Source: Ridgeia piscesae
Lineage: Eukaryota; Annelida; Polychaeta; Sabellida; Siboglinidae
NCBI GenBank assembly: GCA_025642075.2
Contig: JAODUO010000573.1
Location: forward strand, 62,001-126,000
Reading direction: 5' to 3'
Length of the DNA stretch: 64,000 nt
The notes under the pieces are model-generated. The model saw only the letters and a program-made list of their open reading frames with translations, was not told the DNA's origin and searched no databases. The position numbers and the translations under genes were made by a program. The first letter of the stretch is position 1. Every line of letters begins with the position of its first letter. This document shows positions 1 through 64,000 of this stretch, piece by piece.

Positions 1-3000
1 TAATCGTAGTTTGAGCTGTCTATTTGTGAGCGAAGTACTTCGGTCACTGGCTTTTAGACCACTAAGTGGTCAGGAGTAGGTTACATAGGACGTGAAGTTG
101 GAGTCGTGAAAGACACCGGTAGACACCACTGGCCACTGAACAAGCACGCTGTAATTACCTCGAACACGGGCCAAAATTTAAATGCTGCCAAATTGTCGTA
201 GGAAATGGCGGTCGTAATTGAGCTTGTTATATGGTCGTCATTCATTGTGATAAAATTGTCATCGTGCTTGACAGGCAGGACTCAAGTGTGATGTCTTGGG
301 TTCATTTAAATGTATTTTTTGCGTAGGATTAGACGTCATTATATGTTAGAAATCATCCCCACCCAAGCAGTTAGGTTTTGCCTTCTGAATGTGAGATGGT
401 CCATCTCTTAAATACAAATTTCCAGTGGATCAGCATGTCCTGTACAATATAAAACCATTCTTGTTAGTTGGCAAGTATGATCAAATAAGTTGTATGTACA
501 TATTGTATTTTCTTGAAAACAGTTCAAATGATATTTCACTCAAATTTAATTAAAATCTATTTCACCTTATGAGGTACAGTGTAGTTTGTTTCCTAAGGTT
601 GGCGTAGACAGGTCAGCCATTTATTAATTCAAGATGGCAGCCTGAGCTTCATTTGAGATGATCCAATACAACTGTATCTGAAAAATTTCCAATTCTTCTA
701 ATTATAATGTTTAAAATGGCCCCATGTCGGAGAGTAATTCTTGTATGATATTAATCTACATACATGTCAAGTTGTCATGCTTTTAAACATAAATGCACAA
801 TTGTTGTGGTATTTTGAACCATGCCACCCCATTATGATATTTCAGTTGAAACCCCCCCATCCCGTGGGCAGCCAAATGGTGTCACAGACAGGATGAGGGG
901 TTTAGTAACCTACTCGAAACAAAGGACACTCGTTGTAAGCTGCACTGGTTGCACTAGCAATGACCACATAAGTGTTTTAATTAGTGAAGTGAAATATGAT
1001 TAACCTGAGATTTTAACAAGCCTCAAGCCTCATGCCGCTACCCATGAGTACCAGTCGCTAAAAATGTCCTAGTTTTAGGCCACTGCATTGCGGGCATAGC
1101 TACTGTACAGGCAGTGCAGAAATTATTTTCGACCTAGCATAAAGACACACTTAGTGGTAGATTAGATTTAGCAGTAGTCATTTTGGAAACATTCTTACCC
1201 TTCCGTGCTGTGTGAAATCGGATAGCTGCTAAACACATTGTTCTGTGCCTACCTGGGGCTGCTCTGTGGCACTTAGTTATTTATAATAGTGCATTTGCAT
1301 GGTGATACACATTGTAGTCAGGTAATCTGGATTAGCTAATCTGGATTACCAGAATTAACAAGCTGCTGTAATGGTGCCTGTTTGTCGAGAGCGTTGACTC
1401 TGTGAGAGGAGATACGGCTTGTGTAAGCAGAAAGTTGTCCGTTAAACAGAGATTTCTGGTGCAGTCGGGTTTTTCTGTTGTTGTTTTTACAATGTTTGGT
1501 TAATCACAAAAACAGAACCGCTTCAGAATCTGTTTTGAAAAGATTAATAAATTTTTTATGACAGTAAACACAACAGGATGACTGAGAAATATTGGTTCCG
1601 TTGCTTTGGAAGGTAAAGTTTATTTTAGCTTAGTAAATAGAAGAAACTAGGTGAAGATAAACATATCTATTTATACACATTATTTGAGAGGAAAGAACTA
1701 GGCCCAAGATAGATTGTAAATCTTCTAGCCTGTAGTTTTATCTTTCAAGATTATCTATTTCCTGTTTTCTATCATTTGTTTTTGATTTGTCTGATATTGT
1801 CAGAATAATATTTAAGATAAAAAGTTAAGAATGATAAGAAAGGTGGTTAGAATGTGTGAGACAATAAAACATGTAATTTGGTAAATGAATTCATTATGTT
1901 AACTTAATATTTTTGAAAACTAACGTTTAAATTGGAGAAGTTGTGACTTATCCAACAAAACCAATTGATGTAAGTTTTAGTTCATTTCTAAATGATTGTA
2001 GTTTTGTCCTTTCCTCTGGAATTTTTATTTCCACGTTAGTAATTAGATCATTGATGGGTGAAGATTAGATTTGAGTAAAATATTCGACGACTAATCAAAC
2101 TGATTGTAGTATGTCCAGTGAATCCTGTGTTAAACAAAACGGCCAAATGAATGGAAATTTCCACCATTAAAAATATTATTTTTGGTTATGTTTTGTTTTG
2201 GTCCCTTATGAAACATTGGCCAGTGTCCCACAGTTTAAGGGTCGTCTCAAAGTGGTTGTTGACGAAGGCTTCCTGTCGTTATGCGCAGTATTGGAAGGAC
2301 CTGGCAGACCTCCACATAAATGGGATTTGCGGGCGTAGGCAGACTTTGGGAACAGAAAATTTAAATGCAGGAAATGCACTGAGAATGTTTCTTTCTTCGG
2401 TGATGTGAGTTACGGTGAAACATTTGCGGGATGTCAGCTTTGTAAATTGTTCATTAGAAATATGTTGTGATAGTTAACTTTCATTCATATAAATTTACAT
2501 ACTTTAGAAGTTTAGTGATATATTATTCGATAAATTAATATAATTATTTACATAAATATACCACATGTATAAAAAAGTTGATCAAGTGTGTCGCTTTGTC
2601 CTAAAATCGCATATTATTTCTTTTAAGACCAACTTGAAAACTCTGGAAAGCATTCAACCACACAACAGTAAAGCAAGAAAAAAATTGTATCTCAAGGAAG
2701 TATTCAGCCACACATTTTATGATGCTACTGTCTAGTGAGGCCAGCACTGGGAGGTGCATTGGGAGGCAGGGACAAGGCACTGCAGGAAGACAGGAGTGCA
2801 TCTGTGGGAAGTAAAAAAGTGGTTGAGATAAGGGAGAAGGACGAGAGGGCTACTGGGCTGCGCTGGCAGGGATGGAGGGAGGCTGGGAGGTGTTTGCAGT
2901 CGGGAGCAGCTGGTCCCTGTTACAGCCTTCCTTCCCTAGCCCTTGTGGTGATGTCTGCACGGAGGGATTGGGATGAGAGTGGGAGGAAAACATCCAAGTG

Positions 3001-3045
3001 TTTCCCTCATTGGGACTATTTCGTGGCAGTGTGTGCTGTGTGGGC

Positions 3046-3300
3046 CGCTGTGGCACAGTGGCGGGAACATCGGGCCCTTAGTCAAGAGAACCCGCGTTCA
3101 CATTGTGTGTTGTCGTGTTGATCCTTGGGCCAGATCATTCACTCTACATTGCTCCAGTTCACTCAGCTGCATGACTGAGTACCTGGCTATAAACAGTGGT
3201 GGATATTTGTGTACGAGTAGACTACGCACATAAATTGCAGCATGGCTGGATGTTTACGAGAAAAGTTAAGTGTGTACATGAACAAATCGGCCAGGGAGCA
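3046..3300 (+). mobile_element. tRNA-derived SINE, plus orientation
   Basis: The head has TGGCACAGTGGCGGG (A-box-like) and CGCGTTCACATTG (B-box-like). It is followed by ACATTGCTCCAGTTCACTCA and GGTGGATATTTGTGTACG. The tail repeats AAATTGCAGCATGGCTGGAT. Confidence 0.7.
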
Positions 3301-5019
3301 GCCTCGCATGCCAGGGAGCATCCTCGCATTCCATGGAGCATCCTCTTGTTTAAATGCAATGTTTAGGGATTTGAATGGTTTGTTTCTTTCATTGTGATTC
3401 CCACCAGTCATGATTCCATCTTCAAACTAGGGCAGGTACATCCATGTATTTGTGCTGTTCTCACGGCTGACACAGTAGTGACTGGCAAAGGAAACTGCTA
3501 TAATTGTGTAGTTCGACTCCACTCAATCCCCAGCTTTACACAGATGATCAGTCAGAGAAATAGTAGCATAGCAAAACCACCCATGGTTTGCGAGGATTTG
3601 CAACATAATGATATATATACGGGAAAAGTACTGACAGTCAGCAATTTCATTTTGTTACTGAAGTTGTAACCTAAATGAAATGGAGTTTTTATAATTGCAG
3701 CTGTCAGATGTGTTAAAAAGATTTTGAATGAGAAACTTAGGAGTGAAAAATGATGTTGAAATCGCAAACCCTGTAAGTGTTAATTGGAAACAGGGTGTAT
3801 CATCCAAGGGTGTATCTGACTGTATCGTCCGACTGGCTGTGAAGCTGGTTTCTGGCGAGACGACGTGTGTTTGCTATCAAACTATGGCACTTCCATGTTC
3901 AAGCCCTAATGGTGAGATACGCCCATCTTGTACGGAATTCGGCAGCGCAATTTGAGCGAGACACCTGGAGGGGAAATTATGTATCGAATCCAGCCACGAC
4001 ATGTGTAGCCTGGTGAGTGAGTGAAGAGCAGCGTGCCACATCTGGGCAGTGTTTCTAGTGATAATTGGCCACGTCATTGCAATTTTGGAACTGGGTTTGA
4101 ATACTCAACAAACGAGTGTGGTTTGGATTAGTGCAACGGTGGAAATTAGGAAATGGCGAAGCTGTAATTTGATAGGAGTTGATACAAGGAGGTTATATGG
4201 CTTGAGAGTCCGTTGTTTCTGCAATTGAAGTGACCAGAATTTCCTGGAACACTTGCATCGTTGGCCAGTGAATTAATTCCTGGAATATTGTTGGCCAAAA
4301 GTTTTGGATGCTAAGCAAAATATTTTCACAGTGTAATACCTTATAAATTATACATTTTAGTTTTTGGAATACTGATACTAGAAGCTTGTGGGGTATCTAA
4401 GATGCGGGATGGGGTTATAATATCTTAGTATCCCATTAAATGGGGTGCAAATGGTTATATAAAATTATTAAAAACAATACAAAAATTATTAAATAAAAAA
4501 ATGTATATGGCTGAATTCTATGCTTCTGAATATGCCACTAGAAATAAAGAAAACTTTGTGTAGCGCTGGTAATAAGTACCTAAAACAATACCCATGTTTA
4601 CTTGCTAACACAGATTGGCCATCCACATGTTATGGTTGTGCACTGCAGTATTGATAATTTTTACAATTGCAAAAGATGTGATTGATATATTATCAACCAG
4701 ATTTGTTTATGAAATTTCTTATCAGTAAATGTACAAGCCCAACAGTTGGTGTGGTTTGGAATATCGTGCTACTGGTGCTAAAGGCCAGTTGTTACTGCTG
4801 TTACAGTTATGTAACGACACAGGGACATTCACCTGACTCAGACCTGCCACGAGTGTTGTGTTATGTAAGAGACAGACAGTGGCAGTGTAGGATTATGGAT
4901 TATTGAACTTGGCATTCCAGCGATATTGCCTGCGTACCCAGTGTCACTGGATGTACGGTTGCACCAGTGACGTCGGTAGCGGACAGCAAAGAAACATCCA
5001 CTGCTTGAGCCAACTTATT

Positions 5020-5298
5020 CAGGGGACCATTTCAACAATTTTGTTAAGAGCTCTTAAACCTGATTTTGCTCTTTAAAATCAATTTTGATCCTTAACAGTG
5101 ATCTCGAATACCTGAAAACTGTCAAGGCCACGAAGCACCAGTGGACATTGCTACCAGTGTGTCATGGAAATAGTCTCCTCAAGCAGTAATACGGCAATGA
5201 ATTTCTTTTGAAAGAAGATTACATTTTATTTAGCAACAGATTTTGTTTAAGGATGAATGTTGCTTAACAGCTCTTTAGCTTAGTGAAACGGTCCCCTG
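5020..5298 (+). mobile_element. MITE family A, full copy 1
   Basis: A 279-bp element with 15-bp terminal inverted repeats: CAGGGGACCATTTCA on the left, TGAAACGGTCCCCTG on the right. The interior shares GTTAAGAGCTCTTAAAC and TTTTGATCCTTAACAGTGAT with copies at 46217, 58752 and 8266. It has no coding capacity, so it is a non-autonomous DNA transposon. Confidence 0.85.
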
Positions 5299-5596
5299 TT
5301 GTTTGGTTACAATGTATCCACCAGACATGTGGGCCAATCCCTGCTGAGGCTGTGTCTGACGTAGTGGTCTGACACCAATCGCTGCCTTGGTGAAATCTTA
5401 AATATGGTCGGCACCATTGATAATTCAGCACCGGTTACTTCGGTCGAATGCAGATTCTGTCCACTTGTGTCGATGGACTAATTTCAGCCGGAATGGGTTA
5501 ACATGTTGGCCTTATGTTAAGTGGTACTAAGCCGATCAATATGTCGTCTCCAGTAGCATACAGTATGTTTTATGCCACTTTGTCTGATTAAAGGAA

Positions 5597-5646
5597 TGTA
5601 TATATGTATATATATATATGTATATGTATATGTATATGTATGTGTG

Positions 5647-5688
<42 letters not shown>

Positions 5689-5692
5689 TTTT
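5597..5692. repeat. (TA/TG)n microsatellite
   Basis: Alternating TATATG/TATA tract in the 3' flank. Confidence 0.9.
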
Positions 5693-6904
5693 ATTAATAT
5701 ATACACTATGCTATATATGTAAAATGTGCCACAGTTTCCATACTTGCAACACACATCTGTACTTTCTATTCTCAAAGCTACATTATTTGGGTGTTTATAT
5801 GGTCAATTTAGTGGCCATCTTAGATTTACGTCATCAAGATGGCTGCAAACTGTTAAAATAACTTCAGATTCGTATTTATTGCCCCCAAAACATCATTTAG
5901 ATGCCCACATCATCATGCTGCTGTATTTAGAACAAAATTATGTTGATTTTGGTGGTGTAATGTGGTGGTCATCTTGGATTCTGGAAAAAACAAGCAGGTG
6001 TCAAGTGGCTACCCAAACAATTGTAAACAAACATTGCAAGGTTCCCGGGCCGAACCACCAGACTAATAGTAGATCCACTGTTTTCATGTTGTGATGGCGA
6101 TAGCCTTCCTGCAAAATTGAAGTTTTACCTGTCCTAAATGTCACAGTATACACGATTTTGTACAAATAATCCAATCTCAATATGCACAGAACAAATAATT
6201 AACTGTTTTTTGTCGTCCAATTTCCACCTGTCAACTCACATTTTGTAACCATCTAAAATGAACATTGCCAGTCTGAAAGACAGGTGGGTGTGTCTCTAGT
6301 CATCGCCATGGCGATAGAGGAGAATAAGAGACTTCACTGTGGGTGTGAGGTATAGGACACGAGGGAAAGGAAACATTCAATTGTTAAATCACTTTGGCCC
6401 CTATAGTGGGATTCAGAGTTGTAGTTTTTGAACCATGAAATATCAAACAGGTGTAAAGCGCTTCAGATGTTGCTAGTTTGTTGCTTACCAGGATATGAAG
6501 TGTAGCCAGTTGTTGGGTCGACAGCTGTGATTGGTAAATCTCTACTGATGTATAATAATATGTTACACATAGTTATTTTGTCGGGAAACTCTACAAAGTT
6601 GGCATTTATACAGAGGTTATTGTTTCATGTGATTGCGTCCAGTCCACATGGGGTAACCTGTGTTGTTTGAAAAACTAGAAGAAATACCAGCAAATGTAAC
6701 TTTAAAGATCCACTCACAGTCCGATATGTCCACACTTCAGACTAATTTAGCGAACAATAAAACCTGCACTGTAATAACTCATGTGTGGGTGCATATGAGT
6801 TTGATTTTGGGAAATCCTTTAATTTAGTATTCTTTTAAAATATTTTCAACTGGATCCAGTAATAAATCGGTGAACAAACTGGTATGTCTCTCTGTCGATC
6901 TGTC

Positions 6905-6992
6905 TGTGTCTCTTCCCTGTCTGTCTGCCTGTCTGCCTGTCTGCCTGTCTGCCTGTCTGCCTGTCTGCCTGTCTGCCTGTCTGTCTGTCTGT
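6905..6992. repeat. (CTGT/CTGCCTGT)n repeat
   Basis: An 8-base CTGTCTGC unit repeated about eight times, flanked by CTGT. Confidence 0.9.
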
Positions 6993-8265
6993 CCCTTCCT
7001 CTTGCAAGATGAATGACCAACAATAATGCTTAATTTTTACTTAATTATTTGTCCTACTGTGTCTGTTATGTTACACATCAGAATGATAATTGTTGCTAAA
7101 ATAAAATTTAATCCGACTAGGGTTTGACCCATTAAATATGGACACTTTCATGTATTGGTTAATGATAGCAAAAATTATAAGCCCAATATATGATCATATC
7201 ATTAAATGTTTGTTTCTGTGTGTTCCAGGTACAAGCAATGACTGTCACCTTCGTGGTACATTGACGTCACGTGGAGCCAGCATGCCCGCATTCGTGCGTT
7301 CTGTGTAGAACGACCGCGACACAGCACACTTGTGCAGGAAACAACCGTTGCTCGTTCGAGTGAAGTCTCGCTGACACTTCAGCTTTGGCCTCCAGATGTG
7401 ACATTTAGCACCAAGTAGCCGTCGTCGGCAAACACCACCTTTGGTCACCTGGTTGCCGTAGCAACCAGGTAAGTCTTCCGAGGCGTTCATCTCAAGAAGC
7501 TGCACGCATTGTCAAAGTTCAAGAGGATATATAGACAGTTCAACGTCCAAACAAGAGCTTTAAACCAGAACATGTGGCTGAGACTTCCAGCCTGTGGAGG
7601 CAGACGTATTGCCACCTTTCTGTGGGTTATCACTTATCATTGTGCATCGGACGTTTTGTGTTCTTGTCCTAGTCAAGTATAATAAAGATAAGCTACAATC
7701 TGTCCGAGTGCGTAATCAAGAGGGAAAGTGATCAGTGTAAACGGTGGACGTTTCCCGACATGTAAATCATTCTTTAGAAGACACCACCTGGTCTATATGT
7801 GTGCGCACATGGCTGCTTGCTGAAAAGCTGATTGGCACAGAAATCCTCTTGAAATTTCAACAGATTTTGTACAATCACTGGGAAGGGTAATTTTTCACGT
7901 AATTTGCAACGCTAATGATATGCAATGTGGGAGAGAGGTTTTGCACCGTAAGAGTACTGTTTTTCTAATGATGCCGCGTAATGAGGTCAAGGTCAAGGTC
8001 ACCACACTGAAGCAGTATTACCCTGTATATATATATATGTGCACTGCCAGGAAGCTTACTGCTGTATCTTGTTGCCAGGGTAACCAAGGTGTATCCATAG
8101 CAACTGTGACATCCATATTCCTCCATGGCGTTGGTCAGATTGGGAGGCAGCGATTGTTCATGTTAAATGCAGGATGCCATGTTACGTAATATGTTTGTGG
8201 AGTGGTTAATGTGTGTGGTTAATATCATAACAATTATCATAAGCAGTCACATTCTTGTAAAGATC

Positions 8266-8430
8266 CGGGGACCATCTCATTAACGTTCTTACGAGCTCCG
8301 ATTTTGCACTTTATAGTAATTTTGCTCCGTACCAATGCTCTTCTGTAAACACGAGAAGATGCCACTGAAAAACAATTGCTGGTGTCAGAATATGGACTGG
8401 AGCTTCATTGTCTTAATAAAATGGCCCCTG
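8266..8430 (+). mobile_element. MITE family A, internally deleted copy
   Basis: Starts CGGGGACCATCTCATTAACG and ends AAATGGCCCCTG, with a shortened, diverged interior that keeps the CGATTTTGCACTTTA segment. About 165 bp. Confidence 0.6.
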
Positions 8431-9288
8431 AAAAGTGCAATTTACCACAGCAAAGTGAACATATACATTAGTGAACTTATACAAAATGATGCAAGAAAGA
8501 AGGTGCCATTATGATTACTTTATCATATCACAAGGTTGAAGCAATGACTCATGTCTATGGTCCAACAATAAACACACGCAGGCACATGTACTACACATGC
8601 ACACACAGTCACACACACAAACACTTGGGAACATACTCCTAAAATATATAAAATATATGTGCTTATATATGCATAAGTAAGCTTTGTCTTGAAGGTGACA
8701 TAGCATACTCAAAATGTGCTTCTACATAAGGATATCATAACAGCGAAACCGGACAAAACGGACTCTCCTTTGTGGGAGATTGCATTGCATAGAACGCTTC
8801 TATTGGGCAGTCAAACTGTAAATATTGACCCGACATTGTCCCGATTTCAATGTTTCCCGTGATTCGCCGTCATTTTCCATACAGTGCATTCTAATGGCTA
8901 GATTATGTAATGTTGCATTTCGGCCGTGACACTGACATGTGTTTTAGATACACACCCATATAATATTCTATTGTTTGTGTATTATTTTCTTGTGTACATA
9001 TGTTGCTTTTTCTGCCGCCAGTGTAAAGTTGTGTACATAGTTGTCATTGAGAGATTGTTTTCTACTGCGGTTGATGCGTGTTACTTGTGATGTCACGCCG
9101 GTCTGTCCAATGGCGGTGCTCCGTTCATGCTAATGTTTTGTTACCGATAACAACGAGATTTGTGTAAATATAATTTATTACTTGCTGTCCGGACTGACAT
9201 CTAGTGGCAGTTGGGTCACAACTGATGCCACAGCGTTTATATTTTCAAACACCGATTGTTATATTGCGAGGTGCCTGGTGAACTGACA

Positions 9289-9290
9289 TG

Positions 9291-9324
<34 letters not shown>

Positions 9325-9334
9325 GATGATGATG
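9289..9334. repeat. (TGA)n trinucleotide repeat
   Basis: About 14 TGA/GAT triplets with one AAG interruption in non-coding flank. Confidence 0.9.
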
Positions 9335-10863
9335 ACAAATGGCAGTATTTCTAAATGCCTCCATTTAACGATCTGCTGATAAACGTTAGCTGTTATTAAC
9401 CGATCAATTGCAACCTAAGTAATATAGCATATTATTGTAATAGGGAAAAATGCAGACTACAGGTATACATACCCATGTATTTCAGTTTGCAGCGTTATTC
9501 GATCAGTTTCTGCTTCGGAATTTATGTATTCGCGAGGAAGCCGGCTGTACGACCTTGTCGTTTGCAGACAGGTCAAATTGAAAGGTGTGCTTTTTTGGGT
9601 GTATTAAATAAAGCTGACATGTAACGAAAGAAATGGTGCTTTGAGTTTGTGAAAGGGAATCATCCATGGCTGCCAAGTATTAGCAGGAAGTTCAACCAAT
9701 CGGGTGTACTTTGGCACAGTTGTTGATTGGTGTGTGTGGGAACGAGGAACCTCCAAGTTATTTGTGAGTTACAATGCCTGACTGCATTTGTGAAGCAGTG
9801 GTGGAGGTGTAGTATTTCAATTTTGTATTTGCAATTTAAAAAATCCAGTAAAAACCCCCATATCTAGTCAGATTTGTAAAAAGTAACTACTTTTTTCTGG
9901 GGGTCACATGACACCCTGAATGTTTGGGGCCCAAGATGTCTATCATCTAGGAAATGCTTAACGATTAATTCCTAATAGTCATCATACATACGTATATTTA
10001 TATACATGCACACATATAATTATATTTGTACACTAGCTGTAGTTAGAGATTAACTTTTTTTGGATGTCAGTATAACCAGCACACACTACTAGATTTGTAA
10101 TATAATTTTAATAAAAAACAATTATTCCCAGAACAGTTTAAAACTGACATATAACTTAACCTAACTCAGACAATCTTCAGTGCAGTGAAGTGAAGTGAAG
10201 TTACACATTTGACTTATATAAATGTATTCTCATCAACAACATTATTTTCTCCTAACTATGAATGTCTAATATGTACAGTTATCTACAAAATGCATCTGAA
10301 GTAGACAACATTCCCAGGTTGCTGAATGCTCCACTGTTCAAAGCACGAAAAACCAAGAAACCTCAGCAAACCTCTGGTGTGACACTGACTAGATGTTCTG
10401 CCAGTCTCTGGTGTCACACTTTGTCTCTTCGAGATACTGTGACAACTCAACACCCACGTGTCACTCGCACAGCTGTCACATTTGGCAGTGTATCGCTGTC
10501 ACATGCACATTTTTCCGGGCGTTAAATAATCTCCGGGTAATGTTTCTGCTCAGTGTGATAAATCTAAAAACATCAATGTGCAGCGAAATGCAAAAGATTT
10601 GTGGTATAAATAACATGGGCTGTTCATTAACTCTCCTGTGGTGTTTACTGTGAAGAGTTGCTTAAAATTGCATTCAATACATTAAAATATTACGCTTGTT
10701 TAAATGACTGTTCTGGATTACGGTGCATTGCAGTCATGATTTGGCCTACTACCAAAACATGCCTCAAAACCGTTTGCCTGATGTTAATTTGTGACAAATA
10801 ACTTTGTTGAAAGTTTATATACATCCTCTTGCTCACAGTGGCCGACATCAGACTAAATATGTA

Positions 10864-10873
10864 TTTATTTATT
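10864..10873 (-). terminator. TAF1 polyadenylation signal (overlapping AATAAA pair)
   Basis: On the minus strand AATAAATAAA gives two overlapping canonical AATAAA hexamers about 150 bases after the stop codon. A short 3' UTR of roughly 170-180 nt is implied. Confidence 0.7.
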
Positions 10874-11022
10874 CAGTGGGAAGTGTTAACATACTTAACA
10901 GTAACTAATGACAATGACTGACTCGTGCATGCACAGAAACGACACCCGGATACTTTGTAACGCCTGGAAAAATGTAAACGCTACATTCCTTCACACAGAA
11001 CTGTCGCACGACCAGTGCCTCA

Positions 11023-11465
11023 TCACTGCTGCATGAACTCCTCAAAGTTAAACTCCTCTCCACCAGGTGGCAGTGCAGTCTCCTGTCGCCCCTGCGCTAA
11101 ATCGTTATCATTTTCTTCGTCTGACTCTGACACTGCGAGATCAATATCAATTCCTGTAGTGCCTTGTTCAACCGAGTCGCCCTGTGCTGCGTTTGACGCC
11201 ACCTGGTTGTTTGCAAAGGAACGAAAGAACTCGTTCGGATCGAAACTGTTCTCGTCATTGAAGTCATACTGTGACATCTGCAGTGCATTCTGGGACTGGT
11301 CGCCGGCAGTTGACTCTGCGGCAGCGTATGCGTAGTCTTGCGCATTGTCGTCGTACGTGTAGTTCAGTGCCTCGCTCTGATTGGCTGTCTCGTCCGTTTC
11401 CATGGTATCATCGTCACGTGTTTTCTGGTGGTCCTCCGAATCGCTGCCACTTGAACTGAGTTTTG
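11023..11465 (-). CDS. TAF1: TAF1 coding exon 42 (C terminus and stop)
   Basis: 147 residues after the split codon. Opens with [10 protein letters not shown], matching QLSESGSDSD near the vertebrate C terminus. It then diverges into an acidic, Q/N- and aromatic-rich tail with repeated D/E-F pairs ([18 protein letters not shown]) ending [11 protein letters not shown] and TGA at 11023-11025. Acceptor TTGTTGCAG. The tail is longer than I expect and resembles an acidic interaction or activation segment; that role is inference. Confidence 0.95.
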
Positions 11466-12596
11466 CTGCAACAAATGTCATTGGCTGGTTATTGCTATTA
11501 TGTCAATATAATGTGGTCCTCCAGGATATAATTACACTTGCCAAAGTTAGCTGTCTATGCCTTGTCCCATGAATTTCTTATTTTGGCAGAAATGTAAATC
11601 GTTTAATCTCACCTGGCATGGCTAAGTTAGCTGTCTTGTTTCACAAATTTTGTATTTTGGCAGAAGTGTAAAACGTTTAATCTCACCTTGCAATGTCCAG
11701 TGTATTTTTTTCGACAAATAACCCAAATTAAAAATACTGTTCACAGCATGTTTAAAATAAATATGCTCCAAAGTAAGTGATCATGACTTTAATATAAATA
11801 TTAAAACTAATAAAATACATCATTCAGAAATATGCATACATTAAAAACAGTTGATGATGAATGAAAACAAAACAGGTGAAAATGACATAATTTCTCAAAA
11901 CACTTCTTTAAAAAAATCTTCAGTTTTAGCAACACATCCAAAGTTACTGAAGATATTTCAGCAAATAATGTCTCAATTTAATAGGCTAGATGTTGCTATA
12001 ACAATAATAATCTGACGACATTATTCTGTGCCACAAATCTAGTAACTGTAAACATTCAGAGGTGCATTATAGCACTACAATTTATTTTTAAAGTTAAAAC
12101 AGAAGTGAATTTTGTAAAACAAAATAATGAACTGATCAGTATAAATAAATAATATTAGTCATAATACTAGTAATATACTACTAAATAAAAATTAATTATA
12201 ATACAAGTTAAAAATAAATAAATAATAAAATCGTTGATAAATGGTCGACCCTAAACTGTCCTAAGTGAATTGAACTCACAGAAGTAGTTCTGATTCTTTC
12301 CTTCGTCATCATCATCAGAGTTCTCTGGGGTAATCTGCAGATCCTGAGCAAGACTGTCGTCTACGTCAGAGCTGCCGCGACCGCCCTGAACACACAGGCA
12401 ACGTCACAACAACATTCAACACAGTTATTATAATAATAAAGTTTATTTACGACAAAAGTCCACAATATACATAAGACACCTGTGAAAATATTCAGATATA
12501 CCCATGCTGTGGAATGACTTTTTTATTTAAAAATATATAATAAAGTTTAATTATGACAAATGTCAAAATACAGAAGATACATGTAAAATATATATA

Positions 12597-12662
<66 letters not shown>

Positions 12663-15600
12663 GAATAACAAATAATATTTAAAATGCACTATAAGATTAC
12701 TAAAGGTAGTGACAGTAATAGCAAACATTACATAATACAAGTTATATGATACAAGGTCCAGTCCAACCCAGTGAACTGCAGCAATGGAAAAGTGACTAAA
12801 CTGTCTGTTCATAGTCCACATACCTGTTCATAACCCTGACAGTCCACATACCTGTTCATAACCCTGACAGTCCACATACCTGTTCATAACCCTGACAGTC
12901 CACATACCTGTTCATAACCATGACAGTCCACGTACCTGTTCATAACCCTGACAGTCCACATACCTGTTCATAACCATGACAGTCCACGTACCTGTTCATA
13001 ACCCTGACAGTCCACGTACCTGTTCATAACCCTGACAGTCCACGTACCTGTTCATAACCCTGACAGTCCACGTACCTGTTCATAACCCTGACAGTCCACA
13101 TACCTGTTCATAACCCTGACAGTCCACATACCTGTTCGTAACCCTGACAGTCCACGTACCTGTTCGTAACCCTGACAGTCCACATACCTGTTCCTAACCC
13201 TGACAGTCCACGTACCTGTTCATAACCCTGACAGTCCACGTACCTGTTCATAACCCTGACAGTCCACGTATGTTCTAACCCTGACAGTCCACGTACCTGT
13301 TCATAACCCTGACAGTCCACTACCTGTTCCTAACCCTGACAGTCCACGTACCTGTTCATAACCCTGACAGTCCACGTATCTGTTCATAACCCTGACAGTC
13401 CACGTACTGTTCTAACCCTGACAGTCCACGTACCTGTTCATAACCTGACATCCAACCTGTTCAATAACCCTACAGTCCACTACATGTTCGATAACCATGA
13501 TCGTCCACTAACTGTCTAACCTGACAGTCCACGACTGTTCTACCCGACAGTCAGTTCTGTTCTTAACCTGACAGTCCACGTCCGTCTTAACCCTCAGTCC
13601 ACGACTGTTCATAACCCTGGAGTCCAATCCTGTTCAACCTGAAGTCAGACTGTTCGTAACCTGACAGTCCAGACCTGCAAACCTGACCGTCCACGTCTGT
13701 CATACCACAGTCCACGACCTGTCATAACCACAGTCCACTACTGTTCATAACCTACAGTCCACGTCCTGTTATAACCGACAGTCCACATACTGTCATAACC
13801 CTGACAGTCCACACCTGTTCATAACCATGACAGTCAGACTGTTCATACCCATGACAGTCCACGACTTTTATTTAACTGACAGTCACGTACCTGTTCTAAT
13901 CCTGACATCCACGACCTGTTCAAAACTGACAGTCCACGTACTGTTCTAACCCTGATATCCACTATGTTCATAACCCTGACAGTCCACTACTGTATCATAA
14001 CCCTGACAGTCCATACTGTTATAACCCTGACAGTCACATACTGTTCTAACCCTACAGTCCACTACTGTTCATAAGTGACAGTCCACATAGTTCATAACCT
14101 GACAGTCCACATACCAGTTCATATGACAGTACACGTACCTGTTCAAACCAGTGACACTCAGTACTGTTCATAACCCTGACAGTCCACGTACTGTTCATAA
14201 CTGAATCCACATACCTGTTCATAACCATGACAGTCCACGTACCTGTTCTAACCCTGACAGTCCACGTACCTGTTCATAACCCTGACAGTCCACGTACCTG
14301 TTCATAACCCTGACAGTCCACGTACCTGTTCATAACCCTGACAGTCCACGTACCTGTTCATAACCCTGACAGTCCACGTACCTGTTCATAACCCCGACAG
14401 TCCACGTACCTGTTCATAACCCTGACAGTCCACGTACCTGTTCATAACCATGACAGTCCACGTACCTGTTCATAACCCTGACAGTCCACTACCTGTTCAT
14501 AACCCTGACAGTCCACGTACCTGTTCATAACCCTGACAGTCCACGTACCTGTTCATAACCCTGACAGTCCACGTACCTGTTCCTAACCCTGACAGTCCAC
14601 GTACCTGTTCATAACCCTGACAGTCCACATACCTGTTCATAACCCTGACAGTCCACATACCTGTTCATAACCCTGACAGTCCACATACCTGTTCATAACC
14701 ATGACAGTCCACGTACCTGTTCATAACCCTGACAGTCCACGTACCTGTTCATAACCCTGACAGTCCACATACCTGTTCATAACCCTGACAGTCCACATAC
14801 CTGTTCATAACCCTGACAGTCCACATACCTATTCATAACCCTGACAGTCCACATACCTGTTCATAACCATGACAGTCCACGTACCTGTTCATAACCCTGA
14901 CAGTCCACATACCTGTTCATAACCCTGACAGTCCACGTACCTGTTCATAACCCTGACAGTCCACGTACCTGTTCATAACCCTGACAGTCCACATACCTGT
15001 TCATAACCCTGACAGTCCACATACCTGTTCTAACCCTGACAGTCCACGTACCTGTTCATAACCCTGACAGTCCACATACCTGTTCTAACCCTGACAGTCC
15101 ACGTACCTGTTCATAACCCTGACAGTCCACATACCTGTTCATAACCCTGACAGTCCACGTACCTGTTCATAACCCTGACAGTCCACGTACCTGTTCATAA
15201 CCCTGACAGTCCACATACCTGTTCATAACCCTGACAGTCCACATACCTATTCATAACCCTGACAGTCCACGTACCTGTTCATAACCCTGACAGTCCACGT
15301 ACCTGTTCATAACCCTGACAGTCCACGTACCTGTTCATAACCCTGACAGTCCACATATCTGTTCATAACCCTGACAGTCCACATACCTATTCATAACCCT
15401 GACAGTACACGTACCTGTTCATAACCATGACAGTCCACGTACCTGTTCATAACCCTGACAGTCCACGTACCTGTTCATAACCCTGACAGTCCACATATCT
15501 GTTCATAACCCTGACAGTCCACATACCTATTCATAACCCTGACAGTACACGTACCTGTTCATAACCATGACAGTCCACGTACCTGTTCATAACCCTGACA

Positions 15601-18600
15601 GTCCACGTACCTGTTCATAACCCTGACAGTCCACGATATCTGTTCATAACCCTGACAGTCCACTACCTGTTCTAACCATGACAGTCCACGTACCTGTTCA
15701 TAACCCTGACAGTCCCGTACCTGTTCTTAACCCTGACAGTCCACGTACCTGTTCATAACCCTGACAGTCACGTACCTGTTCATAACCCTGACAGTCCACG
15801 TACCTGTTCATAACCCTGACAGTCCACGTACCTGTTCTAACCCTGACAGTCCACGTACCTGTTCATAACCATGACAGTCCACGTACCTGTTCTAACCCTG
15901 ACAGTCCACGTACCTGTTCTAACCCTGACAGTCCACGTACCTGTTCTAACCCTGACAGTCCACGTACCTGTTCGTAACCCTGACAGTCCACGTACCTGTT
16001 CTAACCCTGACAGTCCACGTACCTGTTCTAACCCTGACAGTCCACGTACCTGTTCATAACCCTGACAGTCCACATACCTGTTCTAACCCTGACAGTCCAC
16101 GTACCTGTTCATAACCCTGACAGTCCACGTACCTGTTCATAACCCTGACAGTCCACATACCTGTTCTAACCCTGACAGTCCACGTACCTGTTCTAACCCT
16201 GACAGTCCACGTACCTGTTCTAACCCTGACAGTAGTACCTGTTCATAACCCTGACAGTCCACGTACCTGTTCATAACCCTGACAGTCCACGTACCTGTTC
16301 ATAACCCTGACAGTCCACGTACCTGTTCATAACCCTGACAGTCCACGTACCTGTTCATAACCCTGACAGTCCACGTACCTGTTCATAACCCTGACAGTCC
16401 ACGTACCTGTTCATAACCCTGACAGTCCACGTACCTGTTCGTAACCCTGACAGTCCACGTACCTGTTCGTAACCCTGACAGTCCACGTACCTGTTCGTAA
16501 CCCTGACAGTCCACGTACCTGTTCGTAACCCTGACAGTCCACGTACCTGTTCATAACCCTGACAGTCCACGTACCTGTTCATAACCCTGACAGTCCACGA
16601 TACCTGTTCATAACCCTGACAGTCCACATACCTGTTCATAACCCTGACAGTCCACGTACCTGTTCATAACCCTGACAGTCCACGTACCTGTTCATAACCT
16701 GACAGTCCACTACCTGTTCATAACCCTGACAGTCCACATACCTGTTCTAACCCTGACAGTCAACGTACCTGTTCATAACCCTGACAGTCCACGTACCTGT
16801 TCATAACCCTGACAGTCCACGTACCTGTTCATAACCCTGACAGTCCACGTACCTGTTCATAACCCTGACAGTCCACGTACCTGTTCATAACCCTGACAGT
16901 CCACATACCTGTTCTAACCCTGACAGTCCACGTACCTGTTCAGTAACCCTGACAGTCCACGTACTGTTCGTAACCCTGACAGTCCACATACCTGTTCGTA
17001 ACCCTGACAGTCCACGTACCTGTTCATAACCCTGACAGTCCACGTACCTGTTCATAACCCTGACAGTCCACGTACCTGTTCGTAACCCTGACAGTCCACG
17101 TACTGTTCATAACCCTGACAGTCCACATACCTGTTCATAACCCTGGTAGTCCTCATCGTCTCCCTCCACGTCCACAAAGTCATCGTCCCGCGACATATTC
17201 TGAAACAATGTCAATTCCATTTAACCCTTTAAACACCACATCGGTTTATGAAACGTGTTCCGCACTGAATGCATAAAACCATACAAATGTTGAATGTTAT
17301 GTTTTTTTGGTCTAAATGTGTGCATCATTACAGTGGATGATGTCAGTTTGTGTTGATGATGTCACATGACCTGTAGTACCATGTTACTCACCCTCATGCC
17401 GGCGAGGGCGTTCTCTTCCTCACCCTCGTTCATCTCTTGACGCAGCCCGAAGGAGTCGTTTGACATTTCTGCCGTTGTCACATTTTCCTTCATTACTCCC
17501 AGACTGTCAACACTCTCCATGTCAGCACCTACAACATGTGACACTTGCGTCATACTGTCAACACTCTCCATGTCAGCACCTACAACATGTGACACTTGCG
17601 TCATACTGTCAACACTCTCCATGTCAGCACCTACAACATGTGACACTTGCGTCATACTGTCAACACTCTCCATGTCAGCACCTACATGTGACACTTGCGT
17701 CATACTGTCAACACTCTCCATGTCAGCACCTACAACATGTGACACTTGCGTCATACTGTCAACACTCTCCATGTCAGCACCTACAACATGTGACACTTGC
17801 GTCATACTGTCAACACCCTCCCCCCAGCACCTAACCCCTGTGACACTTGTGTCATACTGTCAACACTCTCCATGTCAGCACCTACAACATGTGACACTTG
17901 CGTCATACTGTCAACACTCTCCATGTCAGCACCTACAACATGTGACACTTGCGTCATACTGTCAACACTCTCCATGTCAGCACCTACAACATGTGACACT
18001 TGCGTCATACTGTCAACACTCTCCATGTCAGCACCTACAACATGTGACACTTGCGTCATACTGTCAACACTCTCCATGTCAGCACCTACAACATGTGACA
18101 CTTGTGTCATACTGTCAACACTTTCCATGTCAGCACCTACAACATGTGACACTTGTGTCATACTGTCGACACTCTCCATGTCAGCACCTACATGTGACAC
18201 TTGTGTCATACTGTCGACACTCTCCATGTCAGCACCTACAACATGTGACACTTGCGTCATACTGTCAACACTCTCCATGTCAGCACCTACAACATGTGAC
18301 ACTTGCGTCATACTGTCGACACTCTCCATGTCAGCACCTCGTGACACTTGCGCACGTCTGTCACACTCTTCATTCAGCACCCAAGATGTGACACTTGCTC
18401 ACTACTGTCAACACTCTCCATGTCAGCACCTACAACATGTGACACTTGGTCATACTGTCAACACTCTCCATGTCAGCACCTACAACATGTGACACTTGCG
18501 TCATCACCCCGTCAACACAATACTTCCATCGACAATCAGCACCTACAACATGTGACACTTGCGTCATACTGTCAACACTCTCCATGTCAGCACCTACAAC

Positions 18601-21239
18601 ATGTGACACTTGCGTCATACTGTCAACACTCTCCATGTCAGCACCTACAACATGTGACACTTGCTCATACTGTCAACACTCTCCATGTCAGCACCTACAA
18701 CATGTGACACTTGCGTCATACTGTCAACACTCTCCATGTCAGCACCTACAAGCATGTAGACTACTTGCTGTCATACTGTCAACACTCTCCATGTCAGCAC
18801 CTACAACATGTGACACTTGTGTCATACTGTCAACACTCTCCATGTCAGCACCTACAACATGTGACACTTGCGTCATACTGTCAACACTCTCCATGTCAGC
18901 ACCTACAACATGTGACACTTGCGTCATACTGTCAACACTCTCCATGTCAGCACCTACAACATGTGACACTTGCGTCATACTGTCATTGACACTCTGCCCT
19001 GTCAGCACCTACAACATGTGACACTTGCGTCATACTGTCAACACTCTCCATGTCAGCACCTACAACATGTGACAACTGCGTCATACGGTCAACATTCTAT
19101 ATGTCAGCATCTATGATATGTGACACTTTTCCATGTCAGCACCTACAACATGTGACACATGCTATCGACACTCCCCATGTCAACATCTACACATGTCATA
19201 CTGTCGATACATACAACCTTGGGTCATTGACCCCACAATGTCATGTGACCTACCGTCAGCGTTTCCAGTGAATGACGTCCCTGTGATGACACTGTCAGTC
19301 TCTGCAGCATCAAGTGCTGCCTCCTCTGTCGCCCTGATGGAGTCTTCCAACTGTGCCACGTTCTCCTCCTGCTGTCAACGACAACACAAACCTGTCACTT
19401 CATCAAGTCTTGAATGGCTTTTACAAGCACTGAATTTGTACTGTGACGTCAATATTGTCATTGTAAATATAACGATGCCATCTACAGGTGAATCTATGCA
19501 GACATTTCGGATACCTTTACGTCATTACACTTTGTATTTGAATGTACCGTAACCGTGAAGACTTTTTACGGGGGTGTTCAGAGGGTATTATTTCCGGTGA
19601 CACCCTGTGAATGTGAATCAGTGTTTTCGAGCACCATTTACCACAGTGAATCTATAAATCTATACAAACTTAACACTTTTGCAAGTCCAAGCAATATGTG
19701 CAAATAAGGGGCAAATGGGGTCATGTAGAAAAATGCAAAGCATGAGAGGCCACCTAGCAGCACAGTCGTACAAGACACTCGGAGAAAACTGGGATCAGTG
19801 CACCTACAGATCTACACCAAGTGTTTCAAGTATTTATATCACTCCACACAAACCCCAGCACTGTGAATAATTAACATAACACATACTATTAAAAACACTA
19901 CATTATAGTAAATAAAATAATTAATCACACAAACAATCAACGATTCTGAAATGTTAATACACTACTCTCTGCCTTGAACTGGTAATCAATTATTAATATA
20001 GATTTAACAAGATTTAACAAGATTGCCACCTAGAGATTCAACTCTAGATGGCAGGTGGACCAGGAAGCCATTTGGCTTATCGAGAGTCCAACTTATCTAT
20101 CTAAATGTACCCCGCCCTTCTTAGGTATATGTCGATTTTATTTTTTAAATATATTAACACTACTAGCACCTACACAATCAGCTGATAATCTGTTCCATTC
20201 GTTTACTGTTCTTTGTGAAAATGAAAATTTCTAATATCTAGTCTACACTGCTTCTTTGCTAATGTAACTCCATGTCCTCTAGTCCTTCTCTCTTCCTTGA
20301 CAGTGAAAAAAATATTTCTGTCAATATTTTCATACCCATTCAATATTTTAAACACCTCAATCTGATCTCTCAATCTTCTGGTTTCTAGTGTTGTTAAAAA
20401 TATAAAGACGACTTACTTCGCCGAGAGCCTGCTTGCATACTTCCACCATCTTCTCCGCGGTGTGTGTGAACTGGCTGTCCTTGCCGTTATATGCATAACT
20501 GTTTTTGAAGATGAGTTCAACATCTTCCAGGAAGGCCTCCCGAGTCTTATACATCTGGGCATTGATGTTCTGCACAAGAAAGTCTTGTCACTTTGTAACT
20601 GCTAAACTTCAATGTTTGTTTTGTTCCTTGCTAATGTAAACAATGTAAGATACATATTAGAGTTTCTCGCAAACATTGAGATAGCATTAACTGTTAGGGT
20701 AGATTATTTTTAAGTAATAAGAGAAGCATTATAGATGATGTTTAAATAATGTCAGTAACTATAAGTAATATCACTAACCTTAAGTAATGTGGTGAGGTCC
20801 ATTGGCTTCTTAATGACGTCATAGTAATCTTTGACAAATTTCTTGTTGACAGGTTGATGGAAGATGTTACCCTGGAACATAATAGTACATTTCTGTTATG
20901 TAAGCCCTACTCATTAAACAGCAACAGATAGCCAGATATACTCTTTATTTTTAATATGATGTAAAATATTGCACAAAACAGCAGTACAGCGATATAGATA
21001 CATAATACAATGGTAATTGTAATGTCATTTATGATATTACAGACTGTACTCCTTTTACAAATGTGATCACAGTAATTTTTTCAGTATAAAAATGCTTACG
21101 GTAATGTTTAAAATTAAAGTTGTATAATAAATAATGCAGGAGACTCCTGTCAAGACAAAAGTCACTTTACATAATTTAAAACAATCGCAGAAAAAACTTG
21201 CATATTGAACATGCATGCACATGTACACACACACACCCT

Positions 21240-21277
<38 letters not shown>

Positions 21278-21289
21278 CCCCACACACAC

Positions 21290-21323
<34 letters not shown>

Positions 21324-24300
21324 ACGAGCGAGTGAACATGTACACACGCACGCATCCATGCACACATGCATGCACGCACGCACATACACACGCACGCACA
21401 CACAGTATCTCAGATATATTCAAACATATATTACCAGTACACTTTCTATTATATGATCACGATCATTTAGTGACTCTGATGTTGTAGGTTTTCTAGAATT
21501 TGTCAACCAATCAGTGAACTGACAACAGCTGACTTCCACTACCTCGGCCCTCACACAAACACTGACTTCCACTACTCCGGCCCTCACACAAACACTGACT
21601 TCCACTACTCCGGCCCTCACACAAACACTGACTTCCACTACCCGGCCCTCACACAAACACTGACTTCCACTACTCCGGCCCTCACACAAACACTGACTTC
21701 CACTACTCCGGCCCTCACACAAACACTGACTTCCACTACTCCGGCCCTCACACAAACACTGACTTCCACTACTCCGGCCCTCACACAAACACTGACTTCC
21801 ACTACTCCGGCCCTCACACAAACACTGACTTCCACTACTCCGGCCCTCACACAAACACTGACTTCCACTACTCCGGCCCTCACACAAACACTGACTTCCA
21901 CTACTCGGCCCTCACACAAACACTGACTTCCACTACTCCGGCCCTCACACAAACACTGACTTCCACTACTCCGGCCCTCACACAAACACTGACTTCCACT
22001 ACTCCGGCCCTCACACAAACACTGACTTCCACTACTCTGGCCCTCACACAAACACTGACTTCCACTACTCCGGCCCTCACACAAACACTGACTTCCACTA
22101 CTCCGGCCCTCACACAAACACTGACTTCCACTACTCCGGCCCTCACACAAACACTGACTTCCACTACTCGGCCCTCACACAAACACTGACTTCCACTACT
22201 CCGGCCCTCACACAAACACTGACTTCCACTACTCCGGCCCTCACACAAACACTGACTTCCACTACTCTGGCCCTCACACAAACACTGACTTCCACTACTC
22301 CGGCCCTCACACAAACACTGCTTCCACTCCCTCACAAACATGACTTCCACTACTCGGCCCTCACACAAACACTGACTTCCACTACTCGGCCCTCACACAA
22401 ACACTGACTTCCACTACTCCGGCCCTCACACAAACACTGACTTCCACTACCCGGCCCTCACACAAACACTGACTTCCACTACTCCGGCCCTCACACAAAC
22501 ACTGACTTCCACTACTCCGGCCCTCACACAAACACTGACTTCCACTACCCAGGCCCTCACACAAACACTGACTTCCACTACTCCGGCCCTCACACAAACA
22601 CTGACTTCCACTACTCCGGCCCTCACACAAACATTGACTTCCACTACTCCGGCCCTCACACAAACACTGACTTCCACTACTCCGGCCCTCACACAAACAC
22701 TGACTTCCACTACTCCGGCCCTCACACAAACACTGACTTCCACTACTCCGGCCCTCACACAAACACTGACTTCCACTACTCCGGCCCTCACACAAACACT
22801 GACTTCCACTACTCGGCCCTCACACAAACACTGACTTCCACTACTCCGGCCCTCACACAAACACTGACTTCCACTACCCAGCCCTCACACAAACACTGAC
22901 TTCCACTACTCCGGCCCTCACACAAACACTGACTTCCACTACTCCGGCCCTCACACAAACACTGACTTCCACTACCTCGGCCCTCACACAAACACTGACT
23001 TCCACTACTCCGGCCCTCACACAAACACTGACTTCCACTACCCGGCCCTCACACAAACACTGACTTCCACTACTCCGGCCCTCACACAAACACTGACTTC
23101 CACTACTCCGGCCCTCACACAAACACTGACTTCCACTACCCCGGCCCTCACACAAACACTGACTTCCACTACTCCGGCCCTCACACAAACACTGACTTCC
23201 ACTACTCCGGCCCTCACACAAACACTGACTTCCACTACCCGGCCCTCACACAAACACTGACTTCCACTACTCCGGCCCTCACACAAACACTGACTTCCAC
23301 TACCCGGCCCTCACACAAACACTGACTTCCACTACCCGGCCCTCACACAAACACTGACTTCCACTACTCCGGCCCTCACACAAACACTGACTTCCACTAC
23401 CCGGCCCTCACACAAACACTGACTTCCACTACTCCGGCCCTCACACAAACACTGACTTCCACTACTCCGGCCCTCACACAAACACTGACTTCCACTACTC
23501 CGGCCCTCACACAAACACTGACTTCCACTACTCTGGCCCTCACACAAACACTGACTTCCACTACTCCGGCCCTCACACAAACACTGAGTTCCACTACTCT
23601 GGCCCTCACACAAACACTGACTTCCACTACTCCGGCCCTCACACAAACACTGACTTCCACTACTCTGGCCCTCACACAAACACTGACTTCCACTACTCCG
23701 GCCCTCACACAAACACTGACTTCCACTACTCGGCCCTCACACAAACACTGACTTCCACTACTCCGGCCCTCACACAAACACTGACTTCCACTACTCCGGC
23801 CCTCACACAAACACTGACTTCCACTACTCCGGCCCTCACACAAACACTGACTTCCACTACTCCGGCCCTCACACAAACACTGACTTCCACTACTCCGGCC
23901 CTCACACAAACACTGACTTCCACTACTCGGCCCTCACACAAACACTGACTTCCACTACTCCGGCCCTCACACAAACACTGACTTCCACTACTCCGGCCCT
24001 CACACAAACACTGACTTCCACTACTCCGGCCCTCACACAAACACTGACTTCCACTACTCCGGCCCTCACACAAACACTGACTTCCACTACTCCGGCCCTC
24101 ACACAAACACTGACTTCCACTACTCCGGCCCTCACACAAACACTGACTTCCACTACTCCGGCCCTCACACAAACACTGACTTCCACTACTCCGGCCCTCA
24201 CACAAACACTGACTTCCACTACTCCGGCCCTCACACAAACACTGACTTCCACTACTCCGGCCCTCACAAAACTGACTTCCACTACCCGGCCCTCACACAA

Positions 24301-27300
24301 ACACTGACTTCCACTACTCCGGCCCTCACACAAACACTGACTTCCACTACTCCGGCCCTCACACAAACACTGACTTCCACTACTCCGGCCCTCACACAAA
24401 CACTGACTTCCACTACCCCGGCCCTCACACAAACACTGACTTCCACTACTCCGGCCTCACACAAACACTGACTTCCACTACTCCGGCCCTCACACAAACA
24501 CTGACTTCCACTACTCCGGCCCTCAACACAAACGCTAGACTTGACCAACACTCGCACTCTCACACAATACTGGCACTGAGTGTCCACTACTGACACGGCC
24601 CTCACCAACACTGATTCAGCACTACATACTGGTCCTCATGAACGACTGACTTCCACACTCCGGCCTCCACACAAGACACTGACATGTAGCCTACTTGACA
24701 CGAGTCTGCTCACACAAGACATTGACAATGTAAGCCACTGACTACGGTCTGTCTCACAGTAAAGCGACGTATGTCTCCACTTGGCCTTCTCCAGACGCAT
24801 GAATTTCTCTTCTTTCTGTTGTCATAGCAATGCATACAATGAATATAGATTTGTATGCGTAAACATTAAACACCAGGTAAATACATTTGTTTAATGAAAA
24901 CCAAAATTATAGAATGGTGCTTATGAATAGGCATAAAACAAGTGATTCTGTCCAAAACATGCAGGTGCGTGACCATATCATTGTCAATAATTATACTCAC
25001 AAACAGATGCTTATACAGGTGTGAAGTAACTGTTCAACCTACCTCAGCTATCCTCTGTAGACAAAGATCCATCATCCTCTGTCCCGCAGCCGTCAAGACA
25101 TTCTTAGGACCTACACAAGACCACCAACTGTCATCACACAGTAGATGCCACAGCAGAATATCACCTTGTGTTTTTGTATAATGGTTTATAATTTAAAGAG
25201 GTATTTCTGCCAGATTACCTTTATTGAAGGATCAAGCATGTCAACATTATCATATCAGTTTGCAATGTTGATGCTCACTTTCTAAAAACAATCTATGACT
25301 GCATTTAAAAAAAGGATTTCTTTTGTAGTAACTATACTATCCAAATGAGGTATTTAATGGTGTATTGTTAAGGTAACTTATATGTGTTATAACAGATCAT
25401 GGTTATGCTACACAACATAATTATGACATAAGAGCACTCCATTTAACACTAACATTGAACATGTTATATTATGTTCAAGTGATCAGTGACCACTGAGTAA
25501 GAAGTCCACAGGCCAACAGGCCACCCACCGTTGTAGAGCTCACTGTTCTTCATGATCTGGTTGACGTCGACTAAGAAGGACTCACGTGACTGATACTTCC
25601 TGTTTCTGATGTTCTACAAGAAACACAACGCAGACAAAACTGTCAGTTGTTAAACAAACTCAAAAAGTCTGTTCTTCTGAAGCATAGGATCCAGTCTTAG
25701 AACTTCTCTACCCTCAGAATGCTCTACCCTCTAGTCTCTACCCTCTAGTCTCTATCCTCTACCTAATGCAAACATCCACCACTGTCTATGGCCAGGTACT
25801 CATTCATACAGCTGAAAGAACTGGAGCAGTGTACAGTAAACAAACTTTGCCGAGCTTTGAATGACTGCAAGTGAGTTTGGACCAAGGATATCTATAGTTT
25901 AATTGCTGTGCCACCATGATCAACAAATAATTTAAACTGGTGCCAACATGATCCACAAGTTTAAACTGGTGCCACCATGATCCACAAGTTTAAACTGGGT
26001 TAAGATATTTTTCCAGGGTGTTTATCTTCTGTGATAGTATCATGATACTACCATGATAGTATCGTGATAGTATTGTGATAGTATTGTGATAGTAACAAAG
26101 CAATAGTGATCCAGCTATCACACTACTACTGCATTAGTAAAACTACTACCAGTCATCACCAATTTGTGGTACCCTAGGCCTATTGTTGATATACGTAATT
26201 TTGTGAATTAATGAGTGACACTTCTACTACAGTTGACAACTACTGATGTTAGATCAACGAACAAGTAACATTACATAACATACTGTTGCATCAAAAAGTA
26301 GCCATGTGGATTTGTTTTGGTGTTTAATGTGATAATCAACTGTTCATTGCACCAAACACTACATCGTGATGCAGTGACAGTCAGGTAGATGTCACTCCAG
26401 TGACCCAGTGACCCAGTGACCCAGTGACTCAGTGACCCAGTGACTCACCTCTCTCACTGTCTGCAGGTCCATGGGCTGCTTCACTATCTTGTAGTAGTCT
26501 GGCACAAGTTTAGGGTTGACAGGCATGAGGAATGGATGGATCTGTAACACACAAGTACTTGTAGATCAGTCTTGTAGTCGTCATGGGGAATGGGTGGAGA
26601 GGGAGATGGAGAGAGAGAGGAAAGAGAGAGAGAGAGATGGGGGAGATATAGAGCATGAGACAGAGGGGGTGAGATAGAGAGCATGAGAGAGAGGGGGTGA
26701 GATAGAGAGCATGAGAGGAGGGAGATAGAAAGCATGAGAGGAGGGAGATAGAAAGCATGAGAGAGGGGGGAGATAGAGAGCATGGGAGAGGGGGGAGATA
26801 GAGAGCATGAGAGAGGGGGGGTAGAAAGCAGAGAGGGGGAGATAGAAAGCGTGAGAGGGGGAGATAGAAAGCATGAGAGAGGGGGGAGAGAGAGCATGAG
26901 GGGGGAGATAGAGATAGCAAGAGTGAAGTAGGAGTGAGTAAGGGAGGGGGACAAGGTGAAAGAGAGGGTGAAGAGGGTGAGTGAGAGACACAGACATGTA
27001 CACATTCACATCAGACATGCATGACTGCACAGAAATAAACAATGCACAGAAATAAACAATGCACAGAAATAAACAATGCACAGAAATAAACAATGCACAC
27101 ATTAATGTGCTCTCTCTGTTACTGACAAATACATACATTAGGAATCTCCCGTAGTTCATTGAGTAGATTCTCGAAGATGCTGGACATTGACACAACAGGA
27201 TCGGTGCGCCTCCGATTGGACGACTTGTGTGGCTTCTGAAATCACGAGTTATTCCACATAAAAACACCAATGTGAAAATACTGCCATGTCACAAATAAAT

Positions 27301-30300
27301 TTACAACAGTAGTTTTTACCATCTGCTATCACAAGGTGCTTGAATGACAACAATTCAAATGCTACATGAAGTTATATTAACTACACTCATGAATGAATAT
27401 TCATGTGTTTTTAAACTAAAATACACATTGTACAACTTATACTTTTATTATGAACATATATATAAACAGCTAAGCACCTATACTTTCATAATGGAGTCAT
27501 ATACACCAGCCAATGCCAATTTACAAAACACAATCATATTTCTTTTGTAAAATATTGACTGTCAGTAAAAGTTCTTTGGCATAGAAATTGAAATGAGACA
27601 TGCAAAAATGGACATGTTCAAAAACGAATGTGAAAGTGGACATGCACAAAAATGGATATGTTAAAAAACCGAAAGTGAAAGTGAACATGCAAAAAATGGA
27701 TATGTTAAAAAACCGAAAGTGAAAGTGAACATGCAAAAAATGGATATGTTAAAAAACCGAAAGTGACCTTGAGGTAGTCGCAGTGAATGACGGTGCCTGC
27801 CCGCCGTCGTTTCTTGCTCTCCGCCACCTGTTTGGGGAAGGTAAGAACCAGTGCCTTCCTCCTAACCTGGTCCGCACTGAAACCACAACAAGAGTGTCAA
27901 CTTTATACCTGCACTCAACACACACCTGCAAAATGGACACTAGTACTTGGGGTAATCACAAAAGTATTTGGGGAGCCTCATTAGCAATCTAGCACTTGGG
28001 GAAGTACTTGCATTTAGGGACAGTACTCTAGCAATTGGTGAAGTAGTTGAGTACTTGGAGACGTATACTAGTACTTGGGGAGAGTACAATAGTACTTGGG
28101 GAGAGTACAATAGTACTTGGGGAGAGTACAATAGTACTTGGGGAGAGTACAATAGTACTTGGGGGAGTACAATAGTACTTGGGGGAGTACAATAGTACTT
28201 GGGGAGAGTACAATAGTACTTGGGGAGAGTACAATAGTACTTGGGGAGAGTACAATAGTACTTGGGGAGAGTACAATAGTACTTGGGGAGAGTACAATAG
28301 TACTTGGGGAGAGTACAATAGTACTTGGGGAGAGTACAATAGTACTTGGGGAGAGTACAATAGTACTTGGGGAGAGTACAATAGTACTTGGGGAGAGTAC
28401 AATAGTACTTGGGGAGAGTACAATAGTACTTGGGGAGAGTACAATAGTACTTGGGGAGAGTACAATAGTACTTGGGGAGAGTACAATAGACTTGGGGAGA
28501 GTACAATAGTACTTGGGGAGAGTACAATAGTACTTGGGGAGAGTACAATAGTACTTGGGGAGAGTACAATAGTACTTGGGGAGAGTACAATAGTACTTGG
28601 GGAGAGTACAATAGTACTTGGGGGAGTACAATAGTACTTGGGGGAGTACAATAGTACTTGGGGAGAGTACAATAGTACTTGGGGAGAGTACAATAGTACT
28701 TGGGGAGAGTACAATAGTACTTGGGGAGAGTACAATAGTACTTGGGGGAGTACAATAGTACTTGGGGAGAGTACAATAGTACTTGGGGAGAGTACAATAG
28801 TACTTGGGGAGAGTACAATAGTACTTGGGGAGAGTACAATAGTACTTGGGGAGAGTACAATAGTACTTGGGGGAGTACAATAGTACTTGGGGGAGTACAA
28901 TAGTACTTGGGGAGAGTACAATAGTACTTGGGGAGAGTACAATAGTACTTGGGGGAGTACAATAGTACTTGGGGAGAGTACAATAGTACTTGGGGAGAGT
29001 ACAATAGTACTTGGGGAGAGTACAATAGTACTTGGGGAGAGTACAATAGTACTTGGGGAGAGTACAATAGTACTTGGGGAGAGTACAATAGTACTTGGGG
29101 AGAGTACAATAGTACTTGGGGAGAGTACAATAGTACTTGGGGAGAGTACTCTAGCACATGATAAAAGTACACTAGCACTCACAGAAATGACACGAGTGGT
29201 TAGAGAGAAGTCCACAAGTCTGACTCACTGTTTGACGAGCTGCTTCGAGATGGTCACCTTCGTGCCCTCCACATTGATGAGGTCCTGGTCAACGAGGTCA
29301 GACTTCTCGAGGGCCTCCTCCTGCTCCTCGGACATCGCCACGGTGATGGGGGCGGTACTTGCTGACCCCTCGAGGCGGTGGTACAAGGGGCACTCCTTGT
29401 TGGTCCGCATGTGGCCGATTTGACCACACGCCCCACACTTGAGCTGCAGGGGGCGAGTGCATCATTATCATGTGTTTATAAGGTGCCTCATTTGCAGTCA
29501 TAACCATTATTTAAATATGTTTCATGGGCAAATTGACACAAAAGTCATTGACTTCAAATTTATCTGTTTCACACATCGTAATAATAATAAAAATATACAA
29601 TATTTATATAGCGCCATAATCACACGGTGCTCTATGGCGCTGTATATGCTAACTTGTAGTATTCTAGGTAAATTTGCTTGTTTGTCCTGTGTTTGTTGTT
29701 AACAATGTTCTGAATAAACTTCCATTCAGTTCAATTCAATAAATAATACTGAGTTGATTAACTTTTTATAATAATATAAATGTAATATTATGACTATAAA
29801 ATAATTCTAGTATAAAAACTGTATAAAGGGCAGGTAAATACAAGTTAAATAAATATGTTAAATAAGTTAACAAACAAGTTAAATACAGAAATGAATTAAA
29901 ATGATTCATTAGGCAAACACAAGATAAGCAAATAAGTAAATCTCTGTAATTAAACGTTGCAATGAATGAATAATAATTACACTATTTCGAAACATACCAG
30001 GATAGAATCTTTCACAAACAAGAGTCTAAGATAAATCCCAAGAATAATCGTAGAACATTTTTACACCAGATGTCTTTGGACCCAAGCTGAGGTGCATTTG
30101 GAAATATTAATGAAGCACTTTGGGAAAGGACAATTAGCCAACCAATTTTTTTAAACTCATTTCATACCTTCAGAGCTGCCATTTCCTTTTTCTTCTTTTT
30201 CTTCTGTTTCTTCGGGGCGGGAGGTTGCAGTGCCATCTGACGTTCCTTCTCCTGGTTCCGTTTGATTCGTCGCAGTTTCTCCTGAAGTCTGAGTCAAGTA

Positions 30301-33300
30301 AAGAAAACAGGTAAGTTCTCTATAAAAACTAAGTTCTCTATACAAAGGTAAGTTCTTATATAATGCAGTTTCCAGTCCTCAGGACTGCTCAAAGTGCTTT
30401 ATACTTTACTTCCCTAGCAGACCTGTTCAATCAAATACCGTCTCAACTTCTCTGGGAAGCATCCAGCCATATGCTACAATTAATGTGCAAAGGCTGCTCG
30501 TACAAATATCCACCACTGTCTATAGCCATGTACTCATTTATACAGCTGAGTGAACTGGAGCAATGTAGAGTGACATTTGCGCAAGGTTTTAAAAAAGCAG
30601 CACAAGATTTGAACCCAGGTTCTCTTGGTGGAAAGTCTGAAGCTCTCCCCTCGAGCCATTGTGCTCTATAGTACAGTATACAATCCTTGAGACTGTTAAA
30701 ATGCTTGACTGTACTTTCTGTCGAACACATTCTTGACTTCTCTATGAAACATCCAGTCATATAGCAATTAATGTGTGAAGACTTCATACTCAAATGTCCA
30801 CCACTGTGTACAGCCAGGTACTCGTAGATACAACAGTGAATTGGAGCAGTGTAGACGGAACAAATTGGCCAACATTTTCAAAACTGCAGCATCGGATTTG
30901 AACCCGATTTAACTATTAATATAATTTTGTTAAATGACTCCACAAAAGTGTAATCTATCTGGAGAAGATCCGATATCAATTCTTAAGTTATCACTTGAAA
31001 AGGGATAAAGCAAAGTGCCCTTGAGGATTTGTCTCAGCCATTATGATGAGTTCAATATTAGGAAGTAATGTGAATGTTTTACAGAGCTATTTGAATATTT
31101 TAGTTAGTTTCTCGCTGAATCACAACAACAAACTTTACCTTCTCCGCTCCTTTTTCATTTCTTCTTTCTGCGATTCATCCAGAGTCGCAAACGAACGACT
31201 GCAAAAAAAAACAGAAAAATAAGAAACTGCTATGCCTTTGAAACACAGCATGTAACAGGCAGCCACAGATTAAACAACTGTTTCAATACTTTTTATATAG
31301 CTGTTACTACGGTAACCAGTTATTCTTAGAAATCCTAATAGGATGTTTTTTGCAGATGGAGAATTTTATTCATACACAGAGATGTGTCAAATTGACTTTT
31401 TTACGATAAATTTAAAAAAAATATAATACAAAATAATAAAAATCACATTTTAAATAAAAAAGGTATTACTTTTTTTGGCAGAATATGCCACGTAGTTAAG
31501 ATATTATAACATTAACATATCCACACCAATTCCCATATTATATAATTTAATCTATAAATATATATAATACAATCTATACGTAGCACATACAAAATTTTTA
31601 TCACAATTTTTTTATCATCATAATGTTTAGCTATTTACATGCATGTACACGCGTGAATGGGACAGCCGTCCCGGGTGTGATGATGTATTTTTACTTACAT
31701 AAATGCATTGTCTCTGGTCTGTCGTATTCTCACATAAGTGTCTATGATTGTTGGACGACGAACTATCTCTGTGCGAGTGTACTGTTGGCCGCCCTCATTG
31801 CGGAAGGTTCTTGTTATCTTTAGCTTCTTCACCTGGTGGACAAAACAGACATGAATACTGTGATATCATGACCCAAAAATGCGAGAAATGAATCAGGAAA
31901 AAAACACACATAAGGCATTACATGTATGCTATAAACATCAGTATGTAAAAACAATTCAATGTACATGTTAATGATAATTATAGTTTTTTATAACTTAAAA
32001 TGTAATATGTTTACTGTTTTTATTTGATTAAAATGCATAGAGCTAAGACCAGTTTTTCAATGCTCAAAACGCAGCATTTACAGTCATTATAAAATGAAAA
32101 AGTATAATGACAGATATGACTAGAAGTATTTCAAAAATATCAAATAAATAACACATTTTATATATAAAGCATGACCTGTGATTTTAAATTTTCACTCAGT
32201 TTTACGATCTCCGAAAAAATTTATCCTGAATTTTTTTTCTTTGATCTAGAAGAATTACAGGAATGCCCCAACTGGATTCCTAAAACATAGAAATCTGTTT
32301 CCACAAAACTCTCATCCCAGTCAAGCCTTTACCCACCCCTTAAAAACACCCTTTGGAACTGTCCTCTTGACCCGACCCCCCTGACCACCCCTCACTCCAT
32401 ACAATGACCCTACCTCCTCACCCATCCCTTGACCTGCTCCCCCATGACATACCCCTCTCTCCCATGATCTATCCACTCTCCCTATGACCGACCCCCCTCT
32501 CCCCATGACCTTCCCCTCTCTGCCATGATCTCCCCCCTCTCCCCCGTGAATGACCCCTATCCCCTGTGACCTACCCCCCCTCCCCCATGACCTACTCCCT
32601 CTCTCCCATGATCTACCCCCTCTCACCCGTGACCGACCCCCTCTCTACCGTTACCTAACACCTTTACCTCTCTCCTATCCCCTCTCCCTTGACCTACCCC
32701 TCCTCCCAACCCCCTCCACCATTCCCACCCCTCTCCCCATGACTACCCCCCTCTCCCCACCCCACCCTCCTCCCATCGATCTCCCCCTCTCCTCTGTGAC
32801 CTACCCCCTCTCCCCTGACCTACCCCCTCTCCCCACCTCCACCCCACTCCCACTCCCCTCTCCTCTGTGACCTACCCCCTCTCCCCATGACCTACCCCCT
32901 CTCCTCCCCACCCCACCCACTCCACCACTCCCACCCCCTCTCCCTGTGACCTACCCCTCTCCTCCCACCCCACCCCACTCCACCACTCCACCCCTCTCCT
33001 ACGTGACCTACCCCCTCTCCCCATGACCTCCTCCCTCTCCCCATGACCTACCCCCCTCCTCCCCCACCCCACTCCTCCCACCCCTCTCTCCCTGTGACCT
33101 ACCCCCTGTGCGTCCGAGTCGTCATCCTTCTTCTTCTTGTCCTTCTTCCCGAAGTCGTCTCCCTGCATCATCTTCTGCAGCTCCCGCCTCTCTGCCTCCT
33201 CCTGCTCCAGCAGGATCTGCAACAGTGGCGCCCCCTGTCAGTTTGCTCTGACTCTAGGCGGATGTGCAATAAAACTCGCTCCGTGGAGAGAGGTGCGAAG

Positions 33301-36300
33301 TACTTCGCACGTCTCTCCACGGAGCGAATTTTATTGCACATCCACAACAGGAAGTATTCAATTTTTACACTTTACTCGTTCTCAACTTCGCTGGGAACCA
33401 TTCAGCCATGTGGCAATAAATGCACAAAGACTATCTGTACACAAATATCCATGCCAGATTAGACCATCACCGAATTGTAGGTACGTGCGTGGAATTACCC
33501 TTTTAGCATTGGCAGCAATGTACTAAAGAAATACTTTATTGTAGCTAACTTATTGTATCAATAATTGGTTCTTTGCTGCTTAACGCAACGTGCTTATACC
33601 CAGAACCACAGACACAGTTGAAGAACACAGAAGATGTCCCAGTAGTTATGAGGGCCATTTCCAAACATAAATGCTTGTTTCTACAAAAAACACCAGTATT
33701 GGTAATGTCAATGTTTTATTACTGAAGCAATTTCCAATTCCCACAACGAAACCACGACAAATATTTAACAAATGGTAAAGAATACATAAAGAAAAATTTT
33801 GTAGCTCTCTTGTTAAGTGTATAACTTCACGTCCACTCCGTTTCGCAGGATATATCTTTATTACTTTATATCTTACCACATGATTTCTTATTAAGTAGTT
33901 ATTTATTTGACTTGTATTGTTTCTCACGTTGTGTTTTTAAATAAATTGATTGATTCATGTCACCATGTACATTAAACATTAGTCATTTAGCCAACAATAA
34001 ATCAGGTATTTCTGTACTTTCAAACTCTGGTTAAATATGTTTTGCAGTGACAGAAAACAAAATGGCCTCCAACCTGAGAGCTTGTTTTCTTATTGGCCAG
34101 CATGTTCTCAATGTTTTTTCCCATCTCCTCAAGGTCTGATTCATCGCCGGAACTCGAATCTTCGTCTGTTGATAACACCTCATCAGACGCCAGCACCCTG
34201 GGCAGTGGGAGGCAAATGGTTAATGATAATAAATAAAATATACACACAGAAACCAGTCCCTACGACTGGCGTACAATGGACTCCCTGGCAGACTTGTTCA
34301 ACCAAACACCATCTCGACCTCAAAATGAACCATTCAGCATGGTTGCAATTAATGTATGCAAATATCCACCACTGCTAGGTCCAAAACAGCAGTGAGAAGA
34401 CATGAACCCGCAATTAACTACGTATTGAAAATTGTTCAACACCATGACACACCACTTGAGAACTTTCGCCGGTGTCTCATGGGAATAATGTCCCCGGTGA
34501 TATGACGGATGGATTTTTTTCACTTTATAAATTTAAATCTAACTGGGATTTTATTTAATGAAGGATTTTCCTTATGGTATCTTTATCTTAACCACAAAGT
34601 GACTCTAAACTGACGGCACACTGGCACAGACTAACAAACTTACCTGTTCTGAAGCTCAAATATCCTGTGACATTCCTCCTTGTATTTCTCCTGATGTTCA
34701 GCCACTGAGAAGCGATTGCCTCGTGCGAACTTCGTCATGCCTGTGGCCAAAGAGACACGTTTGACACCCTCTGGAGGATCGGATGATAAACACCCTTGCA
34801 TACATCCATTGTAATCTGTATTCATCAATATTTACAACAACAGTGTGCGAACTGTTTAAGTTTGTTCTTTAGATTGGGAAACAATACTGTGATGATATTA
34901 TTCACAGCTTGACATCTGTTTTCCATCTCTAATCAAATTTTGAAATGACATTTGAAAATAATGGGTATATGATTCAACTATGGGTAAATGACTTATGAGT
35001 AGAGGTAAGAGTAATTGTATGTCACTTCAGGTGAGGGTAATTGTGATCTATGTACATGAGTCCAGGCAGGGTAGATAGGCCAAAAGATGTATCCCATCAC
35101 CGTTTCTCCATGTAATCTCCTCCCTCCTCCCTCCCTCCCTCCCTCCCTCCCTCCCTCCCTCCCTCCCTCCCTCCCTCCCTCCCTCCCTCCTCTCCTCCCT
35201 CCCTCCCTCCCTCCCTCCCTCCCTCCCTCCTCCCTCCTCTCCTCCCTCCCTCCCTCCCTCCCTCCCTCCCTCCCTCCCTCCTCCCTCCCTCCCTCCCTCC
35301 CTCCCTCCCTCCCTCCCTCCCTCCCTCCCTCCCTCCCTCCCTCCTCCCTCCTCCCTCCTCCCTCCCTCCCTCCCTCCCTCCCTCCCTCCCTCCCTCCCTC
35401 CCTCCCTCCCTCCCTCCCTCCCTCCCTCTCCTCTTCGTCCCCATCAACATTCAGTCCATAAGGTTTGCTAACCCACAGAAAGGGTACATGACCCAAGATA
35501 AGGGCAGATTAGTTTTGTCATGGACATGTGTCTCTAGCTGACCCGTACCTAGCCTTGACTACCCAGGCTCCATGAGGTGGCAGCACTTTTCAGCCCCTCA
35601 TACCCCCCAGGCCAATTAATGCTCTGCCAATGTTACCACCAGGGTGGCCTTACCCCAGAATGGGGTAGAGACGCTGACTGGCTCGCAGGCATACTATGAA
35701 ATAAAAACTAAAACAAAGACATACTTTTACAAGATAACACTATAACATTAAAAGTATTCAACATTAAACTTATATGCACACAACAAAACTAAACTGAAAT
35801 ACAAGTTTGTAGTTATTTATGAAGAAGGAATTACAGAAGGATTAGCCTCAATTACCCAGGCTCCGTGAGGTGGCAGTACGTTTTAGCCCCTCATACGAAT
35901 AACATTCTAAAGCTGGCTAATTCACCAGACTATCTTCTCGGCAAAGTTACGCAGCCAACCGAGTGTTGGTTGACCAAGACTAAGCCGTACTGACCCCATG
36001 TGTGACCCCATGTGTGACCCCATGTGTGACCCCATGTGTGACCCCATGTGTGACCCCATGTGTGACCCCATGTGTGACCCCATGTGTGACCCCATGTGTG
36101 ACCCCATGTGTGACCCCATGTGTGACCCCATGTGTGACCCCATGTGTGACCCCATGTGTGACCCCATGTGTGACCCCATGTGTGACCCCATGTGTGACCC
36201 CATGTGTGACCCCATGTGTGACCCCAGGTGTACTTTTATGTTCCTACCTTCCTGTCCTGCCTTCGCCTGTTCAGTGGACATCGTTCTGACGACATCGATC

Positions 36301-37489
36301 ACCTCCCACCTAGAGAGCTTCTTGATCTATCAACAACATCAACATCGACACAATCAATTTATTTATACACTAAAATCTAAAGTATAACTGGGTTCAGCAA
36401 TGTTTACAATATACTAAAATATAAAATCAATAATAATACATTAACTAATGCTAAAACGTGGCCAACTAAAATACATTTGGAGAAGCCAAATGACACATCT
36501 AAACCTACGAAGTAGAAAATCTAAAATACCACTAGGAAGTTAAATAAAAAGAAATACACTGGTAGTTACATTCAAATAGGGTAACTAGTCGGCGACACCA
36601 AATTACAATCTTTAAATGACGGAAGTTGACACTGAAAAAGCTCTGTGCTGCACAAATGCCTCAGTGACACCAAATTTATTATATTGTATAAATAACAGAA
36701 GTTGTCATTTGAGAAGTATCACCAACCACCTCTGCCTCAGTTACACAAAATTTAATTTATAAGGAAATTGCCACCGAAAAAGCATTATGACCCACCTCTG
36801 CCTCAGCGACACCAAACTTTCTCAGCAGCTGTTTAGCATCCTTCAGTGACAACTTGCGGAGGTCAGCGTCTGTACCGGTCACTGTGCGCTTGACCGGCGT
36901 CTGGCTGTTAGACTCGTCCTGGCAACAGAGAGTGGTCACTGTGGTCAGGCCAGGTGCAACAATTGGATCTGTTTTATATCAGTTCTTTGGTAGTGAGAAT
37001 ATGACAGGATTCTCAGAGCAACATCCACGCCATTTCATAGTTACTAAACAGGGACAATTTGTTTAGCCACAAATTGAACTTATATAATATAGTAACGAGA
37101 ATATATACAGACTGGACAGTTGACAGAACCCTGCGGGGTGCTGGAAACAACTAGACTGTAAACAATAAGACAGAGCATATAGTCCTTCATAGAGGTAAAG
37201 GGTTAAATCTTGATACTCTGGCTAGCAACTAGCACAGGAATGTGATACTGTCAGTTAAAAATAACAGATAAGATCAAATAAAGGTTTGCCCGAGGATTCT
37301 CACCTTTGACTGTTGGGGCTTGTTGGGGACTTTGACGTAGGAGAAACCCTCTCCGCACCCTGAGGGATCTGCTACCCCAGTGAGGGCGAGTAGGCAACGC
37401 CCCTTCATTGCTGCAATGTACGCTCTCGTTGTGTTCCATGGAGCAGCTTTCACCTTAGAACAATGACGGTCTTGTTAGAACAAACGTAC

Positions 37490-37524
<35 letters not shown>

Positions 37525-37543
37525 CTTACGTGTGTGTGTGTGG

Positions 37544-37611
<68 letters not shown>

Positions 37612-40600
37612 GTGTGTGTGTCTGTGTAACTGAATGTGTGTATGTGAGGGTATGTGTATGTGTGTAACTGTATGTCTGTATGTGAGTATGTGTGTTTGTA
37701 TGTGTGTGTGTGTGCGTCACTCTATGAGTGTAATTGACCAGCATCAATACTTCACTAAGCTGTATAAACACCACCTACATGGTGGATATAACTGAATGAG
37801 CAGCCTTTGTGTAGTAATTGTGATAAGGCTGAATATTTCCCATGCAAATCGACATTGTTAAAATGAACAGGTAAAGTGCAACATCCTAAGATTTGCATAC
37901 TATACTATATGACTTTACCTCTACATAAGATGAATACATTATCAGAAATGCAAGTGACAGTAAATTAACTGTTACCCAAAGTAGACATTCATATCCATTC
38001 ACTGTGCGACCAGCCAGGGGTACATTGACATAAACAGCTGCAGCGCCACCTGGTGCATGAGGATAAGCACGGCGAACACACTAATAAAAATATGCATCAT
38101 GAAAGAACATTGAATCGGGTTATGGTCAAAGGTCATCTACCTCATCGTCCATCTTGACCTGGTTGTCTTCGTCGTCGTCTTCTGGGGCAAATATCGATCT
38201 CTCCCCGTACCCAGCGTCCTGTAAACGAGAACAACGAGATTCGCTGGATGTTAGAATAATAACACTATTACCGCCAACAAATGCTCTTGTAATATGTCAC
38301 AGAAGTACAAATAAGTGTCAATGAAGAAGTCTCTTGTCCTGTCATCACATCCTCCTTGTCTGACAAAATATCTACTGCCACAGTTAACTTACAAGGTATT
38401 CATTATGATGTTAGTTTGTTTGTTCATATTTCTATTTCGTTTTGGTGACAATAACAGACCAACAACGAATTCTTGTCGGTCCCATCAGTATAGAATTAAT
38501 AGGATTTTAACAGAAAGTTATAAATCACAAAATCAAAGTTTGGTTGAGATCAAACTCACATCCAGTTTATTTACAAGAGCAGTTAGAATTTTGTTGTTGA
38601 AATGCCAAATGAGACTGTGTTTGTGTGACCTACAGATGGCCGACACTGACCTTGAGCCTCTGTTCTGCGGCCAGCATGCTGTAGTAGCCACAACACTGCT
38701 CGGGACAAACCATGGCTCGCATCTCTTCCTCTGTCGGCAGTCGGAAATCCGACTTCAAAACCCACCAGTTTGAGTCCATTCCTGCGAACACAATTTTTAA
38801 TTATTCACTGATATTGTAACATCTGCATATCTGAAGAAATCTTTTAAAATGATTCTTATTTTACTGTATGTTTTCGGATACACAGGTCAACTGTCAGATT
38901 TAGTGGTTGTGACACAATACAGTGCAGAGGGCAACCACGTGTATATTTGGAATTTGTTATGTTTTGTATCTTTTGTACAGTTTGTTACTTGACAGCTGAA
39001 ATTAAATATAATTTCAGGTGTACAAATTACGGTATTATTGGGAACAGGTCCGAATTTTTTAATTGATCATCAGTTACGATCGAATGTAAACTGTTTGTGG
39101 GCAGCCGTTCTACGAAATGCTTGATCACTAGGTGGCAGCACGAATGGCAGTCAATGTAAACGTAGGGCATACTTGACAAAAATGTAAATGCCTGTTTATA
39201 ATAATTATAATAATTAATGCACTTAACAACTAGAGTAGTTTTTGCCTCCAAATATTACACACTTCTTGACCACTCATGTTGGTTATGAACTGAAGAGATC
39301 AATGCCTTATCTCACGTGCAGGAAAATGTATTCAGAATGGGTTTTTTAAAAGTCCTGATTAAAATCTACACCACCTGAAAAAGTTGTTAGATTTCGTTAC
39401 GAAAACCTCATCTGTTGACACAACAAAAGAAACTAGCTGAGATATGATTGGAATCTCATTAGATCCTGCCCCGTGGCGGTGAAACTGAACTCTTCAGCTG
39501 ATTCACCTGTTCGTTTGAAGTCTGCACACAGTTTCAGTCGCTTGCGAATGCTGCTCTCCGAGTGTGACGGAAACGCTTTCTTGATTTCTTCCATCTTGAT
39601 TCTGCGTGGCATGTCCTTGCTCTTCCAGAACAGCCTGTAGATGAACACCTGTGAACAGATGTGGACATTTGCATGGGTACAGTATTGCTCTTCCAGAACA
39701 GCCTGTAGATGAACACCTGTGAACAGATGTGGACATGTGCATGGGTACAGTCTTGCTCTTCCAGAACAGCCTGTAGATGAACACCTGTGAACAGATGTGG
39801 ACATGTGCATGGGTACAGTCTTGCTCTTCCAGAACAGCCTGTAGATGAACACCTGTGAACAGATGTGGACATGTGCATGGGTACAGTCTTGCTCTTCCAG
39901 AACAGCCTGTAGATGAACACCTGTGAACAGATGTGGACATTTGCATGGGTACAGTCTTGCTCTTCCAGAACAGCCTGTAGATGAACACCTGTGAACAGAT
40001 GTGGACATGTGCATGGGTACAGTCTTGCTCTTCCAGAACAGCCTGTAGATGAACACCTGTGAACAGATGTGGACATTTGGATGGGTACAGTCTTGCTCTT
40101 CCAGAACAGCCTGTAGATGAACACCTGTGAACAGATGTGGACATTTGCATGGGTACAGTCTTGCTCTTCCAGAACAGCCTGTAGATGAACACCTGTGAAC
40201 AGATGTGGACACTTGCATGGGTACAGTCTTGCTCTTCCAGAACAGCCTGTAGATGAACACCTGTGAACAGATGTGGACACTTGCATGGGTACAGTCTTGC
40301 TCTTCCAGAACAGCCTGTAGATGAACACCTGTGAACAGATGTGGACATTTGGATGGGTACAGTCTTGCTCTTCCAGAACAGCCTGTAGATGAACACCTGT
40401 GAACAGATGTGGACATTTGCATGGGTACAGTCTTGCTCTTCCAGAACAGCCTGTAGATGAACACCTGTGAACAGATGTGGACACTTGCATGGGTACAGTC
40501 TTGCTCTTCCAGAACAGCCTGTAGATGAACACCTGTGAACAGATGTGGACATTTGCATGGGTACAGTCTTGCTCTTCCAGAACAGCCTGTAGATGAACAC

Positions 40601-43600
40601 CTGTGAACAGATGTGGACACTTGCATGGGTACAGTCTTGCTCTTCCAGAACAGCCTGTAGATGAACACCTGTGAACAGATGTGGACACTTGCATGGGTAC
40701 AGTCTTGCTCTTCCAGAACAGCCTGTAGATGAACACCTGTGAACAGATGTGGACATGTGCATGGGTACAGTCTTGCTCTTCCAGAACAGCCTGTAGATGA
40801 ACACCTGTGAACAGATGTGGACATGTGCATGGGTACAGTCTTGCTCTTCCAGAACAGCCTGTAGATGAACACCTGTGAACAGATGTGGACATTTGCATGG
40901 GTACAGTCTTGCTCTTCCAGAACAGCCTGTAGATGAACACCTGTGAACAGATGTGGACACTTGCATGGGTACAGTCTTGCTCTTCCAGAACAGCCTGTAG
41001 ATGAACACCTGTGAACAGATGTGGACACTTGCATGGGTACAGTCTTGCTCTTCCAGAACAGCCTGTAGATGAACACCTGTGAACAGATGTGGACATTTGG
41101 ATGGGTACAGTCTTGCTCTTCCAGAACAGCCTGTAGATGAACACCTGTGAACAGATGTGGACATTTGCATGGGTACAGTCTTGCTCTTCCAGAACAGCCT
41201 GTAGATGAACACCTGTGAACAGATGTGGACACTTGCATGGGTACAGTCTTGCTCTTCCAGAACAGCCTGTAGATGAACACCTGTGAACAGATGTGGACAC
41301 TTGCATGGGTACAGTCTTGCTCTTCCAGAACAGCCTGTAGATGAACACCTGTGAACAGATGTGGACATGTGCATGGGTACAGTCTTGCTCTTCCAGAACA
41401 GCCTGTAGATGAACACCTGTGAACAGATGTGGACATGTGCATGGGTACAGTCTTGCTCTTCCAGAACAGCCTGTAGATGAACACCTGTGAACAGATGTGG
41501 ACATTTGCATGGGTACAGTCTTGCTCTTCCAGAACAGCCTGTAGATGAACACCTGTGAACAGATGTGGACATGTGCATGGGTACAGTCTTGCTCTTCCAG
41601 AACAGCCTGTAGATGAACACCTGTGAACAGATGTGGACATTTGGATGGGTACAGTCTTGCTCTTCCAGAACAGCCTGTAGATGAACACCTGTGAACAGAT
41701 GTGGACATTTGCATGGGTACAGTCTTGCTCTTCCAGAACAGCCTGTAGATGAACACCTGTGAACAGATGTGGACACTTGCATGGGTACAGTCTTGCTCTT
41801 CCAGAACAGCCTGTAGATGAACACCTGTGAACAGATGTGGACACTTGCATGGGTACAGTCTTGCTCTTCCAGAACAGCCTGTAGATGAACACCTGTGAAC
41901 AGATGTGGACATTTGGATGGGTACAGTCTTGCTCTTCCAGAACAGCCTGTAGATGAACACCTGTGAACAGATGTGGACACTTGCATGGGTACAGTCTTGC
42001 TCTTCCAGAACAGCCTGTAGATGAACACCTGTGAACAGATGTGGACATTTGCATGGGTACAGTCTTGCTCTTCCAGAACAGCCTGTAGATGAACACCTGT
42101 GAACAGATGTGGACACTTGCATGGGTACAGTCTTGCTCTTCCAGAACAGCCTGTAGATGAACACCTGTGAACAGATGTGGACATTTGGATGGGTACAGTC
42201 TTGCTCTTCCAGAACAGCCTGTAGATGAACACCTGTGAACAGATGTGGACATTTGGATGGGTACAGTCTTGCTCTTCCAGAACAGCCTGTAGATGAACAC
42301 CTGTGAACAGATGTGGACACTTGCATGGGTACAGTCTTGCTCTTCCAGAACAGCCTGTAGATGAACACCTGTGAACAGATGTGGACATTTGCATGGGTAC
42401 AGTCTTGCTCTTCCAGAACAGCCTGTAGATGAACACCTGTGAACAGATGTGGACACTTGCATGGGTACAGTTTCCTTTCTGTTATTTATTACTTTTCATA
42501 AAACAAACCAGCACAGCACACTAATTTGTAAAAATTATTTAACATTCTAAATAACTACAGTCATGGGTCTGTTATTAGGGTCTACATAACATATCACCTT
42601 ATCCCATGTACACATGCACACATGCCACACACACGCTTGTAGACACCATACCCATGCCTAGATGTACGCATACACGCATGCACACATTCACTCACAACAC
42701 ATACACATGTACACTACACTGGTAATTTTATTGTTATTTTCACAATTTAACACCGGTCAGCTACTGATATCATCTGGAAGACAGGCAACTGTATCACACG
42801 TCTGCCGTCAGCACAGAAGGGACAGGCGCGTAAACATACAGTGAGACATGACAACTGGCGTTACCTGGAGGAAGTCGCGGATGAAGTTGTTTGCACGCTT
42901 CGAGTTGGGCCCCGGCACTTCATACAGTGGACACTCCTGTCCTATGGTGTAGATGCTGTCAACCTCCCGCACGTAGTAGCTGCAGGCAGAGAGGATGACA
43001 GGTGACATCTGGACACAACCAGGTACTGCAGTGATTGTATGTATCTGCAGGTTGATTCAGTAATACAAACAGTTAGGTGTGGCATTTACTTAGGGTTGTT
43101 TGTTATGTATGTTACATGGATCCAGCCAAAACAAACTACCTATAACTCACTGTTGCTGGATGTGTATCACTACAGCTACACATACAGTAAATGTGTTAAC
43201 ACACTGTTACCAGGTGCATCTCACAAAGAAGTAAACATGCCATTTAACTGTTGGGTGTGGATCACAAGTAAGTAAATGTGTTAATGCACTGCTGCTGGGT
43301 GTGTATCACTAACAACTACACATATAATAAATGCGCTAACACACTGTTACTGGGTACATAATCACAAGGCAGTAAACGTGTTACCTCTCTGTTGTTGCAT
43401 GGATATCAACACCAATTACACACATACTGAGTGTGTTAACTCGCTGTCTCCCCGTACACATCACTATCAAATACCTATAAATTAAGTGTGTTAACTCACT
43501 TTGAGTATCACTACCAATTACAAACAGATTAAATGTGTTAACTCACTGTTCTTATGTGCATATCACTACCAAGTATACACACACATATTAAGTGTGTTAA

Positions 43601-46600
43601 CACACTGTTACCAGTACATATCACAAGGAAGTAAACACGTTATCTCACTGTTGTCGCAAGCATACGGACACCAACTACACACACACATTAAGTGTGTTAA
43701 CTCACTGTTGCCGGGTGCGTATGACGAGGAAGTCTGTGTCGGGGACCTGGTGGCTGTAAATGGTGGCGCGGAACATGTTGTTCTCGAAGGCGGGGATGCA
43801 CTGCCCCGGGTTGAGGGGGCTAAGGAAGGGCGAGGTGTGTGCGTAGGCCAGCTCTCCGTACTTGAACTGGGGCGGATTGTTGTCCTTGCCAGGTTTCTAC
43901 AGCCATAGGAAAACAACCGCATTAAGCAGCAGGGAATGTACACTTCTGGACATGTTAAATTGAAGGAAATTTAAGACTTTTCAAGGCTAGTTGAAAACAA
44001 AATTCAAGACTGTTTCAATGACATATATATTTTTGTCGCAGTAAATTAAGTAAACATTATGCAGAAAACACATCCGTTCCAACCACGTGCTGTATTCTCA
44101 TTTTTCAAGCCAACTATCCTAAAGGTTTGCCTTGCCCATCTTTTGAAACAAATAGCATCATACTTGACCAATTTATTTACTTGACTGGGAACAAAATGGT
44201 ATTTACCTGTGGAAATGCTGATTACCCAATGAGCACGCAAATTAATTTTGTGGGTTGGCTTTCCCGATAATGACATAGCGCTAAGACTTCTGCCCAACCA
44301 CCATTAGCCTAAGGCTATTACTCATCACAACAGTCGAGTAAAAAATTATTTGAATTAAAGACTTTTCAAGACAACTTTGTAAAATTCAAAGATTTCAAGG
44401 CCTTGAATTTGGTGCAATAAAACTGAAGGCCGTTCAAGACTTTCTAGGCTCTGTCAGGATGCTCTAACGTGGACAATGAGTGAGTGAATAAGGAGAATGT
44501 TCCATTAAACAAACTCAGTGTGTGGTCGTCACAGTGTATTGTGCAGAAATACATTAGCTGCAGTGGCGCCACCAAGTGAGTGTAACATGCATTAATGCAT
44601 AATTGTCTCCCTTCTCATTGAATGTGGTGCACATCTGCATCAAATAAATCGGTCACAAATCAACAGCCAACATTAATTTCAAACACTGCATTCACATTAT
44701 TTTTAAGGTGTACGAAAAATGTACGAAATACATAATGCCTACATTAACCGAACACTAACAAATGAGAGAGTAGACACTTACCCGCTTGTAGTAGTTCTTG
44801 ACCTTAGTTGCCATGCCGACCTGCATCATGAGGGGTGGGAACTCCTCCGAGTACTCGGCCAGAATGATCTCCCCGTCCTTCCCAGTCAGGTCCTCCGGGG
44901 TACGCATGAAGAACATCTCCCCTCCCCCTGATGCTGCCCTCTCCTGCTCCCTCAACTGTAGGACGCCATCGCAGATATGTAAATCTTTATTGATTTATAT
45001 ACATCCGTTTTGTTTTCGCAAAATTGTAATTCATCAGTTTTTACGATGACAGTTGGTGACAAATTGTCAATAAAGTATTACTAAAATTCTTTCATCAATA
45101 ATTCGCCACTAACGTGTTTGATGTTCGTGAATCTCTTTTCAAGAATGTTCAAGATCTGTGCAAACCCTGGTTGATATACAGGAGATATAAATGTGAATTC
45201 TTGCCCACGCGTGACTTTGAATGATATTCTCGTGTGACGGGAAATTGTTGCTTCTTTATCAGTACACAACGTGTGGCTTCCTGTCCAGCACAATTTTGTA
45301 AATAAAAAAGTCAACCAATTTTTTATTAATGCTTGATGTCCGCCTTAGCGGGGAATGAAAACCAAAATATCTTGTCCTTCATCACAGGGTCCAGTGAATA
45401 TATGTTGTGCTTAAAAATACTTGCATCAAAATGGTACATTGTAAATTGGAATCAACAAAATCAGTACGTGTGATGCTTGTTCGCTAATTTCAACTGTAAT
45501 GTATAAATAACACATGTAACAGTTTCAGTGGCAAAACAGAAAACAACCAAAAACAACCCTACAGAACAATTTCATCCACTACTCAGAGTAAAATGGAACA
45601 TCAGTTTTAAATAAATAGTTTGACATTGCATCAATGTGCTGTGTTTAGCACTGATGCGTCATCATAATAATACAATTTATTTGTGTAGCACCCGAATCAA
45701 TAGTATTGCTCTCAGGCGCTTTACATAAATGTACAAATAGTAGCTAAAATTTGATGATAAATTATTATTAAAATAGATATATGTTTATATGGATGATAAA
45801 TTATTATTAAAATAAATATATACATATGTATATAATATATATATATATATTTATATATATAAACATTATAAATATAAGCCTATACATGAAACAGTAAAAT
45901 AAGTTATGCCATCGCAATATATTGCTACATCAAGTCATTGTCACAACCCTAGGATCATGAGAGATGGAAGTCACATGACCACGGGGGTCAAGTTCACTGA
46001 CCTTGGCCTTGCGTCGGATGGTCTTGAGGAGTGGGAGGACGGGGTGGGGACCGGGAGTACTCATCACCCCGTGGGAGTATTTCTTGAGGGGGGGTCGGTG
46101 GAAAGTCCGCAGCTTCATCGGGCCCAGGTGTGTGGGGAAGAACGGTTGTCGCAGCTCACAAGCCACCGTGGAATGCTGGGAAAGTGACAAGACATATGCA
46201 CGTGACATTCACACACCAGGGTGCCGTTTCGCTAAAATAAAAAGCTTGTAAAGAAATCGTCGTTAAATAAAATCTGTTGTTAAAGTAAATGATTTTATTT
46301 TAAATCGTAAATATCCACTGCTGTATTACGTAGGACATTATTTCTATGACACACCAGTGACAATATCTGGCTGGTGCGTTGTGGTGTTTACGATTCTCAG
46401 GTATTCAAGATCAGTGTGTTAAGGATCAAAATTGAATTTAAAAGCGCAAAATCGGGTTTAGGAGCTATTAACAACATTTGTGAAATGGTCCCCTGGTGTC
46501 AAACTGAGTTACTGCAATGACGGTATATTCACATGCCTAAAACTAATTACATTAAATCAGTGAATATAACATTTTGCGTCTGAAAATATACAGACGTTAT

Positions 46601-49600
46601 GTACTGTACATATCTGGATAAATATTTGGATACGTAAAATAATATGCACTTTGAATATAGAGATATTTCAATTTGTTGGTTAATTGTACTGAATATATTT
46701 ACCTTTCATTATTTTTTTTTTTTTTCCAAATAATTTTGGCTGTATACGGTAGATAAAAAGTATTCTTTTTGTAGACTGAAAACATTGTGTCTGAATTCAG
46801 TCATTATGGCAGGTTTTATACCTATTACTAAGCTGTTCATCCACTTCCTGCTAATAATTACCCAGGCTTCCACAGAGAATAGTAGCAAGATCTCTCCACA
46901 AGTAGAAATAAGCACCAACTCAAATTTACTCAGATTGTAAAACCATAGCATGGGACAATATGCACCAGACGAGTTGGATAACTGGACTATACCAAGGACC
47001 ACTATCAAGAGAGGACCATAAGTAAGAGACCTGTAGGAGACCGCCCCCTAGATTGGTCCTCAGGGCATTGTCAGTCGTCAACTTGGGGTTGTAGTACTCG
47101 TCATTCGACAGGTTGAAAGGGTTTCTACTCTGCAGCGTGTTAGGTTCCTCCTATAAAGTGACACGTCTCATCAAGTACAGTCAGATATAATCATCAAGAA
47201 CATTTCTCTTAGACCTTAACCTAATTCTAACAGTCATTAATGATTAATCATCAAATTTGCATATTTTATAAATTAAAGAAATTTCAACATACGCTGTTTA
47301 ACATTATCTATCACATATGTATTTGTATCAGGCAAATTTACTAGTAAAAACATTTCTCAATAGAATACGACAGGTGTATCGAAAGAATAAATTTACAAAC
47401 TTATCACATGATTACTTACTGGTACTGTTGGCGACTTACCAAAACAAGTTATAATATACCTGCTGTGTAGATTAAAAGGAGGTTTATGTTCTTTGTTTTA
47501 CTAAACATTATAAAATTACATTACAATGTTCTAATTGAGCATTTCTTGTTGTTCAAAGGTATTTTGGGAGAAGACAGGTTTTAAAATGGTGGTGTGCTGC
47601 TTTTGAAGGCTTTATAACATTTATTGACATTAAAAGTGCTGCCCCTATCAGATTAGTACGTCTTCAGAATGATACAGCTGTATTGTTCAAAACTTTGAGT
47701 GAGTGTCATGGTGTTTCTAAAACAATTTTGAATTTTACTTTGTTGAAAAATATCAGGGTGGTGTGTTCAAATGAATACACTATCTTTCCAGTAAAAATGA
47801 AAAAAACACTCCTTTTGATCTAATGAAGCTAAGCTCTGCAAGTGAAAGTACACACAACTAGTAAACAAACAGCCAACCTGAACAAATCTTGAAACGAAAC
47901 AAGAACACTGAAGTTTATTGTAATAGTGTTTTAGTTGTAGAGACGCATAAGAGTTCAGTCTTTCTCACACATGTTCAGCATTCAAATAATCAGCAAGAGT
48001 GTAATTGTTTATTTATGAAAAAAATTACACACCTTCTTGAAAATGACTTACATTTTTTAAAAATTATTATTTGCACTTTTGCTTTGCAGACATGATTAAC
48101 TAAAGCATGTCTGTGTCACTTGTGCCATTTTCATAATTAAAATATAATAATAACCAATGCAATGTAAAATGTTGCTCCAAGTGGCTGTATTGCATTTCTT
48201 AGGATCTGAAATTTTAACAACCTAAAAGTTGTGACATTGCCAAATGTTTTGCATCAACACTTGAGAGAAAGACTGAGAATAACCGAATTGTGAGTCTAGA
48301 AAACAACACAAATTTATTATATTAATCAATACTTCATAATTGTCCTCAGAATCCTGAAAACAAGCAAATCAACAACACTTGCATTTTCATTTTGTTACAA
48401 CACTGAGTTCAGAAATAGAAATGTAAATTTATGCTCACTGTAATATGTTTACACCAGTTTAGTGAAACAAGTTTATACATCAATTGGCTAATGCAAATTA
48501 ATCAATCTAAACAAATGTAACACATATGTAAACATCCGGTACCCAAAACATGTAAGCCTGGAAACTATCAACACACGCATGAATAATTATAAAATCTATC
48601 GAAATATCTTCCTGCTTCCCGTCCTTACAATTCCCACTTCGTACCTCAATCTCCTCTTCCTCTTCCTTAAGTATCCCAGCCTTTCCAAGAAGGATCTTTG
48701 ACTTCTTCACCTCCTACAAAGAATTAAACGGTGAGAAAACTGGAAAATGAACAGCCTGTTGCTGATACCTGGCAGATGTATCACACGTCTAAGTGTCTCA
48801 GTGACCACTGCAGTCGTGTCTCAGTGACCAGTGCAGTCATGTCTCAGTGACCAGTGCAGTCATGTCTCAGTGACCAGTGCAGTCACGTCTCAGTGACCAG
48901 TGCAGTCACGTCTCAGTGACCAGTGCAGTCAGTCTCAGTGACCAGTGCAGTCATGTCTCAGTGACCAGTGCAGTCGTGTCTCAGTGACCAGTGCAGTCAA
49001 GTCTCAGTGACCAGTGCAGTCATGTCTCAGTGACCAGTGCAGTCATGTCTCAGTGACCAGTGCAGTCATGTCTCAGTGACCAGTGCAGTCGTGTCTCAGT
49101 GACCAGTGCAGTCATGTCTCAGTGACCAGTGCAGTCATGTCTCAGTGACCAGTGCAGTCGTGTCTCAGTGACCAGTGCAGTCGTGTCTCAGTGACCAGTG
49201 CAGTCGTGTCTCAGTGACCAGTGCAGTCGTGTCTCAGTGACCAGTGCAGTCATGTCTCAGTGACCAGTGCAGTCGCGTCTCAGTGACCAGTGCAGTCGTG
49301 TCTCAGTGACCAGTGCAGTCGCGTCTCAGTGACCAGTGCAGTCGTGTCTCAGTGACCAGTGCAGTCGTGTCTCAGTGACCAGTGCAGTCGTGTCTCAGTG
49401 ACCAGTGCAGTCGTGTCTCAGTGACCAGTGCAGTCTGTCTCAGTGACCAGTGCAGTCCGTCTCAGTGACCAGTGCAGTCGCGTCTCAGTGACCAGTGCAG
49501 TCATGTCTCAGTGACCAGTGCAGTCGCGTCTCAGTGACCAGTGCAGTCGTGTCTCAGTGACCAGTGCAGTCGTGTCTCAGTGACCAGTGCAGTCGTGTCT

Positions 49601-52600
49601 CAGTGACCAGTGCAGTCGTGTCTCAGTGACCAGTGCAGTCGTGTCTCAGTGACCAGTGCAGTCGTGTCTCAGTGACCAGTGCAGTCGTGTCTCAGTGACC
49701 AGTGCAGTCGTGTCTCAGTGACCAGTGCAGTCGTGTCTCAGTGACCAGTGCAGTCGTGTCTCAGTGACCAGTGCAGTCGTGTCTCAGTGACCAGTGCAGT
49801 CGTGTCTCAGTGACCAGTGCAGTCGTGTCTCAGTGACCAGTGCAGTCGTGTCTCAGTGACCAGTGCAGTCGTGTCTCAGTGACCAGTGCAGTCATGTCTC
49901 AGTGACCAGTGCAGTCGTGTCTCAGTGACCAGTGCAGTCATGTCTCAGTGACCAGTGCAGTCGTGTCTCAGTGACCAGTGCAGTCATGTCTCAGTGACCA
50001 GTGCAGTCGTGTCTCAGTGACCAGTGCAGTCATGTCTCAGTGACCAGTGCAGTCTGTCTCAGTGACCAGTGCAGTCATGTCTCAGTGACCAGTGCAGTCA
50101 TGTCTCAGTGACCAGTGCAGTCATGTCTCAGTGACCAGTGCAGTCATGTCTCAGTGACCAGTGCAGTCATGTCTCAGTGACCAGTGCAGTCACGTCTCAG
50201 TGACCAGTGCAGTCACGTCTCAGTGACCAGTGCAGTCACGTCTCAGTGATACACCATACATGCAACTGATACAAACACATGTACATTCCAATTATTTTAT
50301 TGCATTTATTACCTATTTAAATTTATTAATATTTTATAAATACTGGCACAATTGTAAAGTGCCATGAACAATTGCGGATCTGGCCAATTGAATATATTAT
50401 TATTATTATTACTACAAACGCATGGGATAAATACATTATTATTATTACCAATTTGTAGCATTCAGCAAATGCTAAGTGAGACAAAAAGAAGCACTAAGCG
50501 AACCTTCTCCTTCTTTGTGGACGTCTCCTCCTGTTCTTTCTCCGGACTTCGATCCTCGGGAATTCCCAGAATAATGTTCTCGTCATTGGGGTCTAGGACA
50601 AGGGTCGGTGGTTCTGGGATCCGGTCCATCGCCTGCGGTTAACATCAACATTCAGAGCATTTTGCATGGATGGTGCATGGTCTTCATTTTACATGGAAGG
50701 TGCATGGTCCTCATTTTACATGGCAGGTGCATGGTCCTCATTTTACATGGAAGGTGCGTGGTCCTCATTTTACATGGAAGGTGCATGGTCCTCATTTTAC
50801 ACGCAGGGTGTGAGGTCCTCATTTTACATGGAGGGTGCATGGTCCTCATTTTACATGGAAGGTGCATGGTCCTCATTTTACATGGAAGGTGCATGGTCCT
50901 CATTTTACATGGAGGGTGCGTGGTCCTCATTTTACATGGAGGGTGCGTGGTCCTCATTTTACACACAGGGTGTGTGGTCCTCATTTTACATGGAGGGTGC
51001 GTGGTCCTCATTTTACATGGAAGGTGCGTGGTCCTCATTTTACATGGAGGGTGTGTGGTCCTCATTTTACATGGAAGGTTCGTGGTCCTCATTTTACATG
51101 GAGGGTGCGTGGTCCTCATTTTACATGGAAGGTGCGTGGTCCTCATTTTACATGGAGGGTGCGTGGTCCTCGTTTTACATGGAAGGTGCATGGTCCTCAT
51201 TTTACATGGAAGGTTCGTGGTCCTCATTTTACATGGAGGGTGCGTGGTCCTCATTTTACATGGAAGGTTCGTGGTCCTCATTTTACATGGAGGGTGCATG
51301 GTCCTCATTTTACATGGAGGGTGTGTGGTCCTCATTTTACATGGAGGGTGGGTGGTCCTCATTTTACATGGAAGGTGCATGGTCCTCATTTTACATGGAG
51401 GGTGCATGGTCCTCATTTTACATGGAGGGTGCATGGTCCTCATTTTACATGGATGGTGCATGGTCCTCATTTTACATGGAGGGTGTGTGGTCCTCATTTT
51501 TTAAAGTTTTAGGATGTTGCAAATTGTTGTGAAAAACAGTAAAACCCAAGTAAAAAGCGCAATTGAACACCATCATGAATTCTCCTGAAAGCATTCAGCC
51601 ATGTTGCAATCACTACGCAAAGTTTGAATAATTCTATTTGTACAGAAACATCCACCACTGTCTATAGCCATGTACTCATTCAGTGAACTGAAGCAACAGA
51701 GTGAATAAACTTGCCCAAGATTTGAAACAACAACAAAGGAATTGAACTAAAAGTCTCAAGATTGAGTCCGACACTCTAGCCACTACACCACCTGGTGGAC
51801 GAATGAAGAACAAACCTCAGCGTCCCATATGACGTCATCCTCCCAACAGCCGTAGACGAGATCTTCATTCTCAATAGGGAACATGCTGTACCACGTTGTG
51901 TCCTCAGCTCGATCCCGATCCTGCCCTGTGTGTCGGGAAAAGGACATTTTTATATTTTGTCTTTAATAAAAAAAAATGTATGCAATCTATCAAGAAAAGG
52001 ACATTTTGTAATTTTATTTTAAAATATTTATTTTTTATATTATAACTGTTCATTAACATTAACACATACTTGCTTACATCCGTTTGTTAAACACGCCCAT
52101 CCTCAGGAAGCAGAATATGGGTTTACAGGATATTTGTAAATATTACATTTGCTGTGATATAAATTAATGTCAGAGTTAACAAAGGTTGTGACTAATACAC
52201 ACAACTAACCAGCATACTTTACAATCTCAAACGATTCCACAAAATATGTATAATATTACCAACAATTAATTGCCTCTGTTCAATGTAGAGTCTTGAACCT
52301 CAATCATGGCAAGAATCTCAAAAGAGCGAAGAATTTATAATTGTTTTCGTTTAATGAAGCAGCTCTATTTTTGTAACAAAGAAAAGCATCAAAGGCCTGA
52401 ATTACACGACAATGTACAATGTAAAGTTCGACAGATTCACATTTGTGGTGGCCATATTGTAAACTTCATGGACCTGGTTGTTACGTGACAGGTCACATGA
52501 CGGATCCATCAATCCCAACTGACATTCCAGTCCCACAAATCTTTCCCTTATACAATCCTCACTGAAACAACTTTTCACTGTTTTCTTCGAGAAGAAAACC

Positions 52601-55600
52601 CCCAATATAAAAAATATGGCTGACAGATTCAGACTTGTTGATGTCAAACAGTTCCACATGCATGTCAGCCATTTTATAAACTTGATGGACCCGGTTGCTA
52701 AGCAACGTGTCACATGATGAATCCATCAATATAAAACCCAAGAAATCCCTAGTTGCCTTCCCCACTTACCAAGTCCTCCGTGCCCTTGCATACTCACTCC
52801 CTTCTGCATGGCAGCCCCCAGGTATTTCCCCATGGAGAAGCCCCCTGGTTTACACCCCCCAAGTAGGCCAGGCTGAGGCTTGCCAAGCACTGCAACATTC
52901 AATAAACACGTATCACCTTATATGTGGTCTTTACCATTTCATCTTAGGTAACACAGACATTGTAACATTTTAATCAAGTCAAGTCAAGAGTGCAGTAAAA
53001 ATACTATATTTTAACCAGTATTTTAACTGTTGCACTGACAATACGTGAACTGTGAAGACAATACATGAACTGTGAAGACAATACTGAACTGTGAAGACAA
53101 TACGTGAACTGTGAAGACAATACGTGAACTGTGAAGACAATACGTGAACTGTGAAGACAATACGTGAACTGTGAAGACAATACGTGAACTGTGAAGACAA
53201 TACGTGAACTGTGAAGACAATACGTGAACTGTGAAGACAATACGTGAACTGTGAAGACAATACGTGAACTGTGAAGACAATACGTGAACTGTGAAGACAA
53301 TACGTGAACTGTGAAGACAATACGTGAACTGTGAAGACAATACGTGAACTGTGAAGACAATACGTGAACTGTGAAGACAATACGTGAACTGTGAAGACAA
53401 TACGAATGTAGACAATCGTGAACTGTGGACAATACGTGAACTGTGAAGACATACATTAAAAACGTGAACTGTGAAGAAAATTTAGTGAACTGTGAAGACA
53501 ATACGTGAACTGTGAAGACAATACGTGAACTGTGAAGACAATACGTGAACTGTGAAGACAATACGTGAACTGTGAAGACAATACGTGAACTGTGAAGACA
53601 ATACGTGAACTGTGAAGACAATACGTGAACTGTGAAGACAATACGTGAACTGTGAAGACAATACGTGAACTGTGAAGACAATACGTGAACTGTGAAGACA
53701 ATACGTGAACTGTGAAGACAATACGTGAAAGTGAAGACAATACGTGAACTGTGAAGACAATACATGAACTGTGAAGTAGTGACTCTGCATCATCTGTAAA
53801 GAGAACTCTAAAACATAATTTTTTATTCTAACTTCTTAAATGACATGTTAGATTTGCGTCTTTTAGCCTTCTATATATTTATTTGTTTACTTATTAATTT
53901 TATTAGTCTGTTTATATGATACATTGATATGTAAAAATAATTTTATTTGTGTACGGTGAAAATACCCTAAGAGAAAAAGTTGCTGATTTTGTTTTAAAAA
54001 ACTGAAAAACTAACAGTTACCAATTTTTGGGTCTTGAGAACCCTAGGAGGCCTTAAATAGGTCAATTTAAAATAGTGATAGTATCCTACGAAATGACTAT
54101 GCAAAATTATAAATAGATCTTCAACGGTTTCTGAGATATGAGAGCTAATTGTAGATGGTGGACGGCGCACATAGGGTGATGCCATACGACCGTAGGACAT
54201 TTGGTCAAAAGTACAAAAAATGACAGATGGACAGGAAAACACAACTGAAGGTGACCTTGGGGAGTGAGTGGGGCTGTTAGTAGTCTGTGTATGCAGTTTT
54301 GTTGTCATCCCTTAATAAATAGCCATTAAATAACCTGTGAAATATACATACAGTGAACTCATCCAAATTAGTGGACTCGTCCTACCTTACCTACTCCCAC
54401 TCACAGTGGACTCACCCTACCCTACACTCCCCCACCATTGATAATGGACTCACCCTGCTGGGCGTACTGTTCGGCGGTGCGACTGTTACAGCTGGGGATC
54501 CACCCCGCGGTGACGCCCCTCTCCCCCATCGACTGGAGCACCTTCTGTCGCACCTCGTCACCATTCCAGATGACGTCATCCTCCCACTGCGTCTGTGTCA
54601 CCATGTGGTACGCCTCCTCCGGCAGGTGTGTCACTGACGGCGGTGACGCGTCACTGTCGTGGGGTGGATGGTCATCATCTGATGACACGTCAGCTTCCTC
54701 CTCCTTCGGCTGACAACAACGGGAAAGTGATGGACCGTGTAGACGTGGGCAGGTGATTCTAGTTTTTGTTTTTACTTTAAAATAAAAAACTTGTTTTTTC
54801 TTCATTTTTTAAATTACATACATTTTTTTTTTTAAATAATAACTGTATTTAAACACCATCAAATCTGGGGGTAATGCCCTGTTCAAGGGTGTGTAAAACA
54901 TAAATCTTAAACATAAAATCTTACATAAGAGAAATAATAAGTAAGTAAATTATGAGTTATGAACTAAAGGTTCATAAGACAAAATCCTAGTTTATTATAA
55001 AGTACCGTACGTAGTTATTTCCAGAGTGTAGCTGTGCTAACAATCTGAAATCAACTCGCTATTTCAATTCAATCTTCTGAAACTATACCCCTCTACCTTT
55101 TGTAAAAATCCAAACATATTTGTCTGAAATTACTTTTCCACCATAAATCTTCGGCGGTTCCGTGCTCCAATGACGACTTTTGTCTGTCCCTGTCTATGAT
55201 TACATCAAATGATTTTATGTGCTGCGCCTCTGAACTTCAATTTTCTAGCATACAGACTCTGTAGAAGGGTTGGATTGGCCATTGCAGTTACACATGTTAC
55301 CATCTCGACATTGTTTTCAGTTGCATCAGCTGAGACTCTTTCGCTCTCAAAATGTGTTCATCCCATCATAAACAAAGTACCTGCCTTCCCTCTCTCTACC
55401 CAGTGCATGTCTCACTACTGCTGTTGTTCACGCTGGATTCACTTTGAGATATATGATGAGTAACTACTCTTGCTGTGATATGTAAATTATATTTCCTAAC
55501 AACTGCTTTGACCTACTGCGTTTTTAATCTTATATAATTTTTAGAATTTATATTTATTTATCATATGATATACTTTCTTTATTAATCATTTTATCTCTTT

Positions 55601-58600
55601 AACAACACAAGAGAATTTCCCCATGAGAACAAATAAAGGTATTTTGATTAATTTGTTTGACTGATTGATGTCAAGGCATTTTCAATGGTCCAAAAAACTA
55701 TATATGCACTAGTGTATAGTGGCAGGCCATGACTGTTTATACGGCAAGGCAAACATGCATAAATATCTTCACAGCAGTGAAATTATCGAGTGTTGTTGCT
55801 GGGAGTGCAAAATAAGTATCCCATGATGCATCTGCAACATGTGCAAACCGTAACTGTTCTTGTCAGTGGCGAAGTAGCACAAGCAATCGGGAGTGCACCT
55901 TTTTCCGATTACTTGCACAGCTACACCACAAACAATCTGCGCAAAATTGCCATATGACATAAATATTATTACGCCGTAGTATTACTATATATGAACTTGT
56001 ACACGTTATTCCGTAACTGTTTACATGTACTGGTCATGTGACCCACCTGCTTCAGCTTGAAACCGTAGTCGAAGCCCTGACCAGTTTCATCCACTCCCAT
56101 CATGTCGTACCAGAGTTGGGCGGGCCCGTACCGCCACGCCGGGATCTCAGGCATCTGTTCCCCATCCTTCCCGTTCTCCTTGTTCTCAGCCGTCCCATCA
56201 TCCTCCTGGCGCAGGAACTCTTCCTACCAGGATAAGGAGACAGCAATGTCATGTGCGGAGGAAGTCATTTAAAAAATAATATTTTTTATTTCATACAATG
56301 CAACATCCATGACTGTTTGCGGCACTTCACAACGTATCACTATCAAAATATATAAACATTATAATTTTATACAATAAGAATACTAATATTTTAAAATAAA
56401 TAATACAAAATATGCGTATGTATATAAATAACTAAAATTAATGTAATATTAAATAACATAGCATTTCTAAAAAAATAAAGAAGTAAATAAATCAATAAAT
56501 AACCTATTGGTCATAACAAATATATAATAATAATTAATCTACCAAATAATTCCATATAACAATACAACAATACTGATAAAGGAATGCATATGTATGGTTA
56601 ATAAATAATTTAGTAACTTTTTTTAAAATGTTTGAATAATAATAATAATAATAATTACATAACAATTACAATTAAGCAGTGTATGTGCGGGTGTGCACAT
56701 ATGAAAATATGCGTTTATGTGTGTGACTGTGTACATGTGTGTAAGTTTGTGCGTTTTAGGCTATTATTTCTACTACTTTACATGGATTCACCTAGTCCAG
56801 AATGAAAATCAACATTTGCAGTGTTTAGAAGCCCTTGTTGGGCTGAGGTCTCACTTGCTTATGGACTCATTAAATCATTACTCCACTGACCGTATCATCC
56901 GGCATCAGTTCATCTGGCCGTGCTGGACGTCCAAGATTAAGCCGATACGGCCAGTAATCCTCCTCTTCAACTTCTTTGCTCTCCAGCTTGATACAGGTGT
57001 CGCCCTCTAGCAGTTGCTTGTCATCAACCCTGTTTGGTGACGTCGCCGATTCGGGTTCACTTTTTATTTTAGCGTCCGGCTTCGAATCTGTGCTCTTTCG
57101 GATGTCTGCGGACTTTCCATCTTCTTCTTCCGGTTTCTTCTTTTTCTTCCGCTTCCATACATGCGGAACGTGGATTGGCCGAAAGAGTTTCGAGAAACGC
57201 AAAACCTGCGGGACAAAGATAGTTCATTACACAGCGTGACAGCCAGGCCCTAGGAATACTCCATTCCCTATAGGACCATTTTGATTTCTCTCAGAAGTAT
57301 TCAGCCATTCTCCAAATATTTCACACCTAAATTTTAGTTTCATTTTAGTTTTATGTATTCTGCAGTAAATATTTATGGATATGGCACCACATAGATAAAC
57401 AAAGATAAACAAATATTACTTTAATTCACTTCATATAAACATATATGCCCGTTGACCTGGCAATTCTAACAAATTACGGTGGCACCAAATGGGTAGACTG
57501 AAAAGGTTTTCAACGCATGCTTTTGACAACTTACAGTATGATAACACTTTTGAACATTCATCTGCATTTATAACATATACGTCATGCTTTTTATTAATGT
57601 ATGACGTATCATCCTCTTAAACACAAGGTATAACATTGGCAACGATGAACACATGGTAAGTACAATAATAATGATTGACAGGTTTCATCGAGAAGAAGGA
57701 TATTACCATAAATTTACAAAATGCAAAGACCTATGTGACATAGCTGTATACATTTACTAGCTCTGCTAGAATGTATCACATTACCTTTCCTGGACGGAAC
57801 TCGGGAAACCATTCCCTAAGGTCTATGTTTTCGTACTCTTTTGGTAACATGGCCGCCAATGGCGTCTTCAGATTAGCCGCGTTCTCGTCACTCATCTCCG
57901 TCTTCACACACAGTGCACCAGAGGGCACCACCTGTTCACTTGTCATGTGACCACTCTGACTGAGCGATGACGCCAATTTGTCAGTCTCCTGTGATGGATC
58001 CGATTGGTTAGGGACCCAAGATGGCGGCGGCATCAGTTTTGTATCAGGCTGGATGTCCTCATCGTAATCGTCATGCTCAGTTCCTTCAGCACAAATGGCA
58101 AATTCCTTATTAGGATTGTATAGTTATTCACAGATATCCTTTTTTCAGATAAAACACAATATGACAATTAAGTGTCCTTTTTCTGATTTTTTTTAAAGGT
58201 ACTTTACAAGTTAATTAGAACAAGTCAGATTCTAAAAGATATTCACAAATCAAAAATACTGTATTTCTTTAAAAAACTACACCAAGTTAAAACTAGATGT
58301 TTCAGATAAATTACACTGTATGCAGGAATGCAGATGCAGTGATTTGAGAATTTCTGAAACAATGTTTTTGTTGAGAAAATGGCTGCAAACTTAAAAAAAA
58401 ATTATATCCTGATATCGTCATGCTTGATCCATGACTGACTAATTTACAGTTATGTAATTGTTATGAAATTATTACTATAGATGGTAAATGTACAATGCTG
58501 TCAAAATCTGGCCAAATATGGTAACCACTGTGAGTATTTTTCTACCAAAAAACACCAGCTGACCAGAAGTGTCTGGCCTTAAAATGACTCATTCAGATCA

Positions 58601-61534
58601 ACTGGTGTTTGTGTTCTTATGTCATTTACGTGTATAAACACACACCACTGAATCTGAAACACGGTCAAAAACATTTTCTATGCAATAAAAGCAAAAAAAA
58701 TCCCAAGTAGCTATATTTTTGTTGTTGCAAATACAGTGCCAATTAGGAAAACAGGAGACCATTTCGCAAAAGTTGTTAAGAGCTCTTACACCCAATTTTG
58801 CACATTAAAATCCATTTTGATCCTTAATAGTGATCTTGAATATGTGTACCCAAGGGGAGCTTGAAAATTGTCAACACCATGACGTGTCGGCGGGACATTG
58901 TCACTGGTGTGTGACAGAAACAGTGTCCTCAGTAATATGGCATTGCATATTTGCATTTTAATATTTTTATTTAAAACATGTTCTGTTTAATGATGAATTT
59001 TCTCAAAGAACTCTTTATCCCCAGGCGTCAACGAACTAACAATTACTAAATTGTCTTATTTTAGCTAATAGAATTGTTTGTAGAGTTGAAAACAGTTCAG
59101 TACGGACACCTTCAGTCGATGTTTTCATCGTTGCCATGGCGTCCCGATACTTGCGGACATCTGCTTCGTCTTCCTCTGCAACTTCTGTGATGTCCGAATA
59201 ATCAATCGCTGTTGCCAACTTCACATCGTCGCCGTCCCCTGCGATAATTAACATAGAAAAGCACTATGATCACACGCACGCATGTACGCAACGCATGCAC
59301 GCCACAACACAACCTGTTGGTGTCGACACTTCTTGGCTCCTTATGACATCTTCTAATGACATTAACAGGTTGATTGGTACATACCTATAAAGAACACTAG
59401 CGTTTATTTTTTAAAGCACAGCCAAAACCAGAATAAACGTATAATATAAGGTAATTTATTTATGATATATATGACATATTCTAAAGACATAAGTTGTAGG
59501 TCAGTGAATTTGATTTTCGAGAAAATACCATATAAACACTGCATGATGATTTTTTACTTCTTGTCACCAGAGTACACTTTAATGTCTTTTCCATCAACTG
59601 GTAATGCCTATTTCTCATTTATATTACTCTAAAGTACCTATTTAGAAAGGCTACAAAACATTTCATGCATGAATTCCACAAAATGAAACTGATAAATCAC
59701 ACTTGTTTGAGTTAGATTCTTCAGGGTTTCCCACGATGGACATATTTGGTACTATGGGAAACTTGGGGAATATCTATGTACTGTCTGAATATGACAGAGG
59801 AATTCCCCACTGACATCAACTTCAGCCAATAGCAGCACTTGACACAGAGGCATATAGGTAAACAAGTCTCCTGATGTAGGGCACGGTTGAAAGCAGTCTC
59901 CTGACTGGCTTAACGCTGCAAGTGCAGACACAGTGCACATGTGCTAACTGTAAACAGGGTACCGTGGAATCGACTTTCTGAATCCACTAGGTTCTCTGAT
60001 GGAATTTTTGGTGTCTTCGCAATACCTCCATTGTCATGTGTTTGACAGCTGGCTACTCAGTCGTCATCAATTCCATGACGACCGATAAAGGCAGTCCATC
60101 GCTGATGAAGGTGTGGAGAAGACACCGAAAGCTCAACAGGAGAACCCATTCTGAAAGATATCTCGAACTTTATTTACAATAACGATTAACTGAATCCGTT
60201 AGAACATTCATGCTGAGATAACACTTATCATTACCATCATCCGAGGGCAGATCTCCATCCTCATCCCCGTCCCTCTCATACTCCTCAACGTCCCCTGTGA
60301 TCTCCTTCACCATTGACCCTATCCCCAGGGCACTGAGGCCACTCAGGTGCCGCTTCGACTCCTGCAAAGCAAAGACACACAGTGCGAGTGTACGGGTATG
60401 AAACTCAAACAGTTAGAGCGAGCATGGCTGCTCCTGTATCGGGAATTAGCCAGCGCTGTAATAGGAAATCCAGTAAGTTGAACATGGGAAAATGGGACAT
60501 GTTTAAACATCAACGGGTGTTGCGGTCAACTCTTTCAGCTTCTGGGATATGTCCAGTAATAATTGTTTTTAGACAGGACATGTTTTTACCATTTTAGCCT
60601 GCTCCTGGGGGTCATACAGATCTTTCAAACTGTGAATGGTATCATGGGCATACTAGATTAATATTTGTGTTACTATACTTGGTGGGCTGTATATAACTCT
60701 CAACACATTCATTTTAATTCTATGAATATTACCTTACATAATAAATAAAACCTATGTGCAGACACTATCTTTTTAAAGGCAGATGTATGTTTCATTACCC
60801 CAAAACAGCACGGTTGGCAACAATAAAAAGGTAAGTTGTTATATGGCACAGTCTCTAGTCTTGCTCTTGTCGTTCAATCAAATCTCAACTACCTTAGGAA
60901 GCATTCAGCCATGCTGTAATCGCATACAAAGGTGATTTGCACAGAAGACCCAGACACTCATTCATACAGCTGGAAGAACTGGAGCAAGGTAGAGTGGAGA
61001 AATTCCCCACGGTTCAAGATGGCTGCTCAGGAACTGAACCGACAATCTTTCTAGATTATAAATATCAACATAAAATCCGGTGGCACAACCATTACATATT
61101 ATGTATTCCATAAGTATGCAAGTATCATAATTATTTTTTTTGTTCTGCCCCTCTCCCCCCCAAAAAAGTAACAATTCTGTATATCTGAATTATAGTTATG
61201 TTAGCGGAATACAAAGCCAAGTAATGTGTCGGAATATGTATACAAAGATACGGAGAAAGAAATGAAGTCTGTGGGACACACCAGGGGAGACGACGGCCAC
61301 AAACAGACAACAGTTGCGATGATGATCTGTGCTCCCAGCGAGCAAACAGGCACAAGTAATGTGTGGGATGGGAGAGAGTTCGGATGCGTAAAGACAAACC
61401 TCGTCGAGAACATCGTCCACGAGTTCTCCCTTCTTGTTGATGTTGCCGAAGATGAACCCCGTGAGGGAGACGGTGGAGGTCGGGGTCGTGTCTCCCCCCT
61501 CTTGCTCATGCTCGTGCTCGTCCTCGCTGTCCAT
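11023..61534 (-). CDS. TAF1: TAF1, TFIID subunit 1 (42 coding exons, joined)
   Basis: The product is the scaffold subunit of TFIID, the nuclear complex that recognises core promoters and nucleates RNA polymerase II preinitiation complexes. Joined exons give, in order: an acidic TBP-binding N terminus (residues ~1-150), the conserved DUF3591/TAF7-binding core with a winged helix (~336-1100), a lysine/glutamate-rich region (~1100-1320), a zinc knuckle (~1321-1337), two bromodomains that read acetylated histone H4, and an acidic tail. Residue-level similarity to vertebrate TAF1, compared from memory, is high throughout, with motifs such as [26 protein letters not shown] and [12 protein letters not shown]. 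Total is about 1,926 residues plus about 30 missing between the bromodomains; vertebrate TAF1 is about 1,870-1,900. Exon phases agree at every junction that could be checked. Confidence in identity is very high; the missing linker segment is the only gap. Confidence 0.97.
12280..12385 (-). CDS. TAF1: TAF1 coding exon 41 (acidic tail)
   Basis: 35 residues plus one base: [20 protein letters not shown] followed by [15 protein letters not shown]. The D/E-rich segment ending in NYF then [11 protein letters not shown] parallels [20 protein letters not shown] of vertebrate TAF1. Acceptor TTCAG, donor TTCT|GTGAGT, phase 0 in and 1 out. Confidence 0.92.
12600..12660. repeat. (TA)n microsatellite
   Basis: About 60 bases of alternating TA in the intron before exon 41, next to a pair of diverged ~65-bp duplicates (12425-12490 and 12528-12595) containing AATAAAGTTTA. 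Confidence 0.95.
12813..17144 (-). repeat. 28-bp minisatellite (~155 copies) built from exon 40 end plus its 5' splice site
   Basis: Each unit, read on the minus strand, is GGGTTATGAACAG (the last 13 bases of exon 40) plus GTAYGTGGACTGTCA (the first 15 bases of the intron). It therefore repeats a complete CAG|GTAYGTGG donor. The array runs through most of the 4.7-kb intron to the exon itself. Variants alternate GTATGTGG and GTACGTGG. A block at about 13437-14215 is full of small indels. Confidence 0.97.
17131..17199 (-). CDS. TAF1: TAF1 coding exon 40 (acidic tail)
   Basis: [20 protein letters not shown] then YEQ, corresponding to the MSRDASVFQDE region and the following acidic stretch in vertebrates. 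Acceptor TTTCAG. The exon end GGGTTATGAACAG with its donor GTATGTGG is the seed of the 28-bp array filling the next intron, so donor choice in vivo is open. Confidence 0.88.
17392..17528 (-). CDS. TAF1: TAF1 coding exon 39 (acidic tail; minimal form)
   Basis: [17 protein letters not shown], then an acidic segment ending ENALAGMR; phase 1 in, 0 out. The start given is the most gene-proximal TTGTAG acceptor (17530-17529). About 30 further copies of this acceptor and exon start lie upstream at 51- or 48-bp spacing. Use of any of the nearest upstream copies would add a 17-residue repeat ([17 protein letters not shown]) in frame. An exon extended to about 17805 stays open. Confidence 0.85.
17503..19170 (-). 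repeat. 51-bp minisatellite (~31 copies) built from a 3' splice site plus exon 39 start
   Basis: Read on the minus strand, each unit contains CACATGTTGTAG (acceptor) then GTGCTGACATGGAGAGTGTT, the true start of exon 39, and ATGACGCAAGTGT. Most units are 51 bp; some lack AAC (48 bp). In one frame it reads as a 17-residue acidic repeat. Units at 18340-18560 and 18745-18775 are scrambled. Confidence 0.95.
18171..18200. other. 48-bp unit variant within the 51-bp array (in-frame)
   Basis: This unit reads CAGCACCTACATGTGACAC, lacking the AAC of the standard unit, as does one near 17675. The loss is three bases, so the 17-residue reading becomes 16 residues with frame kept. Confidence 0.8.
19254..19371 (-). 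CDS. TAF1: TAF1 coding exon 38 (post-bromodomain)
   Basis: 39 residues plus one base. [20 protein letters not shown] then DAAETDS matches [20 protein letters not shown] / EEAELES. Acceptor GACAG, donor GACG|GTAGGT, phase 1 out. Confidence 0.95.
20000..20396 (-). pseudogene. LINE reverse-transcriptase C-terminal fragment
   Basis: Read on the minus strand this encodes [20 protein letters not shown], then TRGH and [10 protein letters not shown]. After one frameshift near 20225 it continues [15 protein letters not shown] and SSVNIFK. This is the typical C-terminal end of the ORF2 protein of CR1/L2-like non-LTR retrotransposons. It ends in a duplicated CTTGTTAAATC tail. The 5' part is missing, so it is a dead, 5'-truncated insertion, just downstream of the bromodomain 2 donor. 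Confidence 0.8.
20417..20569 (-). CDS. TAF1: TAF1 coding exon 37 (bromodomain 2, helices A-C)
   Basis: 51 residues. [20 protein letters not shown] then [20 protein letters not shown], matching the [20 protein letters not shown] / [20 protein letters not shown] segment. The YNG acetyl-lysine asparagine is present. A degraded LINE fragment sits about 20 bases beyond the donor GAA|GTAAGT. Confidence 0.97.
20779..20871 (-). CDS. TAF1: TAF1 coding exon 36 (bromodomain 2, helix Z and ZA loop)
   Basis: [20 protein letters not shown] then [11 protein letters not shown] matches WPFHHPVNKKFVPDYYKVI and NPMDLETIRK. Where vertebrates have the WPF shelf this sequence reads NIF. At 93 nt, phase 0, it parallels exon 32. 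Acceptor TTCCAG, donor AAG|GTTAGT. Confidence 0.94.
21230..21335. repeat. (CA)n microsatellite
   Basis: An interrupted CA tract on the plus strand in the intron between exons 35 and 36. Confidence 0.95.
21531..24526 (-). repeat. 33-bp minisatellite (~91 copies) after exon 35
   Basis: A near-identical unit (plus strand CTCACACAAACACTGACTTC followed by CACTACTCCGGCC) fills about 3 kb between exons 35 and 36. On the minus strand each unit has donor-like TTTGTGTGAGGG. Whether it derives from the exon 35 donor cannot be judged because that exon edge is corrupted. Confidence 0.95.
24783..24815 (-). CDS. TAF1: TAF1 coding exon 35, incomplete (inter-bromodomain linker)
   Basis: From the acceptor ACAACAG the frame reads [11 protein letters not shown], matching KEDKLARLEKA at the start of the linker between the bromodomains. 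The expected continuation (vertebrate INPLLDDDDQ and about 20 more residues) is absent. The following DNA, 24527-24782, is a noisy mixture related to the 33-bp array. The 3' end and donor of this exon therefore cannot be placed; the coordinates cover only the recognisable part. Confidence 0.7.
25043..25110 (-). CDS. TAF1: TAF1 coding exon 34 (bromodomain 1, helix C)
   Basis: Residues 1521-1543. [20 protein letters not shown] matches [20 protein letters not shown]. Acceptor TGTGTAG, donor GAG|GTAGGT. Exons 33 and 34 together are 153 nt, equal to the single second exon of bromodomain 2. Confidence 0.97.
25529..25613 (-). CDS. TAF1: TAF1 coding exon 33 (bromodomain 1, helices A-B)
   Basis: Residues 1493-1520 plus one base. 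[20 protein letters not shown] then YNG. The YNG asparagine is the one that contacts acetyl-lysine in bromodomains, so the reader function should be intact. Phase 0 in, 1 out. Confidence 0.97.
25755..25865 (-). mobile_element. SINE fragment (TAF1 intron 33)
   Basis: Partial body only: CATCCACCACTGTCTATGGC and ACAGCTGAAAGAACTGGAGC, matching the other copies. Confidence 0.55.
26397..26448 (-). repeat. Short 9-bp repeat starting at the exon 32 donor
   Basis: After GAGAG|GTGAGTCACTGGG the intron repeats GTCACTGGG or GTCACTGAG about six times. The repeat begins inside the 5' splice site. Confidence 0.75.
26449..26541 (-). CDS. TAF1: TAF1 coding exon 32 (bromodomain 1, helix Z and ZA loop)
   Basis: Residues 1462-1492. 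[20 protein letters not shown] then [11 protein letters not shown] match YPFHTPVNAKVVKDYYKII. It contains the ZA-loop VPDYY and PMDL motifs. At 93 nt, phase 0, it has the same length and phase as the first exon of bromodomain 2. Confidence 0.97.
26588..26935. repeat. Purine-rich degenerate minisatellite (~30-33 bp unit)
   Basis: Repeats of GAGAGCATGAGAGAGGGGGG plus AGATA on the plus strand, pyrimidine-rich on the TAF1 sense strand. It lies in the intron between exons 31 and 32, ending about 45 bases before the exon 32 acceptor. Confidence 0.85.
27018..27104. repeat. 17-bp tandem repeat (~4-5 copies)
   Basis: ACAGAAATAAACAATGC is repeated nearly perfectly in the intron just after exon 31. Confidence 0.85.
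27137..27235 (-). CDS. TAF1: TAF1 coding exon 31
   Basis: Residues 1429-1461. [20 protein letters not shown] then [13 protein letters not shown] match [20 protein letters not shown] and LESIINDMRDLPN, the lead-in to bromodomain 1. Donor AAT|GTATGT, phase 0. Confidence 0.96.
27590..27767 (-). repeat. ~50-bp tandem repeat (3-4 copies) starting at the exon 30 donor
   Basis: On the minus strand CACTTTCGGTTTTTTAACAT and ATCCATTTTTTGCATGTTCA recur. The first copy begins within the donor sequence GTCACTTTCGG. Confidence 0.8.
27768..27876 (-). CDS. TAF1: TAF1 coding exon 30
   Basis: Residues 1392-1428. [16 protein letters not shown] and [16 protein letters not shown] match ADEVRRKSLVLKFPKQ and KKKRRVGTTVHCDYLN. 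The basic KKRRR is a likely nuclear localisation signal. A short ~50-bp array starts directly at the donor AAG|GTCACT. Confidence 0.96.
28063..29153. repeat. 21-bp minisatellite (~51 copies), intron 29
   Basis: The unit AGTACTTGGGGAGAGTACAA plus T is highly uniform, with occasional 20-bp units lacking one base. It lies between exons 29 and 30. No exon sequence or splice site is included, so its origin differs from the boundary arrays. Confidence 0.95.
29229..29443 (-). CDS. TAF1: TAF1 coding exon 29 (zinc knuckle)
   Basis: Residues 1321-1391 plus two bases. [20 protein letters not shown] contains the CCHC zinc knuckle (Cx2Cx4Hx6C) that in vertebrate TAF1 contributes to promoter binding. [12 protein letters not shown] and [14 protein letters not shown] follow, as in vertebrates. 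Acceptor CTGCAG, donor ACA|GTGAGT, phase 2 out. Confidence 0.97.
29578..29655. repeat. Dispersed GCGC/TATAGCGCC repeat fragment
   Basis: AATATTTATATAGCGCC, then CACGGTGCTCTATGGCGCTG. A related piece at 45661-45735 has ATTTGTGTAGCACC and AGGCGCTTTACA. This is a common dispersed motif in marine invertebrate genomes; the family is not identified. Confidence 0.5.
30168..30288 (-). CDS. TAF1: TAF1 coding exon 28 (basic region)
   Basis: Residues 1280-1320. [17 protein letters not shown] matches IQEQLRRLKRNQEKEKL, followed by a proline and lysine-rich run that may act as a nuclear localisation signal. Phase 2 in, 0 out; donor AAG|GTATGA. Confidence 0.95.
30365..30675 (-). mobile_element. tRNA-derived SINE, near full length
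   Basis: Read on the minus strand the head carries an A-box-like AATGGCTCGAGGG and a B box GGGTTCAAATC about 40 bases on. A body follows that contains CTCCAGTTCACTCAGCTGTA and GTGGATATTTGTACGAGCAG. The same body recurs at 3046, 25755, 30676, 33355, 34260, 51545 and 60845. Confidence 0.75.
30676..30915 (-). mobile_element. SINE, second copy adjoining the first
   Basis: Shares the same body motifs (AGTGGTGGACATTTGAGTAT on the minus strand) and a head ending AATCGGGTTCAAATCCGATG. It lies head to tail with the copy at 30365. Confidence 0.65.
31139..31198 (-). CDS. TAF1: TAF1 coding exon 27
   Basis: Residues 1260-1279 plus two bases. [20 protein letters not shown] matches [20 protein letters not shown]. 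At 60 nt it is the smallest complete exon. Acceptor TTTTTGCAG, donor AAG|GTAAAG. Confidence 0.95.
31699..31832 (-). CDS. TAF1: TAF1 coding exon 26
   Basis: Residues 1216-1259 plus two bases. [20 protein letters not shown] and [20 protein letters not shown] match [20 protein letters not shown] and onward. Acceptor CACCAG, donor AT|GTAAGT, phase 2 out. Confidence 0.95.
32320..33102 (-). repeat. Degenerate G-rich (sense) array from the exon 25 donor
   Basis: On the TAF1 sense strand GGGGTAGGTCAYGGGGAGAG and variants recur for about 780 bases from the exon 25 donor GGGG|GTAGGTCACAGGG outward. Many units preserve GGG|GTAGGT, a donor-like motif. It is imperfect, with units of about 17-30 bases. 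Confidence 0.85.
33103..33216 (-). CDS. TAF1: TAF1 coding exon 25 (charged coiled region)
   Basis: Residues 1178-1215. [14 protein letters not shown] corresponds to EREEQERKELQRML, then a lysine/aspartate-rich tail. I place the donor at GGGG|GTAGGT (33102-33101) because it keeps phase 0 into exon 26. The donor region is the seed of the pyrimidine-rich (plus-strand) array that fills the next intron, so the exact junction is less certain. Confidence 0.88.
33260..33343. repeat. 84-bp near-perfect palindrome
   Basis: The arms 33260-33301 and 33302-33343 are reverse complements with only two mismatches in 42. There is no loop and the centre is GCGAAGTA/CTTCGC. It lies in the TAF1 intron between exons 24 and 25. 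It is too perfect for neutral intron sequence, so it is probably a palindromic miniature element or a recent inverted duplication. Confidence 0.9.
33355..33465 (-). mobile_element. SINE fragment (TAF1 intron 24)
   Basis: Partial tail and body with CTCAACTTCGCTGGGAACCA, TTCAGCCATGTGGCAATAAA and CAAATATCCATGCC. It directly follows the 84-bp palindrome. Confidence 0.5.
34074..34197 (-). CDS. TAF1: TAF1 coding exon 24
   Basis: Residues 1136-1177. An acidic/serine run is followed by [20 protein letters not shown], matching [20 protein letters not shown]. Phase 2 in, 0 out; donor CAG|GTTGGA. Confidence 0.97.
34260..34420 (-). mobile_element. SINE fragment (TAF1 intron 23)
   Basis: Partial copy with GACTTGTTCAACCAAACACC, CATTCAGCATGGTTGCAATT and AAATATCCACCACTG. 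Confidence 0.55.
34644..34740 (-). CDS. TAF1: TAF1 coding exon 23
   Basis: Residues 1104-1135 plus two bases. [20 protein letters not shown] matches [20 protein letters not shown]. Acceptor CCACAG, donor ACAG|GTAAGT, phase 1 in and 2 out. Confidence 0.97.
35109..35430. repeat. (CCCT)n tract
   Basis: About 320 bases of almost pure CCCT/CTCC tetranucleotide repeat (GGGA on the sense strand) in the intron between exons 22 and 23. Confidence 0.95.
35994..36227. repeat. 12-bp minisatellite (~19 perfect copies)
   Basis: GACCCCATGTGT is repeated without visible error. The sense-strand unit GGGGTCACACAT starts about 20 bases after the exon 22 donor. Confidence 0.97.
36248..36326 (-). CDS. TAF1: TAF1 coding exon 22
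   Basis: Residues 1078-1103 plus one base. [20 protein letters not shown] is identical to vertebrate TAF1. A perfect 12-bp minisatellite begins about 20 bases beyond the donor AAG|GTAGGA. Confidence 0.97.
36796..36918 (-). CDS. TAF1: TAF1 coding exon 21
   Basis: Residues 1037-1077. [20 protein letters not shown] then KQLLRKFGV match the vertebrate protein almost exactly. Acceptor TTGCCAG, donor GAG|GTGGGT, phase 0. Confidence 0.96.
37304..37453 (-). CDS. TAF1: TAF1 coding exon 20
   Basis: Residues 987-1036. [19 protein letters not shown] and [20 protein letters not shown] match vertebrate TAF1 closely. Acceptor TTCTAAG is weak; donor AAG|GTGAGA. Confidence 0.96.
37490..37705. repeat. (GT)n-rich microsatellite
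   Basis: GT dinucleotide runs with interruptions, about 40 bases upstream (sense) of the exon 20 acceptor. Confidence 0.9.
38141..38218 (-). CDS. TAF1: TAF1 coding exon 19
   Basis: Residues 961-986. [18 protein letters not shown] matches DAGYGEKSFFAPEEENEED. Short 78-nt exon, phase 0. Confidence 0.95.
38651..38781 (-). CDS. TAF1: TAF1 coding exon 18 (core end)
   Basis: Residues 917-960. [19 protein letters not shown] and [18 protein letters not shown] match vertebrate TAF1. Acceptor TCGCAG, donor AAG|GTCAGT, phase 1 in and 0 out. Confidence 0.97.
39507..39648 (-). CDS. TAF1: TAF1 coding exon 17 (winged helix)
   Basis: Residues 870-916 plus one base. [20 protein letters not shown] and [20 protein letters not shown] are nearly invariant in animal TAF1. 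The exon start is the last copy of a 68-bp unit repeated about 42 times upstream, so the acceptor at 39649 competes with about 41 near-identical ones. The copy called here is chosen because only it continues into KDMPRR. Confidence 0.96.
39620..42471 (-). repeat. 68-bp minisatellite (~42 copies) built from a 3' splice site plus exon 17 start
   Basis: Each unit, on the minus strand, contains CATCTGTTCACAG (acceptor) then GTGTTCATCTACAGGCTGTT and CTGGAAGAGCAAG. These are the first 33 bases of exon 17 ([11 protein letters not shown]). An intronic ACTGTACCCATG...TGTCCA segment completes the unit. Units differ only at GTGCATG/TTGCATG/TTGGATG/CTTGCATG. The unit has no stop in any sense frame, so the whole array is open in all three. 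Confidence 0.97.
42865..42979 (-). CDS. TAF1: TAF1 coding exon 16 (winged helix)
   Basis: Residues 831-869. [20 protein letters not shown] then [18 protein letters not shown], matching [20 protein letters not shown] and following. This region is part of the winged-helix domain that contacts downstream promoter DNA. Phase 2 in, 0 out. Confidence 0.96.
43140..43735 (-). repeat. Degenerate ~50-60-bp array (about 12 units) built from exon 15 end plus donor
   Basis: On the plus strand each unit resembles the exon 15 end, ACTCACTGTTGCCGGGTGCG TATGA: for example CTCACTGTTGCTGGATGTGT and ACACTGTTACCAGGTGCATC. Each is linked by TTAAGTGTGTTAA-like spacers. The donor ACA|GTGAGT is kept in several units and decayed to GTGTGT in others. 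This looks like an old version of the same process as the younger boundary arrays. Confidence 0.8.
43706..43896 (-). CDS. TAF1: TAF1 coding exon 15 (core, winged-helix start)
   Basis: Residues 768-830 plus two bases. [27 protein letters not shown] and [10 protein letters not shown] match the vertebrate sequence. The last ~28 bases of this exon and its donor (ACA|GTGAGT) recur in degenerate form about a dozen times in the following intron. Confidence 0.96.
43897..44781. other. Intron 14 with diverged dispersed repeat
   Basis: Two related stretches, AATTTAAGACTTTTCAAGGC near 43969 and GAATTAAAGACTTTTCAAGA near 44352, suggest an unidentified dispersed repeat or its two ends. No coding signal. 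Confidence 0.45.
44782..44955 (-). CDS. TAF1: TAF1 coding exon 14 (core)
   Basis: Residues 710-767. [19 protein letters not shown] and [16 protein letters not shown] match vertebrate TAF1 with very few changes. Exons 13 and 14 are both 174 nt, phase 0. Donor CGG|GTAAGT. Confidence 0.97.
44956..46001. other. Intron 13
   Basis: AT-rich, with TA tracts near 45830-45862 and the dispersed GCGCTTTACA fragment at 45661-45735. Nothing else recognised. Confidence 0.55.
46002..46175 (-). CDS. TAF1: TAF1 coding exon 13 (core)
   Basis: Residues 652-709. [20 protein letters not shown] and [10 protein letters not shown] are almost identical to vertebrate TAF1. Acceptor TTCCCAG, donor AAG|GTCAGT, phase 0. 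Confidence 0.97.
46217..46495 (-). mobile_element. MITE family A, full copy 2 (in TAF1 intron)
   Basis: This copy is also exactly 279 bp, with ends CAGGGTGCCGTTTCG and TGAAATGGTCCCCTG. Its reverse complement aligns along its whole length to the copy at 5020-5298. It lies in the intron upstream of exon 13. Confidence 0.85.
46496..47030. other. Intron 12 remainder
   Basis: AT-rich intron sequence with a poly-T run (46711-46726, plus strand) and no recognised gene or repeat family. Confidence 0.6.
47031..47150 (-). CDS. TAF1: TAF1 coding exon 12 (core)
   Basis: Residues 612-651. [14 protein letters not shown] matches [14 protein letters not shown] of the TAF1 core. Acceptor TTATAG, donor CAG|GTCTCT (weak), phase 0. 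Confidence 0.95.
47151..48644. other. Intron 11
   Basis: AT-rich sequence of about 1.5 kb in which I see no repeat array, mobile element or RNA gene. Confidence 0.6.
48645..48713 (-). CDS. TAF1: TAF1 coding exon 11 (core)
   Basis: Residues 589-611. [16 protein letters not shown] matches KKSRILLGKTGVIKEE. The exon is only 69 nt, between two long introns; the upstream intron carries a 23-bp minisatellite. Phase 0 both ends. Confidence 0.95.
48795..50248. repeat. 23-bp minisatellite (~63 copies), intron 10
   Basis: GTCTCAGTGACCAGTGCAGT plus CGT/CAT/CAC, with a few 22-bp units. It lies between exons 10 and 11, not adjoining either, with no exon-derived sequence. Confidence 0.95.
50504..50632 (-). 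CDS. TAF1: TAF1 coding exon 10 (core)
   Basis: Residues 546-588. [17 protein letters not shown] matches LTLDPNDENLILEIPDE, followed by a charged E/K-rich linker. Acceptor ACCGCAG, donor AAG|GTTCGC, phase 0. Confidence 0.95.
50664..51500. repeat. 27-bp minisatellite (~31 copies), intron 9
   Basis: TGGTCCTCATTTTACATGGA plus GGGTGCG, with GGA/GAA and GCG/GCA/TGT variants. On the sense strand it ends about 30 bases before the exon 10 acceptor. The unit is a multiple of three and open in several frames, but it is intronic. Confidence 0.95.
51545..51800 (-). mobile_element. tRNA-derived SINE (TAF1 intron 9)
   Basis: On the minus strand the head reads GGTGGTGTAGTGGCTAGAGT, and a B-box-like AGTTCAATTCC lies downstream. 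The body contains CTTCAGTTCACTGAATGAGT and GTGGTGGATGTTTCTGTACA. It lies immediately upstream of the exon 9 donor side. Confidence 0.7.
51816..51920 (-). CDS. TAF1: TAF1 coding exon 9 (core)
   Basis: Residues 511-545. [20 protein letters not shown] followed by VIWDAE is nearly identical to the vertebrate sequence. Acceptor GGGCAG, donor GAG|GTTTGT, phase 0. Confidence 0.96.
51921..52797. other. Intron 8
   Basis: Contains a diverged direct duplication: GGCCATATTGTAAACTTCATGGACCTGGTT near 52449 and a similar GCCATTTTATAAACTTGATGGACC near 52669 (only parts shown are shared), each followed by a TCACATGA motif. Otherwise unremarkable. Confidence 0.5.
52798..52889 (-). CDS. TAF1: TAF1 coding exon 8 (core, variable linker)
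   Basis: Residues 480-510. It encodes a glycine-rich linker ([14 protein letters not shown]) at the place where vertebrate TAF1 has a shorter variable stretch between QQG and KPWYSIFP. Support is from phase fit (1 in, 0 out), acceptor TTGCAG and donor GGA|GTGAGT rather than from strong sequence identity. Confidence 0.75.
53040..53776 (-). repeat. 20-bp minisatellite (~37 copies) carrying an acceptor-like motif
   Basis: The sense-strand unit is CGTATTGTCTTCACAGTTCA. Each copy holds TTGTCTTCACAG, a good 3' splice-site match, within the intron between exons 7 and 8. It is nearly perfect except for a disrupted stretch at 53400-53490. Confidence 0.95.
54454..54709 (-). CDS. TAF1: TAF1 coding exon 7 (core)
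   Basis: Residues 395-479 plus one base. A divergent acidic stretch is followed by [18 protein letters not shown], matching MVTQLHWEDDIIWDGEDV, then [20 protein letters not shown]. Acceptor TTGTCAG, donor CAGG|GTGAGT, phase 1. Confidence 0.95.
54710..56046. other. Intron 6
   Basis: AT-rich sequence of 1.3 kb without a recognisable element. Lacks minisatellites. Confidence 0.55.
56047..56223 (-). CDS. TAF1: TAF1 coding exon 6 (start of conserved core)
   Basis: Residues 336-394. [16 protein letters not shown] and GFDYGFKLK are nearly identical to the start of the DUF3591 core ([25 protein letters not shown]). This core forms the interlocked barrel with TAF7. Acceptor TGGTAG, donor CAG|GTGGGT, phase 0. 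Confidence 0.96.
56891..57205 (-). CDS. TAF1: TAF1 coding exon 5
   Basis: Residues 231-335. Begins [10 protein letters not shown] and [12 protein letters not shown], matching VLRFLRLFGPGKNVPSVWR plus a basic run, which could serve as a nuclear localisation signal. A variable acidic/lysine linker follows, then a D/E-rich end. Phase 0 at both ends. Confidence 0.94.
57206..57784. other. Intron 4
   Basis: Carries a short SINE body remnant near 57265-57330 (AGAAGTATTCAGCCATTCTC). Nothing else recognised. Confidence 0.45.
57785..58083 (-). CDS. TAF1: TAF1 coding exon 4
   Basis: Residues 131-230. Opens with an acidic segment followed by KLMPPP, as in vertebrate TAF1, then a divergent serine-rich linker, and ends with [12 protein letters not shown], matching [11 protein letters not shown]. 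The final motif is continued by VLRF in the next exon. Acceptor GCTGAAG is unusual (no pyrimidine immediately before AG) but phase and homology require it. Donor AAAG|GTAATG. Confidence 0.93.
58752..59024 (+). mobile_element. MITE family A, copy 3 (in TAF1 intron)
   Basis: Begins CAGGAGACCATTTCGC, then GTTGTTAAGAGCTCTTACAC and TTTTGATCCTTAATAGTGAT as in the other copies. The right terminal repeat is eroded. It lies in the intron between exons 3 and 4. Confidence 0.75.
59110..59238 (-). CDS. TAF1: TAF1 coding exon 3
   Basis: Residues 88-130. [14 protein letters not shown] matches the conserved AVDYSDINEVAEDE motif of the TAF1 N-terminal region. Acceptor ATCGCAG, donor GAAG|GTGTCC, phase 1 in and out. 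Confidence 0.95.
59239..60234. other. Intron 2 with hammerhead-like motif
   Basis: Mostly unremarkable intron. Near 60060-60130 (plus strand) a perfect GTCGTCAT/ATGACGAC inverted repeat is followed by CTGATGA, a 5-bp hairpin and GAAA, a hammerhead-ribozyme-like arrangement described in the findings. Confidence 0.4.
60235..60361 (-). CDS. TAF1: TAF1 coding exon 2 (TAND region)
   Basis: Residues 46-87 plus one base. [18 protein letters not shown] matches the ECKKHLAGLGALGLGSLI segment of vertebrate TAF1. Acceptor TTTGCAG, donor GATG|GTAATG, phase 1 out. Ends in an acidic run. Confidence 0.95.
60845..61060 (-). mobile_element. SINE, diverged copy (TAF1 intron 1)
   Basis: Contains the family body in reverse orientation: GGAAGCATTCAGCCATGCTG, then CAGCTGGAAGAACTGGAGCA, then the GAACTGAACCGACAATC remnant of the head. 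Confidence 0.6.
61400..61534 (-). CDS. TAF1: TAF1 coding exon 1 (N terminus, TAND region)
   Basis: Encodes residues 1-45, acidic, then the motif [11 protein letters not shown], which corresponds to SLAGFLFGNIN at the start of the TBP-binding N-terminal domain (TAND1) of vertebrate TAF1. The ATG at 61534 is the first in frame before this motif. A TTTTTTTAG acceptor lies 9 bases before the ATG (exon would begin at 61543), so a non-coding 5' UTR exon probably lies further upstream. The donor is GAG|GTTTGT, phase 0. Confidence 0.93.
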
Positions 61535-61543
61535 TACAGAAAT

Positions 61544-62308
61544 CTAAAAAAATATTATTAACCATTTCACTACTAGCCAAACTTGTGTTTTTTGGTTTAT
61601 CTAGAGACATATCTACCCATTACATGGACAGGTAAAATGTGTCATAGACAGGTATAAATTACAGTGGATGGGTAAAGGACATGTACAAATTTGAGTAACA
61701 AAAAAGCATATGCATATTTCATATATAAATATATTATATATATATTATATACACATATATAAATTATAAATATATATATATATATATACACACACTGTAT
61801 ATATGTTGTTAAATATGCTTTGAAAATTGGGTGGATTGCTTGGATTTTTGTTTTGCTTTTCTACCTGAACTGTCTTTTATATAGGTGAGTTCACATACAT
61901 GCACATTTGGATGAGTAACGTTTGTTTTTGACAGATACAAAATAAACTTATAATAAAGCTATCTAGAAGCATGTATGGTGATATACCTGTATACCCAACT
62001 AACTACAGCAAACATTTCAAACATGTAATCTACTGCTGGAGTGTTGGTACTTTTGGCAATTGATGAGATCAGCTTTTTGAACACTGACACAGTTAATTAA
62101 CATTGTTTGTTGACAATATTTAGTTAACTTTTCTATTCTGATGCAACTTATCTTAGTGGTTTTATATCTTGTAAAGTGGGCCATTATGTAGGATTAAGGC
62201 TCAACTTCGTTTTGCTCTTAGGCCCTATAACTATATTTGTATAAATTATGGCTAAGTGTAATACAAGATTCACATCTTTCAATGATTCCTCGTCATTTCA
62301 GGCATATG

Positions 62309-62341
<33 letters not shown>

Positions 62342-62943
62342 TGGCAAAATAATAAATTATGCCTGGCCGGCTTTAAATTAATAGGAACATTTGTCATTAA
62401 TGAACACATAAATGAACAGAACGGCTGCACTGTACTAGAAGTTTCATGGACTGAACATAGTATGTTCATAGCCAAAACAAAAAATTTCTTCTTCTAAATT
62501 ATGATTTTAATCAACAGACAACATCAACTTGTACGGCAAAATAACTATTAACTTGTCTTGATTCAAGACTTGAAATCAAGACTTGAAGCCAGCGTTCACT
62601 TCAAAACTTACATTTGCATACAATGCGTCAACAGTATTCACAGAGCTCCATGATCATAGGCACGTATCAGGCCAAACCGAACACATGGCATTATGCACTA
62701 AATTAGCGTAAACAAGTAGCTCCGTATTCTCATTCTTTTTGATGCGAGATCCTCTTCACAATACTATAATATCGCTCTTTGCCTTGAATTTTATGATTAG
62801 TAGGTGGCGCCACGAGCGTGTCACAGGTTAACCAATCAAATGCGCCGAAACAAATGCCAACCGAGACGCATTCCCTGTCATGAAATAACATGAAGCTGCT
62901 CAGATTTTTTTAATGATGTATTTTAGCTGAAAATTGTTTCACA
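61544..62943 (-). promoter_or_regulatory. TAF1 5' flank and likely bidirectional promoter
   Basis: No coding similarity is seen. Near 62.83 kb are a CCAAT box (62832-62836, plus strand) and GCGCCGAAA (62842-62850), which matches an E2F-type site. Both sit between TAF1 and a possible plus-strand exon at 62944. TA-rich microsatellites lie at 61725-61795 and 62306-62342. A non-coding TAF1 first exon is expected here but I could not place it. Confidence 0.4.
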
Positions 62944-62949
62944 ATGCCG
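62944..62949 (+). CDS. Possible first coding exon of a divergent gene (MP|)
   Basis: CACAATGCCG is followed at once by GTAAGT, a perfect donor, giving a two-codon first coding exon. Such minimal ATG exons are common in housekeeping genes that share bidirectional promoters. No downstream exon is recognisable before the window ends, so the product is unknown and the call rests on the start context and donor alone. Confidence 0.3.
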
Positions 62950-63611
62950 GTAAGTTTTCCCCAAAGGATGACTGGCTGTTATAAGAAACATATACTGCAA
63001 TTTATCGTCTAGATATGGTATAAATTAGAGAATCGCGATGTATTGCATTTGGTCCTGTTGTAAACATGTCAAAACACGAGCAATTTCTCGGCAGTCTCTG
63101 AGTCTGACTCACCATCAGTGTTAACATTAAATAGATTATGTGTATGCACAACTCTGTTTATTCAATTTGTGTATCACATACATGCTACGATAAGTGTGAG
63201 CTACACATTTGTATTGTGATGCATTTGTGACAAAAAAAACGGCACAACATTATTATGATAATTTTCACGTCATAGTTCACATAGACAGATAGTATAGCAA
63301 TAAAGTTAAACGTTATAAGATAATTAGGCCCCTGTGGCTATGCTTATTCTAATAATTTAGAAATCATGACAGAAACGGTCTGGGTCTGTGGGGATTATGT
63401 AAATATCAAAATGAAATTTAACTGGATTTAAGGCAGATGAGTACAAATCCAGTTTTCCTAGCACAATTAAACTTTGAAGCTAAATAATTGCCATCATGTT
63501 CTGGTTTTAAAAACGGTTCTGAAAAAAACAGGATTCCTACAACAAAATGGAGTCCAAATATATCCAAACCCAAACAAAAAACATTGGCTTCTCAGTGCAG
63601 TTTTGTGGGCA

Positions 63612-63997
63612 CGGACCCACCTCAGTTTTGCCATCATAACTGTATCTTTGCCAACATTTGATACTTTATTTTGTTAATTCAGTCATTTAACATCATCTTA
63701 CGCATATTTATGTTTTATAAAAAGCGCATCTTAGCAGACTTTTGAGGTGGAAAAAACGGCGCGGTCGGCATAAAAAACTGTTTATCGCTCATTCCATGTG
63801 CACGGTGCAGTAACATGCACCGCTGCGCTTGCGACTAGCACAAATCGTGCTGTCTTTTCGACCTCAAAAGTATGCTAAGACGCGCTGTTTATCAAACATA
63901 AATATGCGGAAGATGATTTTAATTGATTGAATTAACAAAATCAAGTATCAAATGTTGGCAAAGATACAGTTATAATGGCAAAATTGGGGTGGGTCCG
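63612..63997. mobile_element. Foldback element with ~137-bp inverted arms
   Basis: The left arm (63612-63748, starting CGGACCCACC and ending TTTTGAGGT) is matched by its reverse complement at 63861-63997 with scattered mismatches. About 110 bases of loop contain a smaller GCACGGTGC / GCACCG inverted motif. The structure fits a foldback transposon or long-TIR MITE; no transposase is visible. The element may extend past the window. Confidence 0.75.
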
Positions 63998-64000
63998 AAT

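Follow-up and report, generated by a model that had tools for sequence, protein, structure and literature searches.

Minisatellites whose unit joins an exon edge to the adjoining splice site are a known kind, rarely described, in lancelets and birds. In amphioxus they are called mirages, and the available text of two reports (PMC3087553, PMC3902484) describes tandem duplications across 5' or 3' intron-exon boundaries in which many copies carry splice signals and the coding exon is intact. The genes named there are Adh3, the globins BflGb6 and BflGb9 and troponin C, with imperfect ones in PGBD5. Mirage units of Adh3 measure 10-72 bp, those of the globins about 150-160 bp, and the available part of PMC3087553 describes length and somatic instability for the Adh3 mirage. 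An earlier note on the DNA analysed here had drawn this amphioxus parallel, and both texts, as far as available, bear it out. In chicken, the available text of PMC12954441 (2026) reports exon stuttering in 236 introns of 115 genes, mostly on GC-rich dot chromosomes (190 of the 236 introns). According to this text, a lateral part of the exon is copied through the intron with the donor or acceptor, and purely intronic stuttering occurs alongside. More than 90% of the copied exon parts lie at most 1 base from the border; they measure 20-187 bp (median 36) and occur in 1-44 copies. The word 'mirage' is absent from the available text of the chicken paper. Tandem duplication around splice signals is also described in the available text of PMC4974935, with ATP2A1 and fission yeast as examples and a variant form in potato RdRp.

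The TAF1 gene of Ridgeia piscesae

The window, the whole stretch of 64,000 nucleotides that was analysed, is DNA of the vent tubeworm Ridgeia piscesae (annelid, Siboglinidae), not of amphioxus. A PDB match to human TAF1 identified the gene for the largest TFIID subunit on the minus strand.

11023..61534, minus strand: TAF1 gene; 42 exons identified, with both the start and the stop codon in the window

The exon model is based on open frames, splice consensus and orthologues, and its exon numbering matches that of the earlier note. Exons 1 to 35 read through without interruption, as do exon 36 and those after it up to the stop codon. The two parts are separated by a break that is not a junction array site, and alignment with orthologues showed intact coding exons. 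The public Ridgeia piscesae protein P0002 is 100% identical to the model over the 571 residues searched. A tRNA scan of the window found none. The window contains no N, whereas the published Illumina draft has a contig N50 of 10.4 kb (available text of PMC9921365). Thus, the window is probably from another, long-read assembly.

To look beyond TAF1, 200 kb of the same contig was taken, and a relaxed Tandem Repeats Finder search (period at least 12, score at least 200) found 15 arrays with a total of 18.5 kb inside TAF1. The other 213 kb, 32.5 kb of it N, held 30 arrays with a total of 25.4 kb. The 15 listed TAF1 arrays take up 18,381 of the 44,695 intron bases; exon bases total 5,817. The GC content is 0.496 in the arrays, 0.352 in the other intron sequence and 0.535 in the exons. 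Exon-derived sequence in the TAF1 introns amounts to 5,369 bases, an undercount for the decayed arrays.

Exon-derived copies at the splice junctions of TAF1

The 28 exonic bases at every TAF1 exon edge (n=82) were compared with the adjoining intron against 200 dinucleotide shuffles. Exon-derived copies occur at 5 of the 82 edges, with z values of 15.3 (acceptor 17), 9.9 (acceptor 39), 7.6 (donor 40), 7.2 (donor 21) and 6.8 (donor 15), and the sixth edge reaches 3.1. Among 175 internal exon probes used as a control, none reached z 5 and one reached z 4. An earlier variant of the test used 25-mers with the other introns as control, and in it 8/82 edges exceeded all other introns compared with 6/463 internal probes. 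With a margin of at least 5, five edges (acceptors 39, 17 and 32, donors 40 and 21) and 0/463 internal probes were left. In this variant the margin of the exon 15 donor was just 3, yet the shuffle test confirmed this edge. The exon 32 acceptor had a margin of 6 over the other introns, but was outside the 14 best edges of the shuffle test and was rejected. The exons concerned and their arrays are as follows.

43706..43896, minus strand: TAF1 exon 15
43143..43733, minus strand: exon 15 donor array; decayed, with up to 28 exonic bases at 9 places, one of them the real junction
39507..39648, minus strand: TAF1 exon 17
39616..42471, minus strand: exon 17 acceptor array; 68 bp unit of 35 intron and 33 exon bases, 42 units
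36796..36918, minus strand: TAF1 exon 21
36589..36819, minus strand: exon 21 donor array; decayed, with 24 exonic bases and 3 copies, one of them the real junction, new relative to the earlier note
17392..17528, minus strand: TAF1 exon 39; exon-start peptide single-copy in the orthologues aligned
17503..19128, minus strand: exon 39 acceptor array; 51 bp unit of 26 intron and 25 exon bases, 31 full units
17131..17199, minus strand: TAF1 exon 40; its last 22 bases are the exonic part of the array unit
12813..17152, minus strand: exon 40 donor array; 28 bp unit of 22 exon-derived bases and GTACGT or GTATGT, 160 full units

These results confirm that repeats of exon edges with their splice signals fill parts of TAF1 introns. 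The four strong arrays of the earlier note (donors 40 and 15, acceptors 39 and 17) are present at those junctions with units of exon edge plus splice site, and both boundary types are hit, as it had held. It had given the exonic part as 13 to 33 bases; the upper end agrees, and the lower end is 22 here (22 to 33 bp). All five arrays extend intronward from an intact exon edge. The copied exon part reaches the border in 5/5 arrays, partly by design, since the probes were cut at the border.

Further arrays lie close to exons or within introns.

32437..33107, minus strand: array up to the exon 25 donor; excluded from the exon-derived arrays, as it has only about 5 exonic bases
27584..27766, minus strand: array after exon 30; 44 bp, begins at intron base 2, unit without exon sequence
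26391..26447, minus strand: array after exon 32; 8 bp based, begins at intron base 2, without exon sequence
28050..29149, minus strand: intron-only comparison array; 21 bp unit
48793..50249, minus strand: intron-only comparison array; 23 bp unit
50658..51500, minus strand: intron-only array; 27 bp unit, end about 25 bases from the exon 10 acceptor
53037..53776, minus strand: intron-only comparison array; 20 bp unit

With no more than about 5 exonic bases, the arrays at exons 25, 30 and 32 were rejected as exon-derived. The earlier note's proposal that the donor of exon 25 behaves like the strong arrays is not borne out. The small arrays reported in the donors of exons 30 and 32 exist, starting at the second intron base, but their units are free of exon sequence.

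Anatomy and age of the TAF1 arrays

The exon 40 array retains GT at +1 and +2 in 147/160 units and AG/GT (the slash marks the junction) in 128. Twenty of the 22 exon-derived bases of the unit match the exon, including all 15 nearest the junction. Exon 40's own copy reads TAC, and TGT stands in 152 of the 159 other units, a difference expected if selection removes conversion into the exon. In the exon 39 array AG is retained in 30/31 full units, and in the exon 17 array AG/GT is present in 42/42 units, with differences confined to four columns; in both, the exon-side unit equals the consensus. One run of nine variant units occurs twice in the exon 17 array (reached in 1/2000 shuffles), indicating growth by multi-unit blocks. 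Neither of these two acceptor arrays shows a gradient of decay with distance from the exon. Around the junction, bases -19 to +32 do not differ among the 42 sites of exon 17, the real one and its 41 copies. Only position and wider context can thus distinguish them, which makes such arrays natural tests of splice-site choice.

The arrays range from fresh (exons 17, 39 and 40) to decayed (exons 15 and 21), in agreement with the earlier note, and decayed copies (families D1 and D2) have 61 to 83% identity to a reference copy. Spacing in the exon 15 array is irregular, mostly 47 to 102 bp. Copies were counted above a score floor, which gives one copy each for the decayed exon 15 array and the k8 array of the neighbouring gene KIF3A; a dedicated search found eight places beside the real one at exon 15. 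AG/GT stands at the junction in four of the five TAF1 junction arrays (exon 15 is the exception), against a background of 7/41 acceptors and 25/41 donors. A requirement for AG/GT was dropped, as it is missing at KIF3A k6 and k13.

That the copied splice sites are retained by selection, as a buffer or tuning device for splicing, appears quite unlikely. The splice dinucleotides are intact in most units, as counted above. However, young arrays would look conserved anyway and decayed ones exist, and the least conserved positions of the exon 40 array include the base before the junction (86%) and donor +4 (68%). In addition, AG/GT, which could render splicing between copies harmless, is lacking at the two KIF3A junctions just named.

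The exon-side peptides were compared with three aligned orthologues. VFIYRLF is single in all of them, and ESVDSLG is single in Paralvinella and partial in the others. The exon peptide is single-copy in the orthologues examined for both TAF1 and KIF3A, indicating that the exon is the source of the copies and upholding the claim that the arrays grew by duplication of the junction. The same comparison bears on a coding origin, in which the arrays would be exon sequence and the true exon ends would lie elsewhere. The exon 17 array is indeed stop-free in all three coding-strand frames, and the 51 bp unit of exon 39 is a multiple of three. However, the arrays of exons 39, 40, 15 and 21 have stops in every frame, and one peptide copy is present not only in the aligned orthologues but also in Ridgeia P0002 and in the Lamellibrachia KIF3A protein, leaving a coding origin scarcely credible.

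Recurrence in KIF3A and in myosin genes

The neighbour gene of TAF1 is KIF3A, the model of which fits Lamellibrachia satsuma protein P0202 (97%, query residues 400-632); parts k1-k8, k9 and k10-k13 are open and each matches P0202. The edge test on 24 edges with 150 shuffles found exon-derived copies at four, with z values of 14.6 (k13 acceptor), 12.3 (k12 donor), 10.4 (k6 acceptor) and 9.0 (k8 acceptor, one decayed copy); the next value is 1.5. The k12 donor array (37 base unit with 27 exonic bases, about 40 copies) and the k13 acceptor array (74 base unit with 63 exonic bases, about 19 copies) adjoin within one intron, which therefore carries edge repeats from both flanking exons. The edge units cover 2,861 of its 2,994 bases (96%). 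Together with the exon-derived bases in TAF1, this intron marks the arrays as a source of material for intron turnover.

A PF00063 search gave 75 myosin exon matches. Eight of the best nine were taken as top-ranked exons (the second, whose match crosses stops, was skipped), and none of the eight has a junction array. Four myosin loci picked for odd rows have none either. Four further loci, picked for clustered exons, hold 15 exon matches. Array overlap and visual inspection showed junction arrays at three of these matches: a donor on C285, an acceptor on C103 and a donor on C411. The C285 unit reads AACATGACACG on the exon side of the junction and GTCAGTGAC on the intron side, and this array decays with distance; the C411 unit reads TGGTCCACAG followed across the junction by GTGAGTC. 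Mismatches in a myosin array run 0, 0, 0, 1, 2, 1, 1, 3, 4, 7 and 7 moving away from the exon. The exonic part of the three arrays is only about 10 to 12 bases, under what the TAF1 edge test needs. The myosin sample, small and partly chosen, shows existence rather than frequency. Together with KIF3A, the three myosin exons sustain the earlier note's suggestion that the phenomenon is general.

Several myosin candidates were discarded. Long open frames had been taken as a sign of stop-free arrays, wrongly, as L037 to L040 are without junction arrays. On C1015 the doubled rows reflect neighbouring exons that resemble each other, the L033 array ends about 36 bases short of its exon, and a match of score 38 near an L039 exon looks like an intron-only repeat. 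Separately, a match of score 32 lies beside the L042 exon at 618749, and one array stops 10 bases short of the L041 exon match at 269127.

The intron 35 array and the assembly

A conserved segment of TAF1 is missing beside another array.

21524..24542, minus strand: intron 35 array; 33 bp unit, where the bromodomain linker and the start of bromodomain 2 are expected

The three aligned orthologues have the segment INPLLDD...NS, but the Ridgeia gene model lacks it between exons 35 and 36, and a translated search of the window did not find it. The repeat sequence starts about 22 bases past the last recognisable codons in this intron. The absence may be a real loss, an allele or an assembly gap.

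The missing segment would fit an assembly artefact in which long reads were collapsed or multiplied at junctions, and the copy numbers of the long arrays may be wrong. However, decayed copies and ordered internal variants are unexpected from assembly, and five genes on four contigs share the pattern. An artefact is therefore a very improbable source of the arrays as a whole.

Placement of the arrays relative to chance

For the placement null, a unit of the same length as that of the array was seeded anywhere in its intron, taken without the array, or across the edges of this intron, and arrays with at least 12 exonic bases were counted as spanning a junction. Left out were one CT-rich array of KIF3A and one GA-rich array of TAF1, together with the array following k13 and the k8 array with its single decayed copy. 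The counts below were obtained after the fact, and their P values depend on present intron lengths.

TAF1 and KIF3A: 8/22 arrays span a junction, 3.07 expected, P 0.004 (any exonic overlap: 4.30 expected, P 0.038)
TAF1 alone: 5/14 observed, 1.83 expected, P 0.020 (any exonic overlap: P 0.089)
Freshest TAF1 arrays: 3/8 observed, 0.91 expected, P 0.043
KIF3A alone: 3/8 observed, 1.23 expected, P 0.097 (any exonic overlap: P 0.215)
TAF1, second null with seeds uniform over array-free introns: 5 observed, 0.93 expected, P 0.001

These values suggest an excess at junctions and are not proof of targeting. Units are longer in the junction arrays than in the others (Mann-Whitney P 0.011), as chance seeding predicts.

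The excess is an argument for targeted seeding, in which tandem duplications would arise preferentially at junctions, perhaps by way of RNA-DNA hybrids or of template switching coupled to splicing and transcription, and the exon edge plus splice signal would be the natural unit. Both ends of the KIF3A intron described above carry arrays, although the null chances are 0.23 and 0.43. In several units the intron part reaches barely beyond the splice signal (6 bases at exon 40, 10 and 11 at KIF3A k12 and k13, 7 to 10 in the three myosins), and the exon 40, exon 39, intron 35 and intron 25 arrays have a G-rich coding strand. However, strand skew is inconsistent (-0.07 in the exon 17 array, -0.55 in the intron 29 array), and R-loop proneness by GC skew was dropped because the arrays disagree. 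Fourteen of the 22 arrays do not span a junction, the top-ranked myosin exons are free of junction arrays, and P lies between 0.02 and 0.22 in single genes or under looser rules, with the weakest excess (0.089 for TAF1, 0.215 for KIF3A) under the loosest rule. Altogether the data argue weakly for a mechanism that targets splice junctions; the earlier note had gone further than this, and targeted seeding is judged unlikely.

Discussion

The arrays are probably ordinary junction-spanning minisatellites of the mirage or exon stuttering kind, with the exon-side unit held by selection. This reading builds on what the DNA itself displays of array anatomy, exon origin, range of ages and recurrence in other genes. 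A short tandem duplication, arising through slippage, template switching or repair, would by chance straddle an exon edge. It may be tolerated because the exon-side unit, presumably the one used in splicing, would still give a normal exon end and splice site. Block duplication, unequal exchange or conversion would then make the array expand and contract, but only towards the intron, a growth that probably continues, while purifying selection would fix the exon-side unit, and the array would eventually decay. Arrays without exon sequence, at least as common in TAF1 and KIF3A (14/22), favour this explanation, as does the rise of mismatches away from the exon in the myosin array. The junction excess over chance and the missing gradient in the exon 17 and 39 arrays count against it.

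A bolder proposal makes exon edges the preferred birthplaces of minisatellites. Junction-coupled duplication would be at work throughout the genome of this annelid and may have recurred in lancelets, birds and molluscs. It could replace almost a whole intron from both sides, as in KIF3A, supply material for new introns and, on failure, destroy exons. This extension is doubtful at present.

A survey of 201 proteins matched by TAF1 queries (best 120 of 1606 and best 120 of 954 matches) showed two strong and two weak cases of tandem repeats. In Pinctada imbricata P0057 a 32 residue unit, which includes the pre-junction DKDDSIT, repeats at the site of the Ridgeia exon 2/3 junction, and three oyster proteins have one copy of it. 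Paralvinella palmiformis P0035 repeats a 12 residue unit at the exon 33/34 junction. Judged from their sequences, the Pinctada and Paralvinella repeats look like annotation reading through junction arrays.

Comparison with known systems

Neither an annelid case nor a two-ended intron was found in print among the matches listed in full-text literature searches, for which subscription papers are mostly out of reach. As in mirages, the Ridgeia unit spans the exon-intron boundary, both boundary types are affected and the coding exon is intact. Unlike mirages, the arrays belong to an annelid rather than a cephalochordate, reach 160 copies compared with 3 and 6 in BflGb6 (available mirage texts), occupy both ends of one intron and affect five junctions in one gene. 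The arrays are thus mirage-like and are not filed as a cephalochordate mirage. As in the available account of exon stuttering, the copied exon parts reach the border, intron-only arrays occur in the same genes, and the exonic part falls within 20-187 bp in TAF1 and in KIF3A k12 and k13; the three myosin arrays fall below it. Unlike stuttering as described there, the non-array introns of TAF1 have 35% GC and the arrays 50%, and copies again number up to 160. Compared with the cases in the available text of PMC4974935, the Ridgeia duplications enlarge introns. The annelid case joins three animal lineages with one anatomy.

Coding potential and gaps in TAF1

In the exon 17 junction array (window positions 39616-42471), a tandem repeat whose unit spans the exon edge and its splice site, all three frames of the coding strand are free of stop codons across 2.86 kb. 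The array of TAF1 intron 9 has one open frame. A conserved segment of ~33 residues, comprising the linker and the start of bromodomain 2, is absent between exons 35 and 36 (window positions 20872-24780, minus strand). The site of the absent segment is adjoined by a 3 kb minisatellite, and the reading frame is broken when the two exons are joined as found. Recurring ORF fragments encoding similar peptides are located in the introns at window positions ~25766-25989, 30446-30877 and 51512-51746, and perhaps belong to an interspersed repeat family.

Neighbouring and myosin genes

The gene next to TAF1 on the same contig has an intron composed nearly entirely of edge repeats:

G000:C573:147383-150376, KIF3A intron with both flanking exon edges repeated; 2,861 of 2,994 bases are edge repeats

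Among the Ridgeia myosin loci, L041 has, at C285:269116, an array ending 10 bases before a myosin exon match, and a weak copy signal adjoins one myosin exon of L042 (C103:618749). L037 (C1015:211404-214058) carries myosin exon pairs of similar sequence, with model positions 121-152 and about 91-120 present twice; these pairs may be mutually exclusive exons.

TAF1 proteins of other animals

Among the proteins retrieved with TAF1 queries, a Pangasius protein (P0001) scored higher than the match from the query's own species, despite only 79% identity over 82%. Paralvinella palmiformis TAF1 (P0035) has an inserted 12 residue tandem repeat (residues 1517-1596) at the place of the Ridgeia exon 33/34 junction. 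Pinctada imbricata TAF1 (P0057) has a 32 residue tandem repeat (residues 69-206) at the place of the Ridgeia exon 2/3 junction, and the repeat unit contains the exon-edge residues. The Pinctada repeat is probably a mollusc junction array read as coding sequence.
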